Below, piece by piece: positions 1 through 64,000 of a stretch of DNA of 64,000 bases; positions within the stretch are counted from its first letter, which is position 1, and the number at the start of each line of letters is the position of its first letter. The notes beneath the pieces are model-generated. The model searched no databases. It had not been told where the DNA came from and was given only the letters and a program-made list of their open reading frames with translations. Both the position numbers and the translations under genes were made by a program. The DNA comes from Blastobasis lacticolella (Eukaryota; Arthropoda; Insecta; Lepidoptera; Blastobasidae), in NCBI GenBank assembly GCA_905147135.1, contig LR990041.1:15313907-15377906 (forward strand), read 5' to 3'.

Positions 1-1440
1 GGGAGAGAGGTGCGTAAACTAGCTCTGTCGCTAGATCTCACCCAGCTAGTAAACTGCGCCACGAGGGTACCGGATGTCGACTCCCATTCCGCCAATTGCT
101 TAGACCTTCTGCTGACAACTGATCCGGACAGGCACTCAGTATCGGTTTCCGCACCACTGGGTACATCCGACCACTGTCTGGTGAAATCTGTATACGTCTA
201 TTCCCCACCCGAGCAAAGCCCATGCAACCCCCGACGGGTGTGGCGATACAAATCAGCAGATTGGGATGAGATGCGTCACTTTTTTCGTCCTATCCTTGGC
301 GGGAGGCATGCTTCTCTTCGGGCGATCCGTCGAGTTGTGCTGAAGCCGTTATACGGCAGGGAATGGAATACTTCAATCCATATTCTGACGTAGCGAAGAA
401 TGTCAAGTCTCGTCCATGGTTTAGTGCTGACTGCAGTCGCGCTGAAGCAAGCGGCATACTCTGCCTGGGCTGAGGCTCGAGCGCATATGTCTCCGGATAC
501 TCGCAAACTGAAGAAAGCCTTTAACCTCGCCGCCAAGTCTTGCAAAAGGACGCTACGCAAGGCTCGTTTCGACCACATAGGTCGGATTGGCACCAAACTG
601 GCCTCTTACCTTCCTGGGAGTAAGGCGTTTTGGTCTTTGGCAAAAGCGGTCGAATCCAACTTTAGTCAATCTTCGTTACCACCATTGCTGAAACCGGAGC
701 AAGCTTCCCTCATATGGTATTCCTGCTGGCTTTTGCACCTGGATATCGGATTTTCTGAGTGAACGATCAATCCGTGTAGTTATAGACTGTTACACGTCTG
801 AACTTAAGGCTATCAACGCGGGAGTTCCTCAGGGGTCGGTTCTGTCCGCGACTCTTTTCCTGCTGCATATTAATAATCTGCTTGGACCCGGTATCTTTGG
901 GTACGCAGACGACAGCACAGTAACGGACAGATATCTGTCAGATGCAAAAGCTAGCAGGGGCGATATTCAGTCTTGTCGAGAGGCCATGGCTGGTCGCTTG
1001 AACGAGGCTCTCAGGGCAGTGTCCGATTGGGGCGAAGCCAATCTAGTGTCGTTCAACGCCACCAAAACACAGGCGTGTTTGTTTGTTTGTGAATTATGAC
1101 GAACAGTCTCCGAGTTATAACGGTTTCTAGTATGACGCAACCTGCGCCCATTAGAAATCGGTCCTCTACAGGTTGCATATCGGAGAGCAGTTGCATGACC
1201 TCATTCCGCCGGCTCCGCCCCACCATCGGGAATCACGATCTGGGCGAGCGCATCATCCTTATATTGTGGATCTTTCAGCTATCCGCACTAGCCGCTTTAG
1301 TTCAACCTTTATAATGAAATGGACCGCGTTACCTGCGAGTGTGTTTCCTGATCATTATAATATAAAGCCTTTAAGGCTAGGCTGTTCCTAGACAGGCATG
1401 CTCCATTATCGGCCGTCACTTACCGCCAGGTGAAAAAACG
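1..1440 (+). mobile_element. CR1-like non-LTR retrotransposon, internally deleted copy 1
   Basis: Fragment of a CR1/Jockey-group LINE that enters from the left edge. The frame starting at 10 is the C-terminal part of an AP-type endonuclease with the SDH motif (T-S-D-H-C-L-V). Around 770-960 a frame reads through the RT palm motifs ([13 protein letters not shown]). The RT fingers are missing between about 715 and 740, and about 390 bp of the RT C-terminus is missing after 1084. The 3' end near 1390-1440 is followed by an A-rich tail. Bases 1-1084 match 10844-11927 exactly, including the same stop at 391-393. It cannot encode a working RT. CR1 versus another Jockey-group clade is uncertain. Confidence 0.8.
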
Positions 1441-2045
1441 GTCAAGTGCTTAGTTATAAAAAAGAATAAAAAATCATGCAATTTTTGTTCACACCTCATC
1501 GCATGTCGCCGACGCTTGATATGGTAATCCGCGCCCTATGCGCCTGTTCCCTTGTGCAGTTCCCACATATTCTAACTAGTCTAATTTGCAGTGCCCTCGA
1601 CTTAAATGACGTTATACAGGTTTAAATGAATCCTTGATACCAAAGGGAAACTTTATTATCATGAGCACATGTGTATATGGTGTCAAGTACATATGGTATA
1701 CAGGTGTCAAGAATTGATTTACCTAAAGTGAGCCTGTATAAATTACCGGATTTTATTATCCGTACTCAGCGTAAGACCGGTTTTCAGGATCGTATTCTTA
1801 GGTGTTTTGGTCAGGTTTCACTTAAATATTATGTAAGGGATAGGGGTGGGCTTTGAATTTTGCTCTATCCTCTATTTCTTATCAACTGAGTCAATAATGT
1901 GCGAAAATTTCCAATTTACATGGCCACATGGTCTTCCATTAGCTTACTGGCGCATACCGTCGGTTCTAAAAACTCTACGCAAAGAATTTCTAGAAATCGG
2001 GGCCCAAATCGTAGTGGGGCTTTACTTTGTACTCTATAAAATAAA
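1441..2045. other. unassigned AT-rich stretch
   Basis: No gene, RNA or repeat family was recognised here. The short open frames (for example 1671-1856) have no recognisable domain. Confidence 0.4.
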
Positions 2046-2215
2046 TAAATAAATATTCGTGGACAAATTCACACAGCGCCATCTAGCCCCAAACTAAGCA
2101 AAGCTTGTGCTATGGGTGCTAGATAACTGATATACTACTTAAATACTTTTAAATACATACTTATTATACATACTTTGTACAAAGGGGTGGGGGTTTGGGG
2201 GTGTACTTTTAATGC
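2046..2215 (-). mobile_element. SINE-1 (tRNA-derived), tail portion
   Basis: Reverse-strand copy of the SINE whose full form is at 14100-14345. It keeps the body and tail (gggctagatggcgctgtgtg block, TAGCACCCATA block) and lacks the tRNA-like head. Confidence 0.7.
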
Positions 2216-2575
2216 CTTCATTCATTACGGATGTCAATGGATAAATGACAGATCCTCTTACCAGTCTGGATGCACCCTTTTACGTTGACGAATAAATGTA
2301 ATTGTTGTCGAAGCTGGACGCCGACGGGATTTATGCAATTTAGGGTTCTAAATAACAATTGGGAATATTCATCTACCATCCAGACTTCGCTAACCCGAAT
2401 CAAAAGTAATCGTTGTATTTTATTGAAAGACTAGCTTTTGCCAGCGACGTCGTCGACGTGGACCAATTTTTTCCGTTGGTATCCTTGATCTGATTTAAAA
2501 AAAAATGACATTTCTAAAAAGTTATTTTTAACATTAACATCTGGTATTATCTTCTGCTTATATGCGCAAACATTC

Positions 2576-2623
2576 AAAATGAAAACACTTTTATAAGATT
2601 AATTATAAAAGTGTTTTCATTTT
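2576..2623. repeat. perfect 21-bp hairpin
   Basis: Two perfect 21-bp inverted arms (2576-2596 and 2603-2623) surround the 6-nt loop GATTAA. The arms are AT-rich. No flanking gene explains it; it may be the centre of a small foldback element. Confidence 0.75.
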
Positions 2624-2654
2624 TTTCCGCCATTGCTCATATGTGTTCTTTGTT

Positions 2655-2830
2655 ACTGTAAGTGATAAACTGGTCAGGTTCCCCTGGTAGCAGGGTCATG
2701 GACATCAGGTGGAAGTCGCTCCACTGTATTTATCTGATCTGCCAAATCCTCAGATGGATTGTAGTTAGGGCGGACCCCTGATTTTCGTGCGCGACAGCAC
2801 AACCGGGTCATTAACGCCAAAATGATTTTT
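2655..2830 (+). mobile_element. SINE-2 tail fragment
   Basis: Matches the 3' two thirds of the SINE-2 family seen at 17455-18060 and 58270-58600 (GGTCAGGTTCCCCTGGTAGC block, then CCACTGTAT, then the C/G-rich GTGCGCGA..AACCGG..CATTAACG block). Confidence 0.6.
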
Positions 2831-3151
2831 TTCTATTCGTTACACAAGGTTCTTATTCAAAGCGCTGCTCGCTGTTCAGATTTAGTAGAAACATTGAAAG
2901 TACGAAACGGTCAGCCGTCCAGTTCCCAGACAATTCGATTTTGATTATTTTTGTTTTAAATTGGTTTTGTTATTAGTTGTTATGGCCGCTAATAGAAGCC
3001 ATAGTAATTTTTATTATTTGTTGTTACAGCAATATGTAACACATATTAGGTCTCTGTAAAATAAGTGTCTAGCTAATCACTTCTAAAGATACAGTCACAA
3101 AGAGTATTTATGTATAGGTAGAGGCAATGCGTCTCTGTTTGCTCATCATCT

Positions 3152-3190
3152 GATATTGATGTCACTCATGTGAGGAGTGACATCAATATC
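3152..3190. repeat. 16-bp hairpin
   Basis: Inverted arms GATATTGATGTCACTC (3152-3167) and its reverse complement (3175-3190) around a 7-nt loop. No associated gene was recognised. Confidence 0.65.
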
Positions 3191-3322
3191 GATTTCCCCA
3201 TTATTGGAAAGAGTGCTTGCTACCCAAGTATTAGAAATTGTCTTCACACAGTCTTTAACTCGACTTACATGACCATAACTACATTAATAGATATATAGAT
3301 ACACTCTTTATTGCACACAAAA

Positions 3323-3760
3323 TTACGAAAAAATAGAAAATTTGACATTGATGTTAGACTCAGGAACATTCTGAAATCGCAACGCGATAAGTGGCCTAGG
3401 TACCCGATCGAACGCTTTCTCAAGGTCCACAAATACCATGTGCAAGATTTTTTTGAGCTCTGTGTATTTTTCAATTAGGATGCGAATCGTGTGAATAGCA
3501 TCCAATGTTGATTTGCCCTCAACGAAACCACGATGATTTTCTGAGACCTAAGTTATGTGACGCAGTCTTTCGTTCGTTATCCTTTCCTAGATCTTAAACG
3601 TGTGAGATATCTGTTTAATAGCGCGGTAGTTACCGCAGTCTTACGTCGCCCTTGTTCTTATAGAAAAGGATTAAATAACTTCTTCTCCATTTCGTTGAGT
3701 GACTTTGTTGAGTGAGGTGGTCAAGATCTTTATTCCTGGCTCCCCAACTACCTTCCAAAG
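3323..3760 (-). mobile_element. RTE-type LINE fragment (RT palm/fingers)
   Basis: Minus-strand frames contain H-M-V-F-V-D-L-E-K-A-F-D-R-V-P-R, the RT motif A of RTE-clade elements, preceded by the conserved G-F-V-E-G-K-S-T-L-D-A-I-H-T stretch in a shifted frame. Several frameshifts break it. It is a different RTE lineage from the one at 50.2-52.0 kb (FVDYEKAFDSI there). Confidence 0.8.
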
Positions 3761-4043
3761 TGGATATCGCCCAGACCAGTGGTTACCGGACCAGTGAGTT
3801 TTCGCGAGAAAATATGAAAACTTAAATATTACATAACTCTGCCATTTATTGACAGATTTTATTTTGATTTAAACACTATGCCATTGAATATGCTAATATG
3901 CACATCATACGTTATATTGCTTAAATCAATTAAAGCGTTTTTCATTCATTCATTCAATTAAAGAGATATGAAGAGCAGTTTACGCCCTCACAGAGACACG
4001 CTGGCACGCACTTATATATGTCTATCTGCGTTGGTGGTTTATT

Positions 4044-4069
4044 CCATGGACTATAAAGTAAGTCCATGG
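4044..4069. repeat. 9-bp hairpin
   Basis: CCATGGACT and AGTCCATGG surround an 8-nt spacer. Short, and possibly chance. Confidence 0.35.
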
Positions 4070-4349
4070 TTTATTCTATGATGCACCGAGGCGATGATGC
4101 TGCCACCGCGCATAATTTTAGGTACTAATAAAATCCAAAGTATAAAACATACTTAGACAATCAAAACTACTTGTGATTTATAAGTCTGCTACGTACATCT
4201 CAACCTGAGCTGTCTGGCATTACTTACCCAGTCCGAAGATATGAGGGTCTGAAAATTTTACAAAACGCTTTGATAAAAGGTTAGGTAGGTAGTGCCCCCT
4301 ACTTTTTGCTCAGCTTAGCAGTTTCATGCCCCCAGATATAATCCCTGAG

Positions 4350-4540
4350 AGGACTCAACAGTGTATGAGGACTGACCTAGAAGCGATGGATTGCCATCAC
4401 TGATTTGGATGCGAGAGCCAACGGCCCACGACGCGAGGATGTCTAAGACCGGGCGAAGTGGAGAAAAATAAGTAGGAAAGCGGACCCTGGCAGAGGCGGG
4501 ATAAGCGATAAGACGATGATGATGATAATCAAGACTCGAC
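4350..4540 (+). mobile_element. RTE-type LINE 3' end
   Basis: Plus-strand remnant of the ORF C-terminus and 3' tail ending in GATGATGATGA. It matches in opposite orientation the 3' end of the LINE at 60540-61165 (D-A-R-A-N-G..R-E-D blocks and the purine-rich AAAGCGGACCCTGGCAGAGG string). Confidence 0.65.
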
Positions 4541-5590
4541 AGTTTGTCTCGGGATATTAGTATTTACCATCACGGATATTTCAGCTGCATTCTGATGCAA
4601 CCGTACTCACGGTTAATACGCGACTGGTCTAGTAGTTGATGCGGTAAAGATAAGCTGTAGGTAGTGTAGTGTAGGTAGTATTCTGTAGTAGTAGCTGTAG
4701 TTCCAGGGTATCGTCGCCTATCGATATAACAAAGTCTTTGAGCATTGTGAGGCTTTGATGATTTGCTAGCCTATCATCAGATAGTGTTACAACATTCCAT
4801 CCAGCCTACCAAATAGACTGCATATTCTGAGCCCTATCGGGTGCTTTCGGCTGAACTTCCCGTTACTTTCATATTTCTATTGATGAGAGTAGGTAATTTT
4901 TTCAGTGATGATAAATATTTCTGTTATTTTTAGGGTAATACTACGAATATTATTTGTTATTAAAACTATTAATTAACAAACTGGTGAAATGTCTGACAAA
5001 AAGTGTAGAGGGGCAGACGGAGTATTTCTTTCGTAGAAAAGTCAGTAAAGTGCGTTGTATAAACATTTTAAACCTTATAAAACAGATTGGGGAATACAGA
5101 ACATACTGAGATCACCTTGTTCTATTATTTAAACTTTCCGACTCGTCTTATAATACGTCGTAGTTCTGTGTTTTTAAACCAAGAAGGACATCTATGAAAC
5201 ACAGGGTTAGAGAGGACACTAGACGTCTTGCCTGCCCAGGCTTAATTATTGTTTCAACGATCGTTTTGTCTCAGTTTTGGTGGGCATCCAGGAGGTGCTT
5301 TGCGCTGCAGGCTACGTGCAAGCTGTTGAACACCAGCGACCGTTTTGTGGAATACAAATGAGAAATGTATGACACTGTGGAGCACTCTGAAAACCAGCGC
5401 AATGGCGTGACCCGTGGCTTATGCTGAGAGTGGACCCGTTGCACGTCTCCTTATGGTAACGAAGTAACGATAGCATTGTCCCTTTCTCATTGTTTCTTGT
5501 CTACTGTATTATGCCATGTATGGTGCTAAAATGAACTGTGCCATGTGTGATATTGGTGTAATAAACAGTTTTTATTTAATTATTTATGTA
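4541..5590. other. unassigned intergenic DNA
   Basis: No gene was recognised. It holds simple GTAGTAGT-type runs near 4660-4700 and a stretch at 5220-5560 that looks like dispersed repeat DNA but was not assigned to a family. Confidence 0.35.
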
Positions 5591-5599
5591 ATCCTCAAA

Positions 5600-5725
5600 A
5601 CGGACTGCTGTTAGTCCTATACAGCCCATTATGGTAGAGCTAACAGATGAAATGAGCTTTGTGATGGTCCACAAGGCTACCTCGCCATAAGCAACCAATT
5701 GTCTCACCATGGCACTCCTTCCAGA
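5600..5725 (-). mobile_element. short R1-like LINE fragment
   Basis: The minus-strand frame has V-R-Q-L-V-A-Y-G-E-V-A-L-W-T-I-T-K-L, which corresponds to the conserved V-V-R-P..A-Y-G-A-V-x-W-W-x-x-T-K-L segment after the RT domain in the R1-like LINE at 9001-9920. Only about 120 bp survive. Confidence 0.55.
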
Positions 5726-5839
5726 TCCAGCTCCTAACAAAGGTTGTGGGCATGACCACCTGAAAATCAGCGAAGTGCGAGTCAGATTTCGTAAAAGCTG
5801 GAACAATAGCACCTACCTACCTAAAAAAGTTACATAAAT

Positions 5840-5925
5840 CAAGGCATGAGTGAGCTGAGCGAGCTCGAAAATTTTTGACATTTTGGCATTTGAAAGCTGT
5901 AGGTATTAATAAATAAGTAGACTAC
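5840..5925 (+). repeat. GAGCGAGC-type dispersed repeat unit
   Basis: A single unit (GAGTGAGCTGAGCGAGCTCG followed by TTTTTGACATTTTGG) like those of the degenerate array at 23580-24300. Confidence 0.55.
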
Positions 5926-6634
5926 TTGTGTATTTATCGTTAGCTTATGGCCTATCGTGCCCACAACGCTGGTACCGCGCTTGTTTTGTTCCCTGTTGAA
6001 TACAACCCGCCCTTTTCAGAAATACAAATGAGAAATGCCTTCTGATGGCATGTCTCCTATGGGATAGCAATTTTTCGACTTATAAAATTTTTATATGACT
6101 GTCTCGAAATAAAATAAAACACGTACGAATAAGTACATTCATTTATTTGTGATACAATATATGTGAATACAAAGAAACAATTCAACTGTGCAAGTAATTT
6201 TGTAAGAACACCTACCTATCCTAACAAAAACATCAAGCTGGTATTACATTTCTCAATTGATTTGCAACAGTATGACCAGATAAGTGATTATACCCCCGAG
6301 GATCTGAAATAAAAAAAATACAATAATTACGTGATGGTCGAAACATAATTACCTAAACGACAGAAAAAGTCGGATAACCTCCGAGTTCACATAAACTCAA
6401 ATATTTACTAAACTACTGAACCGATTTTAATGAATCAAAGCTAAGAACCATCTCGATTAAACTGGCATTCAAATAGAGAAAATCTATCCGTTCGGGAGCT
6501 GCGACGCAAAAGAACACAAGGCTACAGATACACATCTAACTTATAACACCCTTCTTTTTTGTCGTTAGCAAAAATTACTTACATCGTTATAAAACAAAAT
6601 ATAAACCGATGTAGTACCTTACTATTTTAAGTAT
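5926..6634. other. AT-rich intergenic DNA
   Basis: No gene or repeat family recognised. Confidence 0.35.
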
Positions 6635-8155
6635 CTTACGCCCGGTTTCTGAAACGCTTGTCAAATCATTGATTAGCTAACAGACTGTCACATTTAACAA
6701 GCTGTTAAATCACCGTGGGTTTCTGAAAGGCCAATCAATCTATTGTTAGCTAATCGACCATTAACAAGAGATCAATTTTTTCGTCTGGCTACCCCTGCTA
6801 AAATCAGTCACATTCATTCACTCATATATGTTTTGTTTCTGTCTAACGCATTGATTTGTCTCTGTCCCTAGCAGCCTTTTGATAGCGGCGGGATATTCAA
6901 CTTTTAGATGAAACTGATAGCGATTGTATAGTTTTCGTGTAAAATCGAATATTATAAAAAAAAATATACAGAGCGAGAAAAGAGAAATTATAACAATATT
7001 TATGTAATGTAAGATCAGTAATCCCATCATCATCATCTTTAGGCAGTTAGGTGGGTCCCGGTCCACTGCTGAATACAGGCCTCCCACGGCTTACACTCTG
7101 GTCGACTCTGTTATCTTGCATCCATCGGCTCCCTAGGACCTTAAAGAGGTCGTCCGTCCATCTCTTGGGAGGCCATCCAGAGAAAGCCACTCAACAACAT
7201 CCGCCCCATCGGCTATCGATTCTGTTAGATTCTCCTAATAATCCCATTAGTTAAATCCTGGTTCAAGTCCTGGACACGGGCCGGTTCGTGGTTCAGGTCC
7301 AGGTCCTGGCCCCAGATCAAGTCCTGGTTCAGGTCCAGGTCCTGGCTTCGGACCAGGTCCTGGTTCAGGTCTAGGTACTGGCCCCGGACCAGGTATTGGT
7401 TCAGGTCCAAGTCCTGGACCCAGACCAGTTCGTGGTTCAGGTCCAGGTCCTGGCTTCGGACCAGGTCCTGGTTCAGGTCTAGGTATTGGCCCCGGGCCCG
7501 GGCCACTTCGTGGTTCAGGTCCAGGTCCTGGCTTCGGACCAGGTCCTGGCCCCGCACCAGGTCCTGGATCAGGTTCAGGCCCTGGCCGCGGAGCAGCTCC
7601 TAGTTCAGGTCCAGGTCCTGAACCCTGACATGTCCGTGGTTCAGGTCCTGGTCCTGGTTCAGGTCCGAGTCCTGGCCCCGAACCAGGTCCTGGTCCAGCT
7701 AATGTTTACGGTATATGTGCTGGCACTGGTCTAGGTCCTGGTTCTGGTTCAAGCTCAAATTGTGATCAAGGTTGCAGTTTTGGTCATGATCCTGGACCAG
7801 AACCTGGACCCTAGACCTGGACTTTGCCTTGGACCAAAACTAGGACCTGGATCAGGGCCAGGACCAAGACCTAGACCAAGAAAATCGGATATAATTTCTT
7901 TTGACAATCGTTTAATTGGTCGATTTTCGCCAATTAAAATAACAAGGCGATAACATACAGTTAACATGAGAAAAAGCTTTCCGGAAACCCAAAATTACAT
8001 TAATCAGCCGTTAATTGGAGATTTGACAATCCGTTAACAAGCTGTTAACAAACTGTCAGTTGGCCCTTTCAGAAACCCAAACTGCATTTAATCAGTGTTT
8101 AACAAGCTGTTACGTAATTTTTGCGTTGACAAGCGTTTCAGAAACCGGGTGTAAG
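6635..8155. mobile_element. terminal-inverted-repeat element with internal minisatellite, copy 1
   Basis: The ends are near-perfect inverted repeats (CTTACGCCCGGTTTCTGAAA at 6635 and its complement, with one change, ending at 8155), followed inward by further subterminal GTTTCTGAAA and AACAAGCTGTTAA repeats on both sides. No transposase was seen, so it is probably non-autonomous. The centre holds a G+C-rich minisatellite (7260-7760). A 'CATCATCATC..CCACTGCTGAATACAGGCC' LINE-tail piece lies at 7025-7140. A second copy is at 61171-62424. Superfamily not determined. Confidence 0.75.
7255..7760. repeat. GGTTCAGGTCCAGGTCCTGG minisatellite
   Basis: Imperfect tandem 18-bp units alternating GGTTCAGGTCCAGGTCCT and GGCCCCGGACCAGGTCCT. 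It is open in several frames on both strands (V-Q-V-Q-V-L-A-P-D-Q-type and D-L-N-Q-D-L-type repeats) only because the unit is a multiple of three without stops. I do not treat these frames as genes. Confidence 0.85.
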
Positions 8156-8819
8156 TCCTATGGATTGGCGACGTGCGTTAAGGATTCAGGTAGATGTGTG
8201 TAAGACGTGGCTGGAGTCTGGAAAGTGGAATGTGGAGTGGACTTGTAGAAGTGGCGAGAAAGATAACACTTCTAATATTTAAAGAATTATTTAAATTACT
8301 TACTGACTTACTTACTTACTGCGCTAGCTCAGCACGAAAATAAATTTATTATGATTATCAATACCTAAAATAAAATTAGAAAGGAAAGATAATTTAATGT
8401 CTTTTATTTTAGAAATAATTTCAGCAATGTGACTGCCGTGACTGGCGCGTAGGTGGCCCAATCAAATGATTCGTTGATCTTCATTTCTTTCCCTATACAA
8501 CATTTTGTTCGGAGATAAAGGTCACTTTTGTTAATAAATACACAATGGCCGTTTCCGCCTCTAAAACACCCTAAACATACTAGAAGTATTAACTGATGTA
8601 TTTGTAGGTATACATCTGCAGCTGTATATTCATCGCTCTGTCCGCACCCATGGTTACGCCCTCATTTTGGCGTCTACGGTATATGAAAGATAAGTTAAAC
8701 AACGTAGAATGAGCTTTAATATCTTGTATATGTTTAAAACGCTTTTGATTAACTATTCCCTCCATCTAAACGGGCACAATTGAACGGCCATGATAAAACA
8801 TTTTCAAGAAAAGGATGCA

Positions 8820-8930
8820 CAGCACATGCGGGTCTTAGGGCCTCTCTCACGAAAGGAGAGGTTGTTGCCATAATCTCCACGCTTGGCAGGTGGGTTGGAG
8901 ATCGCAGAGTAATATAACAATGGAGAACCT
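8820..8930 (+). mobile_element. LINE 3'-end repeat, left half (interrupted)
   Basis: Matches the first half of the intact copy at 62850-63085 (GGCCTCTCCCACGAAAGG..GGAGATCGCAG..AACAATGGA). The second half resumes at about 13403, so the R1-like LINE lies inside this repeat. Confidence 0.7.
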
Positions 8931-8999
8931 TATACGCTTACGTACCTACTAATTTAATATTTGTATGCAGATGTAGACATCCAACTTTATAACAACTAA

Positions 9000-11900
9000 G
9001 TTATGACATAGCCATACTTATTAGCGGACCATTCGAGAACGTTTTATGCGACCTCATGAGGTCTGCATTAAAAATAGTCGAAAGATGGTGTAGTGAGCAC
9101 GACCTCTCAGTCAATCCATCCAAGACAGAGATGGTCCTGTTCACACATAAGAGGAATCTGGGAGAACTCAGACTCCCCAAGCTATTCGTTATCAAACTAT
9201 CCTTAACAGACGAGGACAAGTACCTTGGGGTCATTTTTGACAACAAGCTGTTATGGAACAAACATCTGGAACACAAACTGGCCAAAGCCAGCATCTCTCT
9301 GTGGAAGTGCAGCAGACTCCTTGGCAAAACATGGGGAATCTCCCCCAGGATTGCCAGGTGGCTGTATACAGCCGTGGTGAGGCCCTTCGTTGCCTATGGC
9401 GCAGTGACCTGGTGGTCCAGAACCAAGCTCAATACAGCGATCAATAGGCTGCAACGGTTCCAGAGAATGGCATGCTCTGCCATAACGGGCTGCATGCGCT
9501 CGACACCAACAGCCTCACTTGAAGTACTACTGGGACTGCCACCTCTTGATCTGCATATACAGCAGGAGGCAAAGATGGCAATTCTAAGACTTAAGATAAC
9601 AAGACAATGGAACAATAAACTTGGCTCCCATCAAACCTTATGGGAAACAATGGTTCAGAGTAACTCTATGTTTGAGGCCAAGTGTGACCGAATCGCGAAA
9701 CAGTTCACATTTGACAAAATATACCAGATACAAACTGCGGAAACGGAGGCAGATTGGTCTGGGATAAGAGAAGTCCGTATCTACACGGACGGATCCAAGA
9801 CCAACCAAGGCACCGGTGCAGGGATCTTCTCGCTGGATCTAAATATTAAGAGTCCCATTCTGTTAGGGGAACATATAGTACCATATTCCAATGCAACGCG
9901 TCGTCAAGCGGCCTGGCCGTGTTTCGGTGCGATGCCTGGAGTATCCCTATAGGAGGATGGGTCTGGACAGTTGTGGTTGCTCTGCGTAACCGTGTTTTCT
10001 ACTGCTCACCACTCCCGTAGCGGGTGCCTGGCTTCGGAGGGCAGCGGCATCCGAAGCACGGTGCCGCCGCTGGCCGACCGTAGATAGTTGGGGGCCCAAG
10101 TAGCTGGTTAGCCATCAGTGAAAGGCTGCCCCGCCATCTCACGAAAAATCCCAGATTGCTCTACCCTGCCGGCTGGCGACCGGATGGGAGGGCCAGGTAG
10201 CCAATCTGGGGGGGTTCGGGCGTCCCCGCGGTCTCCGCGTCAGGTACCTTCTCGTGCGGCAATGGTGAGCATGGTAGCTGGTCGGCGGAGCGCTACCTCG
10301 TCCAACTTCCGTCCTCCTATAACAACCTATCACTCAAATATAACATGAAGCGAAAAACAAAGATAAACGTTAAACAGCGGCACTAACACCCGAGGCCTGC
10401 ACTCAAATCTCAATGCAGTCCACCACCACCTCGAGACTGAAAAACCGCAGCTGCTGTTCCTCACTGAGACGCAGATCAGAAGTCCGGCTGACGCGGCGTA
10501 CCTCAGCTACCCAGGGTATACTCTCGAGCACAGGTTCGTTCCTCGTGCCGGAGTCTGTGTGTACGCTCGCGACGACATCTGCATTCGGCGTCTCAGATGC
10601 TTTGAAGGGTCTGGTTTGTCCATTTTGTGGCTTCTAGTGGATACCGGTCAAGTGCAAATCATGTTTGCCTGCGTTTATCGATCCCACAGCGGGGTCCAGG
10701 AGACGACTCGTTTATGTGACCATCTCATTGAAGCGGCGGATGAAGCGAGGGAACGTTATCCCGCGGCGCAGCTGGTCATTCTGGGGGATTGCAATGCCCA
10801 CCACCAAGAGTGGCTTTTCCCATACCAAGTGACCAATCATGCTGGGAGAGAGGTGCGTAAACTAGCTCTGTCGCTAGATCTCACCCAGCTAGTAAACTGC
10901 GCCACGAGGGTACCGGATGTCGACTCCCATTCCGCCAATTGCTTAGACCTTCTGCTGACAACTGATCCGGACAGGCACTCAGTATCGGTTTCCGCACCAC
11001 TGGGTACATCCGACCACTGTCTGGTGAAATCTGTATACGTCTATTCCCCACCCGAGCAAAGCCCATGCAACCCCCGACGGGTGTGGCGATACAAATCAGC
11101 AGATTGGGATGAGATGCGTCACTTTTTTCGTCCTATCCTTGGCGGGAGGCATGCTTCTCTTCGGGCGATCCGTCGAGTTGTGCTGAAGCCGTTATACGGC
11201 AGGGAATGGAATACTTCAATCCATATTCTGACGTAGCGAAGAATGTCAAGTCTCGTCCATGGTTTAGTGCTGACTGCAGTCGCGCTGAAGCAAGCGGCAT
11301 ACTCTGCCTGGGCTGAGGCTCGAGCGCATATGTCTCCGGATACTCGCAAACTGAAGAAAGCCTTTAACCTCGCCGCCAAGTCTTGCAAAAGGACGCTACG
11401 CAAGGCTCGTTTCGACCACATAGGTCGGATTGGCACCAAACTGGCCTCTTACCTTCCTGGGAGTAAGGCGTTTTGGTCTTTGGCAAAAGCGGTCGAATCC
11501 AACTTTAGTCAATCTTCGTTACCACCATTGCTGAAACCGGAGCAAGCTTCCCTCATATGGTATTCCTGCTGGCTTTTGCACCTGGATATCGGATTTTCTG
11601 AGTGAACGATCAATCCGTGTAGTTATAGACTGTTACACGTCTGAACTTAAGGCTATCAACGCGGGAGTTCCTCAGGGGTCGGTTCTGTCCGCGACTCTTT
11701 TCCTGCTGCATATTAATAATCTGCTTGGACCCGGTATCTTTGGGTACGCAGACGACAGCACAGTAACGGACAGATATCTGTCAGATGCAAAAGCTAGCAG
11801 GGGCGATATTCAGTCTTGTCGAGAGGCCATGGCTGGTCGCTTGAACGAGGCTCTCAGGGCAGTGTCCGATTGGGGCGAAGCCAATCTAGTGTCGTTCAAC

Positions 11901-13375
11901 GCCACCAAAACACAGGCGTGTTTGTTTTCCGCTAAACGGAGTCCATTCCATCTAGCTCCGACTTTCCGGGGTGTGACTGTGGAAATTACCGACAACCTAC
12001 AGCTCCTGGGTGTTGAGCTATCAACCAATCTCAACTTTGGACAGTACATGGAATCAATAGCCAAGACTGCTGCAAAAAAACTTGGAATCCTCTCGAAGGT
12101 CAAGCGGTACTTCACTTCAAGGCAGTTGCTTCAATTATATCAAGCACAAGTCCGATCTTGCATGGAGTACTGCTGCCACCTCTGGGATGGATCAGCCAAA
12201 TACCAACTGGCTGCTTTGGATTCGGTGGAAAAACGGGCAAAGAGATTAATTTGTGATCCGCAGTTAATTGAGGCTAAGCTGCAGAGCCTCGAGCATCGGC
12301 GTAGGGTTTCGCGTTTGTCGGTTTTCTACAGGTTGCACTTCGGAGAGTGTGCGAAGCAGTTGCACGACCTCATTCCGCCGGCCCCTTTTCGCCATCGGGA
12401 GACGCGATCCGGGCGAGCGCTTCATCCTTATGTCGTGGATCTTCCAACTATCCGCACGAGCCGCTTTGGCTCGACTTTTATAATGCGTACGGCTAAGGAG
12501 TGGAATGCGTTGCCTGCATGTGTGTTCCCTGATCAATATAATCTGGATGCCTTCAAGGCTAGAGTGAATAGGCTGTTCCTAGACAGGCATGCTCCATCAT
12601 AGACCGCATCGTCACTTACCACCAGGTGAGGTGGCGGTCAAATGCCTGGCTAGTAAAGTAATTAAAAAAAAAAAAACCAAGGCATCCGAATTTTAACGGA
12701 CAGCATGTCGGTCTTGAAGGCATTGGGCAAGAACAGCATAAACTCTGCCCTAATCCTGGAGTACCACCAGGCACTGGAAGATATCTCCCTGACGAACAGG
12801 GTTACGATACAATGGATCAAGGGTCAAAGCAAGCTGGCAAGAAAGGGATCAGGTATGGAAATTGCTGGTCCTCCTCTGTTCCTACCACTCTCTTTTAACA
12901 CACTGCGAGCATGGGTGAGCAAACACACGACGGACCAGCACAATAAGCGTTGGCAAAACACAATAGGATGTAGACAGTTGAAGTTGGTGGTGACCGAACG
13001 ATCACCAAGACTAACTAATAAGCTGCTAGATCTCAAACGGACAGAACTCAGGACAGTAGTTGGTACAATAACAGGACACCACCCCCTGAAAAACTACTGT
13101 TCACGATAGGAGCTACAGACAGCCCTTTATGCAGGGGATGACGTAGACGAGGAAACAGCGGCCCATGTGGTCCTGGAGTGTGAGGGGCTAAAGGACCACA
13201 AGGTAAAAGTCACATTTAGGAACGGGGTCCCTCCGAGAGATCTGCGAGCGTCCGAAGAGACTGCTGGACTTCTGGAGGGAGCTGGGCTGGCTAGATTAGC
13301 ATGCCTTAACTACGTACAAGGGACCAAGTTTGAGTTCAAGTGCGGAAAAACCTAGTAAACACACATATGTTACAA
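9000..13375 (+). mobile_element. R1/I-group LINE with RNase H domain, split by a CR1-like insertion
   Basis: Frame 9056-9920 begins just after the RT YADD region, runs through the RT C-terminus (R-P-F-V-A-Y-G-A-V-T-W-W) and enters an RNase H domain (R-I-Y-T-D-G-S-K). It stops at about 9920. The rest of the RNase H domain (I-L-T-D-S-M-S-V-L-K-A-L) and the C-terminus with a zinc-knuckle-like tail resume at 12675-13355. It is 5' truncated. A frameshift after 12840 and a stop near 13106 break the 3' part. RNase H places it in the I/R1 group rather than CR1. Confidence 0.85.
9921..12672 (+). mobile_element. CR1-like non-LTR retrotransposon, copy 2 (5' UTR to A-tail)
   Basis: Inserted in the RNase H domain of the R1-like LINE. 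A G+C-rich 5' leader (9960-10330) is followed by an AP endonuclease (frame 10559-11236 with G-D-C-N-A-H near 10785 and S-D-H-C-L-V), a broken middle frame (11243-11605), an RT palm without fingers (11605-11830) and a clean C-terminal frame 11829-12602 ending [10 protein letters not shown]. An A-rich tail lies at 12662-12676. The lost RT fingers and the stop at 11234-11236 make it defective, and copy 1 shares these defects. Confidence 0.85.
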
Positions 13376-13399
13376 ATAAATGACTTTGAATTTAGAACT

Positions 13400-13550
13400 T
13401 TGAAAACGCTGCTACCCATTTTCCAGCCTACGGACACTCTTAGTTTGTTTGCCTCGTAATTATTAGTCACCTTATACGACACCCACGAGTGTAAGGGGTT
13501 GGTGTTATTCTACTCTGCCGGACACCACTATGCCCCAGCAATAGAGTACC
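13400..13550 (+). mobile_element. LINE 3'-end repeat, right half
   Basis: Continues the repeat begun at 8820-8930 (AACGCTGCT..ATTTTCCAGCCTACGGA..CGACACCCACGAGTGTAAGG). Same family as 62850-63085. Confidence 0.7.
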
Positions 13551-13695
13551 GCTGAAACAACTTTACCAAAAATGTTTCGGAAGTGTTGCCGGCACTTTTA
13601 CAGCCATATATTGCAGTATAAATGCTGCCCGTTTAGAAGCCCCTTTACCTATACTTTGGCTTTTACACACAGTGAGTTGGGAGAATACACGTTAC

Positions 13696-16600
13696 CTTAA
13701 CGAGCAGAGGCCTGTCGAGCACGAAGAGTCCGAGCGGTGCGACTACAGGCCCGACGGCGCGGGCCGCCTCCAGCTGCCGGCACAGCGTACGCAGCTGCGC
13801 GCGCGCAAGCCCCGCCTCCGCCGCCTCCTCCCCCCGCACGGCCAGCTCGCACATCACATCCATCTCGGAAAGAATCATCATCATTATCATATCAGCCGAA
13901 AAACGCACACTGCTGGGCATAGGCCTCCCCCAGAGATTTCCACAAAGCCCGGTCCCGTGCCTTCCGCATCGAGCTGGTGCCTGCGATCTTTACCACGTCG
14001 TCGATCCACCTTGTCTACCCACGCTACGTCTCCGGAAAGAATCAACCAGGTCGCAAACAAAATCGGTATACTACCTTAGTAATACAACATTAACATTGAC
14101 GACCTGAGTGGTTCAGTGGTCAACATGCTAGTCAGCCACGCAAGAGGTCCCGGGTTCGATTCCCGGCTGGGCAGATATTTAAATGATGAGTTTTAATTTC
14201 TGTTACGGGTCTGGGTGTTCTATGTATAATAAGTATGTATTTAAAAATATATATAAGTAGTATATCAGTTAGCTAGCACCCATAGTACAAGCTTTGCTTA
14301 CTTTGGGGCTAGATAGCGCTGTGTGAATTTGGCCACGATTATTTATTTATTTCTTTAACCAAGAATACCGAAGACCGAGCATAGTGGACTAAGAAGAGTG
14401 AAGGCGGACCCCGGGCCCCTACCATAATGATGATGATGATGATCTTAAATTGACAGTGACCATAACCACTATCCAAAGAGACTTTTGCTAAATAATGCAT
14501 CACAACCAAGATGGTACGACTCCACAGATAGAACAGTACCGCTACGAAATATAATTACCTCTTCCTCGATCACGTGTCCCGGGTGTACCATAAGCACTAT
14601 GCTAACGAGGCACAGGACAAAATATGCATAGTCTTGATTCCGTATTAAGCACTTGGTGGATACTGTTAGGAAGAAAGGTATAGCATTACTGAGCGCCATA
14701 ATAGGACATTGAAAATGATCGATCCATGATCCACTTAGTGACAACAGACAGCCTTGATAGTGAACTATCGCCCATAACGTCTATGAGTCGTAGGTTTTAC
14801 AACAATATAAAAAAAGCTAAATCGCAGGTGCGTTGTCTCTGTAAGGACTAAGACCAAATAGCTCATGCCTGCAATTACTCTGACTTCCTTATCCTGAAAA
14901 CAGGAACACAACAATATAAATATAAACAATACAAGCATTGTTGCTTGGTAGCAGTAATAGATAACGCGGTGGTACTCACCCAGACGGACTCCTCAGACTT
15001 GAGAGAGTCCTACCGCCTGATAAATTTTAGAATTGCCATAGATTGGCAACGTTAACAGCGGCAATGGCCACGCGTTCAGCTTGACTGTAACCATACTAAC
15101 GTAAAGCAAAGATAATGATGTAAGACGTGAACATCAGGTGGAATACACGATGGCACATCAACACTGCCAAGAGAGCCCCATGTCGCAGCCCCATGTGATG
15201 CGCGAGGTCGCGGCCTGCCGTCCACGACATCGATAGCCGTGGAATTGCGTTAACGTCTTCCGCTGAAACGGATGATGGGTCTGCAATTTCAAAACAGAGT
15301 AAAATAGATAGGGTTATAGAAGTGGCATTTGCCTACAAGTAAAATACCAGGTATTTCCGGTACAATAGAAAAAATAAAATCACGGTGAATGAATGAATGA
15401 ATATTTCTTTCTTAATATACGAAAACTCATTTCGAGTATCAGGACTCATATATTGTTAGTAATACCTTAAAATGAGGTTAGTGACAATTGTATTATACCT
15501 AATAATGTCTTAATTAAATATGCCACATGTAAAACGATATAGGTACCTAATTACGCTTCTGGTCAAAATACTTCTTTGTTAATACGGTGGTTTTAGGCCG
15601 GTTGAATACGAACCTCAGTTCATTTTCAATCTAAACTTCCTAAAACTGTATTAAAATTGCATCCAAAATTCGTGGTTTCGAAAATAACGTTAATGTTTAT
15701 TTAACATATAAACTTCTTCTTCTACAAATAATATTCCGAAGTAAAACTTCAAGTCTTCAATTTAAAAACTTACCGTTTTCAATTTTGCAAACAACGACTT
15801 CGAACTTCCTGTTTACATCCACGATGATATTGTTAACTGTCATGGCTATCCACAATAACTGTATCTCTAATATGGGCACGAAAATCAAAGATATGATGCC
15901 AAATGATATGTGGCCGCCTACATCTGTAACAGAAAGGATTATAATATCCATTAATTGATATTGTAAATGTAACGTCTGCTTTGCAGCGGCTAATCAACAC
16001 TGTTTATTCCATTTTCTCTTCACTATATTTAACTTTGGACTATGACATGGGATCGTTAAAGAACTTGAGTTGCCCGCTTTAGAACATGCGGGCAACGCAT
16101 TGGTAAACTCACCTGGAGTTGCTGATGTCCATAGGCGGCGGTGACCACTTTCGATCAGGTAGCCCGCTTGCCTGTTTGTCTGCCGTATTACATAAAAAAC
16201 ACACACACGCCGGCCGAACTAACGAATGAGTCTCCAAGACTTACGTTTTCCTATTTGGACGGATTAGCAAATTCATTGGAGTTTGCTCGTTCGTTGGTGT
16301 CTGCCGGTGGCGATTCGAAGCGTGTCGGTAATATCAGCAATCGACAAAACGTAGTTTGGACGGATGCCGAACCCATTCGTTGGCGTTCGTTGGGCCGATG
16401 TGCTTAAGAGCTTAAGCGGAAAGGCTGCGTCCAAAAGCCTAATGCGTTCGAAAAACTATCGCCATCACACTGTCGCCCGTTTGCAACCCCGAATACTAAT
16501 GAAAGGGGCAACTACGCCTCGGACGCATTATAACTAAGTATGTAAAACCTGGAAAATTCAGGTTTTGTTATCAACGAATTTTAGTTATTTATTTCAACAT

Positions 16601-19600
16601 ACCTGTTGTGCCCATAAGAATAAAATAATCGATGTCTTGCTTTTTGGAATAACATTGTAAGTTTTGTGTAATTGAAGTGAAAATGTAGCGCTCAAACCCT
16701 GTCCTTTTTGCAGTATTTGATGGATCATAACTTCTATTCAAGATAACATAACTAAAAAAACTAAACGTACAGACATGCTAATGGCCAATAACTACTCTGT
16801 GTATGAAAATCATGACTCTAGTGTTAAAATCCAGAAAGGAAAACGGGGACTACGAAACCTCGATTTTGTATGGAAAAACTAGGTACAGCCCTTCCTCTTA
16901 AAGTTTACCACCACCTTATCTGCTATAGTTCGTGTCAAATGGATAACGGATATGTCGTACTGGCATTATTTTATGACAAATTTATGTTCTACAACAATAG
17001 ACGTAGTTTTAACACATTAAATTTTTTATGCATTTTCTAACTCATAATACGTAATTCAATTTTAGAACAGAGGTAACCTAAAAAGTAAGAAGTTTCTGTA
17101 AATATCCGCTCATGGCTGGAAACAAACACCAAATTCTAAATTAAGGAATTCCTGTCTCCTGCAATACCGCTCATTCTGGTGCAGGAGTCAGGAAATCCGC
17201 CCTAATATGCACAACTGCAATGTATTTTAATATATATCTTGAGATCTAGAACTTGAGTTACTCACCTATTTTCTGTGAACCGATCGACTGGAACATTTGA
17301 AAGCAAAAGTATAAAATACTTGCTATCAAATACATTAAAGTGCATATTTTCCATATTTTCCATTGAGATCTCGCAACGCCATTACTGCCTTCGTGCATAT
17401 TCCTCCTTATCTAAAAATAAACTTTTTAATGAAATCATTGTACAGACCTCAGGAGCGTCAGTGGCCTAGTGGTTAAGGTATTCGACTCGTAAACGAGAGG
17501 TACCGGGTTCGAACCTTAGCGTCGCCGTGTACCAATGTTTTTTTAGTTGAACACTAAACGATGCAGTAACGGTAATGAAACCTGCACATTCAGGCGACTG
17601 AATATGTAACAATTATCAAATCTGATCAGGAGCTTTTATTTTCTTATTTCAGCCGATTTTTCGAATTGTTACCGAGCGCTGGATTCCGCAAGGCGAGTCA
17701 CTTGTATCACCGTAAAGTTTCGATCACGAGTTTGCTATGCAAGAGCCATGAATGTACCAGGAGCCAGGATTTGGTTCACTCATTTATGTGTGTGTTAGTC
17801 ATAAAGATAGAAGTGTGAGTACGTCACTCACAATTGGTTTCGAAGGCCAAAATTCTCTATACATGATACGAAAAATGCTGTACGCGATCGATTCGGGGAT
17901 ACCGCGATTTAGTAACGTAAGCCCCTATCTAGGTCAGATGGCAGGTCGTCCACTGTAATTAGGTCTGACCAACCTGATCTGCCAAATTCTGGATCAGAGT
18001 CGAGGCGAATCCCAGGCTTTCGCGCGCGAGTACACAACCGGGGCCATAACGGGGGGTTTAATTGGTTTTTTTATATTAGTGGGTGCTTTTGAGTTATTTA
18101 TTGATGTGTTTAGGAAATTGATTGTGCTTTTTCCATTATGCTCGATTGCCGTCGTCATTCTACCGGTTAATGTCGTCTTCTAGAGTCTGCTTTCCTACTA
18201 ATTCCATTTTTTTATATTGAAACACACTTTCTGCGAACTTCGATGAGGTTACCTTATCGACTTGGTGCAAGCTCGCCACATGGAAGCGGGACCGCCCATG
18301 CGCACCGAATAATGCCACATTCACAATGAGGACCGTGATGATTAAATTCAAGATTTTCAGCAAGTCGCGAGGGTTATAGTTGCTTCCTGATGTGACAGCA
18401 TCTTTCAACGCCATGATTACGTAAGTATCTAGAACCATGTCATATGAGTTAATTAAATACCTACGAGTACACTTAATATGATAAAAAAATATATAAATAA
18501 TATTTAGTGAGTAGTAAATAGGCATAGCATTCATTAAATATAAGCTGTGTACCCTTTCATTAGCAATTATTATTAAGAATGGTGTACAACTAATCGGACC
18601 ATCTTTTATTCTACAACTCCGGTCTCTACATGGCAATCCTGCCAGGATAATAAAATAAAAATTTTATTCATTAAGTCTTATGGGATACATTTACATTAAA
18701 TTTTAACGTCTAGAATAATATGTTTAAAAGGTAATTATTAATAACTAAATTGCCTGAACTAGGATACCCTGTGTTTCAGGCGAAAAATTGAAAGTCGAAA
18801 AAGTACAAAAGGCGAAAATTTAACATGAAACAATTACTAATTATACAGAGGTAATAATAAATAAAAAAGAATAAAAGTATATAATTATAATATAATCGAT
18901 ATTTTATACTAAATTAGCCTAGAACTAACAGTAATTTCTCTGTTTCTTCATATGACATCTTTTGAAGAGCTTCTTGAACAATTTTCTTACAACTACTGTA
19001 ACATTTACAATACAGAAGTAATTTTCTATTTAATCTGTTGTAGAGAAGCGGTCCAAGGAACATGTAAAACCTTGATGAGAACATATGTTTTGTTGCATTT
19101 TGAGGGCAAACAATAATAATATCATTCCGTCTTTTTTTAATAAATTCCGTGCTATATGGAAGGGCTGAGTGTTGTCTTAGTATCGTGTTTAATTTTAACA
19201 ATTGTCTTACAGTTAATACATTACAAGATTTATACCACAACACCGTTGGATAGAGGAAGGGACGAAAAGTAGAAACCTTTAGAACGGCTCTCTGGGCTCT
19301 TTCAATATTTATTATCAACGTTTTACCTACCCCACCCCACGACGTAATGCAGTAGGTTAATATTGATTGGCAAAGTGAGAAATAAACCTGTTTTAAAAGC
19401 TTAAAGTTGGAAATAGATCGCAGTTTTTTTAAAACATATATTAATTTCCGGATTCTGGCGCAGAGTGCTTCAATATGTCATTTAAATGTTAGATTTTCGT
19501 CAATTATTACACCCAAATATTTAATTTTATTTGTTCTTGCTATTTCAGTAGGTACATTTACACTCGTTGGTCATAAGGTCATACATGGGCATACAGCTTC

Positions 19601-22600
19601 GGAATTGTTTGATCAGGATTGGATTAACGCATGGAAAACTTAATATATTTGGTCTTTTCTAAATTTAATGTTAGTAGATGTTGCTGTAGCCAGTTATTTA
19701 CAACATTAAAACCCCTCTGTGCATATTCGTAGGCTTCCTCTTTTGAACTTGCTGAGAAAAGGAGAGCGGTATCATCAGCGTAAGATATGATTGTGCCCTT
19801 GTCTAAATGAAGGTTGCAGAGGTCGTTTATATAAATTAAAAATAGAGTAGGACCCAAGATACTTCCTTGGGAAACTCCGTAACTAGTATTTTTCTGATCA
19901 GCACTGACTAAATTGTCTATTTTAACACATTGCGTGCGCTCATCTAGGTAGCTAGCAAAAAGTTTAAGCTGAGTACCTCTAATTCCCAAAAATTCAAGCG
20001 TATGCAAAAGAATAGGGACGTACACTGTGTCAAATGCTTTGGAAAGGTCAATAAATACTCCCACAGGATGATGACCTTTATCAATTTCAAATGCTAAGTA
20101 GTCTGTTAAATGGTGCACAGCATCGGCAGTTGACAATTTGGATCTGAAACCAAATTGCCTTTTCGATAAGATTGATTTGTTTTCTAGGTACTGCACTAGC
20201 CTGCTATTTATCATTTTCTCTAATATTTTTGAAATAGCGGGCAATAGAGAAATTGGCCTATAGTTTGAAACTTCATCTTTCCTTCCAGCTTTACAAGAAA
20301 CAGGAACAGCTTTTTTCAGACATTTAGGAAGAATGCTTTCAGCCAAACATTGTTGAAAAATATGGGTTAGAGGTGGAATTAGTATGTATTTGTATTTCTA
20401 TAGTATTTTGTTAGATATGCCATCCCACTCTACTGCACAGTCATCTTTCATGCTCATGATGATACTTTCTACCTCCTTGGTGTCAGTATCCAGCAGCACA
20501 AATGAGTTTGAAGAGGTGTTACAAGTAGGCGGAGTATTAATCGGGGTATGAAATGTCCTCTTCTGCATTTGTTCTGCTGAGGATTTTACGTTCACAAAAT
20601 AACTATTAACAGTGTTTGTAGATGCCATGTGGTACGACTGCGCCTGCAGTAAACCTGAAGACTCATGTTGTTTTGACGTGTATGTAACTTTTTTAATGTA
20701 CTTCCAAATAATTTTACTATTTGTTCCGGCTTTGTCTAATTCACTTTTATCGTAACTATTTTTAACTTTTTACAAAATATTATAACGAAAATTCCGATAC
20801 CTTTTGTATAACAGTTTTAAAGTTAAGTTATGCGGATTTGATTTTGCCTTACTGTGCAATTTATCTCTGTGTTTCATACAGCGGATGACACCTGGCGTGA
20901 TCCAAGGTTTTATATTGTAATTTTTGTTGCTCGATTTTACATAGCTTGTACTATTCTGAAAAGCTTGCTGTACTTATTAAGTAGTATTGGTTTTTATTAA
21001 GTAAGACATACTACTATTCGCGTCAGCAGAAATATAAACTGGGCTAAAGTCAATATTACATCAATCGTTTTCAAGTTTATTTTCATTTAACTTGGCGAAT
21101 GTTTTTGTTTGACATACTTTGGTGTCTTAAGATTTAAGGTTAGTAGTACAGCATTATGATCGGTTATTGTGGAGTTAGTCATTAGTACAAATGATTGAAG
21201 ATTCGATTTAGGCATGATCCTCCTCGAGACACCTCCCCCGCGGTCGGGCGCACTGGGCGCGGGACCGGCGTAGGGCGGCTTCCAGGCGCGAACTTTAGGG
21301 TTGGGGCTGCCACTGGCGTGGCAGAAGCGTCGCCGGAGCCTGCAGGCGTCAACCTCGTGAGAGGGACCTCCTGCGGCTGCCGGGGGTCTCGTCCGGAGGT
21401 GAGGGCCGCGGGACATAGTCGCTCAACGGCCCCCGCGTTGCTGCCCAATTGCGGCTAACGCTCGGGGCCCGGCGCAGTTAGATCCGTCGACCCGTAGGGA
21501 CGGAAATGCAGCGCCGGGCAGTCGATCCGGTGGGGTTGGCCGCCGGGCGCAGTGCGCGCGCCGGCGGCGGGCGTCAGTCAGGTGGGGTGCCGCGAGCGGT
21601 GCTCAGCGGCCGTAGAGTCCGGTGGGGGTGGGGTGCAGGGTCTCAACCCGAAGGGAGTCCTCCTGCACCCGATGTCACATCAGGGAGGGTGTCGTGTCCG
21701 GTGTGGCGTCGCCGTTGACGGCGATGAGTCGACGGCGACGCGGCGTCAAGTTGTGGCCGCGCGGCGGCTACGCGATTCGCGGTACGCGGGTGCGCGTGCG
21801 CGGCTCGGCGGGGTGTAGGGCGCTTCTCAGCGCGGCGTCGTCGGTGGGGGACCGCCACTTCAACGGGCTCTCATTGGAGAGCCCGGAGTGACGGTCGGGG
21901 TGCGGACGGTCTCGCGCCTAGAGACTGCGTCCGCTGGTCTGGATCGGTGGATTCGGCGATCGGGAGATACGTCGCGCCCGCACAGCCCGAATCCAGCCCG
22001 GCGTTGGCTGGATGGCGGCGGCGGCCCCGTCGGCGGGGTTAGACGACGGCGGGGCGCATGTGCCGCGACACAACATCATGTTGTGCGCGGCACATTGTTG
22101 TGGGCTCGTGTGCGGCTCGTCGGCTCGGCGGGCGGAGGGAACAGGCGCGGTGGTGCTCGACCTCACGGCGGTGCGGCGCTCGACGTCTGCTAGCGGCGCG
22201 GCGTAGGCTGATCCGTTATGGATGCCAAATAACTGATAAACTACTTAAATACTTTTAAATACATACCCATTTACATATAACACCCGGACCCGTAACAGAA
22301 ATTAAAATTCATCATTTCAATTTCTGCTCGGCCGGGAATCGAACCCGGGACCAGGCAGGGTGGCATGTTAACCAACTGAACCACTCAGGTCGTCAAAATA
22401 ATCAAAAAGTTCGGTATTTCTGCTAGGTATAGTAAGTTTATATGATAATATATATCATCCACTTCCGGTGCCTAAGCGTAGATACCTAGTCTTGATGACG
22501 ATAACTTAATTCACCTGGGTCTATTCACGTAGGAGCATTAAACATTAATTGATTTAAAATGGCGTTGGGATTTTGGGGAACCGTGGCTTTGGCAGTGGAG

Positions 22601-25600
22601 GGGCAATGTCCAAATCCCTGCAAAGGGGCAAATGTGCTTGTTTGCTGTCAGATGGCCACGCATAGGCGATACCCCTGGTGTTGCAAATATCTGCATGTAG
22701 GTAATTCGTCAAATTATATTAAATTCGAAACCAAAACCGACTCACGCTTGACCGGATTTTAGATTTTTTTAACCCCCGACGAAAAACAAGGGGTGTCAAT
22801 ATGCAATAAAGTGTAGGTATAATATATACATATCGGTAGCAATAGAGAAAGCAACGGCTAGCACAAGCGACTTCTTGCAGGCAACCTTTTAATTGCGTCA
22901 CATATAGTAGGTATCTAACATTCTTTCAATACGATAAGACTGTATATCAGATATTTTGAGTAAGCGTCTCTAAAACTGAATCTTTTATCGTGTATACTTT
23001 ATTTGGTGTATGCTATTAGTACTAACTACTAACCGTAGAGCACGGCTATGGCATAGCCCAGACAGGCCCAGGCCAGGCTGGGGGCGGCGCGCAGGCTCCC
23101 GTTCTGGCGCTGCAGCCCCACCGGCGCAAGGCCTAGCAGCCGCACCACGCACGTCGCCAACCACACCGCGAAAGGCAAAGGACACCAGAGGCTCATCCGG
23201 GTCTTGTTCATGTAAAGACTGGTATCAGCTAAAACATATATATAAATGGTGGAACAGAGGTTCTTTGTTGTTGTTGTTTCAATTTGCGTATCTAGGGCAT
23301 TTTTCTAGAGTGGGCCTGGCCCCTGAGATGGCCGATGAAGCCAAGTCGATCGATCGCCAATGTACAGTCATTGAGCCAGGCGTGGTTTCAGGATTTGGTT
23401 GGGGGCGTTGGGAGGGGGGGGGGGCAAAAGTCAACCTGTATTGTTGGGAGTCAGTGTTTCGAAGCCGATCTAAGTCAATATGTAATGTGTTTGTGGTGCT
23501 ATTGTGTGTAAATAAATGTTTTCTATTCTATTCTATTCAAAATTATAGGTACTCTCTACTCAACGTGAGGGCGCGCTGAGTGAAAAAAATTTGCCGTTGT
23601 AGTAGGGTGAACGAGCGGATAAACAAGTGAGCGGAGCGAGCTCGGATATTTTAGGTTTTAAAACCTGAGGGAAAACAACGAATGTGTGAGCGAGCTGAGC
23701 AAGCTCGAAATTTTCGACATTTTGGATCTTAAAAGCTGCGGTGATCAATGAATGAGCGACCGGAGCGAGCTCGACATTTTTTACGTTTGAGATCGGGCGG
23801 AGTGAGCTTGTAATTTGTGATATTTTGGGTTACCCATAAATCAATAAGCGAGTGGAGCGAGCTGGCAATTTTAAAAATGTTTAGTCTTAACAGCAATGGG
23901 TGATCCTCACAATAGTAATTTAAGGAAATTAATTAATGAGTGAACGCAACGAGCTAGGTAAATGATAAGAAAAATATTTGAAAAAACTTGAAATTTTTTT
24001 CATTTTAAGTCGTAAAAGCTGGTGTGATCAATGCATTTTTAGCATTTTAATTTTGTAATTTGCTTAGGTGATGATGTGTGATGCTGATTGTAATAAAAGA
24101 CAATAAAAGTAATATAAGTTATTGAATGAGCAATCGGAGCGCGCACAAAACTTTTAACATTATGGTGTTTATAAGCTGGGGTAATTGTTAAAATGAATAT
24201 TTGAGCGAGCGCAGCGAGCTCGGAAGTTTTGGTTTTGAAAGATTGGTAATAGTGTGAAAAACCTGAAGCAAATGAATGAGCGAGAGACGCGAGGTAGTAA
24301 TTTTTGTCATTTTATTATAAAAGCCGTGGGCGATTGTGAGTCAGAATCGAGGCTCAGGGCAAATATTATTGGAGGCAGCATACGACACTTTGTGCCGTTC
24401 GCTGCAGAGACTGCGCGGGGGCCCGCTGTGCTCGAATCAGCATAAAAAACCTGTATCAGGAGTTGGGGCGTCGGTTAAGGCGTAGGGTCCCACGATCTGG
24501 ACATTTTTTGGGTCAACAAATATCACTCGCCGTCGATCGGGGGAACATTTGACTGTACCTATTATTCACTAGTGGACTGAAAAAATTAATCTTAAGTTTG
24601 TTACCCGACTTTTGGAAATATAACTCAATCTAGCTTTGATTGTAATTTAATTTCATTGTAATGAAATTTGGTTGTCATTTGAAAGGGCTAAGTGCCCTTC
24701 TTTCAGAATTCGACTTTTTGTTTAAAATAATGTGATACAAGCTGAAAAGATAAAAAGTCAGGCAACCAATCTAGAGTCGAGGTTTTAGTTCACCACTAGA
24801 AATACAATATATACCTACCTACACTCCTTTGCAAAAAAAAAGTTTTTGGATTCCTTGGTTGCATTTCATTGAAATTATGTTTGGGTGAAGTTTTTTATGT
24901 GTCCAGCCCGGAATTTCGTATCGGTACCTGGTATCGGTATCCTGGGGTGGGCACGGCTCCCCCCCCCCCCCTCCTACGCCTATGGTTGTTTCATTGGCCG
25001 TATTTCAATCAATTAATTTCAATTTAAATAACCCTATTTCAATTTCTGTTACGGTCTGGGTGTTCTATGTAAAATAAGTAGGAATGTATTTAAAAGCATT
25101 TAAATCCTAGATATCCCCTTGGTACAAGCAATGTTTAGTTTGGGGCTATGGCGCTTTGTGTATTTGTCTACGATTATATATTATTATTATGAAAATAGAG
25201 CACCGCGAACTGAACAAGCCATCAATCAATAAGATCCATCAAATGAGATGGCTAAAAATATATGAATCCTTTCCCAAACCTCTTCTGGAATCGACAACAA
25301 CACTGGAAGTTCCTGGTTACGTCGAGAAGCTTCTGGAATAATAATTCTGCCCTACCACATCAGGATGCCACTTTCAATTGAAAGCTCATCACGCTTTCTA
25401 TGACAATGCTTTACTTCTTCATCGACCAATAAATCCCATCCAGTCTTCATATAGCGCAAAACTTTGGAAAGGACGGGGTCTTTAGATGTTTGGCTTCGAA
25501 GTCGAGGCAGAGACGTTTTTACTCATATTAAGTTCCCCGCAGAAATCACGTTGAAAATTTATTTACTTAATATTTTTCACTCTCAACGAGAGTGTTGAAA

Positions 25601-25889
25601 TCTAGCAATTAAGATGAAAACGGTTGTATATTTAAATTTATGGATGAAACTGGCACATTCGAATCTTAATATAGGTACTTTTTTTTAAATGTTGTAAGAA
25701 TACAAAATTTATATTCCTTTTTTAATATACTAAAACTTGTAATAAAATATATAAGTAACTATAAATATGTATAAGTCGATTCTAAACATTTATTAAATGT
25801 AGAATGTACCTAGGAAATTCAAGAGCTATACCTGAATCGCCTGGGACTTCGCCCGCCACTCCCTCTCGACGTTCTTCAATTTCAGCCAT
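13696..25889 (-). CDS. gustatory receptor, eight exons, last exon not found
   Basis: Seven-transmembrane insect gustatory receptor (chemosensory, plasma membrane). I placed eight exons, all with AG acceptors and GT donors and matching phases: 25832-25889 (start MAEIEERREG), 23034-23228, 18253-18428, 17266-17410, 15774-15923, 15101-15280, 14559-14662 and 13696-13863, giving 392 codons without a stop. Hydrophobic segments lie in exon 2 (S-L-A-W-A-C-L-G-Y-A-I-A-V), exon 3 (I-L-N-L-I-I-T-V-L-I-V), exon 4, exon 5 (F-V-P-I-L-E-I-Q-L-L-W), exon 6 (L-A-V-L-M-C-H-R-V-F-H) and exon 7 (L-C-L-V-S-I-V-L-M-V-H-P-G-H). Exon 8 ends G-L-F-V-L-D-R-P-L-L-V-K, the block before the last helix in this family. The terminal short exon (usually with T-Y-L..Q-F) was not found; a nested LINE lies just downstream. 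Introns carry many SINE/LINE copies. Confidence 0.85.
13864..14036. mobile_element. RTE-type LINE tail inserted at a splice acceptor, with target duplication
   Basis: A CATCATCATTATCAT..CTGCTGGGCATAGGCCTCCCCC LINE tail sits directly against the acceptor of the eighth receptor exon. A direct repeat of about 12 bp (CGGAAAGAATCA, near 13866 and 14034) flanks it, as expected of a target-site duplication. The duplicated copy supplies the pyrimidine tract of the present acceptor. Confidence 0.65.
14100..14345 (+). mobile_element. SINE-1, tRNA-derived, near full length
   Basis: The head has A-box-like TGAGTGGTTCAGTGG and B-box GGTTCGATTCC, followed by a body (TTTTAATTTCTGTTACGGG, GGTGTTCTATGTATAATAAG) and the tail block CTAGATAGCGCTGTGTGAAT before an ATTTATTTATTT end. 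Reference copy for the other SINE-1 entries. It lies in a receptor intron. Confidence 0.85.
15985..16210 (+). mobile_element. LINE 3'-end repeat (GCCCGCTTGCCTGTTTG type)
   Basis: Ends with CGGCGGTGACCACTTTCGAT, CAGGTAGCCCGCTTGCCTGT and TACATAAAAAA, a 3' end common in Lepidoptera. A shorter relative lies at 54275-54330. It lies in the intron between receptor exons 4 and 5. Confidence 0.55.
16211..17265. other. receptor intron, unassigned
   Basis: AT-rich intron DNA between receptor exons 4 and 5. Apart from a stretch at 16210-16540 with repeated TTCGTTGG words, nothing was recognised. Confidence 0.4.
17455..18060 (+). mobile_element. SINE-2 with tRNA-like head, interrupted
   Basis: The head resembles a tRNA (A box TGGCCTAGTGGTTAAG, B box GGGTTCGAACC, 17457-17528). 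The body (GAAACCTGCACATTCAGGCG) runs to about 17635, and the tail resumes at about 17925 (CAGATGGCAGGTCGTCCACT to AACCGGGGCCATAACG). About 290 bp of other DNA splits it. The head is not called as a functional tRNA because other copies repeat it with the same tail. Confidence 0.65.
18900..21210 (-). mobile_element. CR1/Jockey-group LINE, 5' truncated in the endonuclease
   Basis: Reading leftward: the endonuclease end (T-D-H-N-A-V-L near 21150), a linker (20398-20628), an RT domain at 19624-20346 with N-Y-R-P-I-S-L-L-P, V-F-I-D-L-S-K-A-F-D-T-V, S-Q-G-S-I-L-G-P and Y-A-D-D-T-A-L-L, and a C-terminal domain at 18914-19318. Frames are broken between these blocks, so it is inactive. It lies in the intron between receptor exons 2 and 3. 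Confidence 0.85.
21210..22204. other. G+C-rich 1-kb segment
   Basis: Sharply bounded, very G+C-rich DNA in an AT-rich neighbourhood, with open frames in all directions as expected from composition. It abuts the truncated LINE on the left and a SINE-1 on the right. No protein domain was recognised. It may be the 5' leader of another LINE or other captured DNA. Confidence 0.6.
22205..22396 (-). mobile_element. SINE-1, reverse orientation
   Basis: Head at 22340-22396 on the minus strand (complement of GAACCACTCAGGTCGTC, B box complement GGGAATCGAACCCGGGA), with the body to 22205. Confidence 0.8.
22397..23033. other. receptor intron, unassigned
   Basis: Nothing recognised with confidence. A 67-codon open frame at 22559-22762 with paired Cys codons (V-C-C-Q, W-C-C-K) has no known domain and is probably repeat DNA. 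Confidence 0.35.
23580..24300 (+). repeat. degenerate tandem array of GAGCGAGC units
   Basis: About eight irregular units of roughly 80-110 bp, each with a GAGCGNAGCGAGCTCG-like core followed by an AT-rich TTTTTGACATTTTGG segment and often AAAAGCTG.GGTGATCAATG. A related single unit is at 5840-5925. No coding content. Located in the first large intron of the receptor gene. Confidence 0.7.
24301..25009. other. receptor intron, unassigned
   Basis: Non-coding AT-rich DNA with a C-homopolymer at about 24959-24971. Nothing else recognised. Confidence 0.4.
25010..25195 (+). mobile_element. SINE-1 fragment (headless)
   Basis: Body and tail of SINE-1 (TTTCTGTTACGGTCTGGGTG and TTTGGGGCTATGGCGCTTTG blocks). 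The tRNA-like head is missing. Confidence 0.65.
25196..25831. other. receptor intron, unassigned
   Basis: AT-rich DNA between the receptor's first exon and the SINE fragment. Nothing recognised. Confidence 0.35.
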
Positions 25890-26224
25890 CTTTGTTCAAA
25901 TGAAACTAAACAGGCACCTCAACGTTTTTAATGCATGCTTAATTATAGGACGCCTAATAACAGGGTCTGTTTACAAAGTAAAAATAAAATAATGACGGTA
26001 TGTAAACAAACAAATTAAATCGTTATTATATAGATAATCTCTAGGTATACCTAGGCAGTACGTAAATATACTCGAATGGAATTATTTATGTGGAAAGGTA
26101 CAGTCAGCTGCAGAGTGATATATTAAATATATGGTAGGGGGTGGGTCTCCCTGTAGCTGACTGTACCTATCCACTTAGGTCATAAACTCTGAATTGATCT
26201 AAAATTATCATGGCATCTGGGCGT

Positions 26225-26800
26225 TGATATCTCAGTTGTCCTATTGCGAGAGAGGGCTCGAGGTCCGTCTAGACCGTGATCGAGAAATTGGCAGATCAGA
26301 TAATTAAAGTGGAGCGACTACCATCTGATCTCCGTGACCCTGTTAACAGGCGAACCTGACTAAATTGGATCTTGGTTACTTACACATTCATCGTCTTACT
26401 AATAAAAAAGTTCGATTGATTGATTGATGTTTTCTTTATTGTATAAAAAATCACATTATACATAAATGTTACAGAAGTATGTACAAAGATGGACTTATTC
26501 CGCAGGGGGATTTCTTTCAGTCAACCTTTAAGAGATTGAAAGGAAGAACTTGTGGTCAACAAGCGTTCAATGCCTGTATTAGTTACACGCCGCCAAATGA
26601 TATTTCATTTGATTACACTTAGTTAAAGAGTTAGTTTTAGTCACCTGATCAGATAAACGTGTCTGTGCTCTGTCAAAACATGAACATACCTAGCTGATAC
26701 GGATGAACAATTTTTATTAGTTTGACAATCAGTCGCCTGAATGTGCAGGTTCGTCACGATTTCCCTCACCGTAGGTATAAGAGCCGGTAAGAGCATCGGT
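26225..26800 (-). mobile_element. SINE-2, reverse orientation, interrupted
   Basis: The minus-strand tail (26225-26395) and middle part (26720-26800, complement of CGCCTGAATGTGCAGGTT) are separated by about 320 bp starting with GATTGATTGATTGATG, itself like a LINE 3' end. It lies upstream of the receptor start codon. Confidence 0.55.
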
Positions 26801-27110
26801 TACGATCATTATTATTTGTTTGACGTGGGGTTGTGCGCACAGGTTGTGCCTATTTGATAATTTTGTTTTCACGAAACTTTGTGCAACACCGAATAGAGGT
26901 GATGTTTTACCTACCGGGTTGATTTAGCCTATGTGAGTGTGACACGCCGGATGGTTGTTTAAAGCTTTGTGACATGATGCCCAAATCCGAAGATTTTAGG
27001 GATGACTCAACTGTTCAGTTTTCGACTGCCTACGGCAGTTTCGTTTGTCAAAATTATTTAGGAAATCGTAAATACTACATGGCATGGCATGATCGTGTGT
27101 AGTCACTGAA
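26801..27110. other. unassigned spacer
   Basis: DNA between the SINE-2 copy and the RTE-type LINE. Nothing recognised. Confidence 0.35.
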
Positions 27111-27117
27111 ATACTTT

Positions 27118-27777
27118 GTATGACATACAAAAAGCACCGACTTCCGACTCACTCCGGCGATGAAGTGGAGGCTATGTATGAGGATATTTCTACAGCCATG
27201 CATACCTCCAAGACACATTATACCGTTGTCATGGGGGATTTCAACGCGAAACTGGGCAAACGAGGCGGAGACGAGTTGAGAGTGGGGCAATTTGGAGTTG
27301 GAAGTCGGAACGCCCGTGGCCGGATGCTGGCCGGCTTTATGGAGAAGGAGGGACTCTTTATGATGAACTCATTTTTCAGGAAGCCGGATCATCGCAGATG
27401 GACGTAGGTTAGTCCCGATGGTGTCACAAAAAATGAGATTGACTTCATCCTATCTACGAAACGGCATATATTCAATGATGTCTCGGTGATCAATAGCGTT
27501 AAAATTGGCAGTGATCACCGCTTGGTAAGAGGCACATTGAATATTAATCCACAGCTGGAAAGATCGAGATTGATGAGGTCCACGCTCCGGCCTATACCCA
27601 TCCAAATCCAAACCCCGAGAGCTTTCAACTCGAATTACAAAATCGCTTCGAGTGCCTAGGAGAGTGCGTCGACGTGGACGACTTTAATAACAGGTTCGTG
27701 GAAACTGTCTATACGGTTGGGTCGAAGTTTTATAAGGCCTGCCGTACAAACAGAACAAACAAAATCTCTGAACAGGA
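27118..27777 (+). mobile_element. RTE-type LINE, left half (endonuclease)
   Basis: Reads T-V-V-M-G-D-F-N-A-K-L-G, the endonuclease metal-binding motif, then a TAG in place of the expected Trp codon at about 27405, then E-I-D-F-I-L and S-D-H-R-L-V in the same frame. A frameshift near 27600 is followed by F-Y-K-A-C-R-T-N-R-T-N-K-I-S-E-Q. LINE similarity ends abruptly at about 27777. The expected next segment appears at 50213 in the same orientation, so this is one element cut in two. It is 5' truncated near 27118. Confidence 0.85.
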
Positions 27778-27778
27778 A

Positions 27779-28444
27779 CGTTTTCCATATAGAAATTTGA
27801 AAATCATAATCCGAAAAATTCATCAACTTGAAAATAAATTTTTTTACGTAAAAAATTGGTGGTGAATTTAAAACTATTTGTTAGATACAAAAACATTTAA
27901 AACGTGCCCATTTTACTGCACTTACATTAGATGTTTTCATACCTGTAACGATTGAGTATTTCCGAAACTAGAACATGATTTTGAGCTTGTCCCTGTTTTC
28001 AGCTCAAAACTATGATTTTTTCGGGATTAGCCTTCCATTCATTCATTGAATACCTTCATGTCATTTGATACTCGAAAATTGAGCGGATGTGCCTTTGAAC
28101 TTGACCTTTGTATTCAAAAGTATCAATTACGTTAAAAACTACGGATCTAGATTCTTTGATTATTCAGAGCATAGAAACTAATCTCAAAATTAATGAACAT
28201 TATTTTACAGTGTAAATTATTAACCCATATATCTAATGACATATATTCTATTAATTTCCTTGTTTTCGTGAGTCACTTCCGTTTGTGGTTTGCTGATAAC
28301 ATTTACTGCAAGTAAATTAGTAAAACACACAGCATCGCCAATGATTGTACGTTAACCCAGTGATAAACCTTGTCATTATCAACATAAACGAAGAACTCAA
28401 CTTTTTCTGAATCAAATAAAATACTGATTAATACTATTAGATCT
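27779..28444. other. left flank of the viral block, non-coding
   Basis: AT-rich; no gene recognised. The first 30 bases include the possible integration-motif arm. Confidence 0.5.
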
Positions 28445-29390
28445 TTAATCACTCATATACATGCTTTCTTTACAACCTAATGATAACAAATGTATGTCTT
28501 TTCCGGTCAGGTGGGAGCAAAGTTCAAAATATACGGTAATGTTCTTTTGAATGTTTGCCAAAAAATAAAGCAAGACATTATTTATGAAAATATAGTAATC
28601 TGGCGTGTTCACACTGAAATTTCGCTGCCGCCTGACTGTTATCACCGTTGAAGCCACTGATATAGATCCTCTGTGTACTAGTTGGTACAGACATATGTCA
28701 ATAGCGCAATATGCTGCAGTTCTTTCAATACCGATGTCACAATGGACGACAATTGGACCGGGCACAGGCTGGTTAGTCAGCAATGCTTTCATAAGATCAT
28801 CATGATTTTGCCTATTGACAGCTAGGAAAAATTTAAGGATCGATTTTATCTCAGGAAATCCGGTTCCTGGCCAGTCCAAATACTTGAAGTGATATATTGT
28901 CCTTGTTTCTCCAGTTTGTGTATGAATAACAGTAAATGTTGTGATGATGTACTCGGTTTCCACTGCGATACAGTTTTCTTTTATCACAAATTTCTTCAAT
29001 ACCGCATGATTTTTTGGTACCATTGAGCATCACAATCACTCGAGAGTTCTCCTGCCAGACCATGCTCCAAAAATCATCGAAAGTATGGGCCATGGGTTGC
29101 TGAGTTGCGATAAATTTACAATTCAACTCAAATCCACTGACATAACTGGCGTTGATGTAATCTGATCCACGTTGAGATTTCAGAACCACCCGAGAAATGT
29201 TCCAGCATGGGTAATCCAAGTTACGATTCTTCTTCTTGTTATTAGGCTGCCGAAATGTATCACTAGTACCTTCAATTGGCGTGTTGATGATGTACAAGTG
29301 TTCTAGAAGAAGTGTTTCCTTGTGATTCGGGTCCAGTGCTCTTCGCATATAATCATCAGCTCCATAAACGGTTGAGAGACTGGTAGCCAT
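28445..29390 (-). pseudogene. bracovirus protein tyrosine phosphatase, frame broken (PTP-a)
   Basis: PTP family: cysteine phosphatases that remove phosphate from Tyr; viral ones act in the parasitised caterpillar's cells. The first frame starts at ATG 29390 (M-A-T-S-L-S-T) and has G-S-D-Y-I-N-A-S-Y-V, Q-Q-P-M and F-W-S-M-V-W-Q. At about 29020, in an A-rich run, the reading passes to a second frame that ends at 28445. The V-H-C-D-I-G-I-E-R-T loop keeps Cys and Arg (CX5R), but the WPD loop reads W-P-G, losing the general acid. The segment usually found between N-terminal and central parts is shortened at the shift, so a deletion is likely. The following PTP lies in the same orientation. Confidence 0.85.
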
Positions 29391-29845
29391 CGATGAAGAA
29401 ATCCAGAGTACGAGATGAAAACAGAAGACGTGCAATTGTAACAAATGCGATTATTATACTGATTATCAAACAAACCAACTGGCTATTTAAATGTTTATAA
29501 CAAGCATTTACTAGTAATGGCGTCTTATAGTTTGCGGTCAATTGTTTACAAATTTTCCTGTTGATAATGAAAAGTACTGCAGCACACAATCGAGTTGAGT
29601 TAAGAGAATTACTCATACTAATTATTAGATAACAACAATTTAACCACGAAGTTGTTTCAGAGAACGAATACGGAAAAAAAACATTACAAATCCATAAGTA
29701 CATCACTGAAGTTCATGCCTGAATATGGTTATTTTGCAAATAAATGTAATGTAATAACAAACTCAATAGTTTCTTTTACAATAATGTTATAAATAAAGTT
29801 TTCTTAGCAAACAAACAATAATAAGCTGCAATCGCGACGATTACC
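29391..29845. other. spacer between PTP-a and PTP-b
   Basis: Non-coding, AT-rich. The 3' end of PTP-b is at 29846. Confidence 0.5.
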
Positions 29846-30769
29846 TTAACTTTTTGATCCTAATTTTTCGGAATATGACTGGATTAGACATTTATTAGAT
29901 AATGATAAAAAAAGAACAACTGCATTATTGATGAAAAAATATTGGTCTAACGACTCAATGCTGGAATGTCTCTGCTGTCTGATTTCCAATGCAATTCTTG
30001 GCACTGATACTAATTCCATATACACTATTTGATAGATACAGAAATCGATAGCACAAAAGGTGGCATCACTGCCTGTACCAGTGCTGCAGTAAACAATTAT
30101 CGGTCCTGGTAGTGGTTGTTGACCCGTGATAGCTTTATCTAAGAAGTACTGCTGCTTTCTATTGACCAAAGACACGAAGTCAAGAAACGTTGCTAAATCA
30201 GTACTGTCTCCTTTTGACTGGTTAAGGAACTTGAGGTGGTGCACGGTTCTTGATTGTCCGCTGGTAATATTGTAAACATTGATTATCGTTTCCATGAAAT
30301 AATCATTCAAAATGATATTTTTTGGGGTTAAATCAAATCCGGTTACTGTTGAATCGACGTTGGTTGAAGACTCATCAATTGTCTCGAGGTCATTGGCCAT
30401 CACAATAATCCTGGTCTTCTCTTGCCAGACCATGCTCCAGAAATCTTCAAGCGTGCTGTTCATTGGTTCTTGAGTGACTATAAATTTATTGGCGTAGTTG
30501 AATCCATGAACATAGTTTGCATGAATAAAGTTCCAATTACCATTTGCTGTTAGCAAATGCACTCGGGAACTGTCCCAGCATTTGATATCTGGAAACCGAT
30601 TCTTATTGATATTTTTCGGTTTCTCACATTCTTTGTAAGTACCAAATATTTTCTTGTTGACTATGATTTTGTGCTCCTGAGAAATCCGTTCAAGGTATCC
30701 TGATTCTGACTCAGCTACTAGCTGTAAATAATCACGGGCTCTATAACTTTCAAAGAGATCAACGGTCAT
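29846..30769 (-). CDS. bracovirus PTP-like protein, intact, catalytically dead (PTP-b)
   Basis: 307 codons, single exon, the usual length for bracovirus PTPs. PTP landmarks: N-F-I-H-A-N-Y-V-H-G (IHANYV for INASYV, about residue 80), Q-E-P-M, F-W-S-M-V-W-Q-E, R-T-V-H-H-L-K-F. The P-loop reads V-Y-C-S-T-G-T-G-S-D: Cys is kept, but the preceding His is Tyr and the phosphate-binding Arg is Ser. The WPD position reads L-N-Q-S. It should not catalyse, and may bind phosphotyrosine targets or partners. A TATATAAA box on the minus strand at 30862-30869 lies about 95 bp upstream of the start codon. Confidence 0.9.
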   Translation of the reverse strand: MTVDLFESYRARDYLQLVAESESGYLERISQEHKIIVNKKIFGTYKECEKPKNINKNRFPDIKCWDSSRVHLLTANGNWNFIHANYVHGFNYANKFIVTQEPMNSTLEDFWSMVWQEKTRIIVMANDLETIDESSTNVDSTVTGFDLTPKNIILNDYFMETIINVYNITSGQSRTVHHLKFLNQSKGDSTDLATFLDFVSLVNRKQQYFLDKAITGQQPLPGPIIVYCSTGTGSDATFCAIDFCIYQIVYMELVSVPRIALEIRQQRHSSIESLDQYFFINNAVVLFLSLSNKCLIQSYSEKLGSKS

Positions 30770-30861
30770 TATAAAAACTTTACCTTAATTCGGAGAAAAA
30801 CAAAGTTGGTATCACAAACAGTAATTCTGAAAGAATGAGTTCAATTAGTGGGATGAGCTGC

Positions 30862-30869
30862 TTTATATA
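30862..30869 (-). promoter_or_regulatory. TATA box of PTP-b
   Basis: TATATAAA on the minus strand, about 95 bp before the ATG. No strong initiator was identified. Confidence 0.5.
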
Positions 30870-31234
30870 TTCTCTTATCAAAGAACACGTCAGTTAATTC
30901 ACCAATTCCAATTGTCCCCAATAGCTATAACTGATAGCCTTTTACATTGATTATGTTTTTGCAGTAAACAGATATTCGGTGCAGTTGAAAAACTGGCAGA
31001 GATTACCAGCAAATTCTTACGCAAGCCACCTCTGACAAATTTTTTATCAGCCAGTTGTTTTGCTGGACCACAATTGTGCTATTTGTGGTTTGGTGATGAC
31101 ATCAACTCACAATAGTCTATTAAGTGTTATATTTATTGAGTTGGCATGATGATTTAACCACTGACTTATTCATTCATGTACCAATAATAAATAAATTACA
31201 TTTGTGCTTTCTTATTTATTTATTTAAAATATCC
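30870..31234. other. spacer, non-coding
   Basis: Nothing recognised. Confidence 0.4.
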
Positions 31235-32035
31235 TTAAAGAGACTTACAAACTAAGGATTTCAATTTTTTACATTCTTCACAGTCTTTTCTCAATGGATT
31301 GGGCTTATTTATCGCAATACGATCTGTAGAGTTAAAGTGCTCATTACATGATGTTAATTCTATAAACTTCGGATTCATCTGCATGCGCGGAGGAAGCTTA
31401 GACCATACAAAGTTGATATTCCGGTTTACATGATTCAGGATAAATTTCTCGTCCAAACAAGCGATATCTTGAGGATGCATCTTCATAAGATTTCGTAGCT
31501 GGTAGAAAATCTGCAGCGACTTCCTCTGTGATGGATTAGGACCCCAACAACTTATGAACCATTTTCGCATTTTTTTAACTGTTTCAAATGCACAGGCGTA
31601 GTCACGGGTATTTAAATGTTTGTTTTTGTACAAGCACAGCTTATCCGGAAGAAAGGAAAACATATGATCGACAAGTGGCATCTTGGATAGATCAATGATC
31701 GGCAACGTAAAGCAAATATCTTTCAGAATATGTTTCTTCTCTTCACCTAATACGTAAATGTATTGATCGTGCGGGTTTCCCTCGACTATTTCCATAAGTA
31801 CTTCTCCCAGAGTACTGGAGGAGGTTAATCCTACTCTCATTTTAATGCTATGAGTCTTCTGCCAGAAGTCTTTGGTCTCAATGATCCTGAATTGTTCCTT
31901 GCACTCTGCTGGGGGCCTAAACATATTCAATACAGCAGTGTCCAATCCATCGGTCAGCGAGATGGCGGCCAGTTCTTTGATGATAAAATCTCCATGTTCG
32001 GTGTAGAAGCCCTCGAAATCAATGAACAACTCCAT
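31235..32035 (-). CDS. putative DEDD-exonuclease-like protein of unknown function
   Basis: The frame opens at 32068; I prefer the second Met at 32035 because M-E-L-F-I-D-F-E-G-F begins the recognisable domain at once (266 codons). The start F-I-D-F-E-G-F...I-I-K-E-L-A-A-I resembles uncharacterised insect proteins that begin with a hydrophobic D-x-E/Q-G-F strand and K-E-L-A, a pattern like the first motif of RNase H-fold (DEDD) exonucleases. A second shared block is Y-A-C-A-F-E-T-V-K-K-M-R-K-W. The C-terminus has C-E-E-C-K-K. Function is inferred from pattern only. It sits among the PTPs in the same orientation as its neighbours. It is unbroken. Confidence 0.6.
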   Translation of the reverse strand: MELFIDFEGFYTEHGDFIIKELAAISLTDGLDTAVLNMFRPPAECKEQFRIIETKDFWQKTHSIKMRVGLTSSSTLGEVLMEIVEGNPHDQYIYVLGEEKKHILKDICFTLPIIDLSKMPLVDHMFSFLPDKLCLYKNKHLNTRDYACAFETVKKMRKWFISCWGPNPSQRKSLQIFYQLRNLMKMHPQDIACLDEKFILNHVNRNINFVWSKLPPRMQMNPKFIELTSCNEHFNSTDRIAINKPNPLRKDCEECKKLKSLVCKSL

Positions 32036-32068
32036 CTTGTATCCTAGTGAATTTGAATCGAGTAACAA

Positions 32069-33128
32069 GTAATGCTACTGATATCTAACTGATACAGCTT
32101 TCAATGACAAATTTCCTTATATTGTAAACCCCCCACCACTGTAATTTTTGATAAGAGAAATGAAGACATACCCCGTTCGATACAACTGTCGTAGAAATAT
32201 TGCACACATATCGAGTAATTAGTCACTATTATGATTATGGTTTATTATTTTACTTCCATTGGCTTTCCTGGTGGAAGTTTATGCCCTTATTAAGAGTTGT
32301 TTTCATTTAGATAATTGTTGATTATTTATAGCCATAGATGTGACTAATTTCAAGCGTATTGTTCATAGAAGTGTTGAAAAATGGCCACGGAAAAAAACTT
32401 ATTGAAGATATTCTGTTGTCCGCCAATAAGTAGGCTTTTAGCATATAAACCCGATAGCCTGAAGTGATTATTTTAATTTAATTACACTATTGATTATTTT
32501 GACTTGAAAAACTTTTCTGTTGCTGAAAAATTCCAAGTCTTGGTTCGCTGATATAACAATTAAAGAAATCTAATGAAGTTGGATAAAATTGGTGATTCAT
32601 ATTTCACTTGTGATTAATCAACTGTTATTTTAGTTTTGCTATCGATAGTTCACGACCTTTTTTCTAAGAACTAATTACATATATTTCTTGAATGCCTCTA
32701 TTCTCCTCTTTCGATGTTATCGAGCTTCCGTTGGTAGCCACAGAGCTCTTTGTTAATCATCGTATATAGGTCCTACAGTGTTAATTATCATTAATGCATA
32801 AATGTTACTAGTGGTAATATTTCAATAAAAGGTGTATCACTGTATATTTAAGTTTTTTTTATTGCACTACAACATAATTATCAATAAACTTAATAATGAT
32901 GTCTTATTGGTAAGCCTCCTTAGCAGTCTACAAATCATTTACAGCGTCAATATACATACTTTTATTGCTTTATCAAAATCGTATGACTAAGGTGCGCATC
33001 AAAATATTTCGACCAAATCACGATGTAAAATACAAAAATATATATACGGTATAAATAACTACCTAACGATACTTCAATAAGGATTTTTGAACTGGTTGTA
33101 GAACACAACACTTATGATATTCAAAGTA
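32069..33128. other. 1-kb viral spacer
   Basis: AT-rich, no gene recognised. Poly-A-signal-like AATAAA words are frequent. Confidence 0.45.
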
Positions 33129-33790
33129 TCAAGAAGTCATATCAGACTTCTTCTCGACATAGGCTCCAAGAAATTGGTAACATAAAGTATAGTTTTCTAA
33201 GCGGTTTATGAACCCATATTTTTGTTGCCTTACTTTCTTGAGAACACTTGCCACTGATAGAGTTCCCGTTTTCTCAAATTGTGCAGCACATATATCAAAT
33301 ACGCAAAAAACCGTAGAGCTACTGAGCCCGTCCAGGCATTGCACAATAATGGGTGCAGTTTCCTTGCCAGCTTGTTTCTCCAACTGAAGGCACAAGTCTT
33401 TCACGTTACAATAAAAATCCATGAATGCATCCAGCTGATGGGAAAAGTTGTCCCTCGGCCAAGCAGTGTATTGACAGTGAGATGTTTTGTGCTCGTGGCC
33501 AGACTGGTCGGTCAGACTTAGCAAAGTCAACTTATAGTGCTATGCGGTTTTGTACCAATCTCCAAAGTCTTTATCTTAAACTTATCGCACACTGTCACAC
33601 AACCCTCATCCGGGAACAAATTTTGGCTACTCCTCTTGTCACTGAATCGATCCATCATCACAATGATTGAGACCTTGTAATCCCACACGATTTCCCAAAA
33701 TTTTCCGCGGAAATTCTCTTGCAGGCTTTTGATGTAAATATACTTCCGCTCAGTCTTATAACCATCGATGAAAGTAGCACCAAGAATTGT
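33129..33790 (-). pseudogene. bracovirus PTP, 5' truncated and frameshifted (PTP-c)
   Basis: The C-terminal half is an open frame (33129-33530) with Y-T-A-W-P-R (WPD to WPR) and P-loop V-Q-C-L-D-G-L-S-S-S: Cys kept, His changed to Gln, Arg changed to Ser. The upstream part (about 33530-33790) shows A-T-F-I-D-G-Y, F-W-E-I-V-W and I-I-V-M-M-D in another frame. The N-terminus is lost: at about 33790 PTP homology ends and an exon of the small multi-exon gene family begins on the other strand. Confidence 0.8.
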
Positions 33791-34535
33791 CTCGTTACTT
33801 TATTACAGGCAAGCAAGTGTGCAAGTATGCCCTTGAAACAACATACAGAACTCATAAAGGACTAATGTGAGTATGAACAATACCACTAATCATTAAACCG
33901 TCTGGTAATTAGGAAAAAGCATTGTCACTAAATTTTGATTTTTATGGAATTTTCAGGCAAAGAGCTGTACAATTATGCCATTGAAACAACATACAGATCT
34001 CACAAAGGACTAATGTGAGTGTGAACATCATCAATAATCATTAGACCGGCTGAAATTTATACGAGTCCATTTTTAATAATTTTGATTTTTTTGTACATTT
34101 TCCAGACCTCGGAAAACATTCGTCCAGTCTGCGAATACGAGTAACTCAATTTCCTTTGTGACGAAAGTTTCTGACAACCAGTGGGAAATGACGTGCTTCA
34201 ATCGTTTGGTTCCACCTGAGTAAGTTCAAATAGTTTTTAAATTTTTTACAAGCTTGCAAGCTATGTTTTACAGTTTTTTCTTTTATCAAAATTACGATGA
34301 TTAATTAATTTGGATTAGTTTTAATTTTTAGAACAGATACGTTATGACTTTATTCAAACATTACATTTTTGTTACAGAGGATCCTGGTGCGGTCAACCAT
34401 TAACATACCCCTGGATGGCTTAGTGGCTTTCGAGTCTCAGAAGATCCTACTTGCATATCTATGCAGAATCGCTAGCAGTCACCCTTCAAATATAATGAGA
34501 CCCTCAGTCCGAAAAATCCAAATTGTATAATTATT
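33791..34535 (+). pseudogene. truncated copy of the small multi-exon gene family (exons 4, 4', 5, 6)
   Basis: Two tandem exon-4-like pieces (ending at donors near 33864 and 34014, each with Y-R-T/S-H-K-G-L-M), an exon 5 (about 34107-34220, ending C-F-N-R-L-V-P-P-E like gene A) and an exon 6 start (G-S-W-C near 34379) that soon meets a TAG where gene A has Cys. Exons 1-3 are missing; PTP-c abuts the break. Read as a decayed paralogue of gene A (34860-36026). Confidence 0.65.
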
Positions 34536-34746
34536 TGAATTTTCAATAAATACTTTTGTTGTTTATTACATCATTTTCATTCTACTTTCCTTTTTTAACA
34601 CCAGAGCGCTCTTTCGGCAGTAATGCTGCCTCTTGCCCTTAAGGGATCAGCTTAGAATTAGTCATCGTATGCTTATAACATAATATTATTACAACTACCG
34701 TGCGAGCACAAATTAATCATCACAAGGCTCATTATTGGAGAGTAGT

Positions 34747-34774
34747 TATAAATGCAAACTCCCGATACTTCAGT
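34747..34774 (+). promoter_or_regulatory. TATA box and initiator of gene A
   Basis: TATAAAT at 34747-34753 and an arthropod-type initiator TCAGT at 34770-34774, about 25 bp apart, about 90 bp upstream of the ATG at 34860. Confidence 0.6.
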
Positions 34775-34859
34775 CACTCCTGCGAGTCCGTGGTGTCAAC
34801 GGCTTTAAATTTGCGTTAATTTATTCCTTGTAAATCACCTATATTTTAGAGAGAAAAAA

Positions 34860-36026
34860 ATGGAAGTGAACCAACCTTTAAATTTGACATTCAACGTATC
34901 CAAGGAATGGTCGAAAGCAATTAAATCAGTGATACTTGAAAAACTATTGAAAAAAGCTCTCACTGATTATCACTCAGGCCAAAAAGACGTTGTAACTAAA
35001 AATGGAGTTTCAGTATCGATTGTTGATGAACCATCTGGACTTTTGTTCCTAAGGATGGAAGAAGTGTAAGCTCTTTTATTGTACTTTTGGAAGTTTATTA
35101 TTTGAACTTCGAAATCCTGAAATTTTTCCGTTTTCAGAAAAGATAACGAAACTCATCGAAGTGATGTTCTTCTACCGATGAAAGCTTCGATAGTGAAGCT
35201 TAAACGCACTGCACCGAAAGAAAAGGTCCAACTGTAAGTATGCAGAAATTTTTAAACTGAATATCTTCGATTCAAAAACGCGTCTGATTTACTTTTTACT
35301 TACAGATTTGACCTGCCTGTGAAGCTAACAAAAGATCACCCATTTTCGGACTGGTTTGAACCAAGATCCGATCGCTCAAAAGTTGTGACGGCTACACCAG
35401 TTCTTGAACAGTGAGCACTTAATCCAAATCCTACCATCCATATTTCGTTCTTTTGAAATGTAGAAAACTTTAGTTTATTAACTTGAAATCGTTTTCGCAA
35501 AATTTTCGAGGCAAAAGGTATTACGGGCGAAGAGGTGTATGATTACGCCATTGAAACAATATACAGAACTCACAAAGAACTAATGTGAGTATGAACATCA
35601 TTAATCATTAATAATTATTAGACAAGTGTTTTTTCAGTAATTTTGCTTTTTCTTTCAATTTTTCAGGTCTTGGAAAATATTCGTCCAGCCAGGGTTAACG
35701 GATAATTCAATTACACTTGTGAAGAAGATTTCTGATGACCAATGGAAGATGACATGCTTCAATCGTCTGGTTCCACCTGAGTAAGTATTTCAAATATTCT
35801 AACAGTTTTTACTTTTATCAAAAGTATGGTGTTTATCTATAAGTAAAAATTGTGAAAAACTTCAATTGAATCTGTTAAAATTGTTCTTAATTCCTAAAAT
35901 AGCTTTATTCGAATGTTACATTTTTGTTACAGTGGATCCTGGCGCCATCTATCATTAACTTTTCCTTGGATTGCTTGTGGATTCCGATTAGACAAGAATA
36001 CTGAAAAGTTTATGCAGAATCAATAG
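34860..36026 (+). CDS. bracovirus small multi-exon gene A, unknown function
   Basis: Exons 34860-35065, 35138-35233, 35306-35410, 35667-35780 and 35933-36026 join without a stop, every junction in phase 2, giving about 203 residues. An extra exon-like piece at 35511-35584 (Y-D-Y-A-I-E-T-I-Y-R) has splice signals but the wrong entry phase, so it may be skipped or decayed. Exon 1 begins MEVNQPLNLTFNV and is mixed alpha/beta in look; no signal peptide and no known domain was recognised. Gene B has the same exon plan and equal exon 3 and exon 5 lengths (105 and 114 nt). The 3' end has an AATAAA near 36090. Intron-bearing small gene families are typical of bracoviruses. Confidence 0.7.
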
Positions 36027-36029
36027 TTA

Positions 36030-36671
36030 TCAATTCAAAAATAATCGCACGCCTCATACCGCAAACTATTTGAAATGTACATTGACATGAATAAACACTC
36101 CAGTTAATATACGTGGTATCATTTAAAGCCTTTTTATTTTCCTCAAAGTTCAGTTACTTTTGAATCGACTAGTCACAGTAGTTATTGTTTTTTATAAACC
36201 ATTAAAATATTTGCACGAATAATAATTGAGTATGACATCACTTTTTAGTTATAACTTACGGGAATTTCAGGTACATTATAGAGTTTATAATCATGACATC
36301 CGCTATAAAATTTATTGACTTTTGTATGTGAATCCATAAACTCTAATTAAGGTCACAATATAATTAGTAACATATTCTTACGCCATAAAACATGAACTAG
36401 TTTGTAATAGTTTAAATTTTGGTCATGGTGTCCTGAAATCAAAGGTAATTTCGCACTTGAAAGGTCTTAGAAGAACTCAACTCATGATAGTTATAATATT
36501 TCACTTAATAAGCACATTCTACTTTAAATGAGTCACTTGATTGACTAGCATACAAATATCCTCCAACAGCAGATATTTAGTCAGTGTGTTGATGACACGG
36601 GTTCAGAGTTAACTCATTATTTGTTTAAATGAATTGTAATATTCATTTTAAAGACTAATCAATTTTAAATC
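36030..36671. other. spacer between genes A and B
   Basis: AT-rich, non-coding. It should contain the promoter of gene B, but no clear TATA/initiator pair was picked. Confidence 0.4.
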
Positions 36672-37807
36672 ATGGATAGATACCAATTCTTAACTTTGAA
36701 AATTAAAGTGCCTGGTGATTGGCCGGTGCGAACCATACATGACCAAATTTTGGACGCGGTTCAAAATGCAATTACTTATTATTTGTCGGGTCAACGAGTG
36801 GTCGTAACTGTTGGAAATGTTTCGGCGCTGGTTACAGAGGACGAGTCTGGAGATGGATATTTTTTCATGAGGATCCAAGAAGTGTGAGTATTCTTTTTTG
36901 TACAAAAGCTTTTTCCCAAATCCAAAATTCTGAAGCTCAAATTGTAATTTTCAGGCCTGATCCCCAAACTTACGGAATTTATTTGATTCTGCCGACAAGT
37001 ATTTTGATGCTGAAGCCGAATTCTGGAGAATCTGATATAGAGATGATACCGATGTAAGTATCCACTGACTCAATAGTTTGGCGCCAAATTTCGTGATTTA
37101 GGCATGTTACTTACTGTCTTTATTTTTTCAGACCACTGCTAGCTGCGAATCTAAAATTTCATTCTGTTCCTTCGAAATTGCTTCAAACAAGACTGGGCCA
37201 TTCTTATATGAAAATTGCAGTACCAAACCTCAAAAAGTTCGTTTTCTATTACTTATGTCAACATATTTTGATGTATAATGAGATTAATTTACTTATTTAA
37301 ATTTTTTCACAGAATTATGCAGTCACAGAATATAAGAGGCAACGAAAAGTTCATATGTATTTTGAGATCAACATACCGCGTTCATGAGAGCATACAGTGA
37401 GTAAATTAAAACGATACAGGAGTATTATGATTCCAAAAAGTCTTTTCATAATTTGTAAGCTTTTTTGTACATTAAATCTTTACAATCTTTTCAGACTCTC
37501 AACAATATTGCAACAGTTTACGCTAAAAAAAAATCCATTTATATTCGGAGCACAAGTTTCTGATGATAAATGGGACGTGGTCTACTATGACCAAATTCCA
37601 AAACCTCTGTAAGTTGTTGCATCTTTATATTTCAAAAGTTGACTCAGAGATCAAAATTTTGATAAATCACTTGCATCATCAAAGCAATGGTAATTTTTAC
37701 ATGTACATAGAATTGATTGTTTCCAAAATCATGTTTTTCAAAGGTTTATTTTAATACTGAACTTTTGTTATAGCTGGCGCAGGTGTGATTGGAAATGCAG
37801 CGGATAA
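36672..37807 (+). CDS. bracovirus small multi-exon gene B, unknown function
   Basis: Six exons: 36672-36883, 36955-37053, 37132-37236, 37313-37396, 37495-37608 and 37774-37807, all joined in phase 2 without a stop; about 215 residues. Exon 1 aligns with gene A exon 1 (initiator Met, a W.V/K.I core, Y-Y/H-L/S-G-Q, V-V-V/T and D-E-S/P-G-D/L..F-x-R-M/I-E/Q-E-V). The donor of exon 3 is GTTCGT, weaker than the others. The sixth exon is only 11 codons and ends C-D-W-K-C-S-G. No signal peptide or known domain was seen. Same orientation as genes A and C, so tandem duplicates. Confidence 0.7.
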
Positions 37808-38440
37808 AGGTCACTACGAAAATAAATTTTATTTAAGTTTTTTATAATGAAATAACAAAAAAAATTATCACATTTAAATTTCGCGCCATTTTCCTTAAAT
37901 GAAATTTACATGCGCTGATCTCAACTTGTCACTCATGGCTTAAGGCTGATTTTCATTTGTATGTAAATATAGAAATACAAAATGCTCAATCTCATTTAGT
38001 TTTTTATTAATAATTAAATTGTATAACTGATTTTCATCTTTACCCAAAACAATCCAATTGGTAACCAAACATCAAATATTCATAATGAACACCACCCTGA
38101 TTAAACAAAATGATTTGAAGGGGCTAAAAATGATTCAATTTTCAACATTTCAAATCATTTCAAATACTGCTCCTTATGGGAGTTAAATCATTTCTAATCA
38201 TGTTGTTTATTCAGGGCAATCATAAGAGGTTTGTTTGTTCTTGGTAAATGAAACGCAGCACATGAATCTCTCAAGATTTATTAAGAACAATTGGTTGTCA
38301 CTTAGTGTAAAACAGTCGAACCTGTCGAACCATGATGGAATGACAATTGAAGTCATGACTCAGGTTAATAAATATCTTCATTGGAGCCAATATATGCTAT
38401 CATTGACACTGTTTGTACATGCCCTTTATTAGACGTATTC
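37808..38440. other. viral spacer
   Basis: AT-rich; no gene recognised. Confidence 0.4.
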
Positions 38441-38449
38441 ATGTTAATT

Positions 38450-38502
38450 TTGCATGCCTTAAGCGCGAGCGTAGGTATGCTCTACTCTCGCCTAAAAATT
38501 CA
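38450..38502 (+). repeat. inverted-repeat arm, left
   Basis: TTGCATGCCTTAAGCGC, a 12-bp extra piece, then GCTCTACTCTCGCCTAAAAA. Its reverse complement, without the extra piece, lies at 47878-47918. Probably ends of one transposon family carried in the viral DNA. Confidence 0.65.
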
Positions 38503-38699
38503 AACCACCGATTCCGTTTCGTTAAACTGCAGTTACAATTCATAATATGCATGTAAAGAATGTAAAAACACCTTATTATAAGTAAGAAATCATTAACTAA
38601 TCGTTAAAAAAAAAATTTGAGCTAAATAGAGCTAAAGATGACAATTAGGTTTAAATTTTGATAAGATTCAAATTCTCGTTCAACTACCAATTTGATTTA

Positions 38700-39334
38700 A
38701 AAAAATTTGGAAAACGGTTGACCTCGAGGCCATCCCTACAACTTTCCGCTAATTTCAGTCTTTGAGCGCTCACAATTTAGGGGCCGGTTGCGATGTTTTT
38801 GAGCTCTCTGAGCTCAAAAATAACAATGTTTGATGCTTTTGAGCTCTTTGAGTTCAAGAGTTTGATGGAGGTTTACTAAAACAGAATTTTTAAAATTTTC
38901 AATCTGCCATAACTGTTGAATGACTCAACCCATTTCCACGCGGTTAGCACCGATCGATGTAGTTTTTTGAGTACTGTAAATAATTTGAGATCGCAAATCG
39001 ACCAGATAAAAAATTTTGAAGTTTTTCTAAAAAAATCAATTTTATCGATTTTTTCGTTTTTGATATCTCACGAACGAATCAACCGATTTCGACCCGGTTT
39101 GTGGCAAACGACGTCATTTTTCAATGTTAAGTGCTGATTAGTTTTTGGAATTGATCGGAAAAGCCGTTAAAAAGTTATTCTAAAAAATCACTTAGTTTTT
39201 TTGAGATTTTTCGGAATCTACCGGTCCAAATCGGTTCAAACTCACAGGAAATCTAAGTTCAGTAAAACTCTTTAGAACGCCGTTTGGTAGGATTCAATCG
39301 GTTGAGCCGTTCAAAAGTTATGAGAGGTTTAGAT

Positions 39335-39366
<32 letters not shown>

Positions 39367-39525
39367 GCACAGACAGGAGGACACCACCGCGGGAATAGTC
39401 AGAATAGCTTCCTAGGACCTCAAAACGTCGAGATCTGATGAAAACTCGATTTTCGAAAAACGGGGTGAAACCAATAACTTCCCGATTTTTCAAAAATCTT
39501 TGATTTTCTTAGCGGGAAGTTAAAA
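38700..39525 (+). repeat. wasp-type dispersed repeat inside the viral block
   Basis: Starts with GGTTGACCTCGAGGCCATCC, contains the palindrome TTTTTGAGCTC-TCT-GAGCTCAAAAA (38797-38821) and a weaker second one, a run of 'psi-like' AT-rich sentences (ACTCACAGGAAATC, AACTCTTTAGAACG), an (ACAT)n(AC)n microsatellite at 39333-39368, and ends ACTTCCCGATTTTTC..TTCTTAGCGGGAAGTTAAAA. It resembles a repeat type I associate with braconid genomes and is unlike the SINE/LINE families outside the block. Attribution is from memory. Confidence 0.55.
39333..39368 (+). repeat. (ACAT)n(AC)n microsatellite
   Basis: ACATACATACATACAT followed by ACACACACACACACAC, within the wasp-type repeat. Confidence 0.9.
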
Positions 39526-39696
39526 AATTCAATATAAAAACAGTGTAATTTTACTGCAAAATTTACTTCAGCGAAACACTTACTCTACATACTTAACCTA
39601 CATCGCGTCACCCAGAGTTCGAATAGGAAAATGTTGAGTACAATCAATGGGTAGGCATATGAAATAGTACTACGGCTGACCTTGGTCGTAAAAATT

Positions 39697-39707
39697 TATA
39701 TTTAAAG
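39697..39707 (+). promoter_or_regulatory. TATA-like element of gene C
   Basis: TATATTTAAAG about 410 bp upstream of the ATG. A plausible untranslated first exon ends at about 39824 (AAAG before GTTCGT), with acceptor TTTTTCAG at 40107. Confidence 0.4.
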
Positions 39708-40109
39708 CCCATAACATTGACTTTGGAGTTCATTTGCTTGTGTAGCTCAGCCGTGACCAGACCTTAGTGTCAGATAAGTGAAGAAATTTGGGAAAGTGAA
39801 TTGTTTAGTGAAGCGATAAAGGTTCGTAATTTTCAAATTTATTAACTTATTAATCTTATTTTGATTAGGATAACATTGAACTAATATTTTGTTTTAATAG
39901 TTATCATAGATGTGAATTTTTGTCTACGTGCGCATATGTGATAAATGCGCAGAGCTTCTGTGCATATACTTAGTGTAAAAATTTGAAATTGTTGTGGTAA
40001 ACCCACAGCTTTTGAATTTTTCAATTTTTTATCAGTTTTAAATAATAAATAACAGAATTGTATGTTTTACTGATATGTTGTTTGAATAGTGTGAAATAAT
40101 TTTTCAGGA

Positions 40110-40462
40110 ATGAATATGAATTACCAACATATCACCCCTGAAATCCAAGTACCCATCGAATGGCCAGTAGGTTCTTTAAGGGAAGTAATTTTGGAGGTGG
40201 TCCAAATGGCGATTACGAATCTCGAGTGGGGTCATCAGAATGCGATTCTCATTGAAGGAGTTGCAGGGTTGATCACTCAAGATGCCACCGGCCAGGGATA
40301 TATTTTTATGAAGACGGAAAAAATGTAAGTTTGATACTTCATTTGCTTCTACTTTTAAAACTATAAGATCTTTACTTTTTATTTCACGTTTTCAGAAATC
40401 GGGAAGATATTTCAACCCTGGAATTAATTATCCCCGAAATAGATTCAGTATTGATCGAATAG
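40110..40462 (+). CDS. bracovirus small multi-exon gene C, shortened
   Basis: Exon 1 (40110-40324, start MNMNYQHITPEIQVPIEW) is a paralogue of exon 1 in genes A and B, with V-A-G-L-I-T-Q-D..G-Q-G-Y-I-F-M-K at the end. Exon 2 (40396-40462) joins in phase 2 but meets TAG after 22 codons, giving a 93-residue product. Downstream, remnants of exon 5 (about 40690-40740) and the last exon (about 40859-40885) have splice acceptors but no continuous frame. It may be a shortened gene or a decaying one. Confidence 0.6.
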
Positions 40463-40900
40463 GCGAGAAAAAAATCGTACAATGAATAAGACTGATTTTT
40501 ACCAATACCTGAAAATCTGAGATGCGATCCAATTATGAATTCTAGAATGTCAGCGTCACACAGATTGCTTTAAAGCAAAAGGTTTATATTTCCCTAATTT
40601 CTTCAGATAAGATAATACTAATATTTTGTATTATTGCAAATTATATTCAAAGCGTCTTCTTTTACTAACTTTCGTGTTCATTTTTCAGGCTTTCAATAAT
40701 ATCAGACCCTACATCCTAATCAGATCCTGTCTGAAGCTATGACGATTTTTGTAAGTCCTTGCATTCAATTTTTAGAGACAATTTCCAATTTTTTTGGCCA
40801 GAAATTTCAGAAAACAGATGTAATAATATCAATTTAATATTAAACTTTTGTTACAGATGATGGTGCAACTGGGAAGTAGCATACACTGAAATTTTTTTTG
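40463..40900 (+). pseudogene. decayed 3' exons of gene C
   Basis: TTTTTCAG acceptor at about 40689 and GTTACAG at about 40857 each precede short stretches resembling exon starts of gene B (C-T-W..W-C-N-W near the end). No intact reading frame. Confidence 0.45.
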
Positions 40901-41094
40901 TGGACATTCAGAGACCTCAGAAGAAATAACTGTGATATTATTTTAATTAGTTTTAATAAATTCTTCAATAAGCAGAAATTGAATTTTACTTACATGGTAT
41001 AAAACTCTAAAAAAATATTTCACAACCATTAGTCAAAAATACAACCAAAAAAACTTAATTTCTAACTTAATCTTTAGATACCTTGAACATTTAC

Positions 41095-41640
41095 CTAGTT
41101 TTCACTATCACTAAATTCACTTTCACTCTCACTTGAATACGGCTGATGACAGTCCGCGCCAAATTCCATAAAGATGTCCCATTTGAAGTCACCTCTTTTC
41201 CAAGCCACCTGATAAGCAGTTAGTCCTCCATAGTCACGAGCTTCCAAATCGACGGCAATCTGCTGACAAATCCAAGTTGCCAGCTCGTAATCCTGATTAA
41301 CGACAGCAATATGAAGCACTGTACTTCCAGAAATTCTGTCTGGTGCATTCAGGTCTGCCCCCATCTCCATCAGGATTTCCAGTAACCGCACAGCCTTCTG
41401 CCCTCTGTGATTTCGCGCTACGATATGGACACACTGATGTCCTTCATAATTGTACACCCGCAGCAGAGATTCGTTGTTATAATCCAACCACAATCCAGCT
41501 TGCAGGAGTAGGGATACACACCCATACTGACAGATTTCATGGAAAAAATTGTTTCCTCTGCTGTTCACTGCACCGAAAATTTTGCTAATTACAAAAGACT
41601 CCATTGCTTCAGATGCAAAAAAGTATGGATCTATCTCCAA
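41095..41640 (-). CDS. viral ankyrin (IkB-like) protein
   Basis: 181 codons, single exon, typical length for polydnavirus ankyrin proteins. These resemble the ankyrin core of IkB without its degradation signals and are known from other viruses of this group to block NF-kB/Rel signalling in parasitised hosts. Ankyrin repeats: N-F-F-H-E-I-C-Q-Y-G (about residue 31), H-Q-C-V-H-I-V-A-R-N-H-R-G (about 69), G-S-T-V-L-H-I-A-V-V-N-Q-D-Y-E-L-A (about 104), G-G-L-T-A-Y-Q-V-A-W-K-R-G (about 138). The C-terminus is acidic and Ser-rich (S-E-S-E-S-E-F-S-D-S-E-N). Single-exon and unbroken. The neighbouring PTP-d is in the same orientation. Confidence 0.9.
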   Translation of the reverse strand: MEIDPYFFASEAMESFVISKIFGAVNSRGNNFFHEICQYGCVSLLLQAGLWLDYNNESLLRVYNYEGHQCVHIVARNHRGQKAVRLLEILMEMGADLNAPDRISGSTVLHIAVVNQDYELATWICQQIAVDLEARDYGGLTAYQVAWKRGDFKWDIFMEFGADCHQPYSSESESEFSDSEN

Positions 41641-42373
41641 GGAATGCTACTGTAAGACTGAAGTCAAAGTATTTCAAATTCATGATTTTATCGGGATCGG
41701 GAATACCAAATAGGGACTGTTAGGTTGGAATAAAGCAAATTTATGTGCATGATTAGGAAATGGATTTTCCGAACAATACCGAGTTGTACTAAGTTTTAAT
41801 GAAGCTGTACAATGGATCAATTTTTTCCTTTTATGCTAAACAGTCGGTATTATGTCATGGTGCTATGTAAGGTCTTATGAATAGGTTCTGAAATAAATAA
41901 TGACTGATATGTCGAAACGATACAATTTATAATTTTGATAACAAGATAAGTGTGTTGAGATATCTAAAAGCTTGAAAGTTTTCTGCTATAACATAAAACG
42001 TGATATTACTATCTCATTTGTTATCATTTATCATTATAGCCTACGATTTTGTTGACAATCACTTTTACAGAAAAATGATACCCATTGCTTTTATGTGAGT
42101 TCAACCAGATGCAAATGGAAAAACCATTTAGAATAAAAAAACCATTCTAAAAGTGAATATATTCTAAAGATTTTGGATTGAGGAAAATTTTACAAATATG
42201 GTGAAGCTATCCTTATTCCGTATAATTTTAAGGTATAATATTCACTGAAAGATCAACTGATGGAGGAAAACTTAGGACGATTACCTTAAATGTACCATGA
42301 TGCATAGTAGTACAAAAGAAATTATCAACATGAGTAAAACTAATGAACCATGTGGTTGAATTGTTAATACATT
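41641..42373. other. viral spacer
   Basis: AT-rich; no gene recognised. Confidence 0.4.
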
Positions 42374-43252
42374 TCAAAGTGTATCAATTTGAGTAGATTC
42401 TCTTTCATCTAAATATCTTTGGCTCCATCCCATTTCCCCTAAGACATACACATGAATGGCTTGATAGCAGAAAGTGTAATCGTCTATATGGTTCAGGCAA
42501 CTATACTTTTGCTCTCTTAGTTTCTGAAGAGTCTTAGCTACTGACAACGTACCTGTGCACTTAAACTGGGTAATACAAATGTCGATAATACAGTACACTG
42601 CCGAGCAGCTGAGACCATCACTGCAGTGGACAAGAACAGCTCCAGGCTTCCAGCCAACCGGTTTTTCTTTTGCAGAAATGGTATACGTGTCGTTCAAACT
42701 GCACACAAAGGACAAGAACTTGAATGGATCATCTTCATCGATATTACGCCAGGCAGTGTACTGATAATGCCGAATCTGACGCTTATGATCCGCGCGGTCA
42801 GACAGGCGCAGCACTGTCAGAGTAAAACGAGTCTCTTCAGAGATCTTCAGGGTCTTTATTCTAAACCCTCCACACTCTATCTCACTGCCTTCCGTGGGAC
42901 TCCAGTACTTGTAGCTTTCTTCATCAGCTCTACGTGATGTCTTGACGATAGTTGTAACTTCACGACGCCAGGCTAATTCAAAAAATTTCCGTTACTTCCG
43001 TTGTCCGTCAAGTGCATTGTAGCCATCTATAAAACTGGCGCGTTGATAGCTTTCTTCTGTCTTCATGCTGTAGATGAAGTGGTGCATCAGCTGTAAACAT
43101 CCACCGCGGGCAGCCTCATTATCAGGTTCATCGAAATTTTTCCGGTTCAACTCAATGGTATTGTATTCTTGATGGATGCGGTCAAGGTAATACGGATCAT
43201 CCATAAGGTTCAAAAAGTCAATGGCCAAAATATCTGGAAATTCAGTAGTCAT
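42374..43252 (-). pseudogene. bracovirus PTP, frameshifted (PTP-d)
   Basis: The N-terminal frame (43252 down to 42992) has A-S-F-I-D-G-Y and then runs out of frame. The rest (about 42985 down to 42374) continues in another frame with F-F-E-L-A-W-R, Y-W-S-P, Y-Q-Y-T-A-W-R-N (WPD to WRN) and P-loop V-H-C-S-D-G-L-S-C-S: His and Cys kept, Arg changed to Cys. A single frameshift near 42985 separates the halves. C-terminal frame intact to 42374. Confidence 0.85.
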
Positions 43253-43254
43253 GT

Positions 43255-44387
43255 TGGTTTACAAATCACAGCTACGGAAATAGCTCCACTTCGTAAGGCA
43301 GTACTTGTTGAACTAGTCTCTCGGTGGCTACTGTTTCAATTAACGAGTGTATGATGACACCCCAGTGGTTAATTAATTAATTTAGAATGTAATGAGTCTG
43401 TAGGCATGTAAGGTTTTTCCGGTAAGACTTTAATGACCATTGAAGTCAAGTGAGTTTTAGTGCTCTGGGAAACCCGACCGCCGCGTGCTCGTTAATTCTT
43501 TCCGACTTTATTTTCCATTCAAATTATCCAAATTAAATTGCTCGGGTCCTGCTGGGCAGACGTAGATTGTGCCCTTACAAGAGGCTATTAAATGCGAGTC
43601 CGAGCCAAACTGAGCTCAATCAAGTACAGAGACGGCTTTTAACCAAAAAATACTTAGACATCCCAGACGGGGAATCTCATTAGATTTAATGAGATTCATT
43701 GGTCGTTAATGGAACGATGAATTATATTGTAATTTATTTATTGTTGTTTTGATAGCAAATAATGAGATAGTTATCTCGCGAGTCCTATTTCGATGCAAAT
43801 CTCAAAAAGCATAAAGTAGAAAAAATAATGAAATAACGCTTTATTGAAGTATTAATAATTAATAAGCGACATCAAAGGCATTTCAAGCGTTTTTAAGTTA
43901 GACGCAAAACAGATTACTCATGTAATACCTACGGTGTGGTGAACAAACATTCATGAATTTAAAATATTTATTGCTATATTTTCCCTATCACACCCTGATG
44001 CTAGTTTATTATTAGTTTATTGGTATGTACTTATTATTCATTGCTACCTTATACATTCTGAGCTGAAAATAGTTTACATACCCAAAGACACGGTAGAGTC
44101 TTGCGCCAAGCACCGTTAAAACGCCATGATTTTACTCTAGTACACAAAGAACACTAATTTCATTGTTGCGACATTTCGGACAGGCTCTAAGGTCTCACTT
44201 CTATAAAATTTGACAGAAATTATTAAGGCTTTGACCGAATGAAAATTAATGTTAAAATATTTTCTACGTATTACGAGACAGGCGTTTTCATTTGCGACTA
44301 TTCGACCACAATTGAAATATTTACATTATATTAATCAATTTCACGTCATTAAATCATCAGCGATGTATCATAGGGAAAACGGGATCA
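43255..44387. other. 1.1-kb viral spacer
   Basis: Divergent spacer between PTP-d (minus) and PTP-e (plus). AT-rich; no gene recognised apart from promoter elements at its right end. Confidence 0.45.
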
Positions 44388-44422
44388 TATAAATAAGGAA
44401 TTTTAAAACATTGTACTTCAGT
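44388..44422 (+). promoter_or_regulatory. TATA box and initiator of PTP-e
   Basis: TATAAATA at 44388-44395 and initiator TCAGT at 44418-44422, about 30 bp apart, 47 bp before the ATG at 44469. Confidence 0.65.
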
Positions 44423-44468
44423 TATTTTTGTGTGCTTGAATCCACTAGGTCTGTGCTAATTGACCAAA

Positions 44469-45266
44469 ATGTGGAATTTAAAATCAAAATCATTGTCCCC
44501 AAAGGACTTCATCAAGCTGATGAATAAGCCTAATTTCTTGAAACATCTATCCAAAGAGCATAAGCAAGTTTTGAAGACTGGAGTACCACCAACACTCAAC
44601 GCATTCACTCATACTGGACCCGAATACAACATCAAAGGCGACATGAAACCCAAAGAGCATATTGCCAGTGAAATGCCGCAGTCCGAGATGGAAGCCCAGG
44701 CCTTGTGGGAAACAGTATGGAAGCATCAAAGCAAAATCATAGTGATGCTCAACGAACCTGACGAAGAAAGAAACTGTCGCTTCTGGAGCTCTGCAGTCGG
44801 AACATCGCTTCGATTTGGAAAATTAACAGTCAGCACTGTCAAAGTTCGCACCATTCTACAAACTCTTGAAATCAGAAATCTCAAGATAAATGACGAAAAT
44901 GGGAAATGGTTTACTGTTTACCACTTTCTGTACTTGTACTGGCCAGTTGACAACGATTTTCCTTCTAGTGATAACTTCTGGAGGTTGCTGCTTACGGTTA
45001 ATAAATACAGGGAAAGTATAGAGAGTTTGGAAGGCCATATGAACCTAATCCTTGTCCATTGCCGTAATAGATCAGATAGAACGATGTTCTACTGGGCAAT
45101 CGAAAGAATATTTTTAGAATATGTCCGAACAAAGAAAGTTAATATATTTTCGAAAGTATTGGAATTGAGAAAGGAAGGGTTCAACTGCTTGTCCAAAGAA
45201 AAACATTACATTTTTTGCTACGCCACTCTGTATCATTATTTAATTCATGAATCTTCATTATTGTAA
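44469..45266 (+). CDS. bracovirus PTP-like protein, intact (PTP-e)
   Basis: 265 codons from ATG 44469 (M-W-N-L-K-S-K-S); the frame is open slightly upstream, but that is not an ATG start. Shorter at the N-terminus than PTP-b: the region before the IVML strand is reduced and the INASYV motif is replaced. P-loop V-H-C-R-N-R-S-D-R-T keeps the CX5R spacing, but the usual Gly is Arg, and the WPD loop reads Y-W-P-V. Activity is doubtful; it is the only intact frame with both Cys and Arg. AATAAA lies near 45420. Confidence 0.88.
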   Translation: MWNLKSKSLSPKDFIKLMNKPNFLKHLSKEHKQVLKTGVPPTLNAFTHTGPEYNIKGDMKPKEHIASEMPQSEMEAQALWETVWKHQSKIIVMLNEPDEERNCRFWSSAVGTSLRFGKLTVSTVKVRTILQTLEIRNLKINDENGKWFTVYHFLYLYWPVDNDFPSSDNFWRLLLTVNKYRESIESLEGHMNLILVHCRNRSDRTMFYWAIERIFLEYVRTKKVNIFSKVLELRKEGFNCLSKEKHYIFCYATLYHYLIHESSLL

Positions 45267-46071
45267 TTTACGTAAGGCTAAAATTGATCTCCATGAAATT
45301 TCAATGTATTTAAATATGAATGTGAACCAAATATTTAGTTATAGATGAATTAGGCTAAGATTTATTATAAATTAAGTATTTTGATCTCTGTTACTAGTCA
45401 TTAAGATTAATAATTATGAATAAAACATATCAAAATTTTTAATAAACTTAAGAATGTAGTCAGTAAATATTTTCGTTGTTATTTCTCGTCTCATATCCTG
45501 TTTTTGCGATAAGCGAGTTTCCATGAAGAATCTTTTGTTTACGGCGACTAGTGTCGGCGTTTATTTGATCTATAACAAATAAATTTGAAGCAAAGGTTCG
45601 GGTCCATAAATCAGCTATCGTCAATCAATTAGTAGTTATAAAATGATATCGAGATAAGCTAATATTCATCGAACACGTTTATTGGATCGTTAATGGGCAT
45701 TTTGTTTTTGTTTAAACTTATAAATATTGACCCAATTAAATTTATTCAGATAAGTGTTATAATATGGCTAATATTTGATTAACAAGAACTCTTTATGAGT
45801 TTAGTCTGTTAACTAGTTTTTTTGCCAGTTTGGTAAATAAAAATACGAGTCATGTAGAAGTTTTACACGTTTCCAAATTATTCACAAATTTATTTTCAAA
45901 TTCAAAAATAAAGTATAAAAATTGAATTTCATTAGAGAACACTTTAGAGATCACAAGTTACATAATTTTGGAATTTTCATTCCATAAATACTTAATCTAA
46001 CAATTCCAAAAAGTCAATTTTCATACAACCATTTTTACGGAAGATCAGCGAAATTTTTTTCAAAACTACTT
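45267..46071. other. convergent viral spacer
   Basis: 3' ends of PTP-e (plus) and PTP-f (minus) face each other. AT-rich, with several AATAAA words; no gene recognised. Confidence 0.45.
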
Positions 46072-46890
46072 TTAACATTTCTTAACAAAATGATACAGTG
46101 CATTGTAAAAAAATACGTAATTTTCAGGCTGGCTAATAAAATTTTCGTCGATCTGTCTCATTTTCATTTGAGCTTTCGCCACAGACACAACTTTGTTTTT
46201 CTGAAAGTCACTAATACACATGTCTAACACACAGAACACACTGGACTTAGCACCATCATTACATTGGACCACTATTGGGCTGCTAGGAACATCTTGATCA
46301 GTTTTAATCTTATCACTTACTTCATTAACAATACCAATAAATTTAATAAATTGATTCAGACAATGGGATATGTTATCCAAAGGCCACTTGGTGTAGAGAA
46401 GATGCACAACTTCCTTCACTTTATCGTCTTGCTTCAACTCCAGCGTTGTCTTGGTGCAGCAATCCGTTATCAAAATTTTAACAGCTTTAATCCTAATTTC
46501 CTTGCACTCGACTTCTGCATCAGTCTTCCAGTACGGATAGTCATTTTCGCCGTTAGCTGCCAGTACGACTATCACGTGGCAATTCTTCTCCAAAATCATG
46601 TTCCAAAATTCGTACAATCTATCACTAGTCGGGTGAATCATACACAAAAATTTAGCGATATCTTTGCTCGTTATTGCCTTTCCAAAGCCACATAAAATGC
46701 CCAGAGATTTCACACCGCAAAAGACTTTCTTAGTTTTTTGACTCTTGAGATCTTCAGGGCTTAAATTCTTGGTTATCTGATTGTATTCTTGCAAAATTCT
46801 GGAAACAGCACTTGGATTTTCCATGAAACTGATGAAGTTCTTGGTGTCTAGTTGGATCAGATTTTGGTTTTCTGGATGCAGTTTTTTCAT
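46072..46890 (-). CDS. bracovirus PTP-like protein, intact, catalytically dead (PTP-f)
   Basis: 272 codons. The INASYV region is not recognisable. Landmarks: L-Y-E-F-W-N-M-I-L-E, V-I-V-V-L-A, Y-P-Y-W-K, V-V-H-L-L-Y-T-K-W-P-L (WPD to WPL), and P-loop V-V-Q-C-N-D-G-A-K-S-S with His to Gln and Arg to Ser. C-terminal helix region V-F-C-V-L-D-M-C-I-S is conserved with the other PTPs. Pseudophosphatase by sequence. Confidence 0.87.
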   Translation of the reverse strand: MKKLHPENQNLIQLDTKNFISFMENPSAVSRILQEYNQITKNLSPEDLKSQKTKKVFCGVKSLGILCGFGKAITSKDIAKFLCMIHPTSDRLYEFWNMILEKNCHVIVVLAANGENDYPYWKTDAEVECKEIRIKAVKILITDCCTKTTLELKQDDKVKEVVHLLYTKWPLDNISHCLNQFIKFIGIVNEVSDKIKTDQDVPSSPIVVQCNDGAKSSVFCVLDMCISDFQKNKVVSVAKAQMKMRQIDENFISQPENYVFFYNALYHFVKKC

Positions 46891-47877
46891 GATCTTAAAA
46901 ACAAAGTTTGACTAACTGAGTAAAACTTATTTGAATCCTATCTATTTAAATTGAGCAGCCTTTCACACGGACGAGCTATAACAGACTTGCTTGAAAACTC
47001 GTGGAAGCCTTAGGTCTAGCAAGATTGATCGTCGATAATCTGATATTGTGTTTGTACTGTCGCGCTGATGTTTGTTCGAGCAAAAATAGACTTATTGTTA
47101 TTTGGCCTTCAGTTCAAAAGTGAATCAACCTCTTGAAGTAATGAGGCTGCCTTAATACCAAGACAACGCCTACGTACAATTGCTGAAAACTAATCAGTAT
47201 TTAGGCGATTAATGCTTACTAGACTATGAAATGTTTTAGTCCTCTAATCGATCATTTGATATCAAACGAAATCGCCATCATTTTTGTAGGTTAATCTCAA
47301 AAAAGGGCACTGGTGTATCAGTTTTCATTCATGAATTGAATCCAAAATAAGGAAGAAAGTTTGGTAAAACCAAATAAGCATGCCTAAAGCGCTCATGATA
47401 TTAAAATCTATGCTAACGCCATCTTGCACGTTCTGGTAGAAATTGTAAGTCCTCGCTAAACTCTGTTTATTATATTTTTTCTACATATGGCTGCCTGAGA
47501 TGTGAATTTTTTAGATTCGACAGTACAAAACTTATTATTTTATAATGAAACTAATAATTATCGAGTTGTGGTTTTTTAATCAGTTCGTTCCAATTAAATC
47601 GTGGTCCTATTGAAATAAAATTTAAGCGAATTTGTTGTGTTTTTCGAAAGTTATCGAGATTACTAGTACATGTATTTGCAATGTTAGACAGAATTTTCAC
47701 AACATTTTTTCATAAAAATTCATTTTTCTCTAAACTATGGGATTAATCAGCTGTATATTGTTTAGAAAAATTGACATTGATGTTTTTCTCTTATTATTGT
47801 ATGCAATTCGACCCTTTTTAAACACAAATAATTAATTTATTTACTTAGAAACTTTGACGAAACCGAGATTTTGATTT
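46891..47877. other. divergent viral spacer
   Basis: Between PTP-f (minus) and PTP-g (plus). AT-rich; no gene recognised. Confidence 0.4.
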
Positions 47878-47918
47878 TTAGGCGAGAGTAGAGCGCTTTG
47901 CGCTTAAGGCATGCAATA
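47878..47918 (-). repeat. inverted-repeat arm, right
   Basis: TTTTTAGGCGAGAGTAGAGC then GCTTTGCGCTTAAGGCATGCAA, the complement of the arm at 38450-38502. Confidence 0.65.
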
Positions 47919-48116
47919 CTATATTATAACACTTTAGTGAGCTGTGATTCATTGTATTTCAGGACAATATGAAAAATATCAATGTTATCGTGCAATGACG
48001 GTACGTACTATTTACGTAAAGTATGAATAATTAATGTAACTATAAATTGTTTTTAATTAGCAAACAATAGACATTCGATCTCTAACCTCAGTCAGGACAA
48101 GTAACATCCTGTCATC

Positions 48117-48974
48117 ATGGGTGGAACCTCGTCTAGGATAAGTGACAGTGAAGAAGAATACCAATCAGGTGTAAAAGCGATTGAAGAAAATTTGAGTTTG
48201 AAGCATGAACACAGGAAGCTATTGAAGGAAAGTGCCATGTTACCATGCAGCATAGCAGAACTGCCAGAAAATGCTGAAAAAAACAGACATTCGATGTGCT
48301 TCGACTACAACAGAGTGACCCTTCCAGGAAGAGATGGGAGTGACTTTATCAATGCTTCGTGGGTCGACGGCTACAGGGCTCCAGGAAGATTTCTACTTTG
48401 CCAGGCGCCACTTCAAGAGACCGTTCAAGACTGGTGGACTATGATACTCGCTTACAAGATAAGAGTGATTGTGATGCTGACTAGAATCATGGAACAAGAC
48501 CAAGAAGCTTGTTTCCCCTACTGGAGCCAAAAGCGGCGGACATCAGTCAGCTTCGGCGAGTTTTCTGTTGAAACCAAGAAAGTTAAAGCCTTTCGAGATC
48601 ATGTTGTTACTAGTCTCCGTGTGAAAGATGGCAGTGGAGCTTCGTTGGATGTGAAACACTTTGCGTACACCGACTGGCCTTCCCAGGGAGTTCCTCAAGA
48701 TCCTTCAGGCTTCTTTGACTTTCTTCTGAAAGTGAGAGAAACTCAGTCAAAAGCCGAGCTCCATCAAAATGACTTTCTTCCAATGCTGGTACATTCTAGT
48801 GATGGGTTGAATCGAGCCGGTGCTTTCGCGGCTATTGACATTTGCTTGACTCAGTTGAATGAGAGCAAAACAGTAAACCTTATGTCAGAGGTACGAAGTT
48901 TACGCAGACAAAGATGTAACTGTTTATCCCTACCACAACATTACATTTTCTGTCATGATCTATTTTTTGAGTAG
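48117..48974 (+). CDS. bracovirus PTP-like protein with Cys-to-Ser P-loop (PTP-g)
   Basis: 285 codons, unbroken. Starts MGGTSS, which fits the N-myristoylation consensus (Gly2, Ser6), so membrane targeting is possible. PTP landmarks are well kept: S-D-F-I-N-A-S-W-V-D-G-Y, C-Q-A-P-L, W-W-T-M-I, I-V-M-L-T, F-P-Y-W, H-F-A-Y-T-D-W-P-S-Q-G-V-P. The WPD Asp is Ser. The P-loop reads V-H-S-S-D-G-L-N-R-A-G: Arg and Gly kept, catalytic Cys replaced by Ser, the change used in the laboratory to make substrate-trapping PTPs. It should bind but not cleave phosphotyrosine. AATAAA lies near 49003. Confidence 0.92.
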   Translation: MGGTSSRISDSEEEYQSGVKAIEENLSLKHEHRKLLKESAMLPCSIAELPENAEKNRHSMCFDYNRVTLPGRDGSDFINASWVDGYRAPGRFLLCQAPLQETVQDWWTMILAYKIRVIVMLTRIMEQDQEACFPYWSQKRRTSVSFGEFSVETKKVKAFRDHVVTSLRVKDGSGASLDVKHFAYTDWPSQGVPQDPSGFFDFLLKVRETQSKAELHQNDFLPMLVHSSDGLNRAGAFAAIDICLTQLNESKTVNLMSEVRSLRRQRCNCLSLPQHYIFCHDLFFE

Positions 48975-50212
48975 TATTAAAAATATGTATATTTTGTATT
49001 CAATAAAGCTCAAATTATTACTGTAGTCTCTTTTTTATGACCTTAGATATCATATTCCTAAGACCTATATCTACTAATTTGTATGCCAGAATATTAATAC
49101 TGAAATAACTGATAGCAATAAGCTCGCAAAGAGATTAACGAAGGCGTTTACCTAAACGTAATCAGCGAATTTTATGTTGTAGGTTGGAAAATTCGTTGGC
49201 GTCTGTTATTGCTGTCACTTATCGTTAAATGCGTGCGCGTTAAGTCATTTGGTTCTATTTTAGTTCGACCCGGAGACAAGGCAGTGCCTCGCGCCAAGTA
49301 CACGTTCAACCTATTAAACCTTATGCTTTAACAGGATGAAAAATTGGAAGCCTTTTAATGTTTAATTCAGATTGCCTTTAAAATATTTTGATTCTTTGAA
49401 TCTTTTCACAGAAATGTTACATATGTAACACAAAGTTTTACAACTATGGCGCAAAAAGAGCAGCTCTTACCTACCACGTGAGTAAATCGGAGGTTAGTCC
49501 CCAATCAATGAAGAGGAATAATTAGCTGATATAGATTGGATATAACCCAAATACATTGACTGTAAATTATATTGTTCTTTGCAAAGAGAAGGAAAAACCA
49601 GTCAGAGGTAACTACTAACCACAGGAAATTGTGGTTCACGAATAAGTTATCAGTAGCAATCTTACTTTAGCTTTAAAATATATTTATTGTAATTATTAAC
49701 AAGGGTTATTAATATTGTATGATCTCATTAGAAATATGGTATATAACATACCAATTGTTTAAACTATTTTCAATACGGATAAGGCTATGGTTTTCCTGTT
49801 TTTGTTACTCTTATCAAATTTGGATTTCCCATTGCCTACATCATTGTTATAAATTACTGCTTTTGAAGGCAGTCGCGAATAAAATTGAATTATCTATCAA
49901 GTCCTCTAGAAACTTCTATGGTTTTTCTCATGAATAAGTCATACTTTCATGTGTTGCTGGCCAAGAACGATTTGTTCAAAATTTTGATTCTGTTCTTAAA
50001 AAGCTATATACTTTACATATTATCCGTATGATATTCACTCTTTGCACATTAACAGTAATCAATTCGTTCACTAAGTAAATTCAGTTTCCTCAGACTTCTA
50101 TGGTCAATTGAAACGTCACATCATTATAGTCATCAATTTGTTATGACGTCATCGATTTGGCTGTTGATTTTTTGCCAAGTCAACTAACTTTCTATAATAT
50201 GTTACTCAATTT
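48975..50212. other. right flank of the viral block, non-coding
   Basis: AT-rich, no gene recognised. The last 30 bases before 50212 include the possible integration-motif arm. Confidence 0.45.
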
Positions 50213-52035
50213 AGGCGACTTAATCGACAGATCTCCAAGTCTCTGACTCGCGACATACGCCGCTTCAATACTACCAATATTGAGGCGGCGATCGAGCGGA
50301 ACAAAGGCTCTAAAGTCTTTGCGAGAGATCTGTCGATTGGACAGAGCCAGTTGACGAGACTGAAAACGATGACGGCAGAGTTGTTTCGACCAAGTCCGAG
50401 GTTTTGAGGGAAGTCGAGAGGTTCTATGGACAGTTATACACGACAACACGGGCACCTGTTACCAGTATGGCAAAAGACCCCAGAGCCAAGTTGACCCGAC
50501 ATTACACCGAAGATATCCCGGACATCAGCCTGTACGAGATTAGTATGGCTCTCAAACAGCTTAAGAACAACAAGGCGCCGGGTGATGATGGAATTACGGC
50601 TGAGCTTCTGAAAGCTGGTGGCAAACCTGTGCTTAAGACCCTTCAGAAGCTGTTCAATTCCGTCATCCTCGCGGGCAAAACGCCGGAAGCATGGCACAGA
50701 AGCATAGTGATATTGTTCTTCAAGAAAGGTGATAAGGCTCTCTTGAAGAACTTCAGACCAATATCGCTACTGACCCATGTCTATAAGCTGTTTTCGAGAG
50801 TCATTACGAATCGTCTCGCACGCAGGTTTGATGACTTCCAGCCTCCCGAACAAGCCGGATTCCGAAAAGGTTTTAGTACCATAGACCACATACATACGCT
50901 GCGGCAGGTTGTACAGAAGACCGAAGAGTATAACCGGCCATTATGCTTGGCGTTTGTGGACTATGAGAAAGCCTTCGATTCGATCGAAACTTGGGCGGTG
51001 CTCCAGTCTCTACAGCGGTGCCAAATTGACTATCGATATATCGAAGCATTGAAGTGTTTGTACAAAAACGCCACTATGTCAGTTCGTCTCCAGGACAAGA
51101 CCACAGAACCTATTCAGCTGCAGCGAGGTGTTAGACAAGGTGATGTCATATCTCCGAAGTTGTTTACCGCTGCACTGGAGGATATCTTTAGGCTTCTGGA
51201 CTGGGACGGACTTGGCATCAATATTAACGGCGAGTACCTCACGCACCTCAGATTTGCTGACGATATCGTAGTCATGGCTGAAACCCTGGAAGACTTGGGC
51301 AAAATGCTCGATGACCTCTGTAGTGCCTCTCAACAAGTAGGTCTTAAAATGAACATGGACAAGACGAAAATTATGTCGAATGTCCATGTTGTGCCTACTC
51401 CAGTGACAGTTGGAGGCACTCCACTTGAAGTTGTTGACGACTATACATACCTAGGACAAATAGTCCGGCTAGGTAGGTCCAATTTCGAGAAAGAGGTCAA
51501 TCGACGAATCCAACTCGGTTGGGCAGCGTTCGGGAAGCTACGCCACATATTTTCGTCCCAATTACCGCAGTGTCTCAAGACGAAGGTCTTTGACCAATGT
51601 GTGTTGCCAGTGATGACTTACGGAGCTGAAACGTGGCCACTCACTATGGGCCTTATAAGAAAGCTCACTGTTACCCAAAGGGCAATGGAAAGAGCTATGC
51701 TCGGAGTTTCTTTGCGCGATCGAGTCAGAAATGAGGAGATCCGCAAGCGAACCAAGGTCACCGACATAGCTCTAAGGATTGCCAGACTGAAGTGGCAGTG
51801 GGCAGGGCACATAGCTCGAAGAACAGATGGCCGATGGGGCAGTAAAGTTCTCGAGTGGCGACCACGTACTGGTAGACGCAGCGTGGGTAGGCCTCCTACA
51901 AGGTGGACCGACGACCTGGTAAGGATCGCAGGTACCAGCTGGATGCGGAAAGCACAGGACCGGTCTTTGTGGAGATCTCTGGGGGAGGCCTTTGCCCAAG
52001 CAGTGGGCGTCTTCTGGCTGATATGATGATGAATT
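50213..52035 (+). mobile_element. RTE-type LINE, right half (reverse transcriptase)
   Basis: Similarity starts at R-R-L-N-R-Q-I-S-K-S-L-T-R-D in one frame (50213-50370). A one-base shift then leads into a 540-codon frame (50404-52026) with N-N-K-A-P-G-D-D-G, F-V-D-Y-E-K-A-F-D-S-I, Q-R-G-V-R-Q-G-D-V-I-S-P, L-R-F-A-D-D-I-V-V-M and the C-terminal G-H-I-A-R-R..G-R-P-P-T-R-W-T-D-D block. It ends in the short GATGATGA tail typical of RTE. This half is nearly undamaged. Its missing 5' part is at 27118-27777. Confidence 0.9.
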
Positions 52036-52036
52036 A

Positions 52037-53529
52037 ACGTCACATGTAGCCATCAACACCAATGAAAAAAAGTGTTTATAGTTATAATACATCGAACCAG
52101 AATCAGCAGGTTGAATCAGTCTTATGTGCTTTTCATCTATACTACCGATGCAGTGTGGAAAGTTGGCATGTTTTTCGAAACCATCTGCTATTTTCATCCA
52201 GTCATTTGCAGTAGCCGGAAGTGATAAACATGTTTGCAACTTATCCCAAATCACAGCACACAGTTCTTTTATTATTGTGCTTAATGTTGTTTGTCCAAGA
52301 CGAAAGTTATAATGCAATTCCCTCATCGTACATCCACTTGCGAGGTACCTGTAATTAGCAAAAAGTAATAAGTAATATCATTTTATTTCCAGGGTTGTGT
52401 TGCAAAAAAGATGGAAAAGCATCAGATCATGCTATGCGCGGGAAGTCAAACGCCAAAAAATGTAAAGTCTGGTTCTGGAGCCACTAACCGCAAAAGCGAA
52501 CACATCTATTTTAAGCAGTTACAGTTTCTACACAAAGTAGTACCTAGCTATCAGAGAAGAAGGTGTAGAAGCAGAAAATTCGTAGAGCACTGAAGTAGGC
52601 GAGCGACCTAAACAAAAAGTTACAAACAAACGTAAACTAACAGTAGACGGTGATCCCTTTGTTCAAGCATTAAATAATTCAATTGAGCAAAGACGCCGTG
52701 AGACAACAGAGCAGAGACTACGCGAGACAGCTGAGGTTGACGAAGATCGGCTATTTCTGCTCTCATTGTTGAGCATATTAAAAAATCTACCTCCTCAAGT
52801 TAAAATGGCTACCAAAATAAAGATGCTAACTTTGTTGAACGACGTGTCAGGTTTTTTCTGGTAACAGGACGTTTGATTATCCTGATCGGTCATTTCGGAA
52901 TTCTTCAGAAATTAATCCAGGTGGCAGGATGGTGAGTCATGAGACCTATCATCCTGGTTATTCGACGCAACGGCAAGTGATTGCTTCTGAATATCCCGGA
53001 CCGAGTTATATTACAAATACGAATTATCAGAATGAACCTATTACAAGTAGTCCTAATTCTCCATATAATTCAATGAATACAATGACATATGCAAGTTTAT
53101 CAAGCGACACACATGATTTACAGGACTCAGAACCACTTATGGATATATATAGCACTTAAACGTTCATGGCTTGTTTGTTTGTCTACATTTTTTAATAAAA
53201 CTTACTTTAAAACTGTTCATAGTTTGTTTTAACTTACCTGAATGTTACAAACAACTTTTCCTCAGGACTGATTGATTTTCTTAATATTGTGTCTTGCTTC
53301 AACAAATCATTTTCACACAAAGTCAGTAACTCATCAATGGACCTCACGGACATCCTCACATAGCTAAAAAACTTATCCGGATATCTTCTTAGATCGTCGT
53401 ATATGTTGACGAATTGTCCTTTCCTACAGCGATCGGCTAAATTAGGATGAACCCACCACTGTTTCTTTTTCTCTTGAACTCTCTTTTCCTACGTACATAC
53501 AGCCGTAGTGCTGTCTCTTCAAGGTCCAT
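52037..53529 (-). mobile_element. PIF/Harbinger transposon, decayed (transposase plus MADF-BESS protein)
   Basis: Transposase on the minus strand: exon 1 53238-53529 (start M-D-L-E-E-T; W-W-V-H-P, M-S-V-R-S-I-D-E-L-L; a one-base shift near 53475), donor GTAAGT, then exon 2 from 52348 down to about 52037, with I-G-S-I-D-E-K-H-I-R and Y-Y-N-Y-K-H-F-F-S-L-V-L-M-A-T-C-D of the DDE nuclease. It is cut off at the 3' end of the RTE-type LINE. On the plus strand, inside the transposase intron, lies the partner DNA-binding protein. Confidence 0.8.
52393..53159 (+). pseudogene. MADF-BESS protein of the Harbinger element, frameshifted
   Basis: A MADF-like end (K-R-W-K-S-I-R-S-C-Y-A-R-E-V-K-R-Q-K) is broken by a lost base in an A run near 52459; V-K-S-G-S-G-A-T continues in another frame to 52593. 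Further on, D-R-L-F-L-L-S-L-L-S-I-L-K-N-L-P (about 52743-52845) is a BESS motif, and a third frame runs 52929-53159. Harbinger elements carry a transposase and such a Myb/MADF partner. Confidence 0.7.
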
Positions 53530-53724
53530 TTTGATACTGTCTCAGTGTGGAGTGGCGACTCTGTTGTCTGTATGGTGTCTAGTTTGGTAGCTTACGGACA
53601 CCTGGTGAAATATAGCCCTAAGTCACACCCCATTTGTTAACACTGCAAGTAACTTAATAGCATCCTATGGTTTATGAAGTGAACTATACCCACAGCGCTG
53701 TAAAACTTCTTTTATGTAAACTAT

Positions 53725-53860
53725 CCAGGCATTTGACCGCCATCTCACCTAAGGCGTCACCGTAAGTGACGATGCGGCCAAAGATGGAGCATGCCTGTCT
53801 AGGAACAGCCTATCCACACTAGCCTTGAAGGCATCCAGATTATAGATGATCTTCCAAACT
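53725..53860 (-). mobile_element. CR1-like LINE 3' end
   Basis: Complement of the ORF end and 3' tail of the LINE at 11829-12650 ([37 protein letters not shown]). Confidence 0.75.
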
Positions 53861-53949
53861 ACTTACCTACACCAGAAAATAATGGATCAATCAACGAAAT
53901 ATTTACAAAACAGTAAGAAGTTGCCGTGTACTCCAAAGTGTGCCCACTA

Positions 53950-54052
53950 GGGTTTTCATACGGTGCCCACAGGCATACCCGGGTATTTAAGGAATTTCGT
54001 ACCCGGGTACAATCTGAGTACCAAACCCGGGTACCCGGGTATTTAAAAAAAA
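53950..54052 (+). repeat. ACCCGGGTACCCGGGTATTT inverted-repeat arm, left
   Basis: Three CCCGGGTA copies ending ACCCGGGTACCCGGGTATTT before an A run. The complement ACCCGGGTACCCGGATATTT is at 57100-57125. Probably the ends of one DNA transposon about 3.1 kb long whose interior has since been filled by LINE and SINE insertions. Confidence 0.6.
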
Positions 54053-54274
54053 ATCGTTGATTCGTTAATGTAACGCCTTCAAGAGTTTAAATAGCGGATA
54101 TCTTCTCCGATAAGTCATACGGCAACTAAGAAAAAACATATTATAAGTCAGGATAAGTTCACGTGTACTTTATTTTTTGATAATTGTTTTCTTTTCTTAT
54201 AAACCTTTGGTTTTTAAATTAAAATTAAATAAAGAAGAACATTATCATGTCGATAGACGGCGGTAACTACTTTC

Positions 54275-54335
54275 CATCATGTGGCCCGCTTACCCGTTTG
54301 TTTGCCTTGTAACATAAAAAATAAAAAGGTTTTAA
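54275..54335 (+). mobile_element. LINE 3'-end fragment (GCCCGCTTACCCGTTTG type)
   Basis: GGCGGTAACTAC..TGGCCCGCTTACCCGTTTGT then TAACATAAAAAATAAAAA; relative of the repeat ending at 16210. Confidence 0.5.
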
Positions 54336-54789
54336 TATCGGTGAAACCGCAAGAACACGATAGAAGTGGCATCTTCGCCATTAGTACGGAAACTGATGCC
54401 GCCGTTCCCGACCCCACTATTTTTACCACTACTCATGCAACTTAATGTGCACAGGCTTACGCACGCACACGCAAAGTCAAACGGAGCGCTGTGATTAGTC
54501 AATCGCTCACTACCACATACACACATTGCGTTGCGTGTGTGCTGTAAATCCTCTCTGAATTTACATTTACGCTAGGGATTGACAAAATCTAATTCTTGTC
54601 GATATTAATATTTCGATAAAATTCTAACTATTATTATGGTGTTTATTATTTAATAATAATGAATTGAAAATGTTATTATATTGAGGGGGGTAAGGCGGGG
54701 TTCAAGTCGTAGAGAGGATAGAGAGAGTAGGGGTACGGTAGATTTACCGTAGGGGTATGGCAGGAATATGTCAGGAGTACGATAGTGTG

Positions 54790-55035
54790 TGACGTCCTGA
54801 GTAGTTCAGTGGTTAACATGCGCATACAAGAGGTTGCGGGTTCGTTTCCCGGCTGGGCAAAAATTTAAATGATGAATTTTAATTTCTGTAACGGGTTTGA
54901 GTGTTCTATGTTTAATAAGTATGTATTTAAAAAAAAGGGTATAAGTACTATATCAATTATCTAGCACCCATAATACAAGCTTTGCTCAGTTTAGGGCTAG
55001 ATGGCGCTGTGTGAATTTGTCTACGATTTGGTATT
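54790..55035 (+). mobile_element. SINE-1 copy
   Basis: Head GACGTCCTGAGTAGTTCAGT with a B box GGTTCGTTTCC, complete body and the CTAGATGGCGCTGTGTGAAT tail block. Confidence 0.8.
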
Positions 55036-55800
55036 TATTTTATTTTAGTGTAAAGGTAACTGCATCATACCTCTACCACACCTGTACCCCACCCGTGCCC
55101 CTGCTGTGCCCCTACTAAAAACTAATATCAAAATCGGTCCGCATATGACGAAAATTTCAAGGAACACACGTACCTACAATAAAAGAACATTCGATCGAAA
55201 TAAGAATCTTCTCCTTTTTTGATGTCAATTCTACTATACTACAAATATATTATATCGATAAACAAAATAATTTATCGATAAGGTCGGTTCATGCACAGCA
55301 CTAGATTGGGCGGAAGGTGTCCTTGAGCGCGGGTGAATATTTTTCGTAAAATATTGATAAATACAAGGTTTTTAGACTTAACGATGAAATGAAATCACTC
55401 CTTTTGTTTTAGAAGTCTGTTAGCTTCTTGCTCGCAATTAACTATTGCGCAAGATGGCATATTTTTAACATTTTAGGCACAGTTTTTTCGATGCGCACTC
55501 CGTTGAATTCCGCAAGAGACTGTCGGCGCGTTCGCGCCTTTTGAAGGAAATTAGCCCATTTGCGCATAGTTGTGGCGTGCCTGCACCGCCTACTTAGCTT
55601 TTCTAACTACTTATTTTTCTATGGGTGAAACTACCGATATTGGAAAGATAATGAAATGCCATTTATGTTTGAATATTATTTCGGTCATGTGGCCTCCGCG
55701 ACAGGCGCGTAAATGGCCCAATGTGGACGTCCAATTTTCACACATTTCGCTAATAACTCACCGAAAGTTGTTTTTTATATTTTATAGAAAATAGTCAGGT
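55036..55800. other. unassigned
   Basis: AT-rich spacer. A stretch near 55680-55745 (GGCCTCCGCGACAGGCGCGT) resembles 8440-8470 and is probably dispersed repeat DNA. Confidence 0.35.
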
Positions 55801-55802
55801 AT

Positions 55803-56580
55803 TTTACTGCTATCTCACCTGATGTTAAGTGCAGATGCAGACTACTATGGCGCATACATGTCTATTAATTACCTATTCACACTTGTCTTAAAGCGACCCA
55901 AGTTAAAGCTCAGGGTAAACATGTGCAGGCAGCGAGTTCCAGTCCCTTGCCATTCGCAACAGAAAAGAGTTAGAAAAACGCTGAGTGGAATTGGTGAAAT
56001 GTCGACAATATAGGGATGATACGCTGACATACACCTGAAGCCCAAAGATGGAATGGGCTGGTGGAACTAACTCGTGTAATTCTGTCGAACATTCCTTAAA
56101 GTGTAGTCTGTAGAAAACTGCCAGAGATGCCACTTAACGGCGGTGATCCATATCTTATACATTTTCTAGCACTAACGGGGGATTTTGTTTAACAGTTTCT
56201 TGGCGCGTCTCTGAACCGAGTCCAGAGCAGCCAGATAGACCTTGGCAGATTCGTCCCATAGGTGACAACAGTATTCCATGCAAGGTCGAATTTGGGCTTT
56301 ATATAGTGGAAACCTCTGCTTAGATGAGAAATACCGCCTTGCTCTAGAGAGGATGCCTAGTTTTTTGGCATCAGTTTTAGCTATGGACTCGATATACCCA
56401 CCAAAGTTGGGTGACACTTCCATTCCCAGCAGGCGGAGGCTATCATATATTTGTAGGGGCACACCCTGAAAAGTTGGAGTCCGACGGAATGTACTTCGCT
56501 TGGCAGTGAACAAACATGCCTGAGTTTTAGACGCGTTGAATTGCACAAGATTGGCAACTCCCTAATCAGAAACAGTCTGG
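55803..56580 (-). mobile_element. CR1-like LINE fragment (RT C-terminus)
   Basis: Minus-strand frames 56172-56546 (F-N-A-S-K-T-Q-A-C-L-F-T, S-I-A-K-T-D-A-K-K-L-G-I-L) and 55903-56133 (F-Y-R-L-H-F-K-E-C-S) match the C-terminal ORF at 11829-12602, about 70 percent similar by eye. Frameshifts separate them. Confidence 0.8.
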
Positions 56581-57099
56581 TGAGCTTGATCTAGGTGATC
56601 AATGAGAGACTCTCAACAAGACTCGACATCCTTTCTCTTGGTCTTTGCACTGGATCCGTCATTGTGGTGCCATCTGCATACCCAAAAGCACCGGACACGA
56701 GCAGATCATTTACGTGCAACAGGAACAGGGTGTTCTGTTCTGAACAGGGTTGTGTTCTATCGTCCCTAGTTTATCAGTGTAGACATATCCCCAAAGAAAA
56801 TAATCTAATGGATAACTCCGTTGATTGCACAATCTGGATGTCTAACGTGCCATTATTCATAAATGTAAATTTTTCCTCCATACAAAATTTTGTTTAGCGC
56901 TGAAGCCCACTTTTGGTTGAATGGTTTTGACTTTGTTAGAATAAACACACAGCGGCCACATGACCGAAATCGTATTAATTATATTATCTCTCCAATAAGG
57001 CTAGTTACACTGATATCAAATGTATTTTTCTTTGTTATATTTAAAACTGAAAACAAAAGGTTAAACAAATGCCTTCACTTACATTTTCTTAAAAAATTG

Positions 57100-57126
57100 G
57101 TAAATATCCGGGTACCCGGGTATACC
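57100..57126 (-). repeat. CCCGGGTACCCGG inverted-repeat arm, right
   Basis: AAATATCCGGGTACCCGGGT, the complement of the left arm at about 54030. Confidence 0.6.
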
Positions 57127-57159
57127 TATTAGTCGGTCGACACGACGATCGCACTTTTT

Positions 57160-58265
57160 GGGATGCCACAGAACGGTTCTAGACCTTATATTGTAGTTGT
57201 GCTACCAGCCTTCGCGAGTTCGTCCGCGATCTCATTGCCTTCGATCCCTTTATGCCCTGGGATCCAGCGCAGAATCACTTGGTTTTTCTCACCCAAGGAA
57301 TTGAGGACATTCACGCAGTTTAGCTGGAACCTTGAACTCACAGAGTCTGATGAGAGGGCCAATAAAACTGCTTGACTATCTGAGTGTATATAAATACAAT
57401 GATTTATGTATTTCTTTTTGAGGTTTATGTCCGCACATTCTAAGATTGCGTACACCTCGGCCTGGAATATGGAGGTGTATTTGCCCAGGTTTAGAGATTT
57501 CCTGACCTTAGGCCGCTCTCCGGTCTTCCACACCCTACATGATCACCTGATTTGGACCCATCGGTGTACCATATCAGGCTTCCATTTTTCCAGTACACTT
57601 AGCTTTTAAGCCAGTCATTTCTGGATAAAAGTTCCACAGAGTATCGTTTCTGGAAAGTACTCTGTGTTGTCATTGAGTCAGTGTACATACTCAGTATGTT
57701 GGTGCCCATAACAGTGTCCTTGAACGATCTCAGTGACTTTGAGAGCCATTTTCCTTCTCCCTGGGTGGTTAGCCTGTGCATACTGTTCGTTGCCACCATC
57801 TGTACATGCAGGTGTAGGGGCGGGATATCCAGCATTGCATTCAGGGCCTCACCAGGTGAGGTAGACATAGCTCCTGTAACCAAGAGACACGCAATTCTCT
57901 GCATGCCGCTTAGCTTAATTTAAGCAGTTTCCTGGTTGGCTTTCATGTGCCATACTACTGAGGCATATGTTATTATGGGCCTTACGACCGCTTTATAAAG
58001 CCAGAGGGTATTTTTTGGAGTTAAACCCACTAAACCCACTTTTGTCCTGCCAGTCTGCTGCGTATTTCCAAGGCTATTTTAGCCTTGCTCAATATTCCGA
58101 TTATATGGCTGTTCCAAGTAAGTTTTTGGTCTAGTATTACAGCTATGTGTTTGACCTCCTTGGAGAACTCAATAGTTTGGCCGTTTACAACAGCGACTAA
58201 TGTGATAGGGGGACACCAGGTAATGTCTCCGGAAACCAGAATTGGACATCAGCATTTTCTGTTGA
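57160..58265 (-). mobile_element. I/R1-group LINE fragment with RNase H domain
   Basis: Minus strand: V-I-L-D-Q-K-L-T-W-N (about 58130), W-L-Y-K-A-V-V-R-P-I-I-T-Y-A-S-V-V-W (about 57980), frame 57599-57904, and an RNase H end at 57186-57533 with A-E-V-Y-A-I, Y-I-H-S-D-S-Q-A-V and W-I-P-G-H-K-G-I-E-G-N-E-I-A-D. Stops and shifts make it inactive. A different family from 9000-13375. Confidence 0.8.
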
Positions 58266-58267
58266 GC

Positions 58268-58600
58268 ATAAGGAGCGTCGCTGGCCTAGTAATGAATAAT
58301 TATTACATTTGTATTACCGCTATGTACCTACGACTCTTTTCTGAGTTATGTACTTTTGTTGAATACTAACCGATGCTCTTACGGTGAAAGAAAACATCGA
58401 GGGGAAACCTACACATTTAGGCGACTGAATGTGTAACCGTGATCCAATCTGGTCAGGTTCCCCTGGTAGCAGGGTCACGGAGATCAGATGGCCGTCACTC
58501 CACTGTATATACCTGATTTGCCAAATCCTCGTTCTTGGTACAGGCGGAGCCCGGGCCCCTCGTGCGCGAGAGAACAGCCGGGACATTAACGACAAGGTTA
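58268..58600 (+). mobile_element. SINE-2 copy
   Basis: A partial head (GGAGCGTCGCTGGCCTAG) joined to other sequence, then the body (CACATTTAGGCGACTGAATG), GGTCAGGTTCCCCTGGTAGC and the GCGCGAGAGAACAGCCGGGA tail. Confidence 0.6.
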
Positions 58601-59348
58601 ATATTTTTTTAGTTTTATAGCTTAGTTTGGAACTGGTGCAATTCCTTTTCTTGTTAGTAATATCTGAAATCGACTTAGGCGTCGCCTAATCTTTAGTGGA
58701 ATTGCATTAACAAATTATTAGGTACATTAAAAAATCCAACAAAATTGTTATTACTTAATCAAAATAATATTTATTTATTCACCAGCGAAATACTTACAAC
58801 AACTTAAGTAAATTTACACTCAGCATATTAATTAATGAACAACATTGGAAACTATGTCTTTTCCCAGCTATATGCACTAAACTATACATACATAGGTCAA
58901 ATATAAAGGAAATTTATAACAAGAATTGAAGAACATTTAGCTAGTAGGACAAAATAGACACAGATCTCAACTTTTGCGGAACACCTTAATAACGAAAACC
59001 AGATAATGGCATAAAATTCCTTAATATAAAAGGGCGTAGACTAGATAGACTAAAAGCTATAGAAGTCAACAATTTCCTTATCGACATCACCTATTTTAAA
59101 TTATTTTAAATGACATACCTACTGTATATTTATTTGCACTGAGATATCTTAACATTATTGTATACCGTCGGTACCCACACTAATTTAAATTATTGTTTGT
59201 CGGTACCTACATATTGATTGTAAACACAATATAAAATCATGGCATGAAGATGAGTGGCGTGAATTTTTATAAATAAAATTTTTTTCTATATTTTTTTTTA
59301 TTTTTGTGTCGTGGTGTCTTTAATGAAATAACACTTTTCTATTCCATT
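58601..59348. other. AT-rich spacer
   Basis: Nothing recognised. Confidence 0.35.
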
Positions 59349-59530
59349 GACGACCTGAGTGGTTCAGTTGGCTAACATATCACGCAGATGTCCCGGATTT
59401 GATTCCCGGCCGACCAGAAAAAAGAAAAAGAATTACATAAGTAGTTAGACATAGTAAGTAGAGTACCAGTTAAGTAACACCCATAACACTTACACTAGAT
59501 GGCGCTGTGGGAATTTGTCCAAGAATTTTT
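59349..59530 (+). mobile_element. SINE-1 copy, short body
   Basis: Head CGACCTGAGTGGTTCAGTTG, B box GATTTGATTCCC, tail CTAGATGGCGCTGTGGGAAT. Confidence 0.75.
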
Positions 59531-59628
59531 TATACCACTAAAGTAAGAAACTAGCTTACGTCCTGCCTGATGGTTTATTCCTCCTATTCTATTCTAAAAG
59601 GGGCCAGATTCGATGTCCGCAGGTGGGT

Positions 59629-59763
59629 TTAGAAGACGGCGATGTTGGTGCGCGGCACGGCGGACAGCCCGTCGTCCCACGTCAGCATCGCGTTGAAAGA
59701 CAGGTACAGCGCCACCGCGGACAGCATGTGCCAGAGGTCATGGGCGTCGTAGAATTCCAGCAC
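59629..59763 (-). CDS. SID-1-like protein, last exon
   Basis: 45 codons after a GATGTCAG acceptor, phase 0: V-L-E-F-Y-D-A-H-D-L-W-H-M-L-S-A, then L-T-W-D-D-G-L, ending N-I-A-V-F and TAA. The D-x-H-D-x-W-H-x-L-S-A, D-D-x-L and I-x-V-F ending is the C-terminus of SID-1/SIDT proteins, multi-pass membrane proteins linked to double-stranded RNA uptake and sterol handling. The upstream transmembrane exons were not found within the window, although they should lie at higher coordinates. It is G+C-rich compared with its surroundings, as coding exons here tend to be. Confidence 0.8.
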   Translation of the reverse strand: MLEFYDAHDLWHMLSAVALYLSFNAMLTWDDGLSAVPRTNIAVF

Positions 59764-59819
59764 CTGACATCCAAACAATCAGAGGAATATAAATAAATGT
59801 TTACTTTTGCCTATTTTTA

Positions 59820-60025
59820 CGGCCTGAGTGGTTCAGTGGACAACGGTCTGCCACGCAAGAGGTCCCGGGTTCGATTCCCGGACGAGTAGAAAATGAAATG
59901 ATGCATTTTGGATATGCGTGTTCTAATTTGACAGTGTTTAAGTTATACCAGTTACCTAGCATTCGCAAGCTTTGCTTACTTTGGGGCTAGATGGCGCTGT
60001 GTGAATTTGTCCATGATAATTTTTT
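59820..60025 (+). mobile_element. SINE-1 copy
   Basis: Head CGGCCTGAGTGGTTCAGTGG, B box GGTTCGATTCC, tail CTAGATGGCGCTGTGTGAAT. Confidence 0.8.
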
Positions 60026-60408
60026 TTGTAGGACTTTGTCAAGCCTGAGGAGTCCGCCTGGGTGAGTGTCACCGCCTTATCTATCCTACCGCAAAGCAAC
60101 AATGCTTGCACTGCTTGACAACACACCTGCAGTTCTACAGTTTTGTTGACTGCATGAATCGTAGATATTATAGGCAGCAGTTACCGCTTACTATTAGGTG
60201 GGCTGTCTTTTCGTTTGTCACTGCAGTTGCGTAGCATTAAAATTATTCATGGTTAAAGGGGTCATACATTTTTGAGATACATACTCTTTAGTTATCACCA
60301 ATCGACAGAGTGCTTCATGAAGACGGTATAATTTGTTAAGGTTACGCACGGGTACGTGCAAAGCCGGGGCGGGTCGCTAGTGTCAACTATGCTGAACACT
60401 TGCCCAAT

Positions 60409-60538
60409 GTGACGGCCTAATGGGGTGGGTTCTGTGTTGGTTAACATACACAGAAGTCCCAGGTTTGGTTCCCGCCCAAGAAGAAATTGAAATTATGAAT
60501 TTTAATTTATGTGTCTGGGTTTTATATGTATAAAAAGT
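60409..60538 (+). mobile_element. SINE-1 fragment
   Basis: Degraded head (ACGGCCTAATGGGGTGGGTT), B box GGTTTGGTTCC and the first part of the body, then cut by a LINE tail (TCATCATCATCGTCC). Confidence 0.6.
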
Positions 60539-61165
60539 CATCATCATCGTCCTAGCGCTTATCCCGGCCTCTGCCAGGGTCCGCTTTCCTACAAGTTTCT
60601 CTCCACTTCGCCCGGTCTTCGGCATCCTCGCGTCGTAAGCCGTTGGCTCTCGCATCCGACTCAGCGTAGTCAATCCATCGCTTCTTGGGTCGCCCACGGG
60701 GCCTCATTCCTGATACCGGCAGGTTCAGGCACCTATTTCCCACGTATCCCTAAGGCTTACGCAACACGTGACTAAGCCAGCGCAGGCGAGCCTCCTCGAT
60801 CTTGTCCGCGATATCCCTCACGCCAAGACTAATACTCGATCGAGCCGTGTAACTCTGCACATCCAGCGCAGCATTTTCATTTCGTTGGCGTGAAGTTCGC
60901 GAACGTGTTTCGTCAGCGCTGGCCATGTCTCGCAGCCATAGAGCATCGCAGGTCTAATTATAATCATGTATATTAGCCCTTTGAGTTTGACAGGGATTTT
61001 AGGGTCACAGATGACTGCCGTGAGTTCCCGCCATTTGGCCCAAGCTGCAGAAATTCGAGACTTGACATCGGGGCCGATATCACCAGACTCGTGCATCACG
61101 GATCCGAGGTATTTAGCTTTATCTGATCTATTAAAAGTTTCCCAGTAGCCTGTTACCATCTGTTG
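60539..61165 (-). mobile_element. RTE-type LINE 3' part
   Basis: Minus-strand frames 60818-61159 (K-Y-L-G-S-V-M-H-E-S-G-D, R-P-A-M-L-Y-G-C-E-T-W) and 60552-60743 (G-M-R-P-R-G-R-P-K-K-R-W-I-D) are the end of an RTE-group ORF, then the GATGATGATGA tail at the left. 5' truncated at about 61165. Confidence 0.85.
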
Positions 61166-61170
61166 TAGTT

Positions 61171-62424
61171 TTTACACCCGGCCTGTCCCTAGCGGCCTTT
61201 TGATAGCGGCGGGATATTCAACTTTTAGATGAAACTGATAGCAATTGTATAGTTTTCGTGTAAATAAAAATCGAATATTATAAAAAGAAAAATATACAGA
61301 GCGAGAAAAGAGAAAATATAACAATATTTATGTTATAGCGGGTTCGTCAGTCCATCTCTTGGGAGGCCATCCAGAGTTCGCCACTCAACAACATCCGCCC
61401 CATTGGCTATCGATTCTGTGAGTTTCTCCCAATAATCCCATTAGTTAAATCCTGGTTCAAGTCCTGGACACGGGCCGGTTCGTGGTTCAGGTCCAGGTCC
61501 TGGCCCCGGATCAGGTCCTGGTTCAGGTCCAGGTCCTTGCTTCGGACCGGGTCCTGGTTCAGGTCTAGGTACTGGCCCCGGACCAGGTACTGGTTCAGGT
61601 CCAGGTCCTGGCTTCGGACCAGGTCCTGGTTCAGGTCCGTTCAGGCCCAGGTCCTGGCCCCGGATCAGGTCCTGGTTCAGGTCCAGATCTTGGTTCAGGT
61701 CCAGGTCCTGGCTTCGGATCAGGTCCTGGTTCAGGTCCAGGTACTGGTTCCGGACCAGGTACTGGTTCAGGTCCAGGTCCTAGACCCTGACCACTTCGTG
61801 GTTCAGGACCAGGTCCTGGCCCCGCACCAGGTCCTGGTTCAGGTTCAGGCCCTGGCCCCGGACCAGCTCCTAGTTCAGGTCCAGATCCTGGACCCTGATT
61901 TGTCCGTGGTTCAGGTCCTGGTCCTGGTTCAGGTCCATGTCCTGGCCCCGAACATATCCTGCTCCAGCTAATGTTTATGGTCTATGTGCTGGCACTGGCC
62001 TAGGTCCTGGTTCTGGTACAAGCTCAAATTGTGATCAAGGTTGCAGTTTTGGTCATGATCCTGGACCAGAACCTGGACCCTAGACCTGGACTTTGCCTTA
62101 GACCAAAACTAGGACCTGGACCAGGGCCAGGACCAAGACCTAGACCAAGAAAATCGGATATAATTTCTTTTGACAATCGGTTAATTGATCGATTTTCGCC
62201 AATTAAAATAACACGGCGATAACATACAGTTAACATGAGAAAAAGCTTTCTGGAAACCCAATATTACATTAATCAGCCGTTAATTGGAGATTTGACAATC
62301 CGTTAACAAGCTGTTAACAAACTGTCAGTTGGCCCTTTCAGAAACCCAAACTGCATTTAATCAGTGTTTAACAAGCTGTTACGTAATTTTTGCATTGACA
62401 AGCGTTTCAGAAACCGTGTGTAAG
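61171..62424. mobile_element. terminal-inverted-repeat element with minisatellite, copy 2
   Basis: Same element as 6635-8155. The left end keeps only TTACACCCGG before jumping to internal sequence (CCTGTCCCTAGCGGCCTTTT); the right end is complete (TTGACAAGCGTTTCAGAAAC then CGTGTGTAAG). It lacks the LINE-tail piece found in copy 1 at 7025-7140, so that piece inserted into copy 1 or was lost from copy 2. The minisatellite runs 61450-62010. Confidence 0.75.
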
Positions 62425-62482
62425 TGTCGTTACGATAGAAAATTTACCTACATTTTTGAGTCATACTCAATGGTATAATTAC

Positions 62483-63315
62483 ATGCAAGTCGTCTTCGGT
62501 CGCGCCTCCGTCGTCCGAAGTAACAGCTGCGGCGGGGGAAACCGCGTTGGACGCGGGGGGCCTCTCTCGCGCGTCCCATTCCTCTTCGGAGTCGGTGGAA
62601 CTATCATCGTCAGTGGCATCGTATGTCACAGCTGAAAGCATTTAAAGTCATTGATTTCAGGAGATTTATTTTCTCATTTAGATTTTTGCGACACCGATAT
62701 TCTCAATAAGAATAAGCATCGCGTTCACGATTTGTGAAAGCCCTTATACGAGGGCTTTTCGAATAGGGAATTGTCACGGAATAAAGTATTTTCATTTCAT
62801 TTTTTTGAGATTCATTTTTGGTATCATTCATCATCACAGTCCATAACAGTCCACTGCAGGACTTAAGGCCTCTCCCACGAAAGGAAAGGTTATTGCCATA
62901 ATCTCCACGCTTGGCAGGCGGGTTGGAGATCGCAGTGTTGTAAATATAACAATGGAAAACGCTGCTGCTCATTTTCCAGCCTACGGAGACTCTAAGATCT
63001 TTTGCCTCGAAAACATTAGTCGCCTTGTACGACACCCACGAGTGTAAGGGGTTGGTGCTATTCTACTCTGCCAGACACCACTCGGCCATTCATTAATAAA
63101 AAATAAAAACGAACTTATGACCAGTATTTCTTATAGATAGAAGTATTTTATAATAATAGTTAATTTTATTAAATTGTCTTTGTTGGACATTTTCTGCAGT
63201 AAATAGGGTTTGTTTACGATATTTCATACGGCGTTTTAAGGCATTTAAAAATTACAAGACTTACTGGAATCACGGCGGCGGGCGCCCGGAGCTTCACCCA
63301 TGTCCGACTCCACAT
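62483..63315 (-). CDS. two acidic exons of a host gene, possibly the SID-1-like gene
   Basis: Exon 63265-63315 (acceptor TTTTGCAG, donor GTAAGT; D-V-E-S-D-M-G-E-A-P-G-A) joins in phase 1 to exon 62483-62631 (acceptor CTTTCAG, donor GTAATT; Y-D-A-T-D-D-D-S-S-T-D-S-E-E-E-W-D then an Ala/Pro/Asp-rich part). The join has no stop and ends in phase 0, which fits the SID-1-like last exon. SIDT proteins have an acidic Ser-rich cytosolic loop after the first membrane helix, so assignment to that gene is plausible, but the transmembrane exons expected between are not visible. They may belong to another gene. Confidence 0.5.
62850..63085 (+). mobile_element. LINE 3'-end repeat, uninterrupted copy
   Basis: GGCCTCTCCCACGAAAGG through AACAATGGAAAACGCTGCTG to CACGAGTGTAAGGGGTTGGT. 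Lies between the two acidic exons. It shows that 8820-8930 and 13400-13550 are one repeat. Confidence 0.75.
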
Positions 63316-63600
63316 CTGCAAAACCGTCAACAATGAGTGACTTTTCTCTTTACTTCTTGGATGTATATCACTATTCGCAAAAATGTAATTGCTTTTTACC
63401 ATTTAATCACTTAACTAGCGACCCGAGCTGGCCCGAGCTGGTTAACGGATAGTAGACCTTAACAAATTATACACTTAAACCTTCCTCATGAATTACTTTG
63501 TCTATTGGTGAAAACTGCATGACAATCCGTTCAGTAGTTTTTGGGTTTGTCGCGAACAGACAGACAAGACAGGTAACGTCACTAGTCAAGTATTTTATCG
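63316..63600. other. unassigned
   Basis: Nothing recognised beyond a CGCGAACAGACAGACAAGAC string common in lepidopteran repeats. Confidence 0.35.
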
Positions 63601-63626
63601 CTTATTTAGTGACCCGCCCGTACAGG

Positions 63627-63740
63627 ACGCCGCCATTTTGATACAATTGAGTTTGAACTTGTGTACCAATCGCAGCAAGCCAGAGCCAGAGTGGTCTTGC
63701 TGCGACTGGTTTAAACACAATTGCATCACAATGGCGGCGT
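63627..63740. mobile_element. foldback (MITE-like) element
   Basis: The left half ACGCCGCCATTTTGATACAA..CGCAGCAAG is matched by the inverted right half CTTGCTGCG..TTGCATCACAATGGCGGCGT. About 45-bp imperfect arms with a short centre. No coding capacity. Confidence 0.6.
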
Positions 63741-64000
63741 ACAATGAGGAGTTTTCCAATAGGTATCTAAAGCATTCCTAACCACTCACTAGATGGCGCC
63801 CCGACAATTTTGGTAATTGATAATCGCTTGAAATAGGTTCTTAGCAAACAGGATATAAACACTGGGTACGTTGTATTGGATAATATTGTATTTGTCAATA
63901 GTTTTCAACCATTTTAGAGGTTGTAATAATAATGGAAAATAGTGCTAACTTCTATAAATATTTCTTTTAACACTTCGTTCAACCTTTAACAGTTATGTTT

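Follow-up and report, generated by a model that had tools for sequence, protein, structure and literature searches.

A bracovirus circle opened at HIM inside a lepidopteran LINE, with further copies of the same and other circles elsewhere in the genome

Gene content and setting of the block

The window, i.e. the whole stretch of 64,000 nucleotides analysed here, contains a block of 22.4 kb (27772..50194) that is identified as an integrated bracovirus circle opened at its host integration motif, HIM (element 1 in what follows), both by its gene content and by ends that it has in common with four further genomic copies. It is comparison with these copies that fixes the bounds at exactly 27772 and 50194; a sequence-only reading had placed them nearby, at 27778 and 50212. 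The GC content is 0.35 in the block and 0.43 in each flank, while repeats internal to the window account for 22% of either flank and 7% of the block. Within the window no blastn match between block and flanks was found at E 1e-3, which bears out the earlier suggestion that the repeat families of the flanks are absent from the block. Rfam returned no matches, and the viral-contig scans of IMG/VR (one with a PTP, two with alignments) yielded no relatives.

All of the seven PTP loci claimed in the sequence-only reading were recovered using Pfam, the pieces matching Y_phosphatase at E values from 4.6e-11 to 3.3e-65; the accompanying claim of intact frames holds in the window copy for four of them, and fails for the other three. 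Locus 1 (28445..29450, minus strand) is split between two frames on inspection, and carries a 41-base deletion that is private to the window copy, the other four copies having an open frame of 348 aa at this point. Locus 2 (29846..30784, minus; Pfam 2.3e-46) is open and encodes 312 aa; the protein (29849-30784) matches Glyptapanteles PTPs at 49-53%, and its nearest match, at 65%, is to a PTP on a chromosome of Cydia pomonella. Locus 3 (33120..33799, minus, assigned using Pfam) is again broken into two frames, and frame inspection shows one in-frame stop in locus 4 (42374..43258, minus). Loci 5 (44460..45266, plus), 6 (46072..46911, minus) and 7 (48105..48974, plus; Pfam 3.3e-65) are all open, the first two likewise being assigned using Pfam.

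The predicted ankyrin protein is also present, as an open frame of the bracovirus ankyrin type at 41095..41646 on the minus strand (Ank_2, 2.8e-15; match to I-kappa-B-alpha, 8.4e-17). A further frame (31235..32035, minus) encodes a bracovirus orphan protein of 266 aa without a Pfam family, which has only two matches in all, one in Cotesia congregata (51%) and the other in Glyptapanteles flavicoxis (48%). Its fold model (mean pLDDT 38.9) is too weak to be of use, and a possible assignment as a globin was rejected, the 28 weak PDB rows concerned (best E 0.012) being taken as chance. As to the small multi-exon genes that had been proposed, direct repeats and open stretches do reveal multi-exon-like units that recur at 33800..40860 (plus strand; roughly 33.8-41 kb) and belong to an unnamed family, but none of the four pieces tested reaches a Pfam family cut-off, so that these units must be regarded as unproven genes.

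On both sides the block is bounded by lepidopteran chromosomal DNA, and tblastn together with alignment of the edges shows that the two flanks are parts of one and the same RTE-type LINE. The left flank (27147..27771, plus), defined using full-length relatives, corresponds to the endonuclease part, covering residues ~157-366 of a LINE protein of ~990 aa and changing frame near 27.6 kb; the right flank (50204..51999, plus), defined by alignment of relatives, corresponds to the reverse-transcriptase part, residues 387-985. Counted on P0019, the gap between the two amounts to some 19 missing residues, or ~57 bp. For the reverse-transcriptase half, 120 relatives were listed out of 1657, and of the 41 rows among these that carry an organism name (counted by eye) 38 are from Lepidoptera, two are from beetles (at 50-52%) and one is labelled Pseudomonas aeruginosa. 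Judged by the named matches listed, the LINE is lepidopteran, and the flanks are those of a moth rather than a braconid, as had been supposed. Taken with the PTP, ankyrin and orphan content and the HIM-type ends, this confirms that positions 27772-50194 are a bracovirus circle opened at HIM inside a lepidopteran RTE-type LINE, and so upholds the central proposal of a bracovirus segment in a lepidopteran chromosome.

Ends, further copies and target duplications

The published HIM motif is described as an inverted arrangement of 8+5 (or 9+5) bases, and in the accounts available a spacer of 39-73 bp is lost from HIM on integration. In the present case both halves (8-mer plus border 5-mer, inverted) form the ends of the insert, with a border 5-mer that differs from those published. 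The left half, J1 (27772..27799, plus), recognised through the published 8+5 motif, has ACAGG as its border 5-mer and, more internally, GAAATTTG, which has one mismatch to the published GAAATTTA. The right half, J2 (50185..50194, plus), was recognised by comparison with the other copies and is truncated to TAACTTTCTA; in four of the five element 1 copies the right end reads TAACTTTC..CCTGT, and the window copy lacks the last 18 viral nt that these four possess. Considered by themselves the two ends of the window copy provide weak or modest evidence, and it was the other copies that decided their identification: chance alone places an 8-mer within one mismatch in 5.0% and 4.7% of the block's 30-bp stretches, the inverted similarity of the two ends over ~60 nt is equalled by 545 of 2000 random pairs (not significant by itself), and the inverted 8-mer common to their outer 25 nt is found also in 205 of 20000 control pairs.

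The best non-coding block shared with element 2, where it is inverted, represents a candidate direct-repeat junction (DRJ) at 49969..50100, with AGCT at 50002. In the end pieces compared, the similarity is 66% over ~133 nt (E 1.4e-11) and AGCT is present in both elements, the distance to the end being ~192 nt (from the right end) in element 1 and ~175 nt in element 2; the WIM-HIM spacing given in the published account at hand is 128-427 nt for all but three of 19 circles. A weaker shared block (100 nt, 62%, E 3.9e-5) lies near the other end, where AGCT is present only in element 1. DRJs at both extremities, a feature of wasp proviral segments, were not found in the block, the ends being of HIM type and common to dispersed copies.

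Of element 1 there are at least four further copies in the genome, having the same left and right ends at unrelated sites; over the pieces compared the five are 95.6-99.3% alike. Over the end pieces compared, the main copies differ by 0.24-0.72%, which fits the earlier description of the insertion as fairly recent (rough ages of copies rest on a moth mutation rate). They do not form a clean single burst, since their private differences number 29, 23, 11 and 8 (chi-square 16.6, p 0.0009) and 14 sites are shared two against two, counts that leave out a second copy on contig C2, where the interior is missing at 31.1-32.9 kb and again at 33.1-34.0 kb (window coordinates). Element 2 is a circle of 6.9 kb whose right end has 40 matches, spread over 19 contigs and 97-100% alike; in four of the five copies fetched (the fifth, C10 L017, has a different structure and was left out) there are 15 private and no shared differences, i.e. 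a near-star relation with no nested chain. Element 3, a circle of 9.9 kb, is found at two sites.

Both ends could be located for 18 copies (element 1, 4; element 2, 12; element 3, 2), and in every one the insert is flanked by a 3-bp target duplication; among mismatched pairs the figure is 22 of 306. Eleven different triplets are represented, none of the duplications extends to 4 bp, and 10 of the 18 have the form TNA; three of ten element 2 copies, whose right ends lie within ten bases of the stretch edge, went uncounted. The duplication was at first read as 2 bp, until the copy on C11 fixed the border at ACAGG. At the window copy, where only the left end is complete, no duplication is seen because the right end is incomplete, though the last three bases of its left flank (27769-27771) have the same form as the target duplications at other copies. 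Inverted terminal repeats combined with a duplication of fixed length, as found in these 18 copies, are a transposon-like trait, and the 3-bp duplication points to joining by a staggered cut of the transposase or integrase kind. In the parts of the literature on bracovirus integration that were consulted, neither a 3-bp target duplication nor such copy numbers are mentioned. The sequence-only reading did not foresee these duplications, the extra copies of element 1 or the presence of other circles in many copies.

Origin of the insertions

Very probably, these inserts are braconid circles that integrated at HIM in the germline of this moth lineage in several bursts, and repeated bursts of HIM integration following failed parasitism are the most likely explanation overall. 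A braconid wasp of microgastrine type would have injected bracovirus circles into caterpillars, and in germ cells of the survivors these would have been opened at HIM and linked to chromosomal DNA through the action of an enzyme cutting the target with a 3-bp stagger, for which a DDE-type transposase or a retroviral-type integrase might be the catalyst. Joining of this kind at HIM would account for complete inserts of the form ACAGG...CCTGT (ACTGT in element 3) with a 3-bp duplication on either side. From the window insert a single later deletion would have removed the final 18 nt along with ~57 bp of the LINE. As to the order of the bursts, element 2 would be the youngest seen, the main copies of element 1 older, and one element 1 copy older still. 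Somatic integration in parasitized larvae is given in the published material available as 12-85 events per haploid genome, enough for many copies to arise at once. What counts against this account is that drift alone can hardly explain how some 40 unlinked copies came to be retained from a single parasitized ancestor.

A rather unlikely alternative is that there were few founding integrations, followed by copying inside the moth, the HIM halves serving as terminal inverted repeats mobilised by a moth transposase or integrase and element 2 spreading in the manner of a transposon. Inverted ends with a fixed 3-bp duplication are indeed marks of a cut-and-paste element, the abundance of element 2 as against five copies found for element 1 would suit such a history, as would sites carrying 2, 3 or 18 PTP matches of element 2 type, and a star-like set of near-identical copies fits a master copy too. 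However, the published wasp-to-caterpillar process, as far as its description was available, is sufficient to produce both ends of this type and numerous copies in a cell, no transposase family was found using Pfam among 10 block proteins and 5 further block pieces, and the four element 2 copies compared form no nested chain. PIF/Harbinger and some CACTA elements are cut-and-paste transposons with short inverted ends and 3-bp target duplications; the moth inserts resemble them in both respects, but differ in using the varied triplets described above rather than strict TWA, and in the absence of a transposase family from the pieces tested. A doubtful, combined possibility is that 3-bp-stagger joining to moth DNA was followed by renewed movement of the HIM-ended segments, so that in element 2 a wasp circle would now be a multiplying mobile element.

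It is improbable that the genes have been kept because they are useful to the moth. There are published precedents, in the sources at hand, for bracovirus genes in moths, and many PTP matches elsewhere in the genome are without a stop; yet youth alone accounts for open frames such as the four in the window copy, and the three broken frames, one of them broken by a private deletion, speak against the earlier suggestion that some genes are retained in this copy. In addition, PTP locus 2 differs at 7 of 57 positions invariant in seven relatives (P0008 being left out), including the active-site signature arginine, a weak point given that among the relatives themselves the count is 9 of 59 positions in one case and 25 of 75 in another.

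It is highly improbable that the inserts reflect an artefact of assembly, or a specimen that was parasitized and carried somatic integrations or contamination: somatic integration is described as frequent in parasitized larvae in the literature available, but the copies sit within contigs of 14-24 Mb, differ in age and have a target duplication at each complete copy checked, while that in the window has private damage (the 41-base deletion and the incomplete right end). The idea that the window comes from a wasp genome, as a proviral locus or as a circle that re-integrated there, can be dismissed almost entirely, since, even though HIM-ended copies are reported in wasp genomes too (six in C. 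typhae, in the source at hand), the block ends are of HIM type, the flanking LINE is lepidopteran among the matches listed, and a genome of 577 Mb in 45 contigs, 23 of which carry PTP matches, contrasts with the pattern given for C. congregata, which has ten chromosomes and 5 regions with virulence genes, spread over three of these.

Relation to known systems and significance

Germline bracovirus insertions in moths are already a known kind, and Heisserer and colleagues are reported to have described HIM-mediated germline insertions of polydnaviruses in many moth species (Mol Biol Evol, 2023). According to the available parts of Gasmi et al. 2015 (PMC4574769), bracovirus fragments are present in the genomes of Danaus, Spodoptera and Bombyx; transfer from wasp to moth by way of a bracovirus is common to that study and the present insert, but integration of complete circles was not found there, whereas here there is a 22.4-kb segment with HIM-type ends on both sides and several copies. 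The HIM integrations of M. demolitor, Cotesia congregata, C. vestalis and C. typhae, as described in the sources consulted, are alike in having inverted motif ends, PTP and ankyrin genes and many integrations per cell, and their AGCT circularisation site lies nearby, as would that of the candidate DRJ here. They differ in the border 5-mer, which is ACCAG in Cotesia and ACTAG in Microplitis as against ACAGG here, and in that the integrations described for Microplitis demolitor and Cotesia are somatic and known from chimeric reads with one junction each, whereas the moth inserts show both junctions and the 3-bp duplication.

It is here that the interest of these inserts lies. For the entry of bracovirus circles into caterpillar chromosomes, the candidates in the literature at hand are nudiviral tyrosine recombinases, host retroviral-type integrases and microhomology break repair. 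Chimeric reads give one junction at a time while the moth inserts give both, and a constant 3-bp duplication separates these models of entry. The genome also hints at the scale of wasp-to-moth gene flow: bracovirus origin was not checked for each match, but a single PTP query produced 127 matches, distributed over 78 sites and 23 contigs, many of them on near-identical segments.

The block, its genes and its moth surroundings

The block at 27772-50194 of the window is distinct from its flanks, as the sequence-only reading had claimed, having a GC content of 0.35 as against 0.43 and giving no blastn match to them at E 1e-3. The seven protein tyrosine phosphatase (PTP) loci and the ankyrin protein that had been proposed for it were likewise recovered by Pfam, which among ten block proteins assigned eight frames (at seven loci) to PTP and one to ankyrin, leaving the tenth without a family; at four of these seven loci the frame is open across all or most of the domain, and at three it is broken. 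On the + strand at 33800-40860 lie three gene-like units in which exon-like stretches are duplicated (none of the four pieces tried reached the cut-off of a Pfam family), and the block also holds a 36-nt inverted repeat (38479-38514 and 47859-47894, 83% complementary).

The protein of PTP locus 2 (29849-30784, - strand) found 15 matches among about 5.8 billion proteins, headed by a PTP on a 25-Mb contig of Cydia pomonella (65%), behind which came PTPs from Glyptapanteles, three in number (49-53%), along with four unnamed proteins encoded on short contigs, with six nematode PTPs and one EukProt transcript as weak matches. A tree of 12 rows joins the window's locus 2 protein with the Cydia one (support 100/99), beside a group that contains the Glyptapanteles proteins (80/79), and leaves the remaining window PTPs on long branches. 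The Cydia protein, which carries a moth gene annotation (‘non-receptor type 9-like’), is of bracovirus type and is probably another germline insertion. For the orphan protein at 31235-32035 (- strand), the matches at E 1e-3 came to just two proteins, from Cotesia congregata and G. flavicoxis, and this family of Cotesia, Glyptapanteles and the window insert is without a Pfam family; its D-F-E-G start may be reminiscent of exonuclease folds, the predicted model being too weak to judge.

The flank left of 27772 codes for residues ~157-366 of an RTE-type LINE protein, and that from 50204 onward for residues 387-985 of the same protein, so that some 19 residues are absent between them. Relatives of its reverse transcriptase half numbered 1657; among the best 120 listed, 41 have a named organism, comprising (by eye) 38 Lepidoptera, two beetles (50-52%) and one labelled Pseudomonas aeruginosa, and the closest in that list are from Loxostege (85%), Chilo and Cydia strobilella (both 84%). 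The P. aeruginosa reverse transcriptase, being 79% like the moth LINE, is probably insect contamination or a mislabelled record. A GC-rich 18/36-bp tandem array occurs in both flanks (7260-7698 and 61483-61945, surroundings 93-95% alike), and two of three tRNA predictions (7443, 61664) fall inside these arrays and are likely false. The genome holding the window comprises 577 Mb in 45 contigs; C. congregata, by comparison, has its virulence genes in five regions, confined to three of its ten chromosomes (PMC7822920). The claimed wasp-to-moth bracovirus insertion is supported by the Glyptapanteles and Cotesia protein matches together with the lepidopteran LINE flanks, and it is of a known kind.

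Copies and ends of three circles

Searched with PTP locus 2, the whole genome yielded at least 127 matches (not individually vetted for bracovirus origin), which fall into 78 sites spread over 23 contigs. The window's 22.4-kb circle, element 1, also occurs at four other sites, on contigs C17, C16, C20 and C2 (21.3 Mb); in the stretches fetched, which take in the interiors in part, likeness begins within two bases of 27771 and ends at 50194 in all, the flanks being unrelated. In the end pieces the window, C17, C16 and C20 copies differ by 0.24-0.72% and the second C2 copy, from which at least two internal stretches are absent, by 1.4-3.3%. Among the four main copies there are 71 private differences (seen in one copy only) and 14 shared two against two; the former are unevenly distributed over the copies (29, 23, 11 and 8; p 0.0009), so the copies need not date from one moment. 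PTP locus 1 carries a 41-base deletion in the window copy alone; in the other four its frame is open. At its right end the window copy also lacks the last 18 viral nt, which the other four retain, and ~57 bp of the LINE is gone; one later deletion spanning the junction is the simplest reading, imprecise integration being the alternative.

Element 2 (6.9 kb in its C21 and C12 copies) is more numerous: its right end gives 40 matches on 19 contigs (97-100%), every one reaching the last base. Over 6.1 kb, four of five fetched copies are 0.10-0.15% apart, all 15 differences being private; the fifth, of different structure, is outside that comparison. For element 3 (9.9 kb in its C21 copy) two sites were seen, and the copies there are 99.1-99.4% alike. 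Elsewhere, C8:16525530-16564166 holds a tandem array of 18 matches to the PTP type of 343 aa, spaced at roughly two per 2.8 kb; it came about through unequal crossing-over in the moth, or else existed beforehand in a circle.

The ends of all three elements are alike, with ACAGG followed by a stretch containing GAAA on one side, and CCTGT or ACTGT on the opposite side. The ACAGG border differs from the published borders of the host integration motif (HIM): Cotesia has ACCAG with GAAATTTA, and Microplitis ACTAG. Between the end pieces of element 1 and those of element 2, likeness is strongest in PTP coding sequence (E 1.9e-12) and in a non-coding block (E 1.4e-11) of ~133 nt, 66% alike, in inverted orientation, with AGCT in both and lying ~192 and ~175 nt from the respective ends. 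Its position makes this block a probable but unproven circularisation site (DRJ/WIM); published DRJ/WIM to HIM distances are 128-427 nt in the text of PMC8460044, three of 19 C. vestalis circles excepted, with its table running up to 472. A weaker shared block by the opposite end (100 nt, 62%, E 3.9e-5) has AGCT in element 1 only.

Target duplication and probable history of the insertions

In 18 of 18 copies with both ends located (four of element 1, 12 of element 2 and two of element 3, the last adding little weight as their triplets are identical), the three host bases at the two ends are the same, and the identity never extends to four; the count excludes the window copy, whose right end is incomplete, and three of ten element 2 copies tried, whose ends lay outside the stretches taken. 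Eleven different triplets are duplicated, ten of the 18 having the form TNA and 15 a final A, while pairing a left flank with the right flank of a different copy gave a match in 22 of 306 cases. A duplication of this type requires the target to be cut with a stagger and both ends to be joined in a single event; microhomology repair or a blunt break is not known to make it, nor is it expected of simple tyrosine-recombinase exchange. The term ‘target site’ is absent from the main texts of PMC8549517, PMC8460044, PMC7843510 and PMC9981800; literature combining ‘bracovirus’ with ‘target site duplication’ concerns, by title, transposons and other viruses, and the top papers of a broader listing, again by title, mobile elements. 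We do not claim that such duplications are unreported.

The HIM-ended inserts of three circles are present in many copies, of several ages and with 3-bp duplications. Each burst of insertion would have begun with a wasp injecting a caterpillar whose germ cells survived. Many copies at once are possible, since somatic bracovirus integrations reach 12-85 per haploid genome (PMC8549517), though this leaves the retention of so many unexplained. Copying within the moth genome is a possible but less likely source of the copies. With an assumed moth mutation rate, element 2 is roughly 0.2 million generations old and the main copies of element 1 roughly 0.7 million, overestimates if the circles already varied among themselves. 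As an example of wasp-to-moth transfer, the insertion gains in interest from its copy number and from junction evidence at both ends.
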